A stretch of 64,000 nucleotides of DNA, from positions 14,443,001 through 14,507,000 of the forward strand of contig CM073321.1 of the NCBI GenBank assembly GCA_037043015.1, given 5' to 3'. The translations under genes were made by a program, and so were the position numbers. Origin of the DNA: Bryum argenteum (Eukaryota > Streptophyta > Bryopsida > Bryales > Bryaceae). Of this stretch, positions 1-64,000 are shown piece by piece. The notes under the pieces are model-generated. The model was not told where the DNA came from, made no database searches, and saw only the letters and a program-made list of their open reading frames with translations. How positions within the stretch are numbered: position 1 is the first letter of the stretch; every line of letters starts with the position of its first letter.

Positions 1-206
1 TGCTTGCACGAGAGCTCGAACGCGCGGTGATTGGCGCACATGTGCCACACGTTTACACAAACGTGCCACCCATGGACGCACTACATTCACAAATTAGTTT
101 TTCAGATTGTGTGTTATTTCATCGAATATATAAAGGTTTTTTTAGAGTTTTGTTTATAGAAATTTAGTTGGTTAGCATTTGGGTAACAATAACGCGTGGC
201 CGGGAG
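1..206 (+). pseudogene. 5' leader and first codons of a WCHI-family gene, split by the outer hAT element
   Basis: On the plus strand this stretch matches, with scattered differences, the reverse complement of about 15866-16060, the leader and start of the WCHI gene at 15287-15883. Shared landmarks are a GTAAACGTGTGGCAC-type segment and a TTGGTTAGCATTTGG segment next to the start. The match stops at 206, exactly where the terminus of the outer element begins, and resumes in the paralogue alignment at 44683. A TATATAAAGG box lies at about 127-136. The paralogue ATG is ATA here, so the start is also mutated. Function of the family is unknown. Confidence 0.7.
199..206. repeat. Left 8-bp target-site duplication of the outer element
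   Basis: GCCGGGAG directly precedes the CAGGG terminus at 207. Its partner is GCTGGGAG at 44683-44690, with one difference. Confidence 0.7.
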
Positions 207-334
207 CAGGGATGTCACAGCGTCCGGACGTCCGGACTTCCGTCGGACGTCTGCTAGGGGTGTAAGGACCGTCTCTGACTTAGAGATATTGGACTTTTTA
301 CTAAGAGTAAATGGGCGTTGGGGTGCATTCATTG

Positions 335-612
335 GCCGACCCACCCCGGCGACCGGCCTTCGAGCTGGCCGTCGGCCCGAGCGACCGGTCGGCTTGGCGG
401 CCGTCGGCGCAGGCGACCCGCTGTCGGCGAGAGCGACCAGTTGCTGGTTCGGCCGTCGGGTCGGGCGACCGCCCTTCGGCCCGGGCGACCGGCCTTTGAT
501 TTGGTCGACGGTCCAGGCAACCGGCCTGCGGTCCGGGGGACTGGTAGCCGACCTCGGCGATCGGCCGTTGGCCTGGGCGACCGGTTGCTTCCGGCGACCG
601 CTCGGATTGCCC
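335..612. repeat. GC-rich motif block 1 (outer-element type)
   Basis: Dense GACCGGCC, GACCGGTCGG, GGCGACCGGC and GGCCGTCGG motifs in both orientations, just inside the left end of the outer element and directly upstream of the transposase gene at 633. The open frames across it (for example 196-636) are by-products of the GC-rich repeat and not genes. A perfect 18-bp tandem duplication (GATTGCCCTATGATTTGC, 605-622, then again from 624 after one base) follows it. Confidence 0.85.
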
Positions 613-632
613 TATGATTTGCTGATTGCCCT

Positions 633-3436
633 ATGATTTGCCCGATGAATCTGAGTCATTATAGGTACTTGAAGATTCATGGACATAGGGATTCGAGTTC
701 TGCCCTTTGCCCGAAGCTGTCTAGGGAAATTAGGCAGTTATTATTAAGATGTGGCGGGGAGTTCCCTCCATATAACGGAGAATTGGACGGATTTCTTGGT
801 GAATGTTCTCTCACTCCATCCACGGACGTTCCAGGTACTTCAAAACATGACATTCCAGAAACCCCTAGGAGTGACTCTTGTGTAGGGTCCTCGCTAGGCA
901 CCCCCATGAATTCAACAAATCTTTTGGTTGGGTCAACCTCTACTTCTTCCATGCTTATGAGGGTAATTAAGGATACTCGCTCGATGTTTGGATCTATGAA
1001 GTAAACGAAGCAATCTTCAATTGAAGCTACTTTTGCAGTAGCGGATAGGCGGGAGTTGGATAAACTTTGGGCGAGATTTTTCTACGAAGCAAATATACCG
1101 TTTTCTGTGGCGCGGAATGATGCGTTCAAACAGCTGTGATGAAGACTGCGGGATTTCAAAAATCCTATGCTCCACCATCTTACCATGACATTCGAACAAG
1201 GTTGTTGGGAGAAGTAAAGACCGAGTTACAAAAGAAACTAGATAGTACACTCTCGGAGAGCCTTCGGAAGTTTGGAGGAACTTGGACCATGGATGGATGG
1301 TCATCCGTGACTAGTCGCCTTTTGGTGAATGCGATGCTCGTGACTCAAGCTGGAAAGCTTTTTCTTGGAGCTGTGGATATCACCGGCATAGAAAAAACAG
1401 CGGTGTACGTATCATCTCTCATGTTGAAGTACATAGAACAAGTTGGACCAGAGAACATTGTCCAAGTATGCACAGACAATGCTTCCGTAATGCTCAATGC
1501 CTCCAGAATAGTCCTTGAGAAATATCCGCACATTTTTATGCAAGGGTGTGCGACACATGCAATGTACTTGTTGTTGAAGGATTGGGGAAAGGCCGGATGG
1601 ATGGCGAATACTTTGGTCATGGCGAAGAGAATGGTCAAGTTTATCAAGAGGCGACAAATGCCCTTGGCTGTGTTTCGTAAACACGAGGCGAAATTCAGCC
1701 TACTGATGCCTGAGAAAACAAGATTTGCTAGCCGAGTTAGAATAATAGATCGCTTGTTGGAGGTCAAGACATCATTGGAGCAAGTTGTTGTCGGCCTTAT
1801 GTTCACAGCCTATGCCTCAAAGAAGAAGGTATCAGCTAGAGATAAGCTTATATTCTCCCGTAAGGTCAAAAAGGTGGTGTTGAGCGATTATTTTTGGGAG
1901 CAATGCAAAAGATTACGGGATATGGTGGCCCTTGTAGTCTACGCTCTGAGAGAATTTGACCGCAAGGCTCCTAGTACAGGCAAGGCTTGGCATATCATGC
2001 GTGATCTTGAGAGACATGTCCATACTTTGCATGCACCGCCATTCTCATTGGAACCACTTGAGGTGGCCACCGCAAAAGAGGAGTTTTACCATCGGAAACG
2101 GCTCATGACAACTAATTTACATGGCACAGCTGCACTTCTAAATCCATATTCACTTCATAACCAAGAGTTAGCTGACGATCCCGATCTTACAATAGCTTGC
2201 AAGCATGTTTTACAAAAACTATGTCCCTCGGAGGATTATGCAGACGTGGTGAGTGAATTTCTTGCGTTTCGAGTAAGAGGTCCACCATTCCATACGATGT
2301 TGCAGCCTTAGACTCAAAAACTAGCTCCACATGCATGGTGAGAGTTTGAGGGTGCTTGTACTAAGCTCCTCTCTCCAATTGAAAAGCGAATACTAGCACG
2401 GACAGTGTCCTCGTTGGCTTGCAAACGCAACTGGAGTAGCAACGCTTATGTTCACGACAAGAAACGGAATCGGTTACTACCAGGGAGAGCTGATGACTTG
2501 GTCTACATATATTCCAACTCGAAATTGCTTGCGAATAATAAGTTAAGTGACGATGGGCGGTAGTATAGAGAGAACTTGGATTTAGAGGAAGACCAAGTAC
2601 ATGAGAACGAAAAGGAAGCTGTCGAGGACGAATCAGAGACTGATGACAATGATATTTTTGAATTTGGTGATGAAGACGGTGATATGACTTTCTTCCCCAC
2701 TTCAAATGATGAAGATGCTCCAAATGTTCGCGATGATAATGGTGATTTTATCGCTGATGGTGTTTCGGCGGATGATCTAGAAGATGAGCAACCGTTAGCA
2801 CGATTAATGACACAAGGCGGCCTGGACAAATCGAATAACATCCCACCTGTTATCTCTAGTGGTTTAGGGTTCATTCAAAAAGGAGGCGATAAACGTGAAA
2901 ACCACCGTGTGCAATACTAGTGCCGACACTATGAGCTCTGATCCGGTCGCAGAGAATATCGCATCCGGTAGTAAGGATCAAGTATCTGATCAATGTGCTA
3001 CTCCCGGCGCTTTATTTCAACCCTCTACTGTAAGGGTTACGACAACCTTGGAGAAATCCTCTATAGGTTAGTATCCCTTTCAAGAGCCAAACATGGCAGC
3101 ATCTCTAGTGACTCTGATGTACCTTTGGGCAGGTATTTAAAAAATGCCATTGTTCATCGTACTGCCACGGGGTTACAGCACATGTTTGGCACTTCTAAGT
3201 CGCATAAACAAAAATTTGCAACGTTTCCAATTGTTCCGCCAAAAAAACCAAAGGTCCCTGTTAATCTCTCAGAATTTGATACTTGGCATAAATATGGGAA
3301 TATACAATGTCCAGAGAATAAGCCCAAGATCAAACAAGAGGTTCCGAGCGATTATGAATATGATCCTACGGGGTCTAGTGAATCTGAAGTGAAGGGAGAT
3401 AGCAATTATGAACAATCCTCTGGTCCTGATGAGTAG
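633..3436 (+). pseudogene. hAT transposase (DUF659-like), several in-frame stops
   Basis: Plant-type hAT transposase, the enzyme that would cut and paste these elements. The core at 1136-2311 shows MDGWSSVTSR (first catalytic Asp region) and CTDNAS (second Asp), then GCATHAMYLLL. The hAT dimerisation segment is at about 2395-2530 (KRNWSSNAYVHDKKRNRL). An acidic tail ends at 3436 (SESEVKGDSNYEQSSGPDE). The frame is broken by stops at about 1002, 1137, 2309, 2340 and 2562. The one at 2340 falls where hAT proteins usually have the second Trp of a WW pair. The N-terminal BED finger looks incomplete: only its His/Cys half (ending about residue 26) is present and the CxxC half is not seen. Block 1 sits immediately upstream. 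It converges with the RING gene at 3795-6915. Confidence 0.9.
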
Positions 3437-3794
3437 TTGAATTCTGCATCTTTATGTAGTATAGGTTTATAGAACTTATCTTTATTATAGGTATTGTAGT
3501 TATAGTTTTTTGTAGTACTTTATTGTCATACTCCAAATGCATTTGGAGATTGTATTGTCTACATGACTACATTTAATGTGTTGAAAAACTTTACATATAT
3601 CTTTACATACTTGTCGCACGATGGTATTCACTCTCAAGCATAGAGAAGAAATGCACATTAAATAAAAAATATTGCAACCGTTTACTTCATGGATCAATGG
3701 TAGCATTTTCATCATTTTTAAAACAACATCCATACAACCTAGGAAAAGCCTATATTTATACGTTCAAACTAAAGCTTCAACATCCATTCAAACT
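3437..3794. other. AT-rich spacer between convergent genes
   Basis: No open frame of note and no recognised repeat. It should hold the 3' ends of the transposase gene and the minus-strand RING gene. Confidence 0.6.
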
Positions 3795-4685
3795 TCAAAC
3801 TAAAGATCCATCCAATTGATTGATCTGAGCTATACTACAAGTACGCGGTCTTTGACTTGGACGGGCAATTCTACCGCCCTCTTCATATTCCCGATCCACG
3901 GCTGCAATTTCGCGGCTCATATCCGCCTGCCAACTATGCTTCCCATCTTGCCTCTTCCACTTTCTGCTAGGATCTACTTGTTTGTTACGTAAGATTTTCA
4001 TGGCCTTCTCGATTCGTGCAATGACATCATATACAATACCTTCGAAATCATCCATTAATATGAATGATCCTTCTTTTGGATATAAAACACATGTCCTCCA
4101 AAACGAAATGGCGTCATCAATACACTTATCAGACTTCTTGACCGCATCCCAATAAGAGAACTCCACATCTTGAAAAGAATTTTCCTGTATCGAAGTCCGG
4201 TATATTCCGGCTTCCTCCAATTTTGCAAGGACCCTAGCTCTTCCAATTGGAGTATGATCGTACTTCTTGTACTCCTCTGCAAAGCCGGTTGAATCTGTTA
4301 TTTCGTGCCAATAACCATCTTCTCCCTTTTCCACTCTCTATGGAGGAAATCGAAAGAAACGTTTGTGTTCAATTCTCCAATGCCCTCCAAAATTACGACA
4401 AAACAACTCTTGTTGCTCTTCGCATGTAATATTCCTCGCCCTTATCTCTATTTCGTAATCTTGTTTCATCCAAAATAAGGGACCTCTTTCCCCACCATAT
4501 TGAATGCTTAGTTGGTGTTTTAATTCGGACGTACTCCACTCAAGTGCATTTCCCCAATCAGAGCAGTGTAGAAATTTCTTTGGGAATTCATCCAGTGGAA
4601 GATTCCATCGGTTGAACTCGTGCCTTGGTGGTATAAGATCTCGTATGCCCATCATCTCGTAGAATCTCGTGCTAAATGGGGAGCA

Positions 4686-4809
4686 ACATACCGGACATAC
4701 CGATTTTGTCATGGCATATCGGCATTTGCAAGTAACGTGAAAGTTATGGCCACATTGGCCCAACTAGTATGCGCCCTCTGGACCAAAATGATGTAGGCAC
4801 ACCGCACAT
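4686..4809 (-). other. RING-H2 zinc finger coding segment
   Basis: Read on the minus strand: CAVC, 13 residues including one in-frame TAG, CGHNFHVTC, then CPVC. Spacing fits the C3H2C3 pattern. The partner copy at 27767-27888 has CPIC, CVHMYHPQC and CAIC without the stop. Confidence 0.85.
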
Positions 4810-6907
4810 TTGTCCTTAAGTATTGCCGGAGGAGGGTCGCATGTGTTGATTACAATGCGAGCTGACTCTTGTAGGTGCAATGAAAATCTATTGTACTGCG
4901 CCCGTCCTTCCTCTATCTCCTAAGTCCAATCAACATCATTGTTTTGCCCCATCTTAGAGTAGTTTGTACGCTCCATCATATCTTTTGCATCCCCCCAAAC
5001 AGTGACCCCTATAGAGTCATATCGTTTTTTTGTATCGTTCTCACGGAACTTCTCCAATGAAGCATCTACAACTTCACGCAAATCTTTTGATTTAGCTACA
5101 ATCAATTTGAGATCGTCTTGTGCCTTCGAACCCAAGGTCTCCCTATCTTGAAGTGGATGAACCCATCCCAACCATGGTAGTGTTCATTCTTGGAGTTGTG
5201 TAGAATATATTGTTTTCAAGGTTTTCCGTAATGCCTTTAATTCAGCGACTGCCTCATCTCTCTCTTTACTTGTAGCCTCCAACTTCATTGACCATGCTTT
5301 TGCATCATCCTCCAATTTTGCAACTGCAACATCTCTCTCCTTATTCACAGCCTCAAACTTCTTTGCCCATGCTCGTGCACCTGCGAGTGCATTATCTCTC
5401 TCTTTATTTGATATCTCCAACTTCATTTCCCACGAACTTTCATCATCGTCTATTTCAATAATGGTCTTTCCCTTATCTTCTTTACCATCCTCTTTACCAC
5501 CCGCATTATATTCTGAAAGAAAAAGACTAGATGAAGTCCCTTGAGTGTCATTCTGTGATGCAACAAACTTGTCACCTTCTTTTGAGTCTTCTAACAAATC
5601 CCGAGTTACACGACGAACTGCTTCTGCATACTTTGCATCAATGTCCAGAGCAGAACGTTTGCCAAACATCTGAATTTGTTGCAATTCAATGTAATACTCT
5701 CTAATGGATTCACACAAAATTTCATTTTGTTTCTTGAGTTTTAGAATGATCTCATGACTTTTCACTCGGTCCTTCACTAGAAGGTGATATCGATATATGA
5801 TTGCCTCATAATTTATGGCAGACTGTAGAACGTTAGGCATGATACCTGCCAAAGTGTGACTCATCTTGACAAAATCGGGAGCCATACTAGCAAGTATTTT
5901 AGACTGCAGTTTCAAGTCAACCCCTATAGCAGCTATTTCCAAAGCCGAGGTTTCTCCCCAATCATTCCCTGGCCAACCATTGTCTTTAGCTACCTCATTG
6001 CACCAATCTGCTATTCCACGTGCGGTGTTCATCCACTCCTCCAATTTCTTATTGCTTAGTACCGTACGCAGAAACTCCTCGAAATTTGGCATCATACCCC
6101 CATTGGGATCCAAATCTAACATGACATTATCATCTGTTGGTGATTTGGTTTCCTCTGGTTCACTTGGCCCTGCCTCCTCTAATGTTGGTATCGTGGTTAC
6201 ATGAGGTTCTCCAACTACTTTTGCATCTTCGAGCCTATCAGTTATGGTTGGTTCTACGGGTGGAGCATCCATGGCAACCATGTTCCTTCCATCCTCCTTC
6301 TGTCTCGAGGTTGTTGGAGGAGAATCCTTCACCGCCGTCTCATGAGATTTTCTCCTCAAGTGTTGCAATAAAGCCTTTGTAGAGCTTGATTCTGGATCAA
6401 ACATATCTGAGATATCCTTTTGATTTCTCCCGATTCGAAGAGGAAATGCACTACTCGCTGTGAATGTGCTCCAGTTCACCTTTTGCTTCAGTATTAGCTC
6501 AGCATACACCATGCACAAAAGCGTATAGGAAAAGGTAACCTTTGCTCTTGGGACGATCTCCAAACAATGCCACCCAACCTTCTTCAACACAATGAAGAAA
6601 TTGATCATCATTGCATGTTTGCGGGTTACAATTAAAATTATTGGTATTCACTTTGTGACATTCCTTAGGGCAAAGTTTCCCAATGTGGTACATCTTCACA
6701 TATTTCTTGCAGCCTTGCAGGTCGCCAATCTCCAGTGTTCCTGCTTTTCTAACTCCCAACCGCTCTCAGCTTTAATGGCCTCATTATTCAAGATCTCCTA
6801 TTGCAACTCATGTCTTGCTCCTTTTGGTTTCACACTCTTTGACGGTGTCTCCTGTAAAACCAACTCCGTCCCCACCAATTGTGCCTTTGTGTTTTCTCTC
6901 GCAGGTG

Positions 6908-6915
6908 ACCTCAAG
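6908..6915. repeat. Left 8-bp target-site duplication of the inner element
   Basis: ACCTCAAG, identical to 36952-36959. Confidence 0.92.
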
Positions 6916-6936
6916 CAGGGTTGTCTTATTAGACAC

Positions 6937-7000
6937 ACTTTTCGGAATGTCTGTCTGATTTGTCGTATTGGACATGTCTGTTAGACGTCCGATCGACAAA
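6937..7000. repeat. Subterminal TGTCTGTCTGA-type repeats, left end of inner element
   Basis: AATGTCTGTCTGA (6948-6960) and further GACATGTCTG and AGACGTCCGA words follow the terminal repeat. Similar words (AATGTCTGTCTGA, TTTGTCTGACGTCTGACAG) occur at about 36890-36930 just inside the right end. Such clustered words are candidate transposase contacts. Confidence 0.6.
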
Positions 7001-7118
7001 AATGTCGACCGTACCAGAAATTACATAGTAAAAAACTTCTTGAGATTGACATTGAGGTAAAACGCTATTTTCCTACGTGGCGTAGGGTTGATAATGACGT
7101 AGAAAATCAAAATACACA

Positions 7119-7400
7119 TCACAGTGGGCGACCGCGGGTGGGCGACGTCGCTAGGCGACCGACGGTAGCACAAAGGCGAACGTCGGTCGCCTGCTGCAAT
7201 CGCCGATCGCCCTGGCTGCCGCGCGTAGGCGACCGGCGGTCCAGTAGGGAGACCGGCGGTCGCCCTGGCAACCGCTACTAGGCGACCGCCAGTCCAGTAG
7301 TGAGCAACCGACGATCGCCCAGGGCGATCGGCGGTCGCCCTGGGGTAGCGCACTTGTGGCGATCGCTGGTCGCCTTGAGCCACCGCGTGTGTGGCGACCA
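7119..7400. repeat. GC-rich motif block 2 (inner-element type)
   Basis: Repeated GGCGACCGGCGGTC, GCCCTGGG and CGATCGGCGGTCGCC words in both orientations, about 200 bases inside the left terminus of the inner element. The frame at 7021-7461 is an artefact of the repeat. Confidence 0.85.
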
Positions 7401-7633
7401 GCACCATGGTTGAATACGAAACAAGCAAGATAATTTCATATTGGTACAAAATGAGCTCCAATGCATGTTTATGAATACCTTTTTATCGGAAACAAGATCC
7501 ATGGTGCATTTCTTAGTACAAATTTGTCCATGTCTATAATCATAGTATTCATATATATGATGTAACTACTACATATACCGAACTATATATATTCTACTCC
7601 GAAACATACTAGGATACCAAAATATTGTAAGCT
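7401..7633. other. AT-rich stretch of the inner element, no gene seen
   Basis: Unique-looking sequence between block 2 and the gypsy insertion. The insertion separates it from 13045 onward, which leads into the transposase 3' end. Confidence 0.5.
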
Positions 7634-7638
7634 AATAG

Positions 7639-7872
7639 TGTAAGAGTCTAGCTGTCAAAACAAGCAAAAACTACAAAAGAAATATATTGATCCAAGACTT
7701 AGGTTTACAATGAATAAGAGTCCCTTATATACTAATCTCTTGGCTCAACTGCCGAGACTATACTTTAGCTCTACTGCCGAGGCTATACTTTAGCTCTACT
7801 GCCGAAGTTCTATTTATAAAATTAATAGCGAGTGAACATCCGAGCTTATCAACGAGGCCTTGGCCCATGACA
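7639..7872 (-). repeat. 3' LTR of gypsy element 1
   Basis: Starts TGTAAGAGTC and ends GCCCATGACA on the plus strand, 234 bp. It has one more copy of a roughly 25-bp unit (ACTTTAGCTCTACTGCCGAG) than the 5' LTR, which explains most of the length difference from the 209-bp partner. Confidence 0.93.
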
Positions 7873-9440
7873 AATGCCTCCTCCTCCTCCTCCTCATGTG
7901 CTGATGAATTAACAAGTGTCATACAAGAGAATGTGCCCAAGGAATATCAAGATTGCAGGCGCGCGCAACAAGCGCTCGTAATCGTCTAAAGCCATGACAT
8001 TTTGTAATTGGCAAACCGGTTTCCCAAGTAGGCTCCGCCATCCTGTCCACTTTACAAGTAGTTGCCAACCGCGTCCCACGACGTCGATGTTGCAACACTC
8101 TTTCAACAAAGATACTCGTCCTCGCTAGTGGATGCCTCGAAAGCGGGATTGCTCAAAACAACACCGGGCTCATTATCATGAGGTAGTTGGGAAGGCAACG
8201 GATCCTCACCGCCTTCTTCACTAAACTCACATGAAAAAACAGGATGAATACCGACGACGGTGTATTCAAACGAACCGCATGTGTACCTACGCACTCCAAT
8301 ACACGATAAGGAGGAGCAATACAATCAAGCTTCTTGATTGGCGGGGCGTGTTGATGTTCTTCAACTTCAACCACACACGATCACCCGGACGAAAATCCTC
8401 GCCACCGAAGTCGTCGTGTATTTGACGCGTTCTTGAGTCTCTTGCGCAATGGCCATTGCCGTTGTTGCCGATTCACTTGAATTACGCCAGATGCTCAACA
8501 AGCTTGCGTCCTTTTTTCCGCCGGTGACAACGAAGAACCCGCCTCCTCGGGTATAGTAATATTCATGACCGAATGATGATAACCGTGAGTCATAAAAATG
8601 CGGACATACCTATAGATCGCGACACACGATTATTCAACGCCATCATCGCGATCGGCAAATCGAAAAGCCCAATCTTCTTGCTCAAATGTCGTGAAAATAC
8701 GAAGATATGTTTCAAGCTCTTGATTCGCCCTCTCTGTTGCACCATCTGTCTCGGATGGAAAGTCGCCGACAACCGACGCGTAATCTTCATCAATCTGCGC
8801 ATACTTCGCTCTAAAGCGGACTAACAAATTGACTACCACGATCCGACACAATTCTGCAGGCAATCCGTGATCTTGAAAAACTTGCTCTAAAAGTTTGTGA
8901 GCCACATCAAGTGCACGAATTGTCTTCATAGGCACAAAGAATGATAGATTTGGACAAACGGTCCATCACAACCATGATATTTGTACGGTCATTGCTTGGT
9001 GCCAATCCGGTAATAAAATCAATGGAGAGCTGGGTCAAAATCCGTGCGGAATTGGCAAAGGTTTTAGCAACCCTTGCTTCGCTTCCCGCCAAATCTTCGA
9101 TTTTCCACACACGCTTGCGCCCGCATAAATCTCCAAACATCTTGTGTCAACCTGGCCACGATATTCACGTGCAATCAAGTCACGCGTACCCTCACGACCT
9201 GGATGTCCTGCTAGTGGTGAATCATGAGTAGATTGGATCAAACGCGTCCAAGAGGTTCGTGCGCGGAATCCATATTCGTCCACGCCAACGCAATCGATGA
9301 CCTGAATCTACAGAACACTCACTAATCGTGATAGGTAAGCCCCATTCTTTAGGTAGTCGGCGCTCACCATCCATAACCGCCTTTCGCATCTTCCAATAAC
9401 GATGATTTGTTTGCAGGGCAACATCCCATAATGCAATCAT
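7873..9440 (-). pseudogene. Integrase and chromodomain region of gypsy element 1
   Basis: Minus strand. An HHCC-like start (HDSPLAGHPGREGTRDLI) is near 9225. Core integrase pieces follow: DFITGLAPSNDRTNI with VVMDRLSKS near 9000, ALDVAHKLLEQVFQDHG near 8880 and ERANQELETYL near 8740. A chromodomain (GRGWQLLVKWTGW, QLQNVMALDDYERLL) lies at about 8060-7965. The chromodomain typically guides integration to particular chromatin. Multiple frameshifts split it into short frames. Confidence 0.85.
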
Positions 9441-9703
9441 CTCTGCGTCAATAAATGGACATATGGGACGCGGGTCATTATCGACTCAGAAAGCGAGAGC
9501 CTCTTTCTCTCGATCGCAACACCATCTCGTGATCCATGCGGATTTAGCGACAACCTTCAAAGCGCCATCATCTCCGTCAAAAGTCATGATATCGATTCAT
9601 GATTCGATCATCATCTGCGTGTTGAAAGATCCTGTTAAAACGAGAAAGTGCATCCGATTGAACTTGATCCTTGCCAGGCTTGTGCACGATCTCAAAGTCA
9701 AAA

Positions 9704-11300
9704 TCATTCAACTCGTAGGCCCAACGCATTTGCCTCTCGCTCAAATGTTGCTTGCTTCTTCAAAAATAAGCCAAATTGCGATGATCTCGAATCGACTTCA
9801 AAATGTTGGCCAACAAGTAATGTACGCCACTCGCGGATGCAATGTACAACTGCTAGCATTTCCTTGTCATGAATCGGATAATTGGACTCCGCTGGACTGT
9901 GTTTCTTCGAGAAATAAGCAACCGCATGCCAAAGTCCGTCCACCTTTTGCATTAAGGTGCCACCAATAGCATAACCAGAGGAATCACATTCAATGGTTGT
10001 TTCCAAACCTGGAGTCCATTTAACGAGCACCGGCGCATGAATTAATGCCTCCTTCAATCGATCAAAGGCATGTTGACATTTCGATGTCCAATGGAAAGGT
10101 TGATCTTTCCGCGTTAGTCGAGTAAGAGGTTCTGCAATGTTAGAATATCCATCTATGAATTGTCGATAATAATTGCAGAAACCTAAAAATCCACGAACTC
10201 CTTTCACTTTTGTTGGCGGCTCCCATTGACGAATTGCCTCAAGTTTTGCTGGATCAGCCTGCAAACCCCAACCGTCTTCACCAAATATCCAAGATACTTA
10301 ATAGTGCCTCGCTTAAACTCGCTCTTATCAAAATCAAGTTGAAGCCTGCGTTAGCAAGCTTACGGATGATCCTCGAGAACGCATCACGATGTTCTTTTTG
10401 AGTATCACTATAGATCACCACGTCATCAATATATGCGGGCAAAGATATATCAATTAATTCGCGAAGTATCCAATTGATATATTCTTTGAAAAGTTGCGAG
10501 TGCGCCCGTCGGTCAAACGGTGTGACCAACCACTCATATAAGCCAAAGCGTGTTTTGAACGCCGTCTTCCACTCGTCACCTTCTTTCACACGTATCCGGA
10601 AAACGCAGAGATTACATCAACCTTGGAGATATATTTGGTCGCAAAGAATGGATCTTAACGTCTCATCAATGCGCGGAATCGGATAGCCGTCCTTCCGACT
10701 CATCTCGTTCAATCGCCGATAGTCAACACGAGAATCGCAATCCTCCGCCAGGTTTCTTCACAAATATGACCGGAGTGCTGCGGGTGAATTACTTACGCGA
10801 ATAAATCCATTATCCAACAACTCCGTAAGGGTCTTGCGCAAAACTAATAATTGATCCTTGGACATCCGATCACGGCGGCATGGCGGGGATGTCATCATTA
10901 GTCTTCCTTCAATAAGATTGATCTCGTGATCAATCCCTTTCCTATCGGGGGCAACGACTTTGCATCTTGTCGATTAAAAGCGTCAATAATCGCATGAGCC
11001 GATCGGGAGCATGTTGTGCGGGGTCCCTATACACCTTCATTGTGTAGTGCCTTCGATGTCAACCAAGCCGGCACTAAAACCTCTACTTGGTTCACCGCTT
11101 CTCCGCAAAGTTTGAATCACCGATGCACGTATCTCTTGCATTGGCTCCAACGTGTCGGTCGAGTCTTCACAATCATCTTGAAAGGTTTTCGAATGCAAAC
11201 CTCTTCTTTAGCAGTCGAACACTTGCATCATGTCGCTCCATCCAACCTTTTCCCAAGATTATATCATCTATCTGTCCTGGAATAACATAGGCAACAATCT
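9704..11300 (-). pseudogene. Reverse transcriptase and RNase H region of gypsy element 1
   Basis: Minus strand. RT shows KTRFGLYEWLVTPF near 10540 and PAYIDDVVIYSD near 10430, the Y-I-D-D active-site motif. RNase H at 10264-9704 includes ECDSSGYAIGGTL and YPIHDKEMLAVVHCIREW. The 5' half of RT (10600-11000) is badly frameshifted but collinear with gypsy element 2. Confidence 0.88.
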
Positions 11301-12651
11301 TCTCCTCCATACCATCAATATCGGCCATAAAATTTGCAATTTGGCAAATCATAGGCCGCCTCTTCATTGTCGTAACTTGCTCCAAAGATCTAGGTTGAAT
11401 AGATGACGCATCCAACCCTCTCCGTCGAACAAATTGCTCGCATACGCTTGCAAAGCATTGGCATCCGAATCACACAAAGCACGAGTAGATATAGTTGAGT
11501 TTATTAAAACATCAACATACATACCACCCGTGTCTAAGCTGTCTCCTAGATTCTTGACATTGCTCTTCTTTCTCACTGCGCGCACTATCGAAGTTTTGTC
11601 CGCGCTCTCTTTCTTCTTCTTCTCATTGCCTTCACCTTGCTTGGATGAACAGTCATTTGCACGGTGGCCTCGCTTCAAACATAAAAAACAGCGTCCCTCT
11701 TGGCGACACCGTTGTTGTTCCTCCAAAGTCGACGCGTCTCCGAAGAAGCTTGCTTATTTGGACTGTAGGCATCCAATCCATCTCATCTCCATCTGACCAT
11801 ACGCGATTTGATGTCGCGATCGGAGCTGCACGACCCTTCTGATATTGCAAGCAATCAAGTTGAAAGCCGACCGCCAACAAAGCTTGGACAAACATACCAT
11901 AATCGATGTACGTCATAGGTCCAATCATCGCGCGTTGCATCTCTGAGTTGAGAGCACCGCGAAGATATCCTATCTTCACCATATCGGGAACCATGGTAAG
12001 TTGACTCTCACCAAGCTCCTTCTCAAAAACTTGGGCAAGAATGTTGCGAATGACTCCCTACCCTCGCTTCATTGCTTGAAGCCGATTCAAATGCCAATTT
12101 CTTTGCATTCGGGTCGATGTAAACGCTATCAAGATGTTGAATAAAAGTCGCCGCATTGCAACCACGTTGATTTTGGTAGAAAGATACTACTATCATCTGC
12201 GCTTTCTTCGCCCATCCTCGAAAACAAGTATGCGGCTTGATCTTGAGGTGTACCAAGTCTGACTCCCATCAATTCAAGCTTGTTATCCGCTTCGACCTTC
12301 CATATCGGGTAGCCCTTGCGACTCCCGTCAAACTTTGAAATATCTGGCAATCGCTTGCGCAATGCGACGACAGTTCCTCCATATTGTTTCTGCATCGATT
12401 GCGGCATCATCTGCGATGAAGACGGACCTCCTAAACTCGTGAATTGTCCAAATTGGAGCCACTGCGCGATCATTGTGCAACCAATCGCTGATAGTCAACT
12501 TCTCAGCTTGCTGAGAAGCTTGAAGTTGTGTGCGCAACCTCACGATCTCCTGTTGATAGTCTTCCGCCGTAATTTCTCCTTGCGCCTGCTGCTGCTGCTG
12601 CAAGATCTCATCATCGATCATCTGGGCGTTCTCCATCTCAAAAAGCAACAC
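11301..12651 (-). pseudogene. gag and protease region of gypsy element 1
   Basis: Minus strand, frameshifted. The N-terminal part starts MENAQMIDDEILQQQQQ near 12636. A gag core follows (DISKFDGSRKGYPIWK near 12340), then a zinc knuckle CFLCLKRGHRANDC near 11700-11650 with CX2CX4HX4C spacing. A protease-like stretch (VDVLINSTISTRALCDSDA) lies near 11510-11455; the usual D[ST]G triad is altered to DSD here. Confidence 0.8.
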
Positions 12652-12830
12652 CTCTCAATCAACTCTTCAGGCTTCGCAAAGCCTTCAAATGCGTCCCGGT
12701 TCTGTGGCTATCTTCAATCACTACCACGAGGGTGGATAAGTTCCTCAATCTAATCAATGTCCTACTTTTGTCGTTTGAAAAAACAAGGGAGGATGAAGCC
12801 CTTCAGAAAATCAAGAGAAGTCTTGGATTA

Positions 12831-13039
12831 TGTAAGAGTCTAGTTGTCAAAACAAGCAAAAACTACAAAAGAAATATATTGATCCAAGACTTAGGTTTAC
12901 AATGAATAAGAGTCCCTTATATACTAATCTCTTGGCTCAACTGCCGAGGCTCTACTTTAGCTCTACTGCCGAAGTTCTATTTATAAAATTAATAGCTAGT
13001 GAACATCCGAGCTTATCAACGAGGCCTTGGCCCATGACA
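12831..13039 (-). repeat. 5' LTR of gypsy element 1
   Basis: TGTAAGAGTC to GCCCATGACA, 209 bp. The adjoining interior (minus strand) does not show a clear Met-tRNA primer site. Confidence 0.92.
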
Positions 13040-13139
13040 AATAGTTGCCCTACTTGCAGTACACTGTAGTATTGTACTGAGTACTAACAACGAACTTCGT
13101 GCTTCCAATCCAAAATAACAAATTTCTAATAACACGTCT

Positions 13140-14244
13140 TTAGGTATCCTTCAATGTATACGTATCGTCGCTTGATACTTCATCTGCGTTTGGATCGGTT
13201 TTACCTAGAGAGTCATCAGTGCTTTGGTCGCAAGTGAGGATAGTCTATCTGCAACTTCTTCACAGCACCTAACATGGAGCTTGCATTGTCTGTGCATATC
13301 TGAACGATGTTTTGTGGTCCAACCTCTTCTATGTACTTCGCCATTTCATTTGCCACATAATCGATGTCCTTTTTCTTCCCTGTAGTATCCACTGATCCCA
13401 GGAACACCTCTCCCACTGGGTAAACGAGCATCATGTTAATGAGTGGTCTACTTGTGACATCTGACCACCCATCTGAGCATATTGTTCCTCCGTACTTCTC
13501 GATAGAAAGTTTTGTTCGATCCTCAACCGACCTTTGCACAGCTGCCTTCTTCGCATCGAGCATCGTAGTCCTAATAGCATGATACGAGGGTGGTTGATAT
13601 CCACCAATACCGGCCTTTGCTGTCTCTTGAACGGCACTTATGAATGCTGGATGTCGTACGACATTGAATGCAATGTTTGCCTCATAGAAAAATGAAGCCC
13701 CTCTTTGCATCCAAATTTTGCCTAGTGGCAAGATCAAAACTATCCTCCATACTTCTTTGCCCATGTCGCCGTCCGCTAGAGAGTGTAGAGATCCTTTGTC
13801 CATTGCTCCCATGACTCCCCTTGTTAGAGGATGGCACCTGATTAGACCTTAGGTTAGGGATGGCACTTGTACAGACTTGATGCGAGGGGAATCTATGTTC
13901 TCTATAGTTTCCCTTGCCACATACAGTATGCCGACATCCACTCGTGAGTCAGGAACAACATCCGCATAAGGAATGTTGTTCTTTGGAACCATCCCTCCAC
14001 AGTCACGGAATAGCTCGAGAACTCCACGGGGTAACCTCGTACACCGGGGTAATGGGGAATTATGAGGATATCCGAAATGAGCAAATGCTCGTTGCCTTAC
14101 AAAGACTGTGCTTTTTCCACAGAATAAGCACACGCGAGTATTTGGCTTGTCGTTCCGTTCCGTGGATACTTGTAGCCAATCGTCCCATTTGCGAGTGTTT
14201 CTTCTATTATCTGCTACCCCGTTGGATTGGGAAGAATGCTCCAT
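13140..14244 (-). pseudogene. Internally deleted hAT transposase of the inner element
   Basis: ATG chosen at 14244 (MEHSSQSNGVADN). A BED-like finger (CLFCGKSTVF, AFAHFGY, PRC) lies at about 14110-14020, then a gap with a stop near 13848. The core at 13812-13216 contains CSDGWSDVTSR and QICTDNASSMLGAV, the first two catalytic Asp regions. Shortly after (DYPHL, about 13230) the frame jumps to an acidic tail (DSLGKTDPNADEVSSDD) that ends at 13140 and resembles the acidic C-terminus of the outer transposase. The rest of the catalytic domain and the dimerisation segment are gone, so this copy cannot be active. Internal deletion of this kind is how non-autonomous Ds elements arise from Ac. Confidence 0.85.
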
Positions 14245-14413
14245 GTTCCGGAATCGCACCCCCGCCCGTGCAATGAAACTGGTGACGACAACGCACACTA
14301 CAAGGGCTCAAGTTACTCTTTGCACATATAGACCAAGCAGGGGGCTTCTCATGGGGAGACCCAAGACAACGGGCAAAGCACGAAGGAAAGTGGCTTCAAG
14401 CTTGTGAACGACT

Positions 14414-14423
14414 CCTTATATAC
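14414..14423 (-). promoter_or_regulatory. TATA box of the deleted transposase gene
   Basis: GTATATAAGG on the minus strand, 170 bases upstream of the ATG at 14244 and just downstream of GC-rich block 3. Confidence 0.6.
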
Positions 14424-14457
14424 TCCATACTTCTGTAAGTCGGGGGCGAATGCGCAT

Positions 14458-14630
14458 AGAAGGCGACCGGCGGTTCGGCTAGGTCGCCACAGCCAGATCG
14501 GCGGTCGCCCTAACAACAACGCTGTCGCGCCATATGAACCGCCGGCCGCCCTGGCCTTGACTTCATCGCGCTAGCTGGACCGCCGGTCGCCCTAGCCCTG
14601 ACCCAGTTGGACCGCCGGTCGCCCTAGCTA
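14458..14630. repeat. GC-rich motif block 3
   Basis: Contains several copies of GGACCGCCGGTCGCCCTAG, GGCGACCGGCGGTTC and CAGATCGGCGGTCGCCC. It lies between the 3' side of the WCHI gene at 15287 and the promoter of the transposase. The equivalent block near the level-0 copy is at 46210-46360. Confidence 0.88.
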
Positions 14631-14639
14631 TGACAGATT

Positions 14640-15286
14640 TTTTCGACGAAGAGCACTTTACTCCCCAACCACAAATTTGTAGGGGGCCATGGTCCACGCA
14701 GTACAGCTATTATGAACTACGATCACAGAGACCATGCGGCTCAAAAATGTTTGATTGGCAATTGTGTTTTTTTTTTTTTTTAAAAAAAAAACAAAAAACA
14801 AATAAAGGGAACATGGAAAGGCAAAAGAGAGAACAATAAGGACTCCTATTAGAAAATAGAGTTTTAACTTCTCTTGCTCCAAATCCAAAAAATAAAGGGA
14901 TGAATATTGCTCAATCCACGTTTCCTAAATAATTAAGAATGGTAAAAATTGCCATATATCAATGAAGGTACCTTGGACATTGAAGTTTTTTCCCTTATGC
15001 TTATACCAAATGCAATAGTGAGATTTCATTCACCAAGAATATTTAAATTGAAGAAAATCAAAAACTTTATATTCACGTTAAACGTTTTTGCATACAAAAT
15101 GGCAATTGCACATAGTGTTTGATATTGAGTACACTACTTTTCTACAACTGCTAAAAAAACGTGATTAACTAACTACCAGTTATTCTTCGCTTGGGCCCCC
15201 TTCATTGTAAAGTTGGCTTAGCCCCCTTCTGTACAAACTTGGCTTGGCCCCCCTTCATCCAAATGTGCTTCATCTTCCTCCATCGT
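14640..15286. repeat. AT-rich 3' flank of the WCHI gene, repeated inverted at 45360-46200
   Basis: No gene. The reverse complement of 45370-45680 and 46000-46045 matches 14880-15150 and 14640-14700. So this unit (WCHI gene, AT-rich tail, GC block, transposase promoter) exists twice in the window in opposite orientations. A T11/A9 run lies at 14769-14790. Confidence 0.8.
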
Positions 15287-15883
15287 TTAGTTTGGCTCCC
15301 CTTCATCCACTTCTCGCCTTTCGGTCCTTTCTTCTTCCGAATTCAAACAAACTATGTCCTCATCAGGGATTCCTCCTTTGTAACCCCTAGGCGTTGTAAG
15401 ACCTTCTCGTGGGTTGGCCGCTGGATAAGGAGCTCGCGGAATATGGGGTTCTCTTGGCTTAATTGTTTGAGGGGATTTTTTTAATGTCCTCCAATCCACC
15501 TCCCTCTGCAAAATTATCTCCGCGTACACCATTTGTGCTATGTTGTACGAAACCTCGTTGCTCACCACATGCACACCGACGTAGAGGAACTTCCACACTT
15601 CAATGCATCGTTGCACAAATTCATCGTGATTGCAATAGTGCAAATTTGCGCAATTCAGGTGGCGATGAAACTCGTGACGATAGTGTGGAAACAAATGGCT
15701 GATGTCGCACCAAGAAATGTACCACTTGCAAGTCTTAAGGGTCCATGGTCCCTCTACTGTCGCCCACCCCGGAAAAGCATGTTGCGTGGGATCTATGAGA
15801 ATCTTGTGAAATCTCCTTTGCTTCTTTCCTTTCCTCTTGCGGTCCTTGTCTCTCACTATCTTTTGCTCCTGGCTAGGCGTCAT
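15287..15883 (-). CDS. WCHI-family gene A, short form, open frame
   Basis: Unrecognised family. ATG chosen at 15883 (MTPSQEQKIVRDKDRKRKG); the frame extends upstream only through a TTG. A basic N-terminus is followed by a Trp/Cys/His-rich domain: HAFPGWATVEGPWTLKTC, YISWCDI, FPHYRHEFHRH, ANLHYCNHDEF, RCIEVWKFLY, then MVYAEIIL and VDWRTLKKSP. An acidic tail ends EGEPN. Regularly spaced Cys and His could bind metal; that is inference. About 198 codons without a stop make it the best preserved member here. The paralogue at 1-206 plus 44683-45350 covers the same length. GC block 4 is upstream and block 3 downstream. Confidence 0.75.
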   Translation of the reverse strand: MTPSQEQKIVRDKDRKRKGKKQRRFHKILIDPTQHAFPGWATVEGPWTLKTCKWYISWCDISHLFPHYRHEFHRHLNCANLHYCNHDEFVQRCIEVWKFLYVGVHVVSNEVSYNIAQMVYAEIILQREVDWRTLKKSPQTIKPREPHIPRAPYPAANPREGLTTPRGYKGGIPDEDIVCLNSEEERTERREVDEGEPN

Positions 15884-16137
15884 TGTCAACCAAATGCTAA
15901 CCAACGAAGAAATTTTCAAAATAACTCAAAACAAAGTTATATCTATTCCGTGGACTAACACAGAATTTGAAAAACTCGAAAATCGGGCAGCACGTATGTG
16001 TAGGATGTAAACGTGTGGCACGTGTCTGTCAATCACCGCACGCTCTAGCAACCAGAGGTCGACACCAGACAATGCGCAAGGCCCGACACGTGGAGGTGAA
16101 AAATGGCGACTGCCGGTATCCGCGCGCGTATTTGTAA

Positions 16138-16395
16138 CCCTGGTGCTAGGGCGACCGCCGATCCAGCCAATGGGCGAACGTCAGTCGCTGAGGCGACCGC
16201 CGATCCACCTGGTGGGCGACCTTCGGTCACAAGGCGCAACCTCCAAATGAGAAGGCGCGACGTATGTCTGGGGGCGCGACCTCTAGATCGCGCGACCGCC
16301 GATACAGCGGACGGGCGAACGTCGGTCGCTAGGGCGACCGCCGATCCAGCTGGTGGGCGAACGTAGGTCAGTGGGTGACCGCCGGTCCAGCTCAT
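16138..16395. repeat. GC-rich motif block 4 (42-bp unit)
   Basis: Tandem-like units of about 42 bp (GCGACCGCCGATCCAGC, GATGGGCGAACGTCGGTCGC) upstream of gene A. The same unit recurs in blocks 5 and 7. Confidence 0.88.
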
Positions 16396-17104
16396 GGGCA
16401 AGGACTAACCTTCTTCCCAGCATATTTGTCAAAATTATCAAAGCAGTAACGAATTTATATAATGGCTTTTGGTGGCAAGTATTTGGAACCATCAAAACTG
16501 AAAAAAAAGAGATAAAATAGATAAATGGGGCAATAATGTGATTTTAATACTTGGACTTCCTAATAATGACCCTATAAAAATGATGGAATCATAAAAAAAA
16601 CCACAGGGAAATTGCATCCATATGTCATAATTTAGGTGCACCCACCACAACTTCGAATGATAAGGGAAAAGAGAATAAAAGGGTACAAGAGGTGATACTA
16701 ACACTTGAATTAGGTAATAAGGGCCTTATGAATGTAATGGAAGTGTTCATAATACCGTAGGAGAATGCAAACTATGTGGTTGAATTTATATGGAGATATT
16801 TGAATTGCGGGGTTTTAAGGAAGGGGGCATATGTAAATATATAAGCAAAAAGGGAGTGGAAGGGGTGTTGATAACTTTCCTAGGTGATTCATATAGTGTA
16901 AAAAATATGGTATAAATCTTAGGGCCACGGGAGGAACGGAAGTATTTTTCCCAAATTTCAAAAAATTAAATACTCATGTGAAAGTAGGCGGTGTGCGCAC
17001 ATGCATATGAAAACAAAGTGGGGAATGTAGAAAATACTTGGTGTTAATTTGATTCAACCCTGGCACGCTATAGGATACTTGGTGTTAACTTGATTCAAAA
17101 CCTC
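16396..17104. other. AT-rich stretch without a gene
   Basis: No frame or repeat recognised. It lies between two GC-rich blocks. Confidence 0.55.
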
Positions 17105-17565
17105 CAGATCGCGCGACCGCCGATACAGCGGATGGGCGAACGTCGGTTGCTAGGGCGACCGCCGATCCAGCCGATGGGCGAACGACGCTGACAGGGCGAC
17201 CGACGGTCTACGTAATGGGCAATGATCGAAGGAGAAAGTGTCTGCGAGCCTCCGCGCACCCCCTCTTGATGGGGCGACCGCCGATACAGCGGATGGGCAA
17301 ACGTCGGTTGCTTGGGCGAACGTCGGTTGCTAGGGCGACCGCCGATCCGGCCGATGCGCGAACGACGCTGAGAGGGCGACCGGCGGTCTACGTGATGGGC
17401 AATGACCCAAGGAGAAAGTGTCCGCGAGCCTCCGCGCACCCTCCTGATGGGGCGACCGCCGATACAGCGGATGGGCGAACGTCGGTCGCTAGGGCGACCG
17501 CCGATCCAGTCGATGGGCGAACGAAGCTGAGAGGGCGACCGACGGTCTACGTGATGGGCGCGAAT
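17105..17565. repeat. GC-rich motif block 5, three tandem units of about 161-178 bp
   Basis: Units start at 17113, 17274 and 17452, each with GCGACCGCCGATACAGCGG, then GACGGTCTACGT or GGCGGTCTACGT, then (units 1 and 2) GGAGAAAGTGTC and GCGAGCCTCCGCGCACC. A C13 run follows at about 17574. No gene starts nearby, so this may be a remnant end of another element. Confidence 0.9.
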
Positions 17566-18274
17566 ATCTGCTTCCCCCCCCCCCCCCTTTTGCTACAAAT
17601 CTTTTTTTGCATATTTGAAATCATGTACGATTATACTGAATCATTACCTTTAGATGTTTTGGGGGGTTTGTCAAAATATTCATCAACTCTAAATACTTGC
17701 AACTAAATCCCACCATATATTGATACATAACTTCAACAACTTAGTTACGATTCCAAAGTTTTACAAATTATTTATCATTACTTCATTGTGGATTAATGCT
17801 AATCAAAGCTTTCCAAAATTCAATATCATTATATATAAATATGGAATGGTATAGACGACATACTTTTTTAAAATACCACTGTCCAAAGTATCCACCAACC
17901 TACCAACATACAAACCTACCAACTTAAATATTTACCAACCTACATACCATTCTACCAACCTTTATTTACATATTTCTAAATCATGCATTTAGAATAAAAA
18001 ATAAAAACATAAATAGAATAAACAAGATGATAAAACTAACACCGTGGGCATATATACAAATAATAAACATAACATCGTTCAACGGGTATCTTACTAGTAA
18101 AAACATATCATATAATCAAAAAGATACATTGTATAACATCCAGCCTAGCACATATCTCCCAACTTTCAGTTCACAAATAAAATAAAGTAAATGGATATAA
18201 CCAACACACGAACTTCTTTCTAAAATTTGATTCCGCTTACTCTAATCTTCTTCCATTGTACTTTCGATTTTTTA
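17566..18274. other. AT-rich stretch without a gene
   Basis: Contains short repeated ACCAACCTACCAAC-type words at about 17890-17960. Otherwise nothing recognised. Confidence 0.55.
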
Positions 18275-19856
18275 TCAACGGTACCAGCTCCGACATTTAT
18301 CCTTTGTCTTATTTGCAATACATAGATCTTCGATCCTTGCTTTTAAGAACCTCTCCTCTTCTGCGGACACAAGTAGCTTTTTGACCAACTCCTCAGTTGT
18401 TTCATTGCACTGTGAACTTTGACCCTCTTCTGCAATATCCACGGTTCCATCTATTCTATTGAGTACTAACTTTTCCTTGTTCTCCTTCAATCATCTTAAT
18501 GCTAGGTTCACCCTTTCGATCTCAGCTCTCAAGGCTACGCATACTGAAATGAATTCCTTTAGCTTCTTTTCACAATAACCTTGGTCCTTGGCTCCTTCAA
18601 CCATAATATCCTTCTCGCAACCCCAATCATTGACCACAAACCATTCGCCGACGTGATTATATCTCCTTCGCACATTCTCAAAATGTTTTTCATGCTTTAT
18701 GAGCTCTTTCTCATAATCGACCTGATCCGATGCACCCAGAGCTGGAAAAACATTCGTCGCCACGTCTAGGATCTTCTTTTTTGCATCCTTGATTACCTCA
18801 ATGTCATGTTGGAGTTCAGCACACTTTGTCCGTACGGATGACAAAGCATGAAACAAATATTCATAATCCTCATAAGCCCTCTTCATCTCCTTCATCCACG
18901 AATCTTCGACTTCCAGCGGGCGTTTCGCTTTGAAGACTACTTGAACTTCCTTCTCCAGCTCTACTTCTTCATTTCCTTCTCTTTCTGGCCGTTCAGTCGT
19001 TTCCATTGGATATTCTAGAGTCCCATCCTCTACGCTAACATTTGTTTTGAGGAGAGGCGCTCATAGCGGGCCCAACTATAAGTTTGGGTGGACCCAAAGT
19101 ACAAGCACCAAACATTCCCTCAACCTCCATGTATTCAATGACATCCGCTTCTCCTTCTGTTCGTAGGTCCTCGACGTGCTTCACAGGTGCATCAATCACA
19201 TCCAAATCTCGCACGCTTGTTTCACCTACATGAAAGTGTTCTACGTCACCAATAGAACCTTCTAAAAGAGGAGTATGATGCTCCCTCTCATTAACCTCTT
19301 CTTCATCAGAATAAGGATTTTCCCAAACATATACATCATCGGCATCCCCATCTTTCCGATGCCTTGCTGCCGTAAGTCCTTCTCGTGGGTTTTCTGACAA
19401 TGGAGCTCTTGGAATGTCTTGCTTGGTTGGAAGGAAGATTTGAGGCGATTTTTTCAATGAGCTCCAATCCACCACTTTCTCCAATATTACCTCTGCATAC
19501 ACCATTTGAGCAATATGATACGAAACCTCGTTCTTGGTGACATTCTTGCCTTTACAGAGGAACCTTCACACTTCAATACATCGTTGTACAAATTCGTCAT
19601 GCTTACAATAGTGCAGATTTGCATCATTTAGTTTCAAGTGCGTCTCATGTCGAAAGTGTGGAAACAACTTGCTGATGTGGCACTAGGCGATGTAATTCTT
19701 CACTGTTGTCTGACTCCACACACCCTCTTCGGTCTCCCACCCCGGAAAAGCGCGTTGAGTGGCATCTTGGAGAATACGGTGATTCCTCTTCTGTGTTTTT
19801 CCTCTCTTCTTGCGTCGTTCACCGAGTACTATTTTACGTTCCGCAATTGTAATCAT
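18275..19856 (-). pseudogene. WCHI-family gene C with coiled-coil tail, broken
   Basis: ATG at 19856 (MITIAERKIVLGERRKKRGK). The WCHI domain shows RAFPGWETEEGVWSQTTVK, a TAG where gene A has Trp before CHI, SKLFPHFRH, ANLHYCKHDEFVQRCIEV, a TGA where gene A has Trp, then MVYAEVIL and VDWSSLKKSPQ. An acidic linker follows, then a charged region (18491-19006) likely to be coiled coil, a third stop at 18491-18493, and a tail to 18275. A frameshift lies near 19030. Block 6 is upstream with a GGTTAAATAC box between. It probably lost function recently, since the sequence is otherwise well kept. Confidence 0.75.
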
Positions 19857-20054
19857 TGTTACCTCCGATCACGGAATTGCGGCTATAATGTGATGTTCGA
19901 TACAAAACACCAAAAATAGTGCAGTCCACGTTGGCCGACAAATCGAGCAAGCAAGTGGCAACTTTGAGTCGACACCAGACAATGTGCAACACCACGGCAC
20001 GTGGACTGAAAAGTGACGACTACGGCCAATAACGATTGTATTTAACCTCCTGTG

Positions 20055-20250
20055 GCAAGGCGACTGGCGGTGTCACGGCAACATCGTTAGGACGACCGCC
20101 GGTCCAGTGAGTCTTGCAAGACTCGCACCAGGGCGACCGCCGGTCCAGCTGCAGCAGACCTCCGGGGCGACCGGCGGTGCAGCTTCAGAAGAGTTTTGAT
20201 CCAGCCTCAGCGGAGCGCTTCGGGGCGACCGGCACTCTGCAGGGGCGACA
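20055..20250. repeat. GC-rich motif block 6
   Basis: GGCGACTGGCGGT, GACCGCCGGTCCAG and GGCGACCGGCGGTGCAG words upstream of gene C. Confidence 0.85.
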
Positions 20251-21571
20251 TCGCGAGAGCTCCCGCTCTTGTTCTTGGATCCTCTTTATGCAATATTCAA
20301 ATTTTGAATTAACCGCTTCAAGCATCTCCCCCATTTCCCCCTTCAATCCCCCTCATCCCCCCTCATCCCCCCTCATTCCCTCTCATTCCCACTCCGTTCT
20401 TCCTATTTCTCATTCCCAAATGAAAATGATTCTCATGGTCATGGGCATTTTGCCAAGAGCGGTGACCATAATACATGAAGAATGTATTTTATGCTCATTT
20501 GATACTCTTGTGGTGTAATATGGATTTAGATCGATACAAGTTTAATCACAATTTTAAAATATAATTTTCAACATTCTCAAAATTCTCAACATAAAATACT
20601 CATCAAATATTGGTTCCAAACGTACCCTCAGTAATGGGTTGATTAGAATGTCCGCAAATCATTAGTCTTCTTGACTTCAAATATTTACCTTCATATGGTG
20701 GTCACTCATTTTTTCTCCAAACTTATATTATGTCATGATATATCACCTTTTAATTTGGTAAGCAACTATTTCTCTCAGTGCTTACTAGGGTATATGCACT
20801 AATCCCATTCACTTAATTGTATTTCAAGGCTTTATTATTTGACTTGCCAAAATTTTCAAAATCCTCCCCCCTCTCAATCTAACCAATTTCATAATGTTAT
20901 GAGCCCATAAACTCATTGAAAGGATAATCTATCAGTCGGATATTGTATACAGAGATCTTATAATTTATTAAAGGCTCCACTGATATAAAAAGAAACTAGA
21001 AATTGTTCTTAAATGTGATGTTAGAATATGAGGTGCAGTTTTGGTCCAAAAATGGTATCTTATCTAGATGCTAGAAATTGACTACCTTGGATTACATTCT
21101 TAGATTGTAGGTATTGAATCGTTAGATGCATTAAAGTGTTTCATGCATTGAAAAGGCTGATGCTCTATAAATGAATTCACATTTTATCACTTATTATAAA
21201 TGGTTAGGCACAATATGACTTCTTAAAATAAACATCATACAAAATAATATATACCATTCATGCCTACGAAGAGGACAAGGAACTCTCAACCCATCCTTCC
21301 TCCCATTCATTATTATCCATTTAGACATCTCTTGTCCATTTCTTATGAATTGAATGATTATAAAATGGGAATTATGGGACCCACGATCCGAAATTCCTAC
21401 CCTATGCGTACCTTCTTAATTTTTAAATTAATACATTATAAACTATAGGGCTCTTTTACCCCTCCCCCATCCAATATTCATCCTCATCTCATGATTCTCA
21501 TCCTCGTAGGAGCTGCTATGAAACCTCATGCCCTCGCATTCAATATAAAGAGGTGAATTCCCGATTGCAAA
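20251..21571. other. Non-coding stretch with a polypyrimidine tract
   Basis: No gene. A C/T-rich tract with a repeated CCCCCCTCATC word lies at 20329-20400; the remainder is AT-rich. Confidence 0.55.
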
Positions 21572-21805
21572 TAGGGCGACCGCCGATTCAGCCGATGGGC
21601 GAACGTCGGTCGCTAGGGCGATCGGCGGTCCAGCTCATGGGCGAACGTCGGTCGCTGGGGCGATCGGCGGTCCAGCCGATGAGCGAATGTCGGTATAGCT
21701 TATGCGCGAACGTCGGTCGCTCATGGGCGAACGTTGGTCGATAGGGCGATAGCTAGACCGGCGGGCGACCGGCGGTGCAGATTTTGTAGACCGCCGGTCG
21801 CCTTA
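21572..21805. repeat. GC-rich motif block 7 (42-bp unit)
   Basis: Tandem GATGGGCGAACGTCGGTCGC and GCGATCGGCGGTCCAGC units upstream of gene D. An AATATAAAG box lies at about 21541. Confidence 0.88.
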
Positions 21806-21973
21806 TTACTGTGCTTAAGAACGCGACGGGGAGTCCATTTTCACACTTTGCGAGTCCCTCCTTTTCGCACATTGACTAGTATCGACTTCAGTGTTGCTGC
21901 TTGCTTGCTCGTAGACTTTGCGTTTCTACGGATTTTTTTTATTGAGGCACTACCCGTTGTAGCGAGTACATCC

Positions 21974-23279
21974 ATGGTGCGCCATGACCGAGGTCGGATT
22001 GAGAAGAAGCGCATAGACATCTTGAAGAATCCAAAGATATTAGCGTTTAGAGGATGGGAGGAAGAGACGGGGCTGTGGTCTTTTGCCATATGTGAGAAAT
22101 ATGTGGAGTGGTGCCACATCAACAAGCTCTTTCCTCTACATCGACACAATATTCATCGGCACAAGAATGAAGCAAACCTCCGAGAGTGCTATCATTACCT
22201 ATTTAAAGCAAGATGCATATATGCTTGGCATTTGATATACGGTAACAACCATATTTTTAATATGAGGTTCCCTACATTTTGGCAAAAGTGGCATATGCGG
22301 AAATGATTCTCGGGAAGCAGGTGGATTGGTCGACGCATCCACGCTTGCCTATAAAAAAGAAGACCGAACGAATAGAGGTTGGAGAGACATCAAAGACTAT
22401 TGAAGGAGATGGAATTGGAGCTATACCTATGAGTCCTAAGGCCAACGCGGAATTTTACATAGCAGGGTCTTCTTCCGAATCCTCGGAGGATGAACACACA
22501 CACGAATTCGAGCTCAGTGAACTGAGTGAACGAACTCGTTCTCCAAGAAATTGGACGGAGGGGATTTCCTATGAGGCAAATCCATTCGGAACAGTGGGTG
22601 GAAGATTATCCGAATTCATGGATACTTATTTCATGTTGTACAATTTCAGTATAGGAACATGCATGCAATTGGAGGAAGTACTGCAGCATAGCAAGGAATT
22701 GAAGCCCTCAAAGAAAGAGCCCTTTCTGCCACTGAACCATACGATGTACAAGAAGACTGTTGGGAAACTTTGGAAAAAGTTCTAGACAACATAGCTTACA
22801 TGGAGACCATACTTGTGCTATGAAAAGAGGCTCGTGAGAAGTTTTTGGAGAAGAAACATTCAAACAACCTTTCCATAGAAGACTACGTAGAGTTCTGGAC
22901 AGCGAAACATACTAACCTGGAAGGGGTCCTAGCTGAGAGGAGGAATTGGTTGACGGATATTGAAGAATCTATTGCTCTAGAGGTAGATAAAGAGATGCTA
23001 CGCATTCGTGATTTGGCATTTGCGGGTAAGTATGGCAAGACTCCAGACGAAGTTGACAAATTAAAGAGGCTGGTGAAATGGAGTGAAGACCAGAATGTAA
23101 AACTCGCGAAGCAACTACGTGTAGCTGAGGAGAATGCTCGATTCGAGGACGCATGGGCAGAGTGGGCTCATCAAAAAAATAACGCAAAAGTTGACATCAA
23201 CATAAACGCAATCGACGTTGATTCGGAACCGCAACGATCACTTTTTTCAAAGGGCAAGGAGAAAGTTGAAGATTCTTAA
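21974..23279 (+). pseudogene. WCHI-family gene D with coiled-coil tail
   Basis: ATG at 21974 (MVRHDRGRIEKKRID). Domain landmarks are LAFRGWEEETGLWSFAIC, YVEWCHINKLFPLHRH, NIHRHKNEANLREC, then after a frameshift near 22280 VAYAEMIL and VDWSTHPRLP. A linker with Ser/Glu-rich residues (SSSESSEDEHTHEFELSELS) is followed by long charged segments (22640-23270) that look like coiled coil, ending at 23279. Stops or shifts lie near 22785-22845. It converges on the 3' end of the WCHI-RING gene at 23709. Confidence 0.7.
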
Positions 23280-23708
23280 CGTAGAGACGATGGACTTACA
23301 CCCCCAACATTCACCAAACGATATTTGATTTACGTTAATTAGGTGTAGGGAAAGTGTACGTCATTTCTTCTATGTACTTTTTCGCATACACTTTATATAT
23401 AGAAGTTTGTTTTTACCGTTCATCATGCGTGAGTACGTGTTTGTGCATTGGTACAAGGGATTGGGCGGGTTATATGGACTATAAAGATGAAAGATACAAT
23501 AAAAGCTGACAAAGTACAATTGATAGACGACAAGGAAAGGAGCAAACCAAATACATACCATTGATTTAATCGGTGTAGAAAGTAGTACAATAGGAAATGA
23601 GATACATTGTTGCAAAAAGCTACTACTCGATAATACTATAATCAAATATAGTCCTATATAGCTAAAACCATACGTTATGCTGGAGTGTATGGATTCACAA
23701 TATCGTAA
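23280..23708. other. Spacer between convergent genes, no gene seen
   Basis: AT-rich. It should hold both 3' untranslated ends. Confidence 0.55.
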
Positions 23709-24239
23709 TTAACATTCACTAGACTGAGGGTTGGAGCATTCTCCAACAAGAAGTTTACGCTTTGCACGAGTTCGATTGATTGGACCATCTGCATTTAAGA
23801 TCAGATCTAAGACTCTAGAGTCTTTCAAGTCCTGCAAAGCCCTTTTAGTGAGGGGACTATGTACATCCAGTAAATAGTCTAGAGCTTGAGACTGGTATCG
23901 TAGCCCCCAAGTAGACTCAGCATACTGACACTCTTCCAAATCTTCCATGGGGGCATGACCTTCTCCGTCGGTTACTCTCTTCCCATATTGATTCCATCGA
24001 TGTGCCATCGAGTGGGGCCCCCACTTGAATGTATTAGAGCTCACATCAAAATAGCCTCCAAGGCATTGGAAGAAGAACATCCGATTACCCTCATGCTGTG
24101 AACCTTGTCCGGCAAGTATTGGTGCAACTGTCGGATGCCATGTATTCACTTTATCTTCCCTTACACGTTTATTGGTGTAAAACCCGTGTTCAGGTGACTC
24201 GTGTATCGTTCCAGGGATTCTGTGAAGTGACCAAGACAA
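23709..24239 (-). pseudogene. C-terminal domain of the inner WCHI-RING gene (third piece)
   Basis: Aligns by eye with 4334-3795 of the outer WCHI-RING gene. NRMFFFQCLGGYFDV corresponds to EQQELFCRNFGGHWRI, followed in both by a basic patch and then DGEGH / GEDGYWHE. It ends ECSNPQSSEC. It is detached from its RING finger (27767-27888) by the insertion at 24240-27547. No known domain was recognised. Confidence 0.7.
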
Positions 24240-27200
24240 GTAGTGCTAAAACAACCAAACCCACAAACGTTCCTAGTCCCAACTTATGTTTTAGCCTTGC
24301 AGGGCAAGGGTATCCCTTTGCAAGAGGGGATGCACAAAGACTCTTTCCCTTATGTTTATCGTGGCGGAAACTTCCACACTTAGACTCTACACACACACAC
24401 ACATACTAAGGCACACATTACGTCCTCACAACTAATCCGTCCTATCCGTCCGAACTAGCAGGTCACGCAGCCGTCCCGGGTTACCCTATCACCCTTACTA
24501 CAATGACGGACTCCAAGAGCTCCGAATCCGGCTAGAAGACGTCTACACGTATTCTGGTCACGTACTGTGCTTGATCCGTCCTCTGAGACTACAGAGGAAC
24601 CCAAGTCTGTGGCAGCTGGAGGTCGGATTGGAATCCGGCCTCACACACTCTACTCCCAGACCCTCCCAGACCGTAAGTGTTTACCACAGCAGTTTCCCTC
24701 TCCCAGACACCTAGACCAGTTCAAGACACAAGGCACTCAAGAATACGCCCAACCCGACTTCAACTCCACAGAAACGATCTAACAAAGAATCCGGATTCCT
24801 AACTCCCAACTCACAACACACAAGGTAGATCCGGCTTTCCAAGCACTCAACTGAAAAGGAGACAGGGAAATGATCACACCGAATATGCGCATAAGAAGGT
24901 TCGATTAACACTCAAGCAAGGAATGTTTTGGTGGACAAAACTCCCACCTATAAGTACTTCTAAGTCAACGACTTAGATCCCTAATCGGATTGCGGCGCCG
25001 CCTACCAGGCCTACTCCTCAAAAAGCGGCACGCATTCCCAAAAAGAAAACACTATATCGGCCTAGGACGGATACCAATCCGACCTCCTAACTCTCGCCGT
25101 CCTTTGACCGCCGGCCTCTAAGACGTCCTACCTCTTTCTTCGCGAACTAACTCCGTGCTTGGCCGCTTGATGGCGCGTCGCGCGATACGCCCCGCCTTCA
25201 CTCTCTTGCCCGTGTCGGTGATCACGTACTCGTCCTCGCCGGAGTTAGTCTCGTCCCCGCTCTTCAACTCTTCCTCTTCGAATGCTCGAGGCCGATGTCG
25301 TGAAGCTTCGCGCCCGGGAGACTTCTCGTATTCTTCGGCCGTGAGCTTCCTCTTCGCGATGCGCGTGTTCTTGGCCGGGCGAGTCCGGCTGGGGCGGGTG
25401 CATCCGACTCCGTCTTCACCTTCGCCTTGCCCTTCGTGTCGGTCGGATCGAGGGCCCAAAGATCCGTCCTCTCGCCAGATCCGGCCGCGGGGTCTTGGCC
25501 GGAGTAGAAGTGAAGGCCGCATCACTACCTCCTTCATCTCGCTCCCGGACGGCGTCGAAAAGACCTTGACCTCGGCGTTGCTCTTCTCTACTTTCGTGGC
25601 GTACGTCTTCGCCGCCAAGAGGAATTTCTTGAATGTCTCCGCCTTGAAAACCTCCGACTCAGGATTCCGGCCTCGAACAGGTTCGCCCTCTGCAAAGACT
25701 TCAACCGAACCTCGCAGATTTCCACGAGCTTTACGACTGCTCGTTTGCCGTGATTACGGCTGCCTTCCGACCAGGAGTTCCTCCTCCCTTCTCCCGACCG
25801 TCTCGCGAGGACGTCTATTCTCCAGGATTAGCTTGGTCACTTGCTTCTCCGTCTGTCCGGAATCGCTCCTTGTCCGGTTTGAGTCCCACTTCGCTTGACC
25901 TCCAAAGAACGTCTTCACTCCAAATTCTTGGCATAGCTTCGCCAAAGCAAGCCCTTGGTAGAGGAAGTGCGGCACTGGCTTCCGTGAAGTGGTGCCATGC
26001 TCGCCTCATGGGATCCGGGTGATTGGCGGACGGACGAGAGGTGGGGGGGAGTCGGGGTCGTTCGATTCATGGGGTTCTCCCAAATCGCCGTAACTTCCCC
26101 TTCATCCACCGCCCTCGAAGGTTGTCCCCTCTCGATCCCGAGTTCCGCCCTCGGTCGGATTCGTGGGAGGGGACGGGGACGGAAGGATGATTACCTCGAC
26201 GCGTCCGCGGTGGGGTTGCCTCCGGGCCGGCTCCTGCAGTGCGTCGGGTGGAACGTCCCCTTCGATTGATCCGACCTCGTCCTCCTCCTCTTCCGAGTAC
26301 ACGGCCTTGCTATCCGTACTCTCCTCGACTCGAACACGCCCGTTGTTTTGCGGCGGCAGCAGCGATCTCATAGTTCGACTCCTCCTCATCCGTCGCACAC
26401 CTCCTCCTTCTTGTGCAATGGTGGTAAAGAAAAGGAGTAATAGGGCTAGGACGGGTTTTACCTACGTTTTCCATAAGCCGGGCGACTAAGTCGCGGATGA
26501 TCATCCCCATCCGTCTCCCGTTCGCCGCGCAAGGAGCCCAAGACGGTGTTGGCCAGCCGTACGGTGATCCGGTGCGGCTTCTCTCCGTGAATAATCGGCG
26601 CCAAAAACTTGATGACGGCGTGCTCCCTCGATTCCCGCAATCCTCGATCGAGTAGCCATTGTTCTTGTGTGGATCCCCGTGGAACCTTCTTTCGCCCACT
26701 TGTGTTTCCGGCCGCACAACCCTACTCCGTTGTTTACGGTCGGGCCGTAAACCGCTCTCCAGTGCTCGGCCGTCCGGAAGCGGCTTCCCTCTAACCGTCC
26801 CCTCGAATCGGTTTGGCGCGCCCGACCTTGATCTCGCGCACCATCTCCGCGTCGCGCAATCCCGGGCGTATCAGCAGGCGGCTAACCCCATCCTCTCGAG
26901 GTCTTCCGTCAAGGACTTCTTCTCATTCTCCTCGATCGGAATACACGGCGACACGAGCTTAATGGAAATCTTGACTCCTCTTGCTCCCCGAGCGGAAGCG
27001 GACGCCGTTCTCGCCATCGGAAAGAAGTGCGCAAGGAAATAGAGAGTCGCCGGCCGAGGTCGGCCAGATGGGCGGATCGCAGCTAGGACGGAAAGCGAAA
27101 AGACGGAGGGCGGGAGCGCAAGACGACAAGGGGCGCGAAAACGAGGAGGCGGTGGCGACAAGGGCGGACGGGTTGCCTTATATCGAGGGGCCGGAGTTAA

Positions 27201-27547
27201 GTCCGACCATCATGACATGGTCCGCCGCCATAATTGTCCTCCCGTGCGGAGTCGCCTTCTAGATTTCTCGCCATTATTAAATTCTTCGCCACTCCGTCCT
27301 TCACCTACCATCATAACTCCTAATCCGTCCTCTGACAGCACGTCCTAGCCGTACGGGGACAGAGTACGGATTGGCAAATCCGTTCTACTTAACATAAACT
27401 AGAGTTTAACTAATTCCTTTATTTGTAAAAACGTAATTGCCTTATAGTATACGGCTTAGCAAATACATAGGTCGGATTCTAGACACTATACTTATTCTTA
27501 ATGCGCATTAGAACATAATGGCCAAAAATCGAAAAAAACGGGTCCGA
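24240..27547 (-). mobile_element. 3.3-kb GC-rich insertion with gag-like frames, class uncertain
   Basis: It interrupts the inner WCHI-RING gene between its RING and C-terminal domains. GACAAG occurs at both borders (about 24235-24240 and 27547-27552) and fits a 5-6 bp target duplication, so the edges are good to a few bases. No matching LTRs or inverted ends were found by eye; ATCCGTCCTCTGA words recur near both ends (about 24574 and 27325). Inside, minus-strand frames at about 27010-25118 read like a degenerate gag: MARTASASARGARGVKISIK start, HAVIKFLAPIIHGEKPHRI, SGEDEYVITDTGKRVKAGR. No polymerase was seen. A truncated or LARD-like retrotransposon is my best guess. Confidence 0.55.
25118..27010 (-). 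pseudogene. gag-like frames within the 3.3-kb insertion
   Basis: Minus-strand pieces run from MARTASASARGARGVKISIK (about 27015), through a segment ending GERETDG (about 26500), to an Arg/Glu-rich tail ending REERGRTS at 25118. Several frameshifts break it. Plus-strand frames over the same DNA (such as 25155-25898) are Arg/Ser/Pro-rich shadows. Confidence 0.45.
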
Positions 27548-28432
27548 CAAGGAACTATTAGAATCTCTTTTGGGTCAGTCTCCCAATTCAATTGGGAGCT
27601 AGGAGTACTCTTCTCGAGATCATGTTCACCTCTACGCCAACTCCAAATAAGGTCTTTACCCTAGAATCGAACCTCGTCAGTAGTCTCAGCATTGTGTTCT
27701 TAAGAAGGCGGCATATAAGTTCTTAGATTGAACATCTCGTAAAACCGCTCGTGAAAAGGCGCTTTGCATATAGCACAACGACTTTGAGTCAAACAATGAA
27801 CTAAGAGACACTGCGGATGATACATATGGACACAGGAGCCTAAAGCCCATCCACCCTCAGGTCCAAATGGATTTAGGCATATGGGACACGTAGAGTGATC
27901 CAATACAAACTGCGGAGGGTTGGGCCAGAATAATGTCCTGGATGCTACATCAATGTGTGCCGACATGTGGTGTTTGAAATTCCACCCGGCCTTGGTCCAA
28001 TCTACAACCTCTGTAGAAGTGTCATCTTGCATCTTGATGTCCATCATAGGAAGATTATCAAACAATGTCTCCACACTCGGCCACGAGGTCATACCGAACG
28101 TTCGTCGACCTGCTCCACTAGTAAAATTCTTATCGATCTTCTCCAGCTCCGCTGCAACTTGTCTCCCTCTGTCCACCGAAAGTATACAGGCCACCTTCCA
28201 ATGGTAGTAAGTGGCTGACAACTGCTCCAAACGAGCTTGCAATTGTTGCTTTTCCTTTAGTAAGGAGTTCTATCCATCAGAGGACATGAAAGGGGGATTA
28301 CAAATAGGGGGGAACAACAGTAAAGATAAAGAATCTTGAGAATCACATCGTACATCTTCTACTCGTTCAAGGCCCGACATATTAACAACACATGGCTGAG
28401 CTTTCACAGGACGACGCAATATAGGGCGTTGC
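27548..28432 (-). pseudogene. RING-H2 part of the inner WCHI-RING gene (second piece)
   Basis: The RING-H2 finger at 27767-27888 reads CPICLNPFGPEGG, CVHMYHPQC, CAIC, followed by FYEMFNLRTYMPP, a match to FYEMMGIRDLIPP of the outer gene. Upstream is a charged stretch (QARLEQLSATYYHWK, VDRGRQVAAELEKID). Downstream (27548-27700) the homology to the outer gene continues weakly through stops. It is cut upstream by gypsy element 2 at 28433 and downstream by the insertion at 24240-27547. An E3 ligase role is inferred from the finger only. Confidence 0.8.
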
Positions 28433-28666
28433 TGTAAGAGTCTAGCTGTCAAAACAAGCAAAAACTACAAAAGAAATATATTGATCCAAGACTTAGGTTT
28501 ACAATGAATAAGAGTCCCTTATATACTAATCTCTTGGCTCAACTGCCGAGACTATACTTTAGCTCTACTGCCGAGGCTATACTTTAGCTCTACTGCCGAA
28601 GTTCTATTTATAAAATTAATAGCGAGTGAACATCCGAGCTTATCAACGAGGCCTTGGCCCATGACA
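28433..28666 (-). repeat. 3' LTR of gypsy element 2
   Basis: TGTAAGAGTC to GCCCATGACA, very similar to 7639-7872. Confidence 0.92.
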
Positions 28667-30560
28667 AATGCCTCCTCCTCCTCCTCCTCATGTGCTGATG
28701 AATTAACAAGTGTCATACAAGAGAATGTGCCCAAGGAATATCAGTACCAGACGCGCGCAACAAGCGCTCGTAATCGTCTAAGGCCATGACATTTTGTAAT
28801 TGGCAAACTGGTTCCCAAGTAGGCTCCGGCCATCCTGTCCACTTTACAAGTAGTTGCCAACCGCGTCCACGACGTCGATGTTGCAACACTCTTTCAACAG
28901 CATACTCGTCCTCGCTAGTGGATGCCTCGAAAGCGGGATTGCTCAAAACAACACCGGGCTCATTATCATGAGGTAGTTGGGAAGGCAACGGATCCTCACC
29001 GCCTTCTTCACTAAACTCACATGAAAAAGGATGAATACCGGCGGTGTATTCAAACGAACCGCATGTGTACCTACGCACTCCAATACACGATAAGGAGGAG
29101 CAATACAATCAAGCTTCTTGATTGGCCGGGACGTGTTGATGTTCTTCAACTTCAACCACACACGATCACCCGGACGAAAATCCTCGCCACCGAAAGTCGT
29201 GTATTTGACGGCGTTCTTGAGTCTCTTGCGCAATGGCCATTGCCGTTGTTGCCGATTCACTTGAATTACGCCATCTCAACAAGCTTGCGTCCTTTTTCCG
29301 CGGTGACAACGAAGAACCCGCCTCCTCGGGTATAGTAATATTCATGACCGAATGATGATAACCGTGAGTCATAAAAATGCGGACATACCTATAGATCGCG
29401 ACACACGATTATTCAACGCCATCATCGCGATCGGCAAATCGAAAAGCCCAATCTTCTTGCTCAAATGTCGTGAAAATACGAAGATATGTTTCAAGCTCTT
29501 GATTCGCCCTCTCTGTTGCACCATCTGTCTCCGGATGGAAAGTCGCCGACAACCGACGCGTAATCTTCATCAATCTGCATACTACTACTCCGTCTAAAGC
29601 GGACTAACAAATTGACTACCACGATCCGACACAATTGCTGCGCAAATCCGTGATCTTGAAAAACTTGCTCTAAAAGTTTGTGAGCCACATCAAGTGCACG
29701 AATTGTCTTCATAGGCACAAAGAATGATAGATTTGGACAAACGGTGCATCACAACCATGATATTTGTACGGTCGCCGCTTGGTGCCAATCCGGTAATAAA
29801 ATCAATGGAGAGCTCGGTCAAATCCGTGCGGAATTGGCAAAGGTTTTAGCAACCCTTGCTTCGCGCTCCCCGCCAAATCTTCGATTTTCCACACACGCTG
29901 CGCCCGCATAAAATCTCCAAACATCTTGTGTCAACCTGGCCACGTATATTCACGCGTGCAATCAAGTCGCGCACCCTCACGACCTGGATGTCCTGCTAGT
30001 GGTGAATCATGAGTAGATTGGATCAAACGCGTCCGAAGAGGTTCGTGCGCCGAATCCATATTCGTCCACGCCAACGCAATCGATGACCTGAATCTGAACA
30101 CACTCACTAATCGTGATAGGTAAGCCCCATTCTTTAGGTAGTCGGCGCTCACCATCCATAACCGCCTTTCGCATCTTCCAATAACGATGATTTGTTTTGC
30201 GGGGCAACATCCCATAATGCAATCATCTCTGCGTCAATAAATGGACATATGGGACGCGGGGTCATTATCGACTCAGAAAGGGAGCCTCTTTCTCTCAATC
30301 GCAACACCATCTGTGATCCATGCGGATTTAGCGACAACCTTCAAAGCGCCATCATCTCCGTCCAAAAGCTGATGATATCGATTCATGATTCGATCATCAT
30401 CTGCGTGTTGGGGAAGATCCTGTTCCCGACGAGAAAGTGCATCCGATTGAACTTGATCCTTGCCAGGCTTGTGCACGATCTCAAAGTCAAAATCATTCAA
30501 CTCGTAGGCCCAACGCATTTGCCTCTCGCTCAAATGTTGCTTCTTCAGAAAATAAGCCAA
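28667..30560 (-). pseudogene. Chromodomain, integrase and end of RNase H, gypsy element 2
   Basis: The chromodomain (ERVLQHRRRGRGWQLLVKW, TWEPVCQLQNVMALDDYERL) at about 28900-28755 is in frame here, better kept than in element 1. The integrase pieces (29000-30200) and linker (VHKPGKDQVQSDALSRRE near 30470) are collinear with element 1 but shifted at different places. Confidence 0.85.
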
Positions 30561-30582
30561 ATTGCGATGATCTCAATCGACT

Positions 30583-31440
30583 TCAAAATGTTGGCCAACA
30601 AGTAATGTACGCCACTCGCGGATGCAATGTACAACTGGCTAGCATTTCCTTGTCATGAATCGGATAATTGGACTCCGTTGGACTGTGTTTCTTCGAGAAA
30701 TAAGCAACCGCATGCCAAAGTCCGTCCACCTTTTGCATTAAGGTGCCACCAACAGCATAACCAGAGGAATCACATTCAATGGTTGTTTCCAAACCTGAAG
30801 TCCATTTAACGAGCACCGGCGCATGAATTAATGCCTCCTTCAATCGATCAAAGGCATGTTGACATTTCGATGTCCAATGGAAAGGTTGATCTTTCCGCGT
30901 TAGTCGAGTAAGAGGTTCTGCAATGTTAGAATATCCATCTATGAATTGTCGATAATAATTGCAGAAACCTAAAAATCCACGAACTCCTTTCACTTTTGTT
31001 GGCGGCTCCCATTGACGAATTGCCTCAAGTTTTTGGGATCGACCGCAAACCCCAACCGGTCTTCACCAAATATCCAAGATACTTAATAGTGCCTCGCTTC
31101 AAACTCGCTCTTATCAAAATCAAGTTGAAGCCTGCGTTAGCAAGCTTACGGATGATCCTCGAGAATCGCATCACGATGTTCTTTTTGAGTATCACTATAG
31201 ATCACCACGTCATCAATATATGCGGAGCAAATATATATCCAATTCGTCGCGAAGTATCCAATTGATATATTCTTTGAAAAGTTGCGCGTGCGCGCCGTCG
31301 GTCAAACGGTGTGACCAACCACTCATATAAGCCAAAGCGTGTTTTGAACGCCGTCTTCCACTCGTCACCTTCTTTCACACGTATCCGATGAAACGCAGAG
31401 ATTACATCAACCTTGGAGATATATTTGGTCATAGAATGGA
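30583..31440 (-). pseudogene. RNase H and RT of gypsy element 2
   Basis: RNase H (ECDSSGYAVGGTL, YPIHDKEMLA) at 30583-30993; RT with KTRFGLYEWLVTPF near 31330. Frameshifts occur around 31030-31260. Confidence 0.85.
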
Positions 31441-32053
31441 TCTTAACGTCTCATCAATGCGCGGAATCGGATAGCTGTCCTTCCGACTCATCTCGTTCAA
31501 TCGCCGATAGTCAACACGAATCGCAATCCTCCGCCAGGTTTCTTCACAAATATGACCGGAGTCAGCTGCGGTGAATTACTTACGCGAATAAATCCATTAT
31601 CCAACAACTCCGTAAGGGTCTTGCGCAAAACTAATAATTGATCCTTGGACATCGATACAAATGCATGGCGGGGATGTCATCATTAGTCTTCCTTCAATAA
31701 GATTGATCTCGTGATCAATCCCTTTCCTATCTTGGGGGCAACGACTTTGCATCTTGTCGATTAAAAGCGTCAATAATCGGCATGAGCGATCGGGGAGCAT
31801 GTTGTGCCGGGTCCCTATACACCTTCTACATTGTAGTGCCTTCGGATGTCAACCAAGTCGGCACTAAAACCCTCTACTTGGTTCACCGCTTCTCTGCAAA
31901 GTTTGAATCACGATGCACGTATCTCTTGCATTGGCTCCAACGTGTCGGTCGAGTCTTCACAATCATCTTGAAAGGTTTTCGAATGCAAACCTCTTCTTTA
32001 GCAGTCGAACACTTGCATCATGTCGCTCCATCCAACCTTTTCCCAAGATTATA

Positions 32054-33434
32054 TCATCTATCTCGTCCCGGAATAACATAGGCAACAATCTTCTCCTCCA
32101 TACCATCAATATCGGCCATAAAATTTGCAATTTGGCAAATCATAGGCCGCCTCTTCATTGTCGTAACTTGCTCCAAAGATCTAGGTTGAATAGATGACGC
32201 ATCCAACCCTCTCCGTCGAACAAATTGCTCGAATACGCTTGCAAAGCATTGGCATCCGTAATCACACAAAGCACGAGTAGATATAGTTGAGTTTATTAAA
32301 ACATCAACATACATACCACCCGTGTCTAAGTTTGTCTCCTAGATTCTTGACATTGCTCTTCTTTTTCACATCACAAGCACTATCGAAGTTTTGTCCGCGC
32401 TCTCTTTCTTCTTCTTCTCATTGCCTTCACCTTGCTTGGATGAATAGTCATTTGCACGCGTGGCCTCGCTTCAAACATAAAAATGGCGTCCCTCTTGGCG
32501 ACACCGTTGTTGTTCCTCCAAAGTCGACGTCTCCGAAGCTTGCTTATTTGGACCGTAGGCATCCAATCCATCTCATCTCCATCGACCATACGCGATTTGA
32601 TGTCGCGATCGGAGTCGCGACGACCCTTTCCGATATTGCAAGCAATCAAGTTGAAAGCCGACCGCCAACAAAGCTTGGACAAACATACCATAATCGATGT
32701 ACGTCATAGGTCCAATCATCGCGCGTTGCATCTCTGAGTTGAGAGCACCGCGAAGATATCCTATCTTCACCATATCGGGAACCATGGTAAGTTGACTCTC
32801 ACCAAGCTCCTTCTCAAACTTGGGCAAGAATGTTGCGAATGACTCCCTACCCGCTTCATTGCTTGAAGCCGATTCAATGCCACATTTCTTGCATTCGGTC
32901 GATGTAAACGCTATCAAGATGTTGAATAAAAGTCGCCGCATTGCAACCACGTTGATTTTGGTAGAAAGATACTACTATCATCTCGCGCCTTCGGCGTCCA
33001 TCCTCGAAAACAAGTATGCGGCTTGATCTTGAGGTGTACCAAGTATCTGCTCCATCAATTGAAGCTTGTTATCCGCTTCGACCTTCCATATCGGGTAGCC
33101 CTTGCGACTCCGTCAAACTTTGAAATATCGGCAATCGCTTGCGCAATGCGACGGCAGTTCCTCCATATTGTTTCTCGCATCGATTGCGGCATCATCTGCG
33201 ATGAAGACGGACCTCCTAAACTCGTGAATTGTCCAAATACCGAGCCACTGCGCGATCATTGTGCAACCAATCGCTGATAGTCAACTTCTCGACTTGCGAG
33301 AAGCTTGAAGTTGTGTGCGCAACCTCACGATCTCCTGATAGTCTTCCGCCGTAATTTCTCCTTGCGCTGCTGCTTTGCTGCTGCAAGATCTCATCATCGA
33401 TCATCCGGGCGTTCTCCATCTCAAAAAGCAACAC
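32054..33434 (-). pseudogene. gag and protease of gypsy element 2
   Basis: MENARMIDDEILQQQ near 33420, gag fragments to about 32570, and a protease-like stretch (VDVLINSTISTRALCD) near 32310 followed by MKRRPMICQIANFMADIDG. Collinear with 11301-12651. Confidence 0.8.
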
Positions 33435-33612
33435 CTCTCAATCAACTCTTCAGGCTTCGCAAAGCCTTCAAATGCGTCCTGTTACGTGGCTATCTTCAAT
33501 CACTACCACGAGGGTGGATAAGTTCCTCAATCTAATCAATGTCCTACTTTTGTCGTTTGAAAAAACAAGGGAGGATGAAGCCCTTCAGAAAATCAAGAGA
33601 AGTCTTGGATTA

Positions 33613-33748
33613 TGTAAGAGTCTAGTTGTCAAAACAAGCAAAAACTACAAAAGAAATATATTGATCCAAGACTTAGGTTTACAATGAATAAGAGTCCCTT
33701 ATATACTAATCTCTTGGCTCAACTGCCGAGGCTCTACTTTAGCTCTAC
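33613..33748 (-). repeat. Truncated 5' LTR of gypsy element 2
   Basis: Matches 12831-12966 of element 1 and stops abruptly at 33748 against WCHI-gene sequence. Confidence 0.9.
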
Positions 33749-34001
33749 AAAACTTAAGATTTGCCTTGTTAGTGCGCCGATGAAAATGGTGACGTGACAG
33801 AGGGAATTTCTTGTCAATGTGACACCATTCAATGAATGATTTGCAAGTGGCCATCGTCCACATATCTGGTTCATCTTCCCAACCTCTGAAGGCAAGCTTA
33901 TTTGGATTTTGAAGCACGTGTAATCTTTTCCGTTGTGGAGCGCCCCTCCTCTTCCTCTTCTTGCCGTTCTCTTCCTTCCTAAGTTGCCCGAGAGTAGCCA
34001 T
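33749..34001 (-). pseudogene. N-terminal WCHI domain of the inner WCHI-RING gene (first piece)
   Basis: ATG at 34001 (MATLGQLRKEENGKKRKRRG). The domain reads KLAFRGWEDEPDMWTMATC, FIEWCHIDKKFPLSRHHFH, RRTNKANLKFC, then is cut by gypsy element 2. A TATA-like box (34127-34135, minus) and GC block 8 lie upstream; the block is shared with the kinase gene at 34615 on the other strand. Later pieces are 27548-28432 and 23709-24239. Confidence 0.8.
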
Positions 34002-34126
34002 GGATGAAATAACCAAAATGGCGAATAGTTATTACGTACCCGGAACGAGCATGCAGCCAATTTAATGGATGTAAGACAGTGCGCCACGCCAGTAAACCCA
34101 AATAAGAAGTTCTTGCACGATGGGGG

Positions 34127-34135
34127 AATATATAG
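34127..34135 (-). promoter_or_regulatory. TATA box of the inner WCHI-RING gene
   Basis: CCCTATATATTCC on the minus strand, about 125 bases upstream of the ATG at 34001, at the edge of block 8. Confidence 0.65.
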
Positions 34136-34144
34136 GGCAACCTC

Positions 34145-34425
34145 GCGTCGGGGCGACCACAGAATCAAGGCGACCGGCGGTCCACATAGAGGTACGACGT
34201 TGCGTGGCGACTGGCGGTTCAGTGAGGGCGCGACCGCAGGTACAGCTGTCGCGACGCAGGAGGTGGGGCGAGTGCCGGTGCAGCTGTCGCGACAGCGGGA
34301 GGTAGGGCGACCGCCGGTGCAGCTGTTTGCGACAGCGGGAGGTGGGGCGACCGCCGGTCCAATTGTCGCGACAACGGGACCTAAGGCGACCGGCCGTGGG
34401 CGAATGTAGGGCGACCGCCGGTCTC
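34145..34425. repeat. GC-rich motif block 8, between two divergent promoters
   Basis: Repeats of GGGCGACCGCCGGTGCAGCTG with GTCGCGACAGCGGGAGGT spacers, plus GGCGACCGGCGGTCCAC. A TATA box sits at each side: minus at 34127, plus at 34431. Confidence 0.9.
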
Positions 34426-34430
34426 CAAGG

Positions 34431-34439
34431 ATATATAAA
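34431..34439 (+). promoter_or_regulatory. TATA box of the kinase gene
   Basis: ATATATAAAC directly after block 8, about 180 bases upstream of the ATG at 34615. Confidence 0.7.
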
Positions 34440-34614
34440 CCCCAACGCGCGGGTTTGATATTACTTTTCCCCAAACCGCTACCGAACTCTCCTCCGCCCT
34501 GTGTCCTTGCTCGTCTTAATGCGCACTGCCGGGTCGTCTGAGGAGTTTTTGGGGTTTGGTGCACATTGATAGCAGGGGGGAGATTTTTTGCCGGTTTTTT
34601 CAACAAGTTCAACG

Positions 34615-36165
34615 ATGAGTAAATCCAAAAAGCACCAGGAGGGAGGGCAAACATGGGATCTTGATGCCCATGAAACATTTGCACCAGACCTTGGTATGCA
34701 ACAACCTAGTGGAAGCGGAGGCCATAGGAGGAAGAGGAGACACCCAAAAGTAGTAGCTCCCGGATTCCCAACAGCAGATTATACTAGGTTTGCGGAAAAA
34801 GCATGCTTGGATTGGTATGAGGAAATGGAGGCTCAATTCTTAGATCACAACTACTTGAAGAATGTTAGCATGGGTAAAGCAAGAGTGGAGAAGAAATTGG
34901 AGGCGGTAATTTTGAAGGCCATGGCGGAATCGGAAGAATTCCAAGATGTGGATTCTCATTTGCAGTACCAGTTGTGGATGGAGAATACAATTGAACAATG
35001 CATTTTCAATGTGAAAGAGTTGTGGAAGAAGCGATTTCGACAGAGGCGTCTAACACAAGAGGAGGACCTGTTTAAATGCAAGATGGATTGGTGGCAACTC
35101 TATGTCCAAAAGCTTAGCAAAAATAAAACCCGAGGGATGTCATGGGAAAAAACCGCTTTGCGCGCCACATTTGAACGAGATACAGGGTCGGGGGTGGTGT
35201 GGATTCCTCAAGACACAACGATAGAAGCTCTATCAGCCCGCGACATGGAGGGAGGCCATGGACTGGTGCGGAAGATGAAGATTGTTGTAGTAGACCACGT
35301 TCCAGGTCATATCGAGTTTGCAGCAAAACTTTCCAAGAATATGAATATTCAGAAGAGGAGGATAGAGACTGCAGCAGAAGCTCTTGTATGTCCTTTGAAT
35401 CATCCAGGAATTATCAAGTTTTGGGCGTTGCATACAAGGACATTCGAGGCTTACTCATATTGGTGGAATGGAGGATCACTACACGAAATGCTGAAGTTGG
35501 ATGAGAAGGTCGGCGACAAACATCTTCACTGATCGAAAGTAAAGGAAGTTCCGAGTCTCACTACACATGAGGCTTTCAGAACTAGCATTTTCCGTCGTCA
35601 TAGGATGAAGTTAGCTTGGGGTTTAGTGTACATCATGAATCTGGTGCATAAGACAGGAGTACTTCACAACGACCTATCCCGCTCAAACATATTATTGCAT
35701 TTCCCAACTATCGGAGAAGACAAGATTTGTATTGGAGTGTGTGACTGGGGGATGGCATCTCTTATAGTAGAACAACAGCCTTCACGTTACGGATACCAGA
35801 CGAAGAAGAAAAAAGACGAAGTTATGGCACGTCGATGGTGGGTGGCGCTCGAGATGTTCTATACTTATGGACCAGAAAGTTCTGATACAAATTTGAACGT
35901 CCAGGAACTTCGACATCCAACCATAGTAGCATCAGATTCGTATGCGGTTGGCAAGCTCATCCAGCTGATTGGTGTGCAAAACGAACTCGACAAAGAATTA
36001 TTCCCGAACTCGACGGTGCGAGAATCATTCCTATGGAAAGTGTTATCACTGACCAGGCATGAATCGGAGAAGAGAATGACCTGTGGGGAGGTGGTGAACC
36101 GCTTGATGGGGAAACCATGTCATATGCTTCCACCGGAGTCTGTATTTAGGGAGGACAATAATTAG
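34615..36165 (+). pseudogene. Protein kinase-like gene of the inner element, one in-frame TGA
   Basis: ATG at 34615 (MSKSKKHQEGGQ). About 516 codons with a single internal stop at codon 306 (35530-35532). A helical N-terminal region (residues 50-200) precedes a kinase domain with AAK (K238), a Glu-rich helix near 251-255, the catalytic loop HNDLSRSNILLHF (D353, N358; HND instead of HRD), and CDWG (D377; DWG instead of DFG). The key Lys, Asp, Asn and Asp are kept, so the ancestor was plausibly active. The family is unrecognised beyond kinase fold. It pairs head-to-head with the WCHI-RING gene across block 8. The outer element carries a homologue at 42713-43950. Confidence 0.82.
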
Positions 36166-36554
36166 TTTATAATATCAGTATATCTTCTTGCAATTCATAG
36201 ACTCCTATGGATGACCAGCTCACGTAATTGAGTGCTCATTTAGCCATGTAATTTACAAATTATACTTGCAATATATACAATCTACTTTTTGGCATATTGT
36301 TCCATTTTTAGTAGATTTTTGCAACTCTTATAATTATGTTCCCTTTTTACACTAGTCACATATGTATGTCACTACATTTTTTGTTACATGAGTTTCAAAC
36401 CTCATGGTTAATGTTAGCCTTTTCTTCAAGGGTTCGTGGATTGTTGTAATTTGTTTCATCTTAAATTCTTAATGCTTCATCTACGTTTGGATAACGCGAA
36501 CGGAAGAATTTTGGGAATGTTGGATAGCAAAATGTACTCGGGGGAAGCCTCCAA
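36166..36554. other. AT-rich 3' flank of the kinase gene
   Basis: No gene seen; likely 3' untranslated region and spacer. Confidence 0.55.
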
Positions 36555-36765
36555 TGCAAGGCGACCCTAGGCGATCACCGGTCCAAGGGCGAAAATAGGC
36601 GACCGCCGGTCCAGCGAGACCGCCGGTCGACCAGGGCGATCGTCGGTCGCTCATGGGCGATTGTCGGTCACTCATGGGCGATCCTCGGTCGCTCATGGGC
36701 GATCGTCGATCGCTCAGGCAATCGCCGGTCCAGCTGAGGGGACCGCCGGTCCAGTCCTACGTGGC
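36555..36765. repeat. GC-rich motif block 9, near the right end of the inner element
   Basis: GGCGACCGCCGGTCCAGC, GACCGCCGGTCGACC and repeated GCTCATGGGCGATCGTCGGTC words, about 190 bases inside the right terminus. It mirrors block 2 at the left end. Confidence 0.88.
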
Positions 36766-36930
36766 GCAGTCGCGCACCGTATTGCTGAGTTGTACACACC
36801 ACGTGGCAGCCACGTAGGATGCAACGTGGACAGGGTAAATCAAGGGTAAAAAAAAGATTCTATAGATTCTATTAGACAATTCTGAGGCTCAATGTCTGTC
36901 TGACATGTCGTGTTTGTCTGACGTCTGACA

Positions 36931-36959
36931 GTGTCTAATAAGACAACCCTGACCTCAAG
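36931..36959. repeat. Right terminal inverted repeat and target duplication of the inner element
   Basis: The terminal repeat is 36931-36951, ending AGACAACCCTG. The 8-bp flank ACCTCAAG is 36952-36959. Confidence 0.93.
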
Positions 36960-37009
36960 GTCTCTTCAGAATCAACCTCCATCTTTGTGTTATCGGTCTC
37001 CGTCGCCAT
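36952..37009 (-). pseudogene. First codons of the outer WCHI-RING gene, separated by the inner element
   Basis: ATG at 37009 (MATETDNTKMEVDSEETL). The frame runs into the insertion and continues at 6907 once the inner element and one target copy are removed. A GATAAAAGG box at about 37203-37211 and block 10 lie upstream. Confidence 0.8.
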
Positions 37010-37229
37010 GAAGAATAGGGAGTATTTAAAATACCCCAAAGATATCTCAGGTACCCAAAAATTCGATGCAGGAGCTGCAAGTATCGCGCTCACTTCTCCT
37101 CGCCACCACAAATGCACCACATGAGAAGCTAATGCCCACGGTTGCAGCCCTGTTGAGGTGGATGGATTCGAGAAGAAGTGAGGGGAAATGAGGCCCAAGG
37201 GCCTTTTATCCCCTAAGTTTACCAACCCC

Positions 37230-37420
37230 AGAGACCGGCCGCACGAACCGGTCGCTCGGCCAATCACGGCCGCGACCGATGCTCGCCAGCCGGTCCGGCC
37301 GACGGATCCTAGTCGGTTGATGCGGGCGACTGATCATGGGTGGCCGATCCAGGCCGCTTGATCTCGCCGACCAATGACGGCCGACCGATCTAGGCGGCCG
37401 CTCTGGCGGGCCACACCGGG
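37230..37420. repeat. GC-rich motif block 10 (outer-element type)
   Basis: GACCGGCCGC, ACCGGTCGCTCGGCC and CGACCGATC words, like blocks 1, 11 and 12 and unlike the GACCGCCGGTC blocks of the inner element. Confidence 0.85.
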
Positions 37421-39929
37421 TTTTTTTTAAATTTTTTTAATTTTTTTTTTTTTTTAAAAGTGTATTCCTGAAATCTTACAAAATTTCATAGGATCCTATT
37501 TGATCCCTCAAAGATTTTTGTTATTAGATTCCCAGTGATTATTACACAATGAAAAAAGGAATCTCATGTTGATTTCTGAAATGCTATATATTCTTTATTC
37601 ACAAATACATCTTCACTTTAAATTTTGAGATAAAAACCATTTCGAGTCTACTCTATAAAGTATAAATCTTTACAAATTCAGAGATGTTTCGTACATAAGG
37701 CATACATTTGGGTCCAAACACATTCCTTCTTCTCTAGTTTCCTTTTGTAAATTAATTGGCAATTTTCATCATTCCAAGGCAATGCTCTCTAGCATTAAGT
37801 TTCATTGAACATTCTTTTTGGTACAACGGTAATATTGAGATAAATTTGAAGGGCTTTATAGTTGGAGATTTCATACTTGCATTAGCTTTCTTATATGAAT
37901 TTTCACTTCAATTTGAAAATGATGAATCTTCGTAAATTCTCTTGTGTACTAATACATTATGAACTCGCATTCTATGAGGCTTTATGAATCAAACTTTGAG
38001 CCACATGACCTACAACTGTAAGTCTATTACAATATTGCATGGTTGAGAATGTAAATTGAGTATCCCCATTTAAATATAGGACTCTTATTTTGGAAACGTG
38101 TCAATCGGTTAAAAATAGGCTCTGAGATTGAAGAGGCTAGAATCTTAGATCCAATGTTGAATGTTGAAAATTGTACCAATATTTTCCTTGCAATAAACTC
38201 GTGATTTATTCCATGTCAATAACATCTTCAATCAAAAATAATAAATACAGAATAGATGCTTCTGCAAATAATAACTATGCGATGTAGAAAAGTGCAATTG
38301 TTATTCATTTAAAATATAATTGAGAACCAAACCATACATACACGAATCCATTATTTTCCTTCCACACACAATTGTGTTTGCAAAGCTTCAGAACTCCAAA
38401 ACTAGAATTAAAAAGAACTTTATCCCAAATCCCCAAGACCCTAAATCCTAAACCGTAGAGGCCTAGATCGTAGTTCATAAATCCTAAACTATAAACCTTA
38501 AATACTATCCACAAGCGATTTTATCCAAGAGATACTCCAAATGAAGAAGTGATGGCTCTTCAAAATATTCTATTCTCAAATCAATCAATTGAAGTTTCCA
38601 ATATAAGAATAATCAATTTGATTTAACACAAAATCTTTGTACTATACGTGTACAAGATCAAATATGATTAAAACTTTATAAGTTGATGCCATTATTGCCA
38701 TATGTTAAAAACTTATAGGGTGGAATATTTTCATAAATTTATTTGTCTCCTTTTTTACTTCTCTTTATTTATGATCGCAAAATAGAAAATAATAGAAACG
38801 TATGTCTATTACCTTTGTAAGAGGTAATTAAATAATTATTCAAATAAATACAATAAGAAAAATGCTACAAATAATTATTTAAAAAGAATATGTGCAAATT
38901 AAGTACAATTATATGTACTACAATATAAATATACTCCTAGCTTAGTTCAAGGGTGTCAAACAAAAATAGCCAATAATAGAATGAGTTGTTTAAGCACAGT
39001 GTCTTTTAATAATAAGTACTACTAAATTAGATACACAACAATGGAGTAATTTCCAGATGCACATCAAATAATAAAGACCATGAAATGTGGACAAGTTAAG
39101 GCCTAAATAGGAAGTCTAAATATTGACTCCTACGGTAATACCAAAGTTATGAAAACTAATTGCTCACACATGCTCACCTACATTTGATATATACTTAGAT
39201 CTCTCCAATGTTAGACATAACTATACTCTCATCAAGGAATAGCTAAAAAATTTGGAACGTGATATGAGAGGATTTAGGGCCACTTCAAAGTACACATTAG
39301 AGGCCAAGCCATTAATGAGGGCCGATACATGGCAAAATCTCGTTGTAAAAATGGATCAATTTTTGACAAAAGTTGGAAGATACAAGAAATGAATGTCAAT
39401 TCATGGCCTTAAAGCCTTTTCTTGATTTGAATTAAGAAAGAATATTTTTTAAAAATAGAATCAATGTGAACAAATCAATAACATCGACTCTAGCTAATAA
39501 TAAGAATTGGCCCCATGGACTTCGCTTTCCTTCTAGATATGGGCACCAATTCCCAAGAGCTTCTTAAATAGGGAAATTGGCCCCACTATATTGATTGTTA
39601 AATGTCTTGTCCAATTCAAGCCAATTGGGCATAACAATTCTAAAAGTAAGTGAATTGGCACAGAGATTTGTTGGCCTTCACTCCCCTTGTAAAGAGTCCC
39701 TTATTATACATTTATTTAAAGCCCCAAATATCTTTGTCATAAACAATCTTGATTTTGACAAAGAGATCTTCCCAACATTTCTTGCCCTGATTTAGACGCC
39801 ACGTGGACCATATAGGCTAAATTTAGTACTTTTCAAAATGCGAATATCCAATGCAAGGAAGTGATTAAAGTTGTGGAAACAGGGAGTTTTAAGGAGAGGT
39901 AAGAAGAGGAGGGGGAAGGAGGTACGCGG
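37421..39929. other. 2.5-kb AT-rich stretch without a gene
   Basis: Begins with T-rich runs (37421-37456). A few degenerate CCCTAAA-like words (38439-38500) resemble plant telomere units but are too few to count. Nothing else recognised. Confidence 0.6.
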
Positions 39930-40190
39930 AGTGACCAACCGACCGGTCGCCCGAGGAACCTCGTTGGTCGCCAGGGCAATTGGCGGTCGCCGGGTCGGTC
40001 GCCTGGCCAGTTGCCGGTTGCAGAGTTGGTCGGCAGATCGGTCCCCGGCCGCTTGGATCGGTCGGCGGGCATCAGCGGCCCAGATCGACCGATCAACCGC
40101 GCCATCGGGCGGCCGAGATCGGCCGATCGATCGTGCGGCCCCGATCGGTCGTACAGATCGATCGAGGCCGCTGGATCGGTGATGTGACGG
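39930..40190. repeat. GC-rich motif block 11 (outer-element type)
   Basis: GACCGGTCGCC, GATCGGTCGGC, GATCGACCGATC and CGGCCGAGATCGGCC words upstream of the WCHI gene at 40468. Confidence 0.87.
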
Positions 40191-40251
40191 CTGCCGTATG
40201 GGATCGGACGGCTCGTGTGAGCTGGCGAATGGCGTCCGATTCTCCGGACGG

Positions 40252-40260
40252 CATAAATAA
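40252..40260 (+). promoter_or_regulatory. TATA-like box of WCHI gene F
   Basis: GCATAAATAAG after block 11, about 215 bases upstream of the ATG at 40468. Confidence 0.55.
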
Positions 40261-40467
40261 GAGGGGAGGGGCTCATTCTCCTTCACTCTGGTGAACGGGC
40301 TGTACATTGGGGCATTTTTTGAAGCTTCATCGACTGCGTTCCTCAGGGTCCTCGTGGGTCACCCACGCCCACGCTGTGCGACCTTTTCGTTGCTGAGAAT
40401 AACGCCGAAGTTTTCACGTTCGAGGGGCGAGCCCAAGTCTCCAGGACCGAAGGGCGACCCTGCAAAA

Positions 40468-41555
40468 ATGGATTGGGAAGCATGGAGTGACCCAAACTGC
40501 GTTGCAGAGTCGGGTTGGCGAGAGGAGAGGGCAGACATTTGGAATTGCACCATGTGCTAGAAGTACGTGAAGATGTATCACATAATGAAGTTATGGCCGC
40601 GTCACGAAGCACAAAAATATGGTCCTCGGCGTTAAGGCCTAGTGAAGAGTTGCAAGAACAACCATTTTGCGCATCGATATCATGAAATCACCATTGCGGT
40701 TGGAATTAAGAATACAAGGTCAGAGCTGATGTTGTATTCTACCATGGCCATGGTTTGGGTTGAAATAGTCCTTCACAAGGATATTGACTGGACCACTGTG
40801 ATAGGTTTGAACATGCATTTATTGGATCGCAGCAACCGATTCATTTCAACGAATTGGATGGGACCAAGCGAATGTTATACGACTTATTCAGAACGTTCAG
40901 TTGATATGGATGCCCAACTTCAACAACATGGAACTCCAAGGAGATATGGGTCACCACCCAAGATACAAACCATGACAATCGTCTGGCACCAGTATCCTTT
41001 GGCACATGAAGTGAGGGGTATTACCATGGTAATCACCAATTCGGTACTCCTGTGGGTTATATGCCACCCCATCAGCAAGATATGTACGGAGTCGAACGCG
41101 AATACGGTAGAGGTAAATCTAGTTTGAACTACCTATCTCCAATGTATACAGGAGGTACACATGGTTTAGGAGGTGAGCAGGGTAGCAGATCCAATGTTCA
41201 AGGCAACTCAAGCTCAACTCATCCTATAAACCCATACAATCGTGAGAACCAATACGGTACAGCATTCGGAAGTCCCTATTACCGTAGGCCATCACACCCG
41301 AGGGTTAAATACGAGTATGGAGGCCAATATGATAGAAGATCAGACATTGTTGGCTATATAAATTATGGATATGGTCAGAATGCATTCGGGAGTAACGACA
41401 TACCTTCAGCACCTTTCCTATCTCGTGAGGAAGAAGAGGCGAGGTTCCAACGAGATCTACAACAAGCCACATTACTAACTCAGCAGGAATACATTGAACA
41501 ACTTGAAGGTGAAAGGAACTTTAGGCAAACAAATTTGTTTGGAGAATCGTCTTGA
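40468..41555 (+). pseudogene. WCHI-family gene F with a Tyr/Gly/Asn/Gln-rich tail
   Basis: ATG at 40468 (MDWEAWSDPNCVAESGW). The domain reads IWNCTMC, a TAG, KYVKMYHIMKLWPRH, further stops near 40635, then MVWVEIVL and DIDWTTV. This is closest to the outer WCHI-RING gene (ESGW, KYVKMYHI) and not to the inner-element copies. After a frame change near 41050 the tail (YMPPHQQDMYGVEREYGRG, many Tyr, Gly, Asn, Ser, Gln) resembles prion-like low-complexity sequence. It ends with a Glu/Gln-rich segment at 41555. It converges with the kinase gene at 42713. Confidence 0.65.
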
Positions 41556-42712
41556 GGACCACGTACATACGGAGCTGCACCAAGTCGTAAACAAGATGAT
41601 GTAGACTCAGATGAAGAATGAGTGTATCATCATACATAGTGCCATTATAGTAAAGGTTATGTAGTTTTTTGTAGGAGATGATGCCTACTAACATCATTAT
41701 CGCCTTGCAAGGGGCCAATTTTGAAGATCTTGAAATCTATATTTTGTTTATGAATGGTTATCCGAATGTATGACCATATCAATGATATCATATATTAATA
41801 TTTTATGCAATTTGATAATTTTAAGGGATTTTATCGAAATGTCTTGTATTTTTACTATGAGTGCACTTGGCGGTGATAATTTCTTTTGTTTGGCTGTAAG
41901 CCTCTTTTCACGTTCTCACCTAACATGTGCTAAGTTCCTTAATTTACACAAAAAATGCCATAGGTAAGAAAAGTCATAGTATGCTTGATTTTACTTTGGA
42001 CAAACCATTAATAATGCAACTATGCAAGGTTGATGTAATGAAAAAGTTTCATAGTTCATTATATATCCTCAAATATCGGTCGTGCATGTTTGAAGATATT
42101 TTTATTGAAGGTATTAAGTTGGGTACATCTTTGGAATTGGGTACATGTTGCGATGGTGAGATGTAAATTATAGACTTTTTTAGCTTGAACACTAATGGCA
42201 AATAACAACATACTTGTGAGAATTGTTAGAAATGATTTTATGCAATACTGTAGAAAGCCATGCATGTGTTTTGAATTTGTTTTACGGAAATTACGGAAGA
42301 GAAGTTACTAAGGAGTGCAAAACTAGATACTTCTAACTAATGGAGCCATATGTTAATCTGTAAACCAAAATAACAAACAATGGAGAAGAAGTCATTCATT
42401 GCAAGGTATATCAAAACAAGAATGTACTTAAAGTACCTACATATAAAAGACATGTAATACATTTGAGTCCAAAAAACTGCCTACATCTACATTAGGACTT
42501 CAATGAAGAATCTGAAGAGCTAATAAAGGCGCAAGAACTACAACAGATGTGCGATACTAATTTACTATTCATACTTAGTGCAAAAATGATCATTCGGCAT
42601 CGGCCAATGGAATGATTCCATGAAGCGGTTGACAACGTGGGTCAACGTATAGTTTGCATCCACCACCATCTCCAAGTATTGGTCAAAAGCATTTGCCAAG
42701 TCTTGATTTGAT
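41556..42712. other. AT-rich spacer between convergent genes
   Basis: No gene or repeat recognised; probable 3' ends of gene F and the kinase gene. Confidence 0.55.
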
Positions 42713-43950
42713 TACCGGTCAGGCCCTGTTGGATGTTGCAAATTCTCGTAGGCCGTCGACATGGTCTTCTTGAGAATTCGTTGTGCTATCTGTGCCGTAG
42801 CAAACTCCTCCAAAGCTCTATCAAAGAAGCGAATAACGTCAATGTCATCACTCTCTCTGTACAAGTACGCCACCCGAGGATCCACCCAATATCGTGCTCA
42901 TAGAGTATCAATTCTCTCTTCGGGTTTCGTGAACGTGTACAAGGACCTCATTTTATCATCTATGCTCGTGGTTAACCCCCTATCGCATACACCAAGATAC
43001 ACTTGTGATTCATCTTGAGAGAAGTGAAGAAGTATGTTGTCTGGTGACACATCGTTGTGGAGGTAGTTCATCCGGTGGACTTCACTCATGATATACACTA
43101 AAGCCCAAGCAAACTCAGTTCGTTTTTTGCGAAACCGAACCAACTGCCAAGCTCGAATAAACTCATCATCGGAATGAGGTGTGAGTACGACATCTTCATT
43201 AACATCACCTCCATACTTTGCATCAAGGGCCAACATCGATCCAACCGTCCCGCCATTCCACCAATACGTATAGCCTTGGAACTTATTTGAATGAATGGCT
43301 ATAAAACAAATAACACTTGGATGCTCTATCCTCACGGCAAACGCCTCATTCTGATGCTCCACCTTGGCCAAGTCTGGTCGTGTCACTGCATGGTTGAGAG
43401 TCTTTGCAGCAAATTCCCAGTACTCTTCAATGACCGCAACCCCTCTTATGTGAACTTTGGAAATTGTGCCATAACCACCTCTTAGACTCTTCTTCTCAAG
43501 TTTGATGATACGGACCACTATCAAATTATTCATGCGATATTGCTCGACTAACTTTCCTTCCTCCGTGTTCCACCATTTTATGGAGCCACGCCGGTTTTGA
43601 TTATTAAAATACGGCCTCATCGCCTATTGAAAAGCCTCTGCCTCCAATACCACATTCCTAAACTCCACATTATCCGCTTGATCCGTTTTCCTGGTACTTC
43701 TTCAATATGTCCACATCGTTCTATAGAACATCGATTAATCTATCGTCCAACCACTCTGTAACTCTACGCTTATGAGTCTCCGGTCTCCACACCAGATTTT
43801 AGAGCGCTTCCATCATGAGGGCCGTCATGTCCTCTTTGAATTTGGTAGGGGCTTCTTCTTTGTATCTCATGTATTTGCTGAACAAACGTGAAAGACTGTT
43901 GGCCTCATAAAATTTTACAATTAAATTCTCCTGAATAAAGTTCTTGCACT
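42713..43950 (-). pseudogene. Protein kinase-like gene of the outer element
   Basis: Minus strand, ending at 42713. The open kinase part (43620-42898) has SLRGGYGTISKV (glycine loop), WEFAAKTL (Lys), YLHNDVSPDNILLHF (catalytic loop, HND) and GVCDRG (DRG in place of DFG). A TGA at about 42898 is followed by an in-frame tail (ARYWVDPRVAYLYRES) to GPDR. Upstream, in broken frames, lies an N-terminal helical region (IQENLIVKFYEANSLSRLF near 43920) that corresponds to that of the kinase at 34615. Block 12 lies further upstream, near the right end of the element. Confidence 0.8.
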
Positions 43951-44154
43951 TATTCGATGAGTGCTCCCTACGCTCATGATGAAAAAACGCCGAAGCCCTC
44001 CGGCCTCGATTCCTCCACTGCCCCCAACCCCATGCTTTGGCACCTTTTTGAAAAAAAAATTGAAAATCTCCCCCCTTACAAACAGAAAGACTTCTTTCCT
44101 CCCCAGGATAAAAAGCCAGTAAATGAAAATTAAAAAATTTCCAACCTACATGGC

Positions 44155-44505
44155 CGACCGGCTGACCTAGATCTGACGGTCGCTGGCCGATCGGCCCGAC
44201 TGATCGGACGGCCGGCGCCGATCGCCCAGCCGCGACCAATCGGACGTCCGCGATCGATCGGACGGCCGACGCCGACTGCGATCGATTGGACAGCCGCGAC
44301 CGATCGGACGGCCGACGCCGACCGCGATCGATTGGACAGCCGCGACCGATTGGACGGCCACGACCGATTGGACGGCCGACACATACCGCGACCGATTGGA
44401 TGGCCGACCCCGAACGCGACCGATCGGACGACCGCAATCCGTCGGCTACGACCGATCCGACGCCGTCGGCTGTGGCCGATCGGATGGTCGTGGGCCGCCC
44501 AATCC
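44155..44505. repeat. GC-rich motif block 12 (outer-element type)
   Basis: Regular CGACCGATTGGACGGCC and GCGACCGATCGGACGGCC units of about 17-18 bp, or double that, near the right end of the outer element. Overlapping frames here are artefacts. Confidence 0.9.
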
Positions 44506-44682
44506 AATCAATGGTAACCACCTAAACTCACAACAACACTTTCAAGAGCTAAGATGCGACCTCCAATACGATCTAACGGTTAATAAATTTACTACTGTCA
44601 TAGTAATTCCGATTTACCCCCTGGACGGACGTCCGGATGTCCGACCAAAAAAACTCAAAAGGCGTCCATATTGACATTCGTG

Positions 44683-45350
44683 GCTGGGAGCGGAAGATAG
44701 AAGAAGACAAGAACCGCAAGACGAAAGTAAAGAAGCAAAGGAAATTTTACAAGATTCTCTTAGATCCCACACAACATGCTTTTCCTGGGTGGGAGACAGT
44801 AGAGGGACCGTGGTCCCTGAAGAATGCTAAGTCGTACATTGTTTGGTGCCACATCGGTCATTTGTCTCCACAGTATCGTCACGACTTTCATTGTCGCTCG
44901 AATAGTGCAAATTTGCACTATTGCAATCTCGATGAATGTGTGCAACGATGTATTGAAGTGTAGAGGCTCCTCTACGGCGAGAAGCACGTGCTAAGAAACG
45001 AGGTTTCGTATAACATACTACAAATGGTGTACTCAGAGATAATTTTGGAGAGGAAGGTGGATCAAAAGACGTTAAAAAGAACACCTCAAACTACAAAGCC
45101 AACAAAAACCCACATTCTATGAGCTCCTTTTCGATCGGAGAACCCACGAGAAGGTCTTACAACGCCTAGGGGTTACATAGGAGGAGCCCCTGATGAGGAC
45201 ATAGTTTGGTTGGATTCAGAAAAAGAAAGGAGCAAAAGGCTCAAAGTGGATGAAGAGGAGCCGAACCTAACCATGGATGAAGATGAAGCACATTTGAATG
45301 AAGGGGGGCCAAGCCAAGTTTACGATGAACGGGGCTCAAGCCAAGAATGA
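44683..45350 (+). pseudogene. WCHI-family gene B, remainder of the level-0 gene
   Basis: Continues the gene started at 1-206. Landmarks are KILLDPTQHAFPGWETVEG, PWSLKN, YIVWCHIGHL, PQYRHDFH, ANLHYCNLDE, QRCIEV, then a TAG where gene A has Trp. MVYSEIIL and a TGA (CGA in gene A) follow, then an acidic tail to 45350. Collinear with gene A at 15287-15883 throughout. The flank copy GCTGGGAG (44683-44690) marks the outer-element insertion. Confidence 0.82.
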
Positions 45351-46209
45351 CCGATAGTATGTGCATCACGTTGAAATGCAGTTGTTGAACAGTAGTGTAC
45401 GCAATTCCAAACACTAAGTGCAATTGCCATTTTGTAAGTATGCAAAAACGTTGACTGTGAATATGAAAGTTTTCTTTTGTTCAATTTAAATATTCTTGGT
45501 GAATGAATTGTATTGCAATTGCAATTGGTATAAGCAAAAGGGAAAAACCTTTAATGTCGAAGGTACCTTCATTGATATATGGCATTTTTTATGATTCTTA
45601 ATTATTTAGAGAAGGTGGGTTGAGCAATATTGATCCCTTTATTTTTTCTAGAACTAAGGGTCTCTTTACAATATGGACCAAGAGCTATGGCTAAGAAAAA
45701 TAAAACCATTTTCATAGTCATAACTCATGGCCAAGAGCCTAAACCATGATATATCATAAATGGATGTTCGAGTCCCTTGGTCACTCTTGTAGCGTAAAGT
45801 GGATTTGGAGCAGGAGAAGTTAAACCTCTATATTCTAAAATGAATCCTTATTATTCTCTCTCTTACCATCCCATGTTCCCTCTATTTATCTTTAAAAAAA
45901 AATAAAAGCACACTAGCCAATCAAACATTTTTTAGCCGCATGGTCTTTGGGATTGAAATTGAAGGTCGCTTTACGGTGTGGACCATGGAGATTGACCATG
46001 GCCTTCTCAAATTTGTGGTTGGAGAGTAAAGTGCTCTTCGTCGCATTTGGCTTTACACTACCTTAAAAAAAGGAGTCCCCAAAGTATGCTAAAGTTTGCA
46101 TTGTGGATAATGTTTTCATGGTCTCCTTGATTATATTTGAGTCTAAGCAAATACGTGGACCAGGACTCAACTTCAATGAAGGAGACCATAACGATAAGAA
46201 ATCTGTCAA
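45351..46209. repeat. AT-rich 3' flank of gene B, inverted copy of 14640-15286
   Basis: No gene. It aligns with the reverse complement of the gene A flank, with an additional segment at about 46045-46200 and 45650-45960 that differs. Confidence 0.75.
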
Positions 46210-46360
46210 GACTAGGGCAACCAGCGCTCCAACTGGTACGATGAAGTCAAGGCCAAGGTGACCGGCGATCCATATGGCGCGACAGCGTTGTTGTTAGGGC
46301 GACCGACGATCTGGCTGTAGCAATCTTGTGAAACAGCCGGTCGCCTTCTATGCGCATTCG
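46210..46360. repeat. GC-rich motif block 13
   Basis: Decayed version of block 3 in inverted orientation (GGTGACCGGCGATCC, GGGCGACCGACGATC, GCCGGTCGCCTTC), ending with CGCATTCGCCCCCGACTTAC as at 14440. A transposase should follow, but a gypsy LTR begins at 46390. Confidence 0.82.
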
Positions 46361-46389
46361 CCCCCGACTTACACAAGTATGGGTTATAT

Positions 46390-47672
46390 TGTCACATCCC
46401 TTTCAAAAGGATGCCCGGACATCGTGGTGAGCCATGAGGACCCCATGAGTGACGCCCCGGGCTTGGCAAGAGACAAGGGGAGGTGACCAAGGAGAGTCTC
46501 GAGCAAACAGCAGGCAATAGCGTCCTGCTGAGGACAAATTTGGTGGTGCGCCTCACATGGTTGGAAACCTTGTTCAAGCATGCACCCATGGGTCTAAAGA
46601 ACGCGCAATTTGGAGTTGTAAGTCATGAGGTATGGATCTCCAAAATTCGACCGTGTTTCGGGACAGCCCGGGACTCGAGAGTGTTGCCTATCGAACTCCA
46701 TGTGTCGACCTTTGTGTAAGGCAACATGTTGCATATTGCTAGAAATCTCATGAAATGGGCTTTCTAGAATGCTAAGGCTCATTATGAGCAAAAGCAATAG
46801 TCTAGGAGATATGGCTCCTCAAAGTGGTCGGGACTTCGAGACTTGGGAATGTTGCCTCCCATGACACGGAATGTTCAGAGGGGCATATCTCCCTCAAGAC
46901 AACACCGATTGAGTCAAGTAGATAGTCCATTGATATCAACACAAAGAATAAATGTCATTAACCCTTAAACGTCAGACCCAGCCCGAGGGGTTGGGTTTTT
47001 TTTTGAGAGAATCTTGCTCATAACTTACACTCCATTATACCAAATGGAATTTTTAAAATTCCAAACTGAGCACCTTAAAGAGATCTATACTTTCTTAGAA
47101 TAGAGCTCACGCAAATTAAAAATAGAATAATGCTAAAAGTGGAGTTTTAAAAGAGATTTTGGGTGTGGTATCAGGACAGCATATGACGTTTAAGGGTTAA
47201 TGAGCTTGCACGTCCTATTTGAATACCAACGCTAGGAGCTAGCCCGAGAAGAAGTTACAGCCCGTTTCTGAGACTAAGGCAAAAACGGGTGGTCTTCTAA
47301 AAAGAAAGTGTGTGTCACGGAAGGCCCCTCAACACAAGAGGGGGGGGCTTACCGAAGACTCCAGAGAGTACTATGAGGAAAGGTGGTCTCCCTCCTCACT
47401 TGCACATGGTGCCATGAGGAGCCGGGGTGGCTCCAAGGGGTGTGGCTTGGGATGGGGCCTCAGTCCCGCACCTTGTGGAAATTGGAGAGTGCTTTGGAGC
47501 ATCTATAAACATGGGGTTGGGAAGTGTCCCTCTCCAAGTTAGTCCTTGTAATAAGTAGTGCCGGTTCCCGGGAATGACCGGGAATGGCTGAAAAGAGTGA
47601 GGCATGGAAAAGAAGCCTCAATTCTACACCTTCGGCATTGTGGGATATTATTGAGTAATTAGGTTCGTGACA
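46390..47672 (+). repeat. 5' LTR of gypsy element P
   Basis: About 1283 bp, TG...CA ends. Its start matches the inverted sequence at about 59840-59888. Confidence 0.85.
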
Positions 47673-47674
47673 CT

Positions 47675-47685
47675 TGGTATCAAAG
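47675..47685 (+). other. Primer binding site of element P
   Basis: TGGTATCAAAG, two bases after the LTR, resembles the complement of the 3' end of plant initiator tRNA-Met (TGGTATCAGAG). Confidence 0.75.
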
Positions 47686-47823
47686 TAGGCTACGTAACGA
47701 GATCCAATCAAGAGTAGGATGGCACGAGAAGCCGGAAGCTCGTGACGTGGCCCGAAGACACGTAATCAAGCCTTTAGGGCCGGGGATGCCTTTCATAAGG
47801 AGTATTCTTAAGGTCCATCGAAT

Positions 47824-48758
47824 GTGCGGATGGAAATAGATGGGGACCAAGGGGAAGCAAGAGAAGTTGCAAGTGGTGAGGAGGACACTCACCACGAGGA
47901 GAATGAAGCTCTTTCAAGTCCCGTTCCCGGGAAACACGGCCACAAGCGGAAGGCACGAGAGGATTTGTTCCATAAGCTTGTCAAAATTTTTTATGTCATG
48001 CCAGAAGAGATCAAGGAGCTCAATGAGAAGGCATCAAGTCTTTCTTCCCGCAAGTTGTGCAAGACCAACTTGCCCTCTTCTTTCACGGGATTGGGCAAGG
48101 GGGATTTTAGTATGGATCATGAGCTCTACTTTGATGCTCAAAGGGCTTGTGAAGATGACAAGATCACCATTTTTGTGACCTTCTTGAAAGAGCATGCTCA
48201 TTTGCGGTGGACTCGTTTCCAGGATGGGAACGTGAGAGTAGTGAGCAACTTGACTTGGACCGGTTTCAAGGGGATCCTAAGTGATCGCTTCACCCCGAAG
48301 TACCAAGAGATTTGGGATAGCATGGCCCTTGTGCAATTGAAGCAAACGGGCACCCTTATGCCTATGTGAAGGATTTCAATGCACATTTGAATGTGCTCCC
48401 GAAGTTGAATGAATTGGCCGAATAGGTCATTCTCTTCAATGGACTCTAAGGTTGGGTGGAGCGGGCATTATTCAAGATGCCGAGATTGCCGGAGACTTGT
48501 GCCGAATTGCTCAAGTTGGCAAAAGGGATTGGTGATGATGAAGGTCACCAAAAGGCCTCTAAAGTGGAGGCCTCAACCGAAGAGCAAGGCAAATTACTAT
48601 CGAAGAGCCAACATAAGAAAAATGGTTGGCAAAAGCTTAAGGGCGGTGAGAGTGGGCCTTCCAAGGATGGGAAGGACAAGTTTGCGAAGAACATGACTAA
48701 AAATGGGAATAAGTCTAAAAAAAGAGACAAGTCACATAACTTGTTAGAATTGTGGTGA
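47824..48758 (+). pseudogene. gag of gypsy element P
   Basis: A retrotransposon gag core is readable in two frames: YFDAQRACEDDKITIFVTFL, EHAHLRWTRFQDGN, LTWTGFKGILSDRFTP, ALVQLKQTGTL. A Lys-rich stretch follows and a weak zinc knuckle lies near 48750-48790. Confidence 0.82.
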
Positions 48759-49246
48759 AAAGGGCCACATGGCAATGCATTGCTCCAAACCAAAGGGGCA
48801 ACCCACTCCTTCATAAGTCCCAAAGTATTGAAGAGGATGAGCTTGCATTTCAGTAAGCAAGCTCATCTAAGTGAGGTTTGCAATGAGGCAAGCCACACCA
48901 AACATGCCTTGTAGCAACGGAAGTAGAAGTGAAGTGCCAAAACTTCACCTTTGTGGAAAACTTCAAGGTTTGTGAGATGGATGGATTAATCTCATCTTAT
49001 GTAAGACTTCCTTTGATACCTATGGGGTAAAGATAATGAGGCGGCCATTGTGAGTGGTTGCCAACTCCGAAGGCAAGGAGATTGAGTTATAATTCACCAA
49101 GGCTCTCAACATGTTAGGGAGTAGGATCAACTTGTTGAACTTGGAGGAGTTAGAGGAAACCCGGTTCTAGATGATGCTAAGGACCGATTTGGACTTGGAG
49201 GAATAAGCCCACTTCTAACTCCACACCTCCCAAGTGTATTCGGAAG

Positions 49247-50571
49247 GTGGAAAAGGCTTTGAGGATGCCTTTTGGGTTGTGCAACGCCCCATCAACGTTC
49301 ACAACCCTCATGAATACGGTGTTTCATCAAGAGATGGATGTGTTTGTCATTGTCTACATCGATGACATATTGGTGTTCTCCAAAACCGCAGAGAAGCATG
49401 CACAACACCTTGCAATCGTGCTTCAAAACTTAGAGACAATAAGCGGTATACAAATGGGGAGAAGTGTGAGTTTGGCTTGCAAGAGATTGAGTTCTTGAGA
49501 CACATTATGATGGGGCAAAGTGACAAACCGGATCACAAGAAGGTGGAAGCAATCGAAGAGAGCCAACCCACTTCGAAGGGAAGTGGGGTCATCGCTCGGG
49601 TTGGCTAATTATTATAGGAGGCTCATAAAGAACTTCTCCAAGATTGCTAAGCCCATGTCCGATTTGCTTAAGATAAACTTGGCCTTGGATGTCACCGATT
49701 CATGTGTGCAAGCATTTCAAAAAAACTCAAGGAGAAACTCTCCTCCCGCCGGTATTGAAGTTCCCGAGTTTAATAAGACTTTTGAGGTGCACACCAATGC
49801 AAGTAATTTTGCCATCGTGAGTGCTCATGCAAGAAGGAAGGCCAATTGCATTTGAGAGCAAGAAATTGGATGGCACTCAAATCAATTGGCCAAAGCATGA
49901 AAAGGAGATGTTTGCCGTGGTGCATTGTTTGAAGACATGGTAACATTACCTTGGCCTCCACAAGACCAAGGTATTCACCAATAATGTTACATTGAAGTAC
50001 TTTGAAACATAAGCCAAAAGTTACACCCAAGCAATTGAGGTGGCATGTTGCCTTAGTCTTCATAAATTTGGAGTTGATTCACAAGCCGGGCCGAGTGAAT
50101 GGGCGCCGGATGCACTAGGTTGAAAGGTGAACATAAGTCAAATACCACGCAAGTCTTGAGAGTGATGTATGCGGGAGAAGGTGATTTGCAAACGGATAAG
50201 GAAGGCTTTTATAAAAGACCCCAAGGCTCAAAAGTTCTTAAGAGAACTTAGGTGTGTGGCAAGAAGTCCAAAGAATCGGCTTCATCAAGGTATGGTCAAG
50301 TTAAAGCAAAATAGGGTGTATGTTCCAAAGGGCATGTGGAGGTTGAGTGTCTTTCGAGGAGGAGCATGACAACCGCTTGGCTTGGCGTAGAGGAGAAGTT
50401 CACCATATCTTCGGTTTTGAAAGAGGTTCTATTGGCCCGTAATGAAGGAAGACATTGCCCATTATGTGAAGACTTTTGTTACTTGAATGTGAAGCCAACC
50501 GGGCGTCATATTGAAAGCAAGTAGGTTTGTTACGGCCTTTGCCTATCCGGGATGGTCCGTGGGAGTGTGTG
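49247..50571 (+). pseudogene. Partial RT, RNase H and integrase of gypsy element P
   Basis: RT starts abruptly at MPFGLCNAPSTFTTLM and contains VYIDDILVFSKT. The earlier half of RT, with the first catalytic Asp, is missing. RNase H (49770-50000) and integrase N-terminus (ARNEGRHCPLCEDF near 50430-50480) follow in broken frames. Confidence 0.82.
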
Positions 50572-53313
50572 TAGTGACTATTTATGATCATTTATAGAGT
50601 TGTTTTAAAAACGTTTTACTTTTTGGATAGATATAATACTATTTATGCGGAAAAGTATCAAAAAGTTACATAAAAAGCTATAAAAATACAAAAATTAGCA
50701 ATGAAGGCAAGCTGAATAGAAACAGTTCGGGATGGATGAGAAAATGGCTGGATGAAATTTCGGGGATGAAATTTCGGCAGCTTGCAAGCGCTGCGCCGTT
50801 TGCGAACGAACGCTCGCGGAGTATAAATAGTTTGAAAACTTAATAAAATCACGGCTTTCCTTCGTATGATGCGCGTCGTTGTTTCATGCTTTCAAATTTC
50901 TCGTGTGTATTTGTTTTGTGAGTATTTTTGTGTACTGCAATTGTCTCATTCTGTAACGCCGTGAGGGTGTCACTCTGGCCTGTAAGTGTGGTGAAATTGG
51001 GGAAGTTTGGAGTGAGAAATTGTGAAGGGAGAAGCTGCGCACTATGAGTGAGAAAATTGCAAATTGCGTGTACTTATTGGAGTAATGTGAGAAACGAGAA
51101 ACGGAAGGTTGAGGTTGAGCATTGCGTGACTGAAGTGGTGCTGCGAGGTGGAGAATAGCCAACAATCTCGAGCTGTACTGCGATTTTAGGGTTTCAGTGA
51201 TTAACGGGTTGCGGCAGGCGCGAGAAGATGCTTCGGGCGAGGTAACGGAGGAGCTGCCGTCGGAGTACCAAGATCGGGACAGGAAGAAGGTGAAGATCAT
51301 CAAGAATTGGTGTCAATCTTGAAGCCTTGGCTCCCGTTGTGAAGGAATTCCGTCGAAGGTCGCTAGCGCTCCGGATAAGCCCACTCACAGATTACCACCG
51401 GATTGGGCAGGCCATTAATTCTTCACTGGAGCCTGTTACCAGAAGGAGAAGATATCAAAGGTGTTGAGACGCAATCGACATGGAGATAAGTCCCGATTCT
51501 GCAATGTGTACACATTTTCTCTGCATTTGAGCAAGTGAGGAAAGCTGCTGTGGATCAGAGGTGCTGAATCGACGAGGTGGAGAGCTCGGTGAGACGGTGA
51601 TACTTCGAACGATACTTGAGCGGTAGAAGTCGCAGAAGGTGTTCCTGGACGTGCTCAGTGTTGATCGAAGTCGAAGGACTGAATTTCAGTGACTGAATCA
51701 AATTGGTGATCAAAGGACTGCTAGGGTGAATTTGTGGCTGATCAATTGATGATCGGTGCTCTGGGCTGTGTGGAGTGTTGTCCGTGATTCTGTTTGACTG
51801 GTGTATTGCTACAGTGATCTTCTTTTAGAAGGTAGATAAGGGAGCTCTCAGCCAGATCTGGTGTTGTGACGTACGAACAGGAGCAGCTGCAGAATTTAGG
51901 AATTCATTGTGTAAGGATTCACTTGTATATGTAAGCTGTATAGCTACTGCATTGCATTCTAAATTGCATTGCATATTCATAACATGATTGGAGAGTGTAT
52001 TGAGATGAAAATTCAATTAAATTGGAACGAAATGGATTCCATTTGGAGAAAAAATTCGACGCTGGAGTCGCCGGTGAAAACAAGGGATTCCAGAGTTCGG
52101 TTTGTGTGTGCGCATGGCTATAGGGGGCGGTGTTTGGTAATAGGGTACTCTCCTTCCACGGCTGTAGGTCAACATTGCACGGCCATAGGGCAAATCGCAC
52201 GGCCATAGGGCCTGCTTCGGGCGGTCATAGGCTCTGCTGCTATGTGGATATAGGTCTACTTGCACGGATTTTGGTCACAGTCCACGGTCTTAGGTACTGC
52301 GTCGCGCGGTTATAGGCGTTCTGCCTGAAATCAATTAGAATTTTATTGGATCTTTGAGTGTTTGTAATTTGAAATCCGTACGGCCAATTCCTTTGCAATT
52401 TGGTATACCAACTAATTGAGTATCTCTGAACAAGATCCTGCGGGTAAAAATCCAAAATTCTTATTTTAAAATTGAATTACCAATTTTTTAAAAGTTCAAA
52501 TTAACAAGTTGGTTTGAAAACCAAAAGTAAGTATTTGAATTAGTGGTTGAATTTGGCCTTAGATTTGGAGTAATAAATTGATGTATTTAAAAGATTTTGA
52601 ATGTTGGATTGAGTTGAGACCTATTGACTTGAGTTTTCAATTAGTGTTAGTCTTGGGCTTGGGTTTTTGACATTTTAAAATTTGAAATTGTTGTTGAATG
52701 TTTCTGCACAAGTTATGTAAACTTGAAAGAATATAGTATTAAGTTGGATGTATGATTATTTCAGGGCATTTGCATACATAATTGCATGCGCAAAGACCTA
52801 TTGACATGAGCGACTTGGAGAGCTGCATAGTGATATGTAGTATCTAAAAGCATTTCCCTGCATTTGGAACTATTGACATACTGCTCGCTAGGCATTGCGT
52901 ATATAAATTCGTATATTTAAACTGAGACTGGACCTATTGACCAAATGCTTATTTGTATTATTTCAAAGTATTATATTGGCATTTTGCTTAGGTGATAGTT
53001 TGCATTTGGGTCTATTGACATAACCTGAACTATTGACCAGAACTATTGACTTCCCCTAGAATACTAGACAGGACTGGGACTGCATTGAGTCTAGATATAG
53101 TGCATTAGTAATGACAGTAATCCAAATTGAGTGATCCTTGGGTTTAAGAGCGAATCGCCGCAAGACAAGCCCTCAGGTACGTTTATACATAGTTATACTT
53201 ATACCGCGAATACATGTGACCTTAGTCACAATACGGACAGACTACTTTGTTTTTCCACCATTGAACCACACTATACTGTAAGGAGTTTAGATTAGAGCAA
53301 AACCCTTATTACA
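50572..53313. other. 2.7-kb non-coding stretch between the inverted gypsy elements
   Basis: No convincing gene. It begins near TGTGTAGTGAC and ends CTTATTACA, so TG...CA edges exist on either strand, but no 5-bp duplication and no second copy is visible. It could be a solo LTR or the 3' LTR/UTR of the reverse element. Confidence 0.45.
52155..52320. repeat. Short degenerate tandem repeat (CACGGYCATAGG)
   Basis: About eight spaced copies of a CACGG-CATAGG-like word with roughly 20-24 bp period. Confidence 0.55.
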
Positions 53314-53389
53314 GTGATTCACCCCCACTTCAAAGGTTGATGTTCTCATCAATGCTTTCTCGGAGTCTTGGATCTCCGTCGGCTTTCAT

Positions 53390-53779
53390 ATCATTCCACC
53401 ACCTCCTTTGCATTGGCTATGTACTTGGCCTCAACCCATGTTGCTTCCTTCTCATGGTACCTCCGCCACTTCACCAAGTATTCTTTGCTCTCTTCTTGGT
53501 GATCCGGTAGTTAATAATGCCTTTTACCCCAAACTCTAAGTGATCCCCAAGTAGTTCGGGTGGAGGCCGCAACACTTGCTTGCGTTCCGGCCTCACCTTA
53601 TCTTTGTGATATGGCTTGAGCAATGACACATGGAAGGTGGGATGAATCTTGGTCTCCGGTGGTAAGTCCAACTTATACACATCCTCAACCGTTTTGCAAT
53701 GACAAATAGACTCACATACTTTGCCATGGATAAGGAAGTCAAGCCATCCGGTAAGGTGAAGTTTTTCACATTGTACCAC
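53390..53779 (-). pseudogene. Integrase C-terminus and chromodomain of element M
   Basis: LPPETKIHPTFHVSLLKPYH is the usual integrase tail of chromoviruses. A chromodomain follows in another frame: EYLVKWRRYHEKEATW and EAKYIANAKEVVE, with the aromatic-rich core kept. Confidence 0.85.
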
Positions 53780-54084
53780 AAGTTCTAGCCCTCCTCATAC
53801 TCCTCATGGCGCCGCCCTTTGTTAACTCATTTCAATAAGTTGCGACGTCATGGCTACCAAGTCTTTTGCACCTTGGCTTTGTTCCATCTCCGATTGCAAT
53901 CTATCCAAAAGCTAGGTCGGTAGGCATAAGTGGCTTTACACAAAAGCCACCTTGGGCGGCGATTGACACATAGCACCATGCTTCAATGCATTATAATTAT
54001 ACACCGCCTAACCCAAGTAATCACTCCAATCACTTTGGTCTTCGGCAACCTATGATGCCGGCACCAAACACTGTCACCACCTTG

Positions 54085-54888
54085 TCAAAGGCGGTCGCCA
54101 TCCTTTTTTGATATGCTCCATCCTTGCCAACTTACAAAACCTATCCACCACCACAAAGATGGCGTTACTTCCTGGTGACTCTGGAAGGTTTGTAATGAAT
54201 TCCATGGAGACACATCCCCATGGACCATCCCGGATAGAGAAAGGCTATAACAAACCCACTTGCTTTTTATATGACGTCCGGTTGGCTTCACATTCAAGTG
54301 ATACAAGTCTTCACATAATGGGCAATGTCTTCTTTCATTTTGGGCCAATAGAACCTCTTTGAAACCAAACATATGGTGAACTTCTCTCCCCTATGCGCGG
54401 CCAAGCGGTTGTCATGCTCCTCCTTGAGCACACTCAACCTGCACATGCCCTTTGGAACATACACCCTATTTTGCTTTAACTTGATCATACCTTGATGAAG
54501 CCGGATACCTTTGGGCTTCTTGCCACACCTAAGTTCACTTGAGAACTTTTGAGTCTCGGGGTCTTTCATATACGCCTCCCTTATCCGTTTTGCCAAATCA
54601 CCTTCTCCCGCAGACATTACTTTCAAGACTTGCATGGTATTTGGCTTATGTTCATCATTCCAACCTAGTGCATCCGGCGCCCATTCACTCGGTCCGGCTT
54701 GTGAATCAACTTCACATTCATGAGCAGTAAGGTATCATAGCACCTTCAAAGTACTTCAATGAAACATTATTGGTGAATATCTTGGTCTTATAGAGACCAA
54801 GGTAATGTTGCCATGTGTTCAAATAATGCATCACGACAAACATCTCATTCTCATGCGTTGGCCAATTGATTTGAGTGTCATCCAATTA
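54085..54888 (-). pseudogene. Duplicated RNase H/integrase segment of element M
   Basis: Starts inside RNase H (QINWPTHENEM) although the upstream copy (55726-54889) already covers this part and reaches the integrase start. The frames (GKKPKGIRLHQGMIKLKQ, RRHCPLCEDL) match the upstream copy and element P. Confidence 0.78.
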
Positions 54889-55726
54889 CTTGCTCTAGGG
54901 TGGATTTTTCCTCTCTATCCTCGGCTAAGGGGTTGTCATGCTCCTCCTTGAGCACACTCAACCTCAACTTGCCCTTTAGGACGTACGCCCTCTTTTGCTT
55001 GAACTTGATCATATCTTGAGGACGCCGGATACCTTTCGGCTTCTTGCCACACCTAAGTTCATCTAAGAACTTTTGAGCCTTGGGGTCTTTCATATACTCC
55101 TTCCTTATCCGCTTGGCCAAATCACCTTCTCCCGCATACATTGCTCTTAAGACTTGCGTATTGCTTGGCCTATGTTCATCCTTCTGACTTAGTGCATCCG
55201 GCACCACGTTCTCTCGGCCCGGTTTGTGAATCAAGTCTAAGTTCATGAGCACTAAGGTATCATACCACCTCAATTGCTTTGCTGTGACTTTGGCTTGTGT
55301 CTCAAAGTACTTCAATGAAACATTATCAGTGAATACCTTGGTCTTGTGGAGACCAAGGTAATATTGCCATGTCTTCAAACAATGCACCATGGCAAACATC
55401 TCCTTTTCATGCATTGGCCAATTGATTTGAGTGCCGTCCAGTTTTTTGCTCTCAAATGCAATTGGCCTTCCTTCTTGCATGAGCACTCCCTTGATGGCAA
55501 AGTCACTTGCATCGGTGTGCCCCTCAAAAGGTTTCCTTAACTTCGGGAACTCCAATACCGATGGGGAGGAGAGCTTCTCCTTGAGTTCTTGAAAGGCTTG
55601 CTCACATGAATCGGTCCCATCTAAGGCCAAGTTCTTTTTAAGCAAATCGGACGTGGGCTTAACAATCTTAGAGAAGATTTTTATGAACCTCCTATTATAC
55701 TTAGCCAACCTAAGAAATGACCTCAC
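54889..55726 (-). pseudogene. RNase H and integrase start of element M
   Basis: The longest open piece of the element, about 280 codons: FEGHTDASDFAIKGVLMQ, WPMHEKEMFAMVHCLKTW, DLIHKPGRENVVPDALSQ, then VLKEEHDNPLAEDREEK, where it is cut by the duplication junction. Confidence 0.85.
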
Positions 55727-55914
55727 TCTTTTTTGTGAAGACGGTCGGTTCTACTTCTTCATTGCCTCAACCCTCTTGTGGTCCGATTTGACACCTTGCT
55801 CGGTCATAATGTGTCCCAATAACTCAATCTCTTGCGAGCCAAACTCACTTTTCTCCCCATTTGCATAATAACTTATTGTCCCAAAGTTTTTAAAGCACAA
55901 TTGCAAGGTGTTGT

Positions 55915-56658
55915 TCCCCGGGGAGATCACTATCGCTTTTTAAAAATATACGTGAGTTAAAATATAGGGTCTATTTAATTCAAAAGGGAGAATTTCTATA
56001 TGATGTGTAGGACTACTATAGGGTCAATAAAGTGCTACATACTCTATTATATATAAATTAGGCTATATAAAAACAATGTGTAGTATGACATTTTATTTAT
56101 AAGTTAGCCTTCACAAATAGGAGCCTTGATTATTTTTTATAGTAGAACTAGTATGTCTCCGTGTCCTTTGGACACACGGAGAAAAACATAAAAGATAGTA
56201 ATTATCAATGTGACTTAAATTTGGAGTTTTTAGTTTGGAGTTGTTGTAAGCATGAAAGGAGTGAAGGCAAAATACAACAAACTGTTATATGCACTAAGTA
56301 GCATTTTAAGTCCCAAGAACCTTATTTTGTGTCGATTTAACGAATATGACCTTTTGTGCTATGTTTAAGTTTTGGTATGTTGCAACAATCAAAGTAAGAC
56401 AAAATCTTTGGCCTTGAGAGCAAATTTTTGTACAAGGCTCGAAAAAATGCACCCATATTGTTTATATGTAACATAGCCTCAAGTAATTCAACACATGTAT
56501 GAATTTTTAAAACACCATAGGGTACCAAGAATACGCTCCTAGTAGCTATTTATGTAAATATACGGTCATCTAAAACACAAATGTAAATAGCCCCACATCA
56601 AATACCCTCTTAACTCAGGTGTATACCTTAAATTACAAGGGGTGATCTCCCCGGGTAA
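55915..56658. mobile_element. Small inverted-repeat insertion (MITE-like) in the RT of element M
   Basis: The left end reads CCCGGGGAGATCAC (about 55917-55930) and the right end its reverse complement GTGATCTCCCCGGG (56642-56655), 14 bp perfect. The RT sequence on either side (GCAAGGTGTTG and TGTGCATGG) is contiguous in element P, so this is a clean insertion of about 0.74 kb. A 2-3 bp target duplication (TG or TGT) is possible. No gene inside; very AT-rich interior. The superfamily was not determined. Confidence 0.8.
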
Positions 56659-56659
56659 T

Positions 56660-57291
56660 GTGCATGGTCTTCCGCCGTTTTGGAGATCACCAATATGTCA
56701 TGAATGTAAACAATGACAAATCCATCCATCTCTTGATGGAACCCCATAGTCGGGAGGGTTGTGAACGTTGAAGGGGCGTTGCACAACTTTAAAGGCATCA
56801 CCAAAGCCTGCAATGACCTCCCGATTTTACTTGGGAGGTCTAGGGTTAGAAATGAGCTTATTCTCTTAATCTTCCAAATGGGTCCTTAGCATTATTAAAA
56901 ACCGGGATTCTTCTAACTCTTCCAAGTTCACCAAGTCAATCTTACTCCTCAACATGTTGAAGGCCTTGGTGAACTTCAACTCAATCTCCTTGCCTTCGGG
57001 GTTGGCAACCACTCTCAAGGGCCGTCTCCTTATATCCACCCAAAAGGTATTAAAGAGAGTATTATACAAGATGAGATCAATCCAATCCATCTCACTTATG
57101 GTGAAGTTTTCCACAAAGGTGTAGTTTTGACACTTCACTTCCACTCCCATTGCTACAAGGCATTTTTGGTGGGGACTGTCTTTTGCAAACCTCACTTGGA
57201 TGGGCTTGCTTGCCTTACTCATTTGCAAGCCCATCCTCTTTGCATCTTTGGGACTAATGAAAGAGTGGGTTGCCCCTTTGGTTTGGAGCAA
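56660..57291 (-). pseudogene. Protease region and truncated RT start of element M
   Basis: The frame at 57291-56866 (FVENFTISEMDWIDLILYNT) corresponds to the aspartic protease region. After CCTCCCAAGT it joins directly to RT at NAPSTFTTLP and FVIVYIHDILVISKT (YIDD changed to YIHD). Confidence 0.75.
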
Positions 57292-57437
57292 TCCTTTGCC
57301 ATGTGGCTCTTTTTACCACGATTGTAACAAGTAATGTGACTTGTCTCTTTCTTGGACTTGTCCCCACTTTTGGTCTTGTTCTTGGCAAACTTATCCTTCC
57401 CATCCTTAGAAGGCCCACTCTCACCACCTTTATGCTT

Positions 57438-58109
57438 TTACCAACCATTTTCCTTTGTGGTGGCGCTTGGATTGCGATTTGCCTTGTTTTCTAGTACAAG
57501 TCCTCCCTTAATAAACCTTCTGGTGACCTTCATCACCACCAATCCTTTTTTCCAATTTGAGCAACTTGGCACAAGCTTCGGCAATTTCGGGATCCTTAAT
57601 GATGCCCGCTCCGCCCAGTCTAGGAGTCCACTAAAGAAAATGACCTTTTCGGCCAATTCATCCAACTTTGGGAGCATATTCAAATGTGCATTAAAATCCC
57701 TTACATAGGCCTCAAGGGTGCCCGTTTGCTTCAATCGCACAAGAGCCATGCCATCCCAAATGTCCGGGGTGAGACGATTACTTATGATCCCCCTGAAACC
57801 GGTCCAAGTCAAGTTGCTCACTACTCCTGCGTCCTCATCACTGAAACGAGCCCAACGCAAAAGAGCATGCTCTTTCAAGAAGGTCACGGCAATGGTGATC
57901 TTATCCTCTTCACAAGCTCTTTGAGCCTCAAAGTAGAGCTCTAGTTCCAAAATGAAGTCCTTGACCTTGTGTACCTTGCCCAATCCCATAAAAGAAGAGG
58001 TTAAGTTGGTTTTGCACAATTTGCCGGAAGAAGGGCTTGATACCCTCCCTTTCAGCTCCTTGATCTCTTGTTGCATGATTTGAAGAGTTTTTACAAGCTC
58101 ATTGAACAT
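57438..58109 (-). pseudogene. gag of element M, open frame
   Basis: About 220 codons in one frame: YFEAQRACEEDKITIAVTFL, EHALLRWARFSDEDAG, LTWTGFRGIISNRLTP, ALVRLKQTGTLEAYVRDF. A zinc knuckle near 57330-57285 is in another frame. Better preserved than the gag of element P. Confidence 0.85.
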
Positions 58110-58401
58110 TTCATCTTGTAACTTCCGCTTGTGGCCATGTTCCTAGGGAACAGGATTTGAAGGAACTCCTTCCTCCTCATGGTGAGTGTCCTTCTCACCA
58201 CTAGCAACTTCACTTAGGTCCCCATGTTCCTCATTTATTTCCATCCGCTCCTCCGATGGACCTTAAGAAGACTCTTCATGAGGGGCATCCCCAACCTCAA
58301 AGGCTTGACTACGTGTATTTGGGCCACATCGCAAGCTTCTGGCCCCCAGTGCCATCCTTCTCTTGATTGGATCTCAAAGCGTAGCCTCCTCTCATACCAA
58401 A

Positions 58402-59888
58402 TGTCGCGACTCTAATAACTCCGACTTTTTTATTTTCATGGTGAGCCTTACTTTGTAGCAGAATTCCGGCTCACTTAGTTGGTAGCAACCGGCCACAACT
58501 TAGTTAACACTTGCATGTGTCCCACACACACAATCTTAACACCATTCCAAGTCAAGGTCTCCAACCCACCTTGACTCTATAACTCATAATCCAATAATCA
58601 TTACCCATAACTCCCACTAATACATGGGCGTGCCTCTTGGTGACGCACGGCGGCCTCCTACAAATGTCCAAGCACACAAGGGTGTCACTTATCACTACGG
58701 AGCCAACCGCCCTTGCTCATTGTCCAACTTCCCACAAGTCCCCTTCCACTCTTGTCTCTCACTCCATTCGGGACATTGCCGGAAACCCTCCGGGAATCTG
58801 GCACTAGTATTCCCGGGGACTAGTTTGAAGCGGGACTCTTTCCAACCCAATGTTGCGGGATGCTCAAGAGCATCTCACAATGCCCAAGGTGTGGGAGTGA
58901 GGCTTCCTTTCTATGCCTCACACTTTTGAGCCATTCCTGGTCACTCCCCGGAACCGGCACTACTTATCACGGGGACTAACTTGGAGAGGGACACTTCTCA
59001 ACCCCATGTTTAGAGATGCTCTAAAGCACCCTCAAACTTCCCCAAGATGCGGGAGTGAGGCACATTCTAAACCTCACCCCTTAGAGCCACCCCGACTTTG
59101 TATAGCACCATGTGCAAGTGAGGAGGGAGATCACCCCTCCTCATAGTATTCTCTGGAGTCTTCGGTAGGCCCCCCCCCCTTGTGTTGAGGAGCCTTCCAT
59201 GACACACTTTTTCTTTTGGAAGACCACCCGTTTCTGCCTTAGCCCCTTAAACGAGCCGTAACTTCTTCTCGGGCTAACTTGTAGCTTAGTTACTCAAATG
59301 GGCCATGCAAGCCCATTTTTGACATCAACTCTTTGAGTTGATGTTAATAGACTCCTCACTTGTACCAATCGGAGCTCTCATGTGGGAGCTATGCTTCTCT
59401 GAACATACAAGAGTCGCGAAAGGTAGCAGTCTTGGAGTCCCGTAGTCCCGATGCTTTGGAGAGCCATATCTCCCAATGCTTTGGTTTGCCCCTCACGAGC
59501 CTCGGAATTTTGGAAAGCGCTTGTCCATAGCTTTTCAACGACATGCAACATGCTGCCATTCATGAAGGAAGATAAATTGAGTTTCGAAAGGCAACACTCC
59601 CAAGTCCCGGAGTGTCCCAAAACGCGCTCCGACTTTGAAGAGCCATATCTCATGACTCAGAACTCCAAATTGCGCGTTCATTGGACCTACATGTGCGTGC
59701 TTGAACAAGGTTTCCAACCAGGTAAGATTTGTCACCAGGTTTGTCCCGAGCACAACGCTATTGCGTGCTGTTTGCTCGGGACTCTCCCTGGTCTCATCAC
59801 CTTGTCTCTTGCTAAGCCTGGAGCGTCACTCTTGGGGTCCTCTTGGTTCACCACGGTGTTCGGATATCCTTTGGAAATGGATGTCACA
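58402..59888 (-). repeat. 5' LTR of element M
   Basis: About 1.49 kb; on the minus strand it starts TGTGACATCC and ends GTCGCGACA, followed by a TTTGGTATGAGAGG primer-site-like stretch. Confidence 0.78.
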
Positions 59889-60180
59889 GGTTGATGGCTA
59901 TTGATGATTTGGAGGAATTACGGGATGAAGCCATTGAGAGGAACCGGATATAGCAGGAGAAGAAGAATCTTAACTTTCATAAAGGCCTTCCACATGACAA
60001 TGGAATCCGGAAGGAGACTCTGGTCCTACTATACGACAGCCGGCTGAGGGACTTTTCGCGAAAACTACATACCTGATGGATTGGACTCGAGAAGGTTACG
60101 GAGATTTGCGCGAATGGATCGCTGCAGTTAGAGGATTTGGGACGTAGCTATGGTGTGAGCAGAGAGCGGTGACCGGTGAG
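59889..60180 (+). pseudogene. Integrase C-terminal fragment of a third gypsy element
   Basis: Plus strand: DDLEELRDEAIERNRI, stop, QEKKN, then ETLVLLYDSRLRDFSRKL, stop, WIGLEKVTEI and NGSLQLEDLGRS. This matches the conserved integrase tail of plant gypsy elements. Element M ends directly at its left edge, so M probably landed in it. Confidence 0.78.
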
Positions 60181-60594
60181 CGTTGAGCCATCAAATTTCA
60201 GCAATTTGAGCGGTGAATTGGTATTTTTAGTAAAAAGATTTCTAAAAATAATATTTTACAGTTTTTTTCCCGAATATTCTCAAGATTATTCGAATATTCT
60301 TGACTTATTACCGTGGTTTAGTGTTCCTAAACCCGTGAGATGAGGCTAAAAATTCCGATATTGGGTGGACTTAAACCACGTTTTAGAAACGTTAAGAGAC
60401 ATGTACGAATTTTACAGAATAGACTAGTATCTTATAACTCTGAAATCAGAAGTCAAAGTTGTATAGCAATTCATATGTTTTGTAAATATGGATACATTTA
60501 TTGACTTTTGTAAAGCACTGAAATCAAGATAGATAACGTGTGAGACACACTATTACAAGGATAACATATAGAACGGGTAGATGTGGATGTTGGT
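60181..60594. other. AT-rich stretch, no gene seen
   Basis: May include LTR or 3' flank of the third gypsy element; nothing decisive. Confidence 0.45.
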
Positions 60595-63541
60595 TTAGGT
60601 AGTATGACCTTGAGGTAGTCTAGTGTGAACTTGGTCTAGGATTCCCCTCTCTAGAATCATTTTCACCTCGTTGAAAGTGAGGGTGGATGCGTGGATGAAG
60701 AGGTCTCTATCAATATCAAATTTGCATACCAATACCAAGACGAAATATAGGTGCTTGCAATGTCTCTACGGTTCGCCTTTTTGTTCTAACTTAGTCATCG
60801 TTTTTTTGAACACCGGGCAAGAACACTCAGGGTTCTCACTAAGAGACAGTTTATAGATAGACTCACAATCCAACTCCAAAGCGACGATACATCCAAAACC
60901 AGGTTGTGGTATCATGGTCACGTGGAGTATTTTTGCCTCTATGGCATGAGCTAAATCTATACTCTTCATGTGCTTTGGAGTCACAGCCTTGATGCGTCGA
61001 AGAAGTTTAGACTTTCGTGATTTCGGGTAGACATCAGCCTTGTCCGGCACTGGAATATGTGACAAGTCTCTCGGTGGGGTAGAAGTATTGAATGTGCGGT
61101 TGAGTAGAAGGCATTTCTTTTGTAGGAGCCGAAAGTCCGCATTCTCCAACGCTCTATTTTGTCACGTGTCAGATTTGTCCCAATCTTCACGGGCCAAACA
61201 GAGGGAATAGGCGGTCGATCATGTTTCCGAGAGAACAGCTCAATCCATTTACGACAACTACCGTTCACGCAACGCTTAATATTGTCAGAGCAAAAGAAGA
61301 ACTGATCTACTATTTTGCTACCACGTTGAGAAGGCTGCTATATTCCTGTGTAAGTTGGAGCTGCAGTAGCCTTCCCCTTTTGAACAATGTGGGATTCGCA
61401 TTTCTTCCTAGTCTTAGCGATAATACCCCAACAAGTCTTGGCTGAAGACTCTTTCAAACGGGCAATGTGCCATAGCCACTCATTCACTCTTGTCTCTTGG
61501 ACAGCAATGGCGCGCTGAATACTGGGTCTAGGAGAAGAGGATGGTTCTAGCGGTTCCTCCTGAACTTCATTATCTTCGTAGATAGTAGTGAGATTCTCAC
61601 CAAGAGCTCGTGTGACTCTTCTTCCTATTGGAGGACGTAAGTAGCTCACGGTGTCAGGTCGATGAGTTTCATCTTCAGCACCAATGGGATCATTAGCCTT
61701 ACGTTTCCTGGAACCAAAAACCTTTTCCCCCTCCAAGTGGGCGTCACGCGTACAGAAAGCCCCTGCTTCAGAGAAATCCATAACTGCCATGTTCAGGCAA
61801 GAGGAATTTCCGGAACGATTAGCTTGACATTGGGCAGTGTAAAGACGCTCACAAAGTTCTTCAACAGATGGTCCAGAACCACTTCCTCCCTCTTTATTGA
61901 ATCGATGGTAGCTGACCACTTGGAGAAAGGCTCGAACGTAATCCTCAACGGCTGCAACGTAGAGATCCCTCCCCTTATTGCTAGACGCTTGCAACCATTT
62001 GTTATGGATTGACTCTGCAAGGTTACATGAAGGCATTTCTGCGAGTTGTTCTACCAAATTTTTTTTTTCCTGCAATGTACAAACTTATTAGAACTTTATT
62101 CATAATTTTGATTTGTACTTAATACACATTCACAGTATATACATCTACATAAAGAATCAACTATTAATATATATTAATATAACAATAACTGTCAATTCCT
62201 TTACTACTGTCATAACATTATAGAAGCTACCGTAGAGCATGTAATCAGCAAAAATATCGCAAAGAAATTGTATACTTACTAGTTCCATAAATCCACCCCA
62301 TTGTCTGTATTCGAAGTGCCAGTACGCAAGCCAATGACCTTAGTGTTCTAAACCAACTTCGGAGATGGCCTTCGAGGATGCCCACCACGCTCTTATAGCC
62401 CAATATCTGGTCTCAGCCTCTTCCATGGTGCGCGCATCCTTCTACTGCTTACAGAGAATCTGGTGTTGGCCTTGCAATACGTGCACAATGTATTGTTTTG
62501 TATGTTTCTCAAGTAACTGCGTCCAATGGAAATAACATGTCTGTTCGCGGCCTTCCATGGGGACAATAGGGTTTCCAGAGTCGTAGATGATGTGCACAGC
62601 GTTCCGATTGGCTTCAGCACTATCAGCCATAAATCCTTGAAACTGCGGTTTGGGTACTCCGTTCCTTGCCATGACGTGGTTGAGGTTCTTCCAGAATACG
62701 AGTTGAGCCTCTTTGTCCTCTGACTAGAAATCACAACATGCAATGGTTAGAATGCGTTGGTAATGTGAGTCGTACAAGTGGCAGGCCATGGTGGTCCAAT
62801 TCGTAACGCGTTTGACATGGTCAAACATCATCTATGTGTGGAAGAGATTTCCTTCACACTGCATACAACGAACAAGGACAACACTACTGCCGGGGCCGAC
62901 CTCGGACATCTTGAAGATAAAGACTTTCTCCGATTGGTCGCCTTGGCGAGGGAACATGTTGCGTTGCAAATATGCCCAGTTGCTGAAACCTCTTAGCTTT
63001 GTGATCCCATCGAGAATGCCATACCTACGGACGTACTTGAAAGTGTAGATACGATTCCGCATGCTCGGAGAGTTTAGCTCCTAGCATTGTTCAAAGACTG
63101 GTTCTAGCTGCTGGAAGGAAAGATTGCCGGTTTCGGGGTCACCTTCGCCACAGAGAAGTAAGCTACCTAACAAGTCTTTGCTGGTTTCCATAACTATTTT
63201 GGAAACTGTTGCTTGAGGGTTACAGTCAACATGCTCTTCTAGTAACTCATCTATTTTTTTTCTTACACATCTATAATCTCCGACTTTGACAGGGTGTTCG
63301 TGGGTTCCTATATGGACACATGCACGCTCTTGACAATCTTCTCCAAGTACGTAGAAGATTTTTGGCAGAACAAGGCGCAACACACAAGAGGTTCTTTGTA
63401 AAGCTTACAGACCAACGTGGAGGAGGGGGGAGGCGCTCCGCCTGCTGGGAAGGGGTCTTTGGTAATGCCTTCAAATTCCATGTCGTTCACTCCAGCGACT
63501 CGATCAGGCCGTTGCAAGAAGTCGCAGTTCGGGTCGTGGCA
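60595..63541 (-). pseudogene. Mutator-like transposase-type gene with zinc finger, DDE-like core, SWIM and one intron
   Basis: Minus strand. An N-terminal zinc-binding part (CHDPNCDF, CVHIGTHEHPVKVGDYRC; WRKY/GCM1-like ligands) is followed by a transposase core (HLYDSHYQRILTIACCDFQS, FMADSAEANRNAV, CYFHWTQLLEKHTKQYI). A GT-AG intron (62279-62070) precedes AEMPSCNLAESIHNKWLQAS and a Pro/Glu-rich linker. A SWIM finger CSCPVF...HCKH ends it near 60725. Stops at about 63080, 62830, 62442 and 60764 each fit a Trp codon changed to TAG, and there are frameshifts near 63400 and 61150-61340. Element ends were not found. It could be a domesticated or free Mutator-like transposase. Confidence 0.75.
62070..62279 (-). 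other. Spliceosomal intron in the Mutator-like gene
   Basis: Minus strand: donor ACTA/GTAAGTATA at 62279, acceptor CATTGCAG/G at 62070, 210 bp, AT-rich, with stops in all frames, and homologous coding on both sides. Confidence 0.75.
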
Positions 63542-64000
63542 CTGTAGATGACCTACACAATTCGAGTATCAAAAAGACAACCCTTGGGTGTTGCTGATGT
63601 TGGAAGTCATCGTCATAGTCTATACATGACCGTCATATTGTTTATCCATCCCCTCCATGGACTTCGCGACCTTGTGAGTCGCAGACGGAATAATGAGAGG
63701 GAATATGAAGAAAACATCGCCATTGAAAGACGGAGGCAAGAAAGATACGTTGACGGTGCGGATGGTTTTGAAATCAATTTTTTTGAGGAGAGTCTTGCTA
63801 CTGGGCATTCTAGCAAGATTGCAGAGGGATGGGTTTTACAATATGCGAGGAAAGTAAAGAAGGAGGGGTGGCTCTTAGATAGTTATCTCTAATAGAAGGT
63901 GGCAATGGAATATGAGACGACGGACGACAAGGCTGCAAAGAAGACTTCTTCTCGTCTTTCGATGAATCTGATATGTCAATGGTGACTTCAAGACCTGGTT
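63542..64000. other. Upstream flank of the Mutator-like gene
   Basis: A plus-strand frame (63548-63892) with a Glu/Arg-rich middle exists but has no recognised relative in the window. I see no firm feature. Confidence 0.4.

Follow-up and report, generated by a model that had tools for sequence, protein, structure and literature searches.

The textbook hAT element is a small transposon whose single gene encodes the transposase, and hAT transposases bind subterminal repeats. In Ectocarpus and other algae, giant KDZ, EnSpm and Sola-1 elements of >10 to >30 kb contain nested insertions, with further genes carried by many of the families (PMC12477816), and giant transposons such as Polinton, Teratorn, Helitron and Terminon have been reviewed with regard to their accessory genes and gigantism (PMC6431247); the words hAT, kinase and ubiquitin are absent from the main text of that review. 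In VANDAL elements, which encode the VANC anti-silencing proteins, short-motif repeats that differ between families lie in the non-coding regions (PMC10398659). Our literature search, which included a direct search for giant hAT elements, did not turn up any giant or multi-gene hAT element in the parts of the sources covered, in agreement with the original prediction on this locus, which knew of no described plant hAT lineage of this kind.

The window, that is the whole 64-kb stretch of Bryum argenteum DNA analysed here, contains two giant hAT elements, one nested within the other (Table 1). The inner element is bounded by 21-bp inverted termini, CAGGGTTGTCTTATTAGACAC, which match perfectly (21/21) and lie at 6916 and 36951, and by a perfect 8-bp duplication, ACCTCAAG. 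The ends of the outer element are weaker, matching at 9/11 positions (CAGGGATGTCA / CACGAATGTCA), and its duplication matches at 7/8 (GCCGGGAG / GCTGGGAG). When the outer flanks are joined, however, they align continuously with WCHI1 of the inner element, where this gene is uninterrupted; this empty-site paralogue demonstrates the outer insertion despite the weaker ends. The predicted bounds of 207-44682 hold exactly. The target was a third, inner-type element, from which both flanks derive, and a RING match lies at C1:14437954, about 5 kb outside the window on the left. About 14.4 kb of the outer element is its own sequence, the rest being the inner element, and the lengths in the window are swollen by two Ty3-type elements and a GC-rich block. 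An Rfam search at the gathering threshold gave 0 matches.

Table 1. Coordinates of the features in the window (position 1 is its first letter; a dot marks features without strand).
Feature	Position	Strand	Remarks
Outer giant hAT element	207..44682	+	termini, 7/8 duplication, empty-site paralogue
Inner giant hAT element	6916..36951	-	21-bp perfect termini and 8-bp duplication
Left flank: WCHI1 start of third (inner-type) element, struck by outer element	1..206	+	
Right flank: third element's remaining WCHI1 and region upstream of its transposase	44683..46389	+	
Outer target-site duplication, left copy GCCGGGAG	199..206	.	
Outer target-site duplication, right copy GCTGGGAG	44683..44690	.	
Outer array, left end and upstream of transposase	310..600	.	
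Outer hAT transposase (DUF659)	645..2922	+	stops inside; zinc finger start missing
Outer WCHI-coiled coil-RING-H2 gene, main part, broken	3798..6915	-	
Outer RING gene, first codons, split off by inner element	36952..37009	-	MATETDNTKMEV, cf. MATDIDNTNMEV in L028
Outer array upstream of RING	37220..37410	.	
Outer array upstream of WCHI	39930..40200	.	
Outer WCHI gene, diverged and broken	40468..41555	+	E 4.6e-5; homologue in complete copy on C6
Outer protein kinase, broken	42568..43977	-	pieces with E 1e-99, 4e-12, 5e-12, 3e-6; tree
Outer array, right end and upstream of kinase	44150..44515	.	
Inner target-site duplication, left copy ACCTCAAG	6908..6915	.	
Inner target-site duplication, right copy ACCTCAAG	36952..36959	.	
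Array, inner left subterminal	7100..7420	.	
Inner hAT transposase, N-terminal half only	13216..14244	-	C-terminal half missing
Array upstream of inner transposase	14440..14635	.	
Inner WCHI1	15290..15883	-	
Array upstream of inner WCHI1	16100..16410	.	
Array between inner WCHI1 and WCHI2, no recognised gene adjoining	17090..17565	.	cluster at matching place in 6/6 copies
Inner WCHI2, broken	18494..19856	-	526-544 aa frames in 3/6 relatives
Array upstream of inner WCHI2	20040..20270	.	
Array upstream of inner WCHI3	21565..21820	.	
Inner WCHI3, frameshifted	21974..23276	+	441-aa frame in 2/6 relatives
Inner RING gene, C-terminal part	23712..24245	-	placed by position in relatives
Inner RING gene, coiled coil and RING-H2	27703..28269	-	zf-RING_2 4e-6, slightly above cut-off
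Inner RING gene, N-terminal WCHI domain	33750..34001	-	E 2e-28
Array between divergent inner RING and kinase	34130..34430	.	
Inner protein kinase, one in-frame stop	34615..36165	+	
Array, inner right subterminal	36540..36775	.	

Membership of the hAT superfamily follows from the 8-bp duplication, the short CAGGG-type termini and the hAT C-terminal dimerisation region; the last was found in locus L014, an intact 1052-aa relative of the inner transposase (PF05699, 1.7e-6, above cut-off; PF04937, 7.8e-40). A domain search found the DUF659 transposase (2e-33, 2e-28) and the kinase (2.5e-7, 3.5e-5) in both elements of the window. Read on the minus strand, the inner genes are ordered kinase, RING, WCHI3, WCHI2, WCHI1, transposase, and the outer ones run transposase (+), RING (-), WCHI (+), kinase (-). 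Outer and inner proteins are 50% identical for the transposase (136 aa), 43% for RING (46 aa), and 37 and 41% for the kinase (101 and 79 aa). Termini, duplications, domain matches and this 37-50% identity bear out the claim that two separately inserted elements carry diverged versions of the same four gene types. WCHI genes were likewise predicted in both elements and are present there; the description needed correction on two points: the inner element carries WCHI as three distinct genes, and both RING proteins also start with a WCHI domain, forming a WCHI-RING fusion.

The outer RING of the window by itself falls below the domain cut-off (0.0018) because its frame is broken; its intact 1113-aa relative, L028, is above it (zf-RING_2, 4.5e-9), and the C3H2C3 zinc-binding pattern of a RING-H2 is present, its spacing read in the sequence. 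The coiled-coil/RING-H2 part of the inner protein has 152 matches in the genome, and a protein search with the coiled-coil part of the outer one gave 0. WCHI has no Pfam match, and a fold search of its predicted model (mean pLDDT 62) against the PDB returned 0 matches. In the kinase, K238, E255, D353, N358 and D377 (catalytic Lys, Glu, HxD Asp, Asn and DxG Asp) are invariant in 26 aligned rows, and the PDB fold matches listed are kinases; in the window's outer kinase, DWG is replaced by DRG. The kinase sequence gave 0 matches to solved structures and 0 relatives in a collection of genome contigs, and searches of viral contigs with kinase and WCHI also gave 0 relatives. The near-complete kinases (five among the six inner-type copies described below) each contain one stop, at different codons. 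We rejected the idea that the in-frame TGA in the inner kinase has a special role: copy e shares it, but b, c, d and f encode an amino acid at that position and carry their stops at other sites.

Throughout the 258.8-Mb genome we found hundreds of relatives of both types, many of them decayed. The inner type, of about 19-20 kb, and the outer type keep the gene orders given above, the former with kinase, RING, WCHI3, WCHI2, WCHI1 and transposase and the latter with transposase, RING, WCHI and kinase. Six inner-type copies (a-f), a non-random sample picked from the best WCHI1 matches, have one common gene order, kinase and RING being mere fragments in one of them; two others, g and h, were picked for long or unbroken frames. 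A complete outer-type copy on another contig shows the outer gene order and perfect termini, and one outer-type copy is without WCHI and kinase within 28 kb. Perfect 8-bp duplications flank three complete copies elsewhere (d, e and h), the CAGGG-type termini of h matching 10/10; for a, b, c and f the stretch read contained no matching duplication pair.

Genome-wide linkage counts, covering transposase, RING, WCHI1 and termini, point the same way. WCHI1 lies 4-25 kb downstream of RING on the same strand in 72/125 rows (upstream 2, opposite strand 7), WCHI1 and transposase are linked in 57/120 (upstream 0, opposite strand 2), and the transposase has a convergent outer-type RING in 38/150 (controls 0 and 1). 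The search of the assembly for the 21-bp terminus that the original prediction called for gave 303+304 occurrences of the inner-type terminus vs 0 in the control, and the outer 5' 21-mer, with at most 2 mismatches, occurs 101+118 times vs 0. A RING lies inside the outer terminus in 45/100 listed cases (controls 3 and 0). The further expectation that termini repeatedly enclose the cargo is supported: among those listed, all inner-type terminus pairs of at least 17 kb contain RING (15/15), and the six copies share one order. Against it, in the stretch examined most gene rows fall outside adjacent pairs of listed termini, those inside numbering 15/62 for RING, 13/60 for WCHI1 and 6/61 for DUF659. 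Some terminus pairs are gene-free.

Private changes in the six inner-type copies give dN/dS of 0.40 for the kinase, 0.39 for RING, 0.33 for WCHI2, 0.35 for WCHI1 and 0.48 for the transposase. Five of the six inner-type genes, the transposase and four of the five cargo genes, are thus under purifying selection; the exception is WCHI3, with 9 synonymous and 66 nonsynonymous private changes. Gene order, linkage counts and selection together support a conserved multi-gene cargo, WCHI3 apart with respect to selection.

GACCG-type repeat arrays lie upstream of each gene and at the element ends, with a motif specific to the subfamily. The 600 bp upstream of each of the 10 genes in the window contain 5-10 GACCG/CGGTC, the inner RING and kinase sharing one array. 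Dyads, whose motif was derived from the same arrays in which they were then counted, number 66 in the 64 kb: 57 in the inner arrays, 7 in the outer ones, 2 in the third element and 0 elsewhere. Upstream or terminal zones hold 94/123 motif hits, a value matched by 131/20000 circular shifts, and the inner/outer split by array composition ranks best of 495. Copies differ in the completeness of their arrays, some being without the full set.

The structure is almost beyond doubt: hAT termini, transposase, WCHI-RING, kinase, one or three further WCHI genes, and arrays. Taking structure and mechanism together, giant hAT cut-and-paste transposons carrying a recurring, co-evolving gene set that serves the element are, in our judgement, a fairly probable explanation. 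The mechanism itself is plausible and falls short of being probable. An element-encoded protein would bind the arrays, switching genes and ends together, and since the repeat motif is a dyad this protein would probably bind as a dimer. WCHI proteins may represent such sequence-specific anti-silencing or activating factors, with a logic like that of VANC of VANDAL; DNA binding by WCHI is a guess, given the lack of Pfam and PDB matches. The fusion would bring a predicted ubiquitin-ligase activity to array DNA, the kinase might modify the element's own proteins or a host regulator, and the transposase would cut and paste the element once derepressed. We infer a self-regulating selfish element in which WCHI and WCHI-RING act on arrays against host silencing. 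A bolder version, which we offer with more hesitation still, is a transposon with its own regulon: WCHI would be a new array-binding family, WCHI-RING would degrade element-bound host silencing proteins, the kinase would time or license transposition, and array and reader would change together in each subfamily, allowing elements to escape host control and each other.

Alternatively, the arrays could be subterminal repeats of the usual hAT kind, to which the BED-type finger of the transposase binds, those at genes serving autoregulation, while WCHI, RING and kinase act elsewhere, e.g. on host cell-cycle or repair proteins, in favour of transposition. hAT transposases bind such repeats, arrays occur at genes and ends alike, and subfamilies with transposases of just 50% identity have different motifs; we nevertheless consider this rather unlikely, as it leaves unexplained the WCHI domain, its multiplication in the inner type (three genes and the RING gene) and the RING fusion. 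The cargo of some fungal giant elements is useful to the host, and here too cargo could be kept because carriers do better, a view with which purifying selection on most cargo genes and the 26 kinase homologues in other sequence data agree. Selfish use, however, fits better with hundreds of copies, many decayed, and with gene-free terminus pairs; furthermore, the same kinds of cargo occur in different subfamilies and the arrays tie them to element control, so that host benefit seems improbable.

Giant DNA transposons with accessory genes in other superfamilies (PMC12477816, in the part consulted) lend some credit to a Pack-type capture of host gene material by chance. Intact cargo frames are long (234-1113 aa) and intronless, one order is kept in six copies, two lineages hold 37-50% identical versions of one set, and four of five cargo genes are under purifying selection; on these grounds capture is rejected as very improbable. 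A chance pile-up of unrelated insertions with a coincidental common gene set would suit a window that does hold unrelated insertions, the Ty3-type copies and GC-rich block, but it is contradicted by the genome-wide linkage with its low controls and can practically be dismissed.

The recurring cargo of four to six genes, in hundreds of copies and under selection, shows that the hAT superfamily can become complex. Furthermore, the elements provide a system for testing a transposon-borne, predicted ubiquitin ligase and a kinase against host silencing, and the shared arrays yield a directly testable prediction on the way in which genes and ends are co-ordinated by the transposon that carries them.

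With Polinton, Teratorn, Helitron and Terminon our elements have in common accessory genes and gigantism, as far as the review describes them (PMC6431247). Like the giant KDZ, EnSpm and Sola-1 elements, they are DNA transposons of large size with nested insertions and additional genes; those belong to other superfamilies, and in the part of the source consulted hAT is unnamed among the giants, with a table row of 0.05% (PMC12477816). Family-specific short-motif repeats in non-coding regions are shared with VANDAL (PMC10398659, in part). VANDAL, in contrast, are Mutator-like whereas the elements here are hAT, and no relation between WCHI and VANC is shown. To our knowledge, VANDAL elements have no RING or kinase genes. 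With the Ac/Ds-like hAT superfamily our elements share the 8-bp duplications, the short CAGGG-type termini, the hAT dimerisation region with DUF659 and the subterminal repeats; the elements described here differ in their size of 17-20 kb, in carrying four to six genes and not the transposase alone, and in having arrays at genes. New here are a RING protein that opens with a WCHI domain and a GACCG-type array placed upstream of each gene and at the ends.

The window contains a giant hAT element (the inner element) nested within another (the outer element). The inner element carries an identical 21-base sequence at both ends, is flanked on each side by ACCTCAAG, and splits the outer RING gene, parting its first codons from the remainder. 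The outer element itself sits in the start of a WCHI gene that belongs to a third element; joining the outer-element flanks restores an unbroken match to the homologous WCHI1 inside the inner element. The third element is a member of the inner subfamily: across WCHI1 and the stretch preceding the transposase its pieces are 71-86% identical to the inner element, and about 5 kb beyond the left edge of the window there is a RING match (C1:14437954, on the same contig). The window thus shows three giant elements nested one in another. The two Ty3-type copies of the inner element are 96% alike, and neither frame tested in its GC-rich insertion matched Pfam. Pfam likewise gave no match for the frames near the right end of the window.

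Coordinates of features in the window
Feature	Position	Strand	Remark
Inner element, giant hAT	6916-36951	-	nested within outer element
Outer element, giant hAT	207-44682	+	
Third element, pieces	1-206, 44683-46389		flank outer element
Ty3-type copy 1 in inner element	7639-13042		AATAG on both sides
Array between WCHI2 and WCHI1	17090-17565		
WCHI3, inner element	21974-23276		
GC-rich insertion, about 3.4 kb, within inner RING gene	24246-27702		splits gene
Ty3-type copy 2 in inner element	28433-33748		chromodomain in tested frame
Two Ty3-like stretches	46390-59888		opposite orientation, 75-85% alike
Frames, in our reading apparent remains of a further transposon	60766-62746	-	

Pfam analysis of the window identified DUF659 in both the inner and outer transposases, a kinase in both elements and RING-H2 in the inner one; the outer RING, whose frame is broken, fell below the cut-off, and WCHI had no Pfam match. 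A profile built from WCHI1 and five database homologues (those found at E 0.001 among 5.8 billion proteins searched) gave hits in all three inner WCHI genes, in the outer one (4.6e-5) and in the third element. Unexpectedly, both RING proteins also carry a WCHI domain N-terminally (inner, 2e-28; outer, 2e-8 and 7e-6 in two adjoining frames). The inner kinase has 26 homologues with invariant catalytic residues, and its N-terminal region of about 200 aa aligns in most full-length matches. Inner and outer kinases form two separate clades with 100/100 support, the long, partial outer kinase of the window being unsurely placed within its own clade.

The assembly (258.8 Mb, 25 contigs), in which the window occupies C1:14443001-14507000, gave at least 154 matches to WCHI1, the best 88-94% identical at full length and many without a stop. 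We analysed eight copies, a non-random sample, of which a-f are 27-kb inner-type regions centred on well-preserved WCHI1 genes. All six share the order kinase(-) RING(+) WCHI3(-) WCHI2(+) WCHI1(+) transposase(+), although copy a retains only fragments of kinase and RING and an insertion splits the kinase of b. Both termini are preserved in copies d (19,093 bp) and e (19,905 bp), each of which is flanked by a perfect 8-bp duplication (CTTACGAC in d, CTTTCTAG in e); no matching pair was seen for a, b, c and f within the stretch read. Long intronless frames encode the transposase (1052 aa, b), WCHI1 (234 aa, five of six copies), WCHI2 (526-544 aa, b, c and d), WCHI3 (441 aa, e and f) and RING (520 aa ending at a stop, e), and no sampled copy has all six genes intact. 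The five near-complete sampled kinases contain one stop each at differing codons, that of e being common to the window inner kinase; full-length relatives without a stop occur in public data (P0006, P0007).

For the outer type, the RING part gave at least 150 matches at 61-99% identity; in 14 cases the match lies in an open frame of at least 900 aa. Copy h, on contig C6, is complete (17,610 bp, ATCTCGCG on each side) and keeps the order of the window outer element, transposase(+) RING(-) WCHI(+) kinase(-). Copy g, on contig C2, shares its first 30 bases with the outer element and contains an unbroken RING frame of 1113 aa, but the 28 kb read showed neither WCHI nor kinase. The conserved cargo of the original prediction is thus borne out by a-f and h, and copy g counts against its being universal. 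In g, outer-type sequence breaks off where WCHI would begin (position 14,826), the pattern expected from a subsequent insertion or deletion.

Pairwise dN/dS among a-f was 0.37 for RING (five copies, first 520 codons), 0.39 for WCHI1, 0.42 for the transposase, 0.48 for WCHI2, 0.54 for the kinase and 1.27 for WCHI3. Restricted to private changes (sites where at most one copy deviates) the values were 0.39, 0.35, 0.48, 0.33, 0.40 and 1.94 in the same order, with one-sided p of at most 0.0024 for every gene except WCHI3. Constraint on four of the five cargo genes is therefore about equal to that on the transposase. WCHI3, with 9 synonymous and 66 nonsynonymous private changes, has no sign of purifying selection and appears to be under relaxed or diversifying selection.

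Linkage was counted among the best 150 or so candidates of each search, so that the values are lower bounds. At least 57 of 120 WCHI1-like matches have a same-strand transposase 0-8 kb downstream, mostly at 2.0-2.3 kb (controls: upstream 0, opposite strand 2); at least 72 of 125 RING matches have WCHI1 4-25 kb downstream (median 9.75 kb; controls 2 and 7), and at least 38 of 150 transposases have a convergent outer-type RING, mostly 3.1-3.3 kb apart (controls 0 and 1). A group of 17 RING matches at 42-46% identity, perhaps another subfamily, has DUF659 1-25 kb downstream in four cases (controls 0 and 1).

Across the genome there are 303+304 occurrences of the inner terminus pattern and 101+118 of the outer one, each with 0 in the reversed control; 45 of 100 listed outer 5' termini enclose RING (controls 3 and 0). 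The 100 inner termini listed out of 607, all exact and within the first 30.6 Mb of C1, form 28 adjacent head/tail pairs shorter than 45 kb. The 15 pairs of at least 17 kb, which include the window inner element and copies c, e and f, hold a RING match in 15, WCHI1 in 13 (one short and partial) and DUF659 in six. The 13 shorter pairs (0.8-11.8 kb) contain none of the listed RING, WCHI or DUF659 matches and therefore look like internally deleted derivatives, probably moved in trans. The expectation that termini enclose the cargo consequently held for RING in every long pair, but most gene matches of this C1 stretch lie outside pairs: only 15/62 RING, 13/60 WCHI1 and 6/61 DUF659 are inside, many of the last being outer type with other termini. 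This low share told against enclosure; decayed ends are its likely explanation, and 35/62, 42/60 and 20/61, respectively, are no more than 25 kb from a listed terminus.

All ten window genes have 5-10 GACCG/CGGTC motifs within 600 bp upstream. A 17-bp dyad, GGCGACCGNCGGTCGCC, occurs (up to four mismatches) at 66 sites across the 64-kb window: 57 in eight inner arrays of such repeats, seven in outer arrays, two in the third element and no others; the mean for shuffled inner arrays was 0.69. All of a-f have clusters in four places: upstream of WCHI2, WCHI1 and the transposase, and in the WCHI2-WCHI1 interval. Two further clusters, in the kinase-RING interval (missing in a) and upstream of WCHI3 (missing in d), are each present in 5/6. 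The left end has a cluster in all five copies where it was read (b unread), and copies b, d and e have one at the right end, the remaining right ends being either unread or devoid of a cluster. Copy h has clusters at its ends and gene starts, plus one at 12.6 kb. By composition, the inner/outer separation of arrays was the best of 495 possible splits; arrays of h are most similar to one another, whereas those of g are less alike mutually (0.37) than to h (0.44). The conserved array between WCHI2 and WCHI1 adjoins no recognised gene and possibly marks an unseen transcript.

Building on the observed element structure, linkage, selection and arrays, we propose that the arrays would be read by WCHI proteins, with the WCHI-RING protein delivering its predicted ligase activity to these sites and the kinase taking part in the same control. 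The main rival proposal has the transposase, instead of WCHI proteins, reading the arrays, which lie at element ends as well as upstream of genes.

The genes of these elements are concentrated on C1, which at 44.09 Mb makes up 17% of the assembly and holds, among the matches listed, 96/150 DUF659, 88/120 WCHI1, 93/125 inner-type RING and 90/150 outer-type RING; C1 may be a non-recombining sex chromosome.

We found no description of a multi-gene giant hAT in the literature searched, mostly open-access and without preprints, and an earlier description is possible; the main text of a review of giant transposons does not mention hAT (PMC6431247). In KDZ, EnSpm and Sola-1, DNA transposons that are giant and carry accessory genes have been described (PMC12477816).
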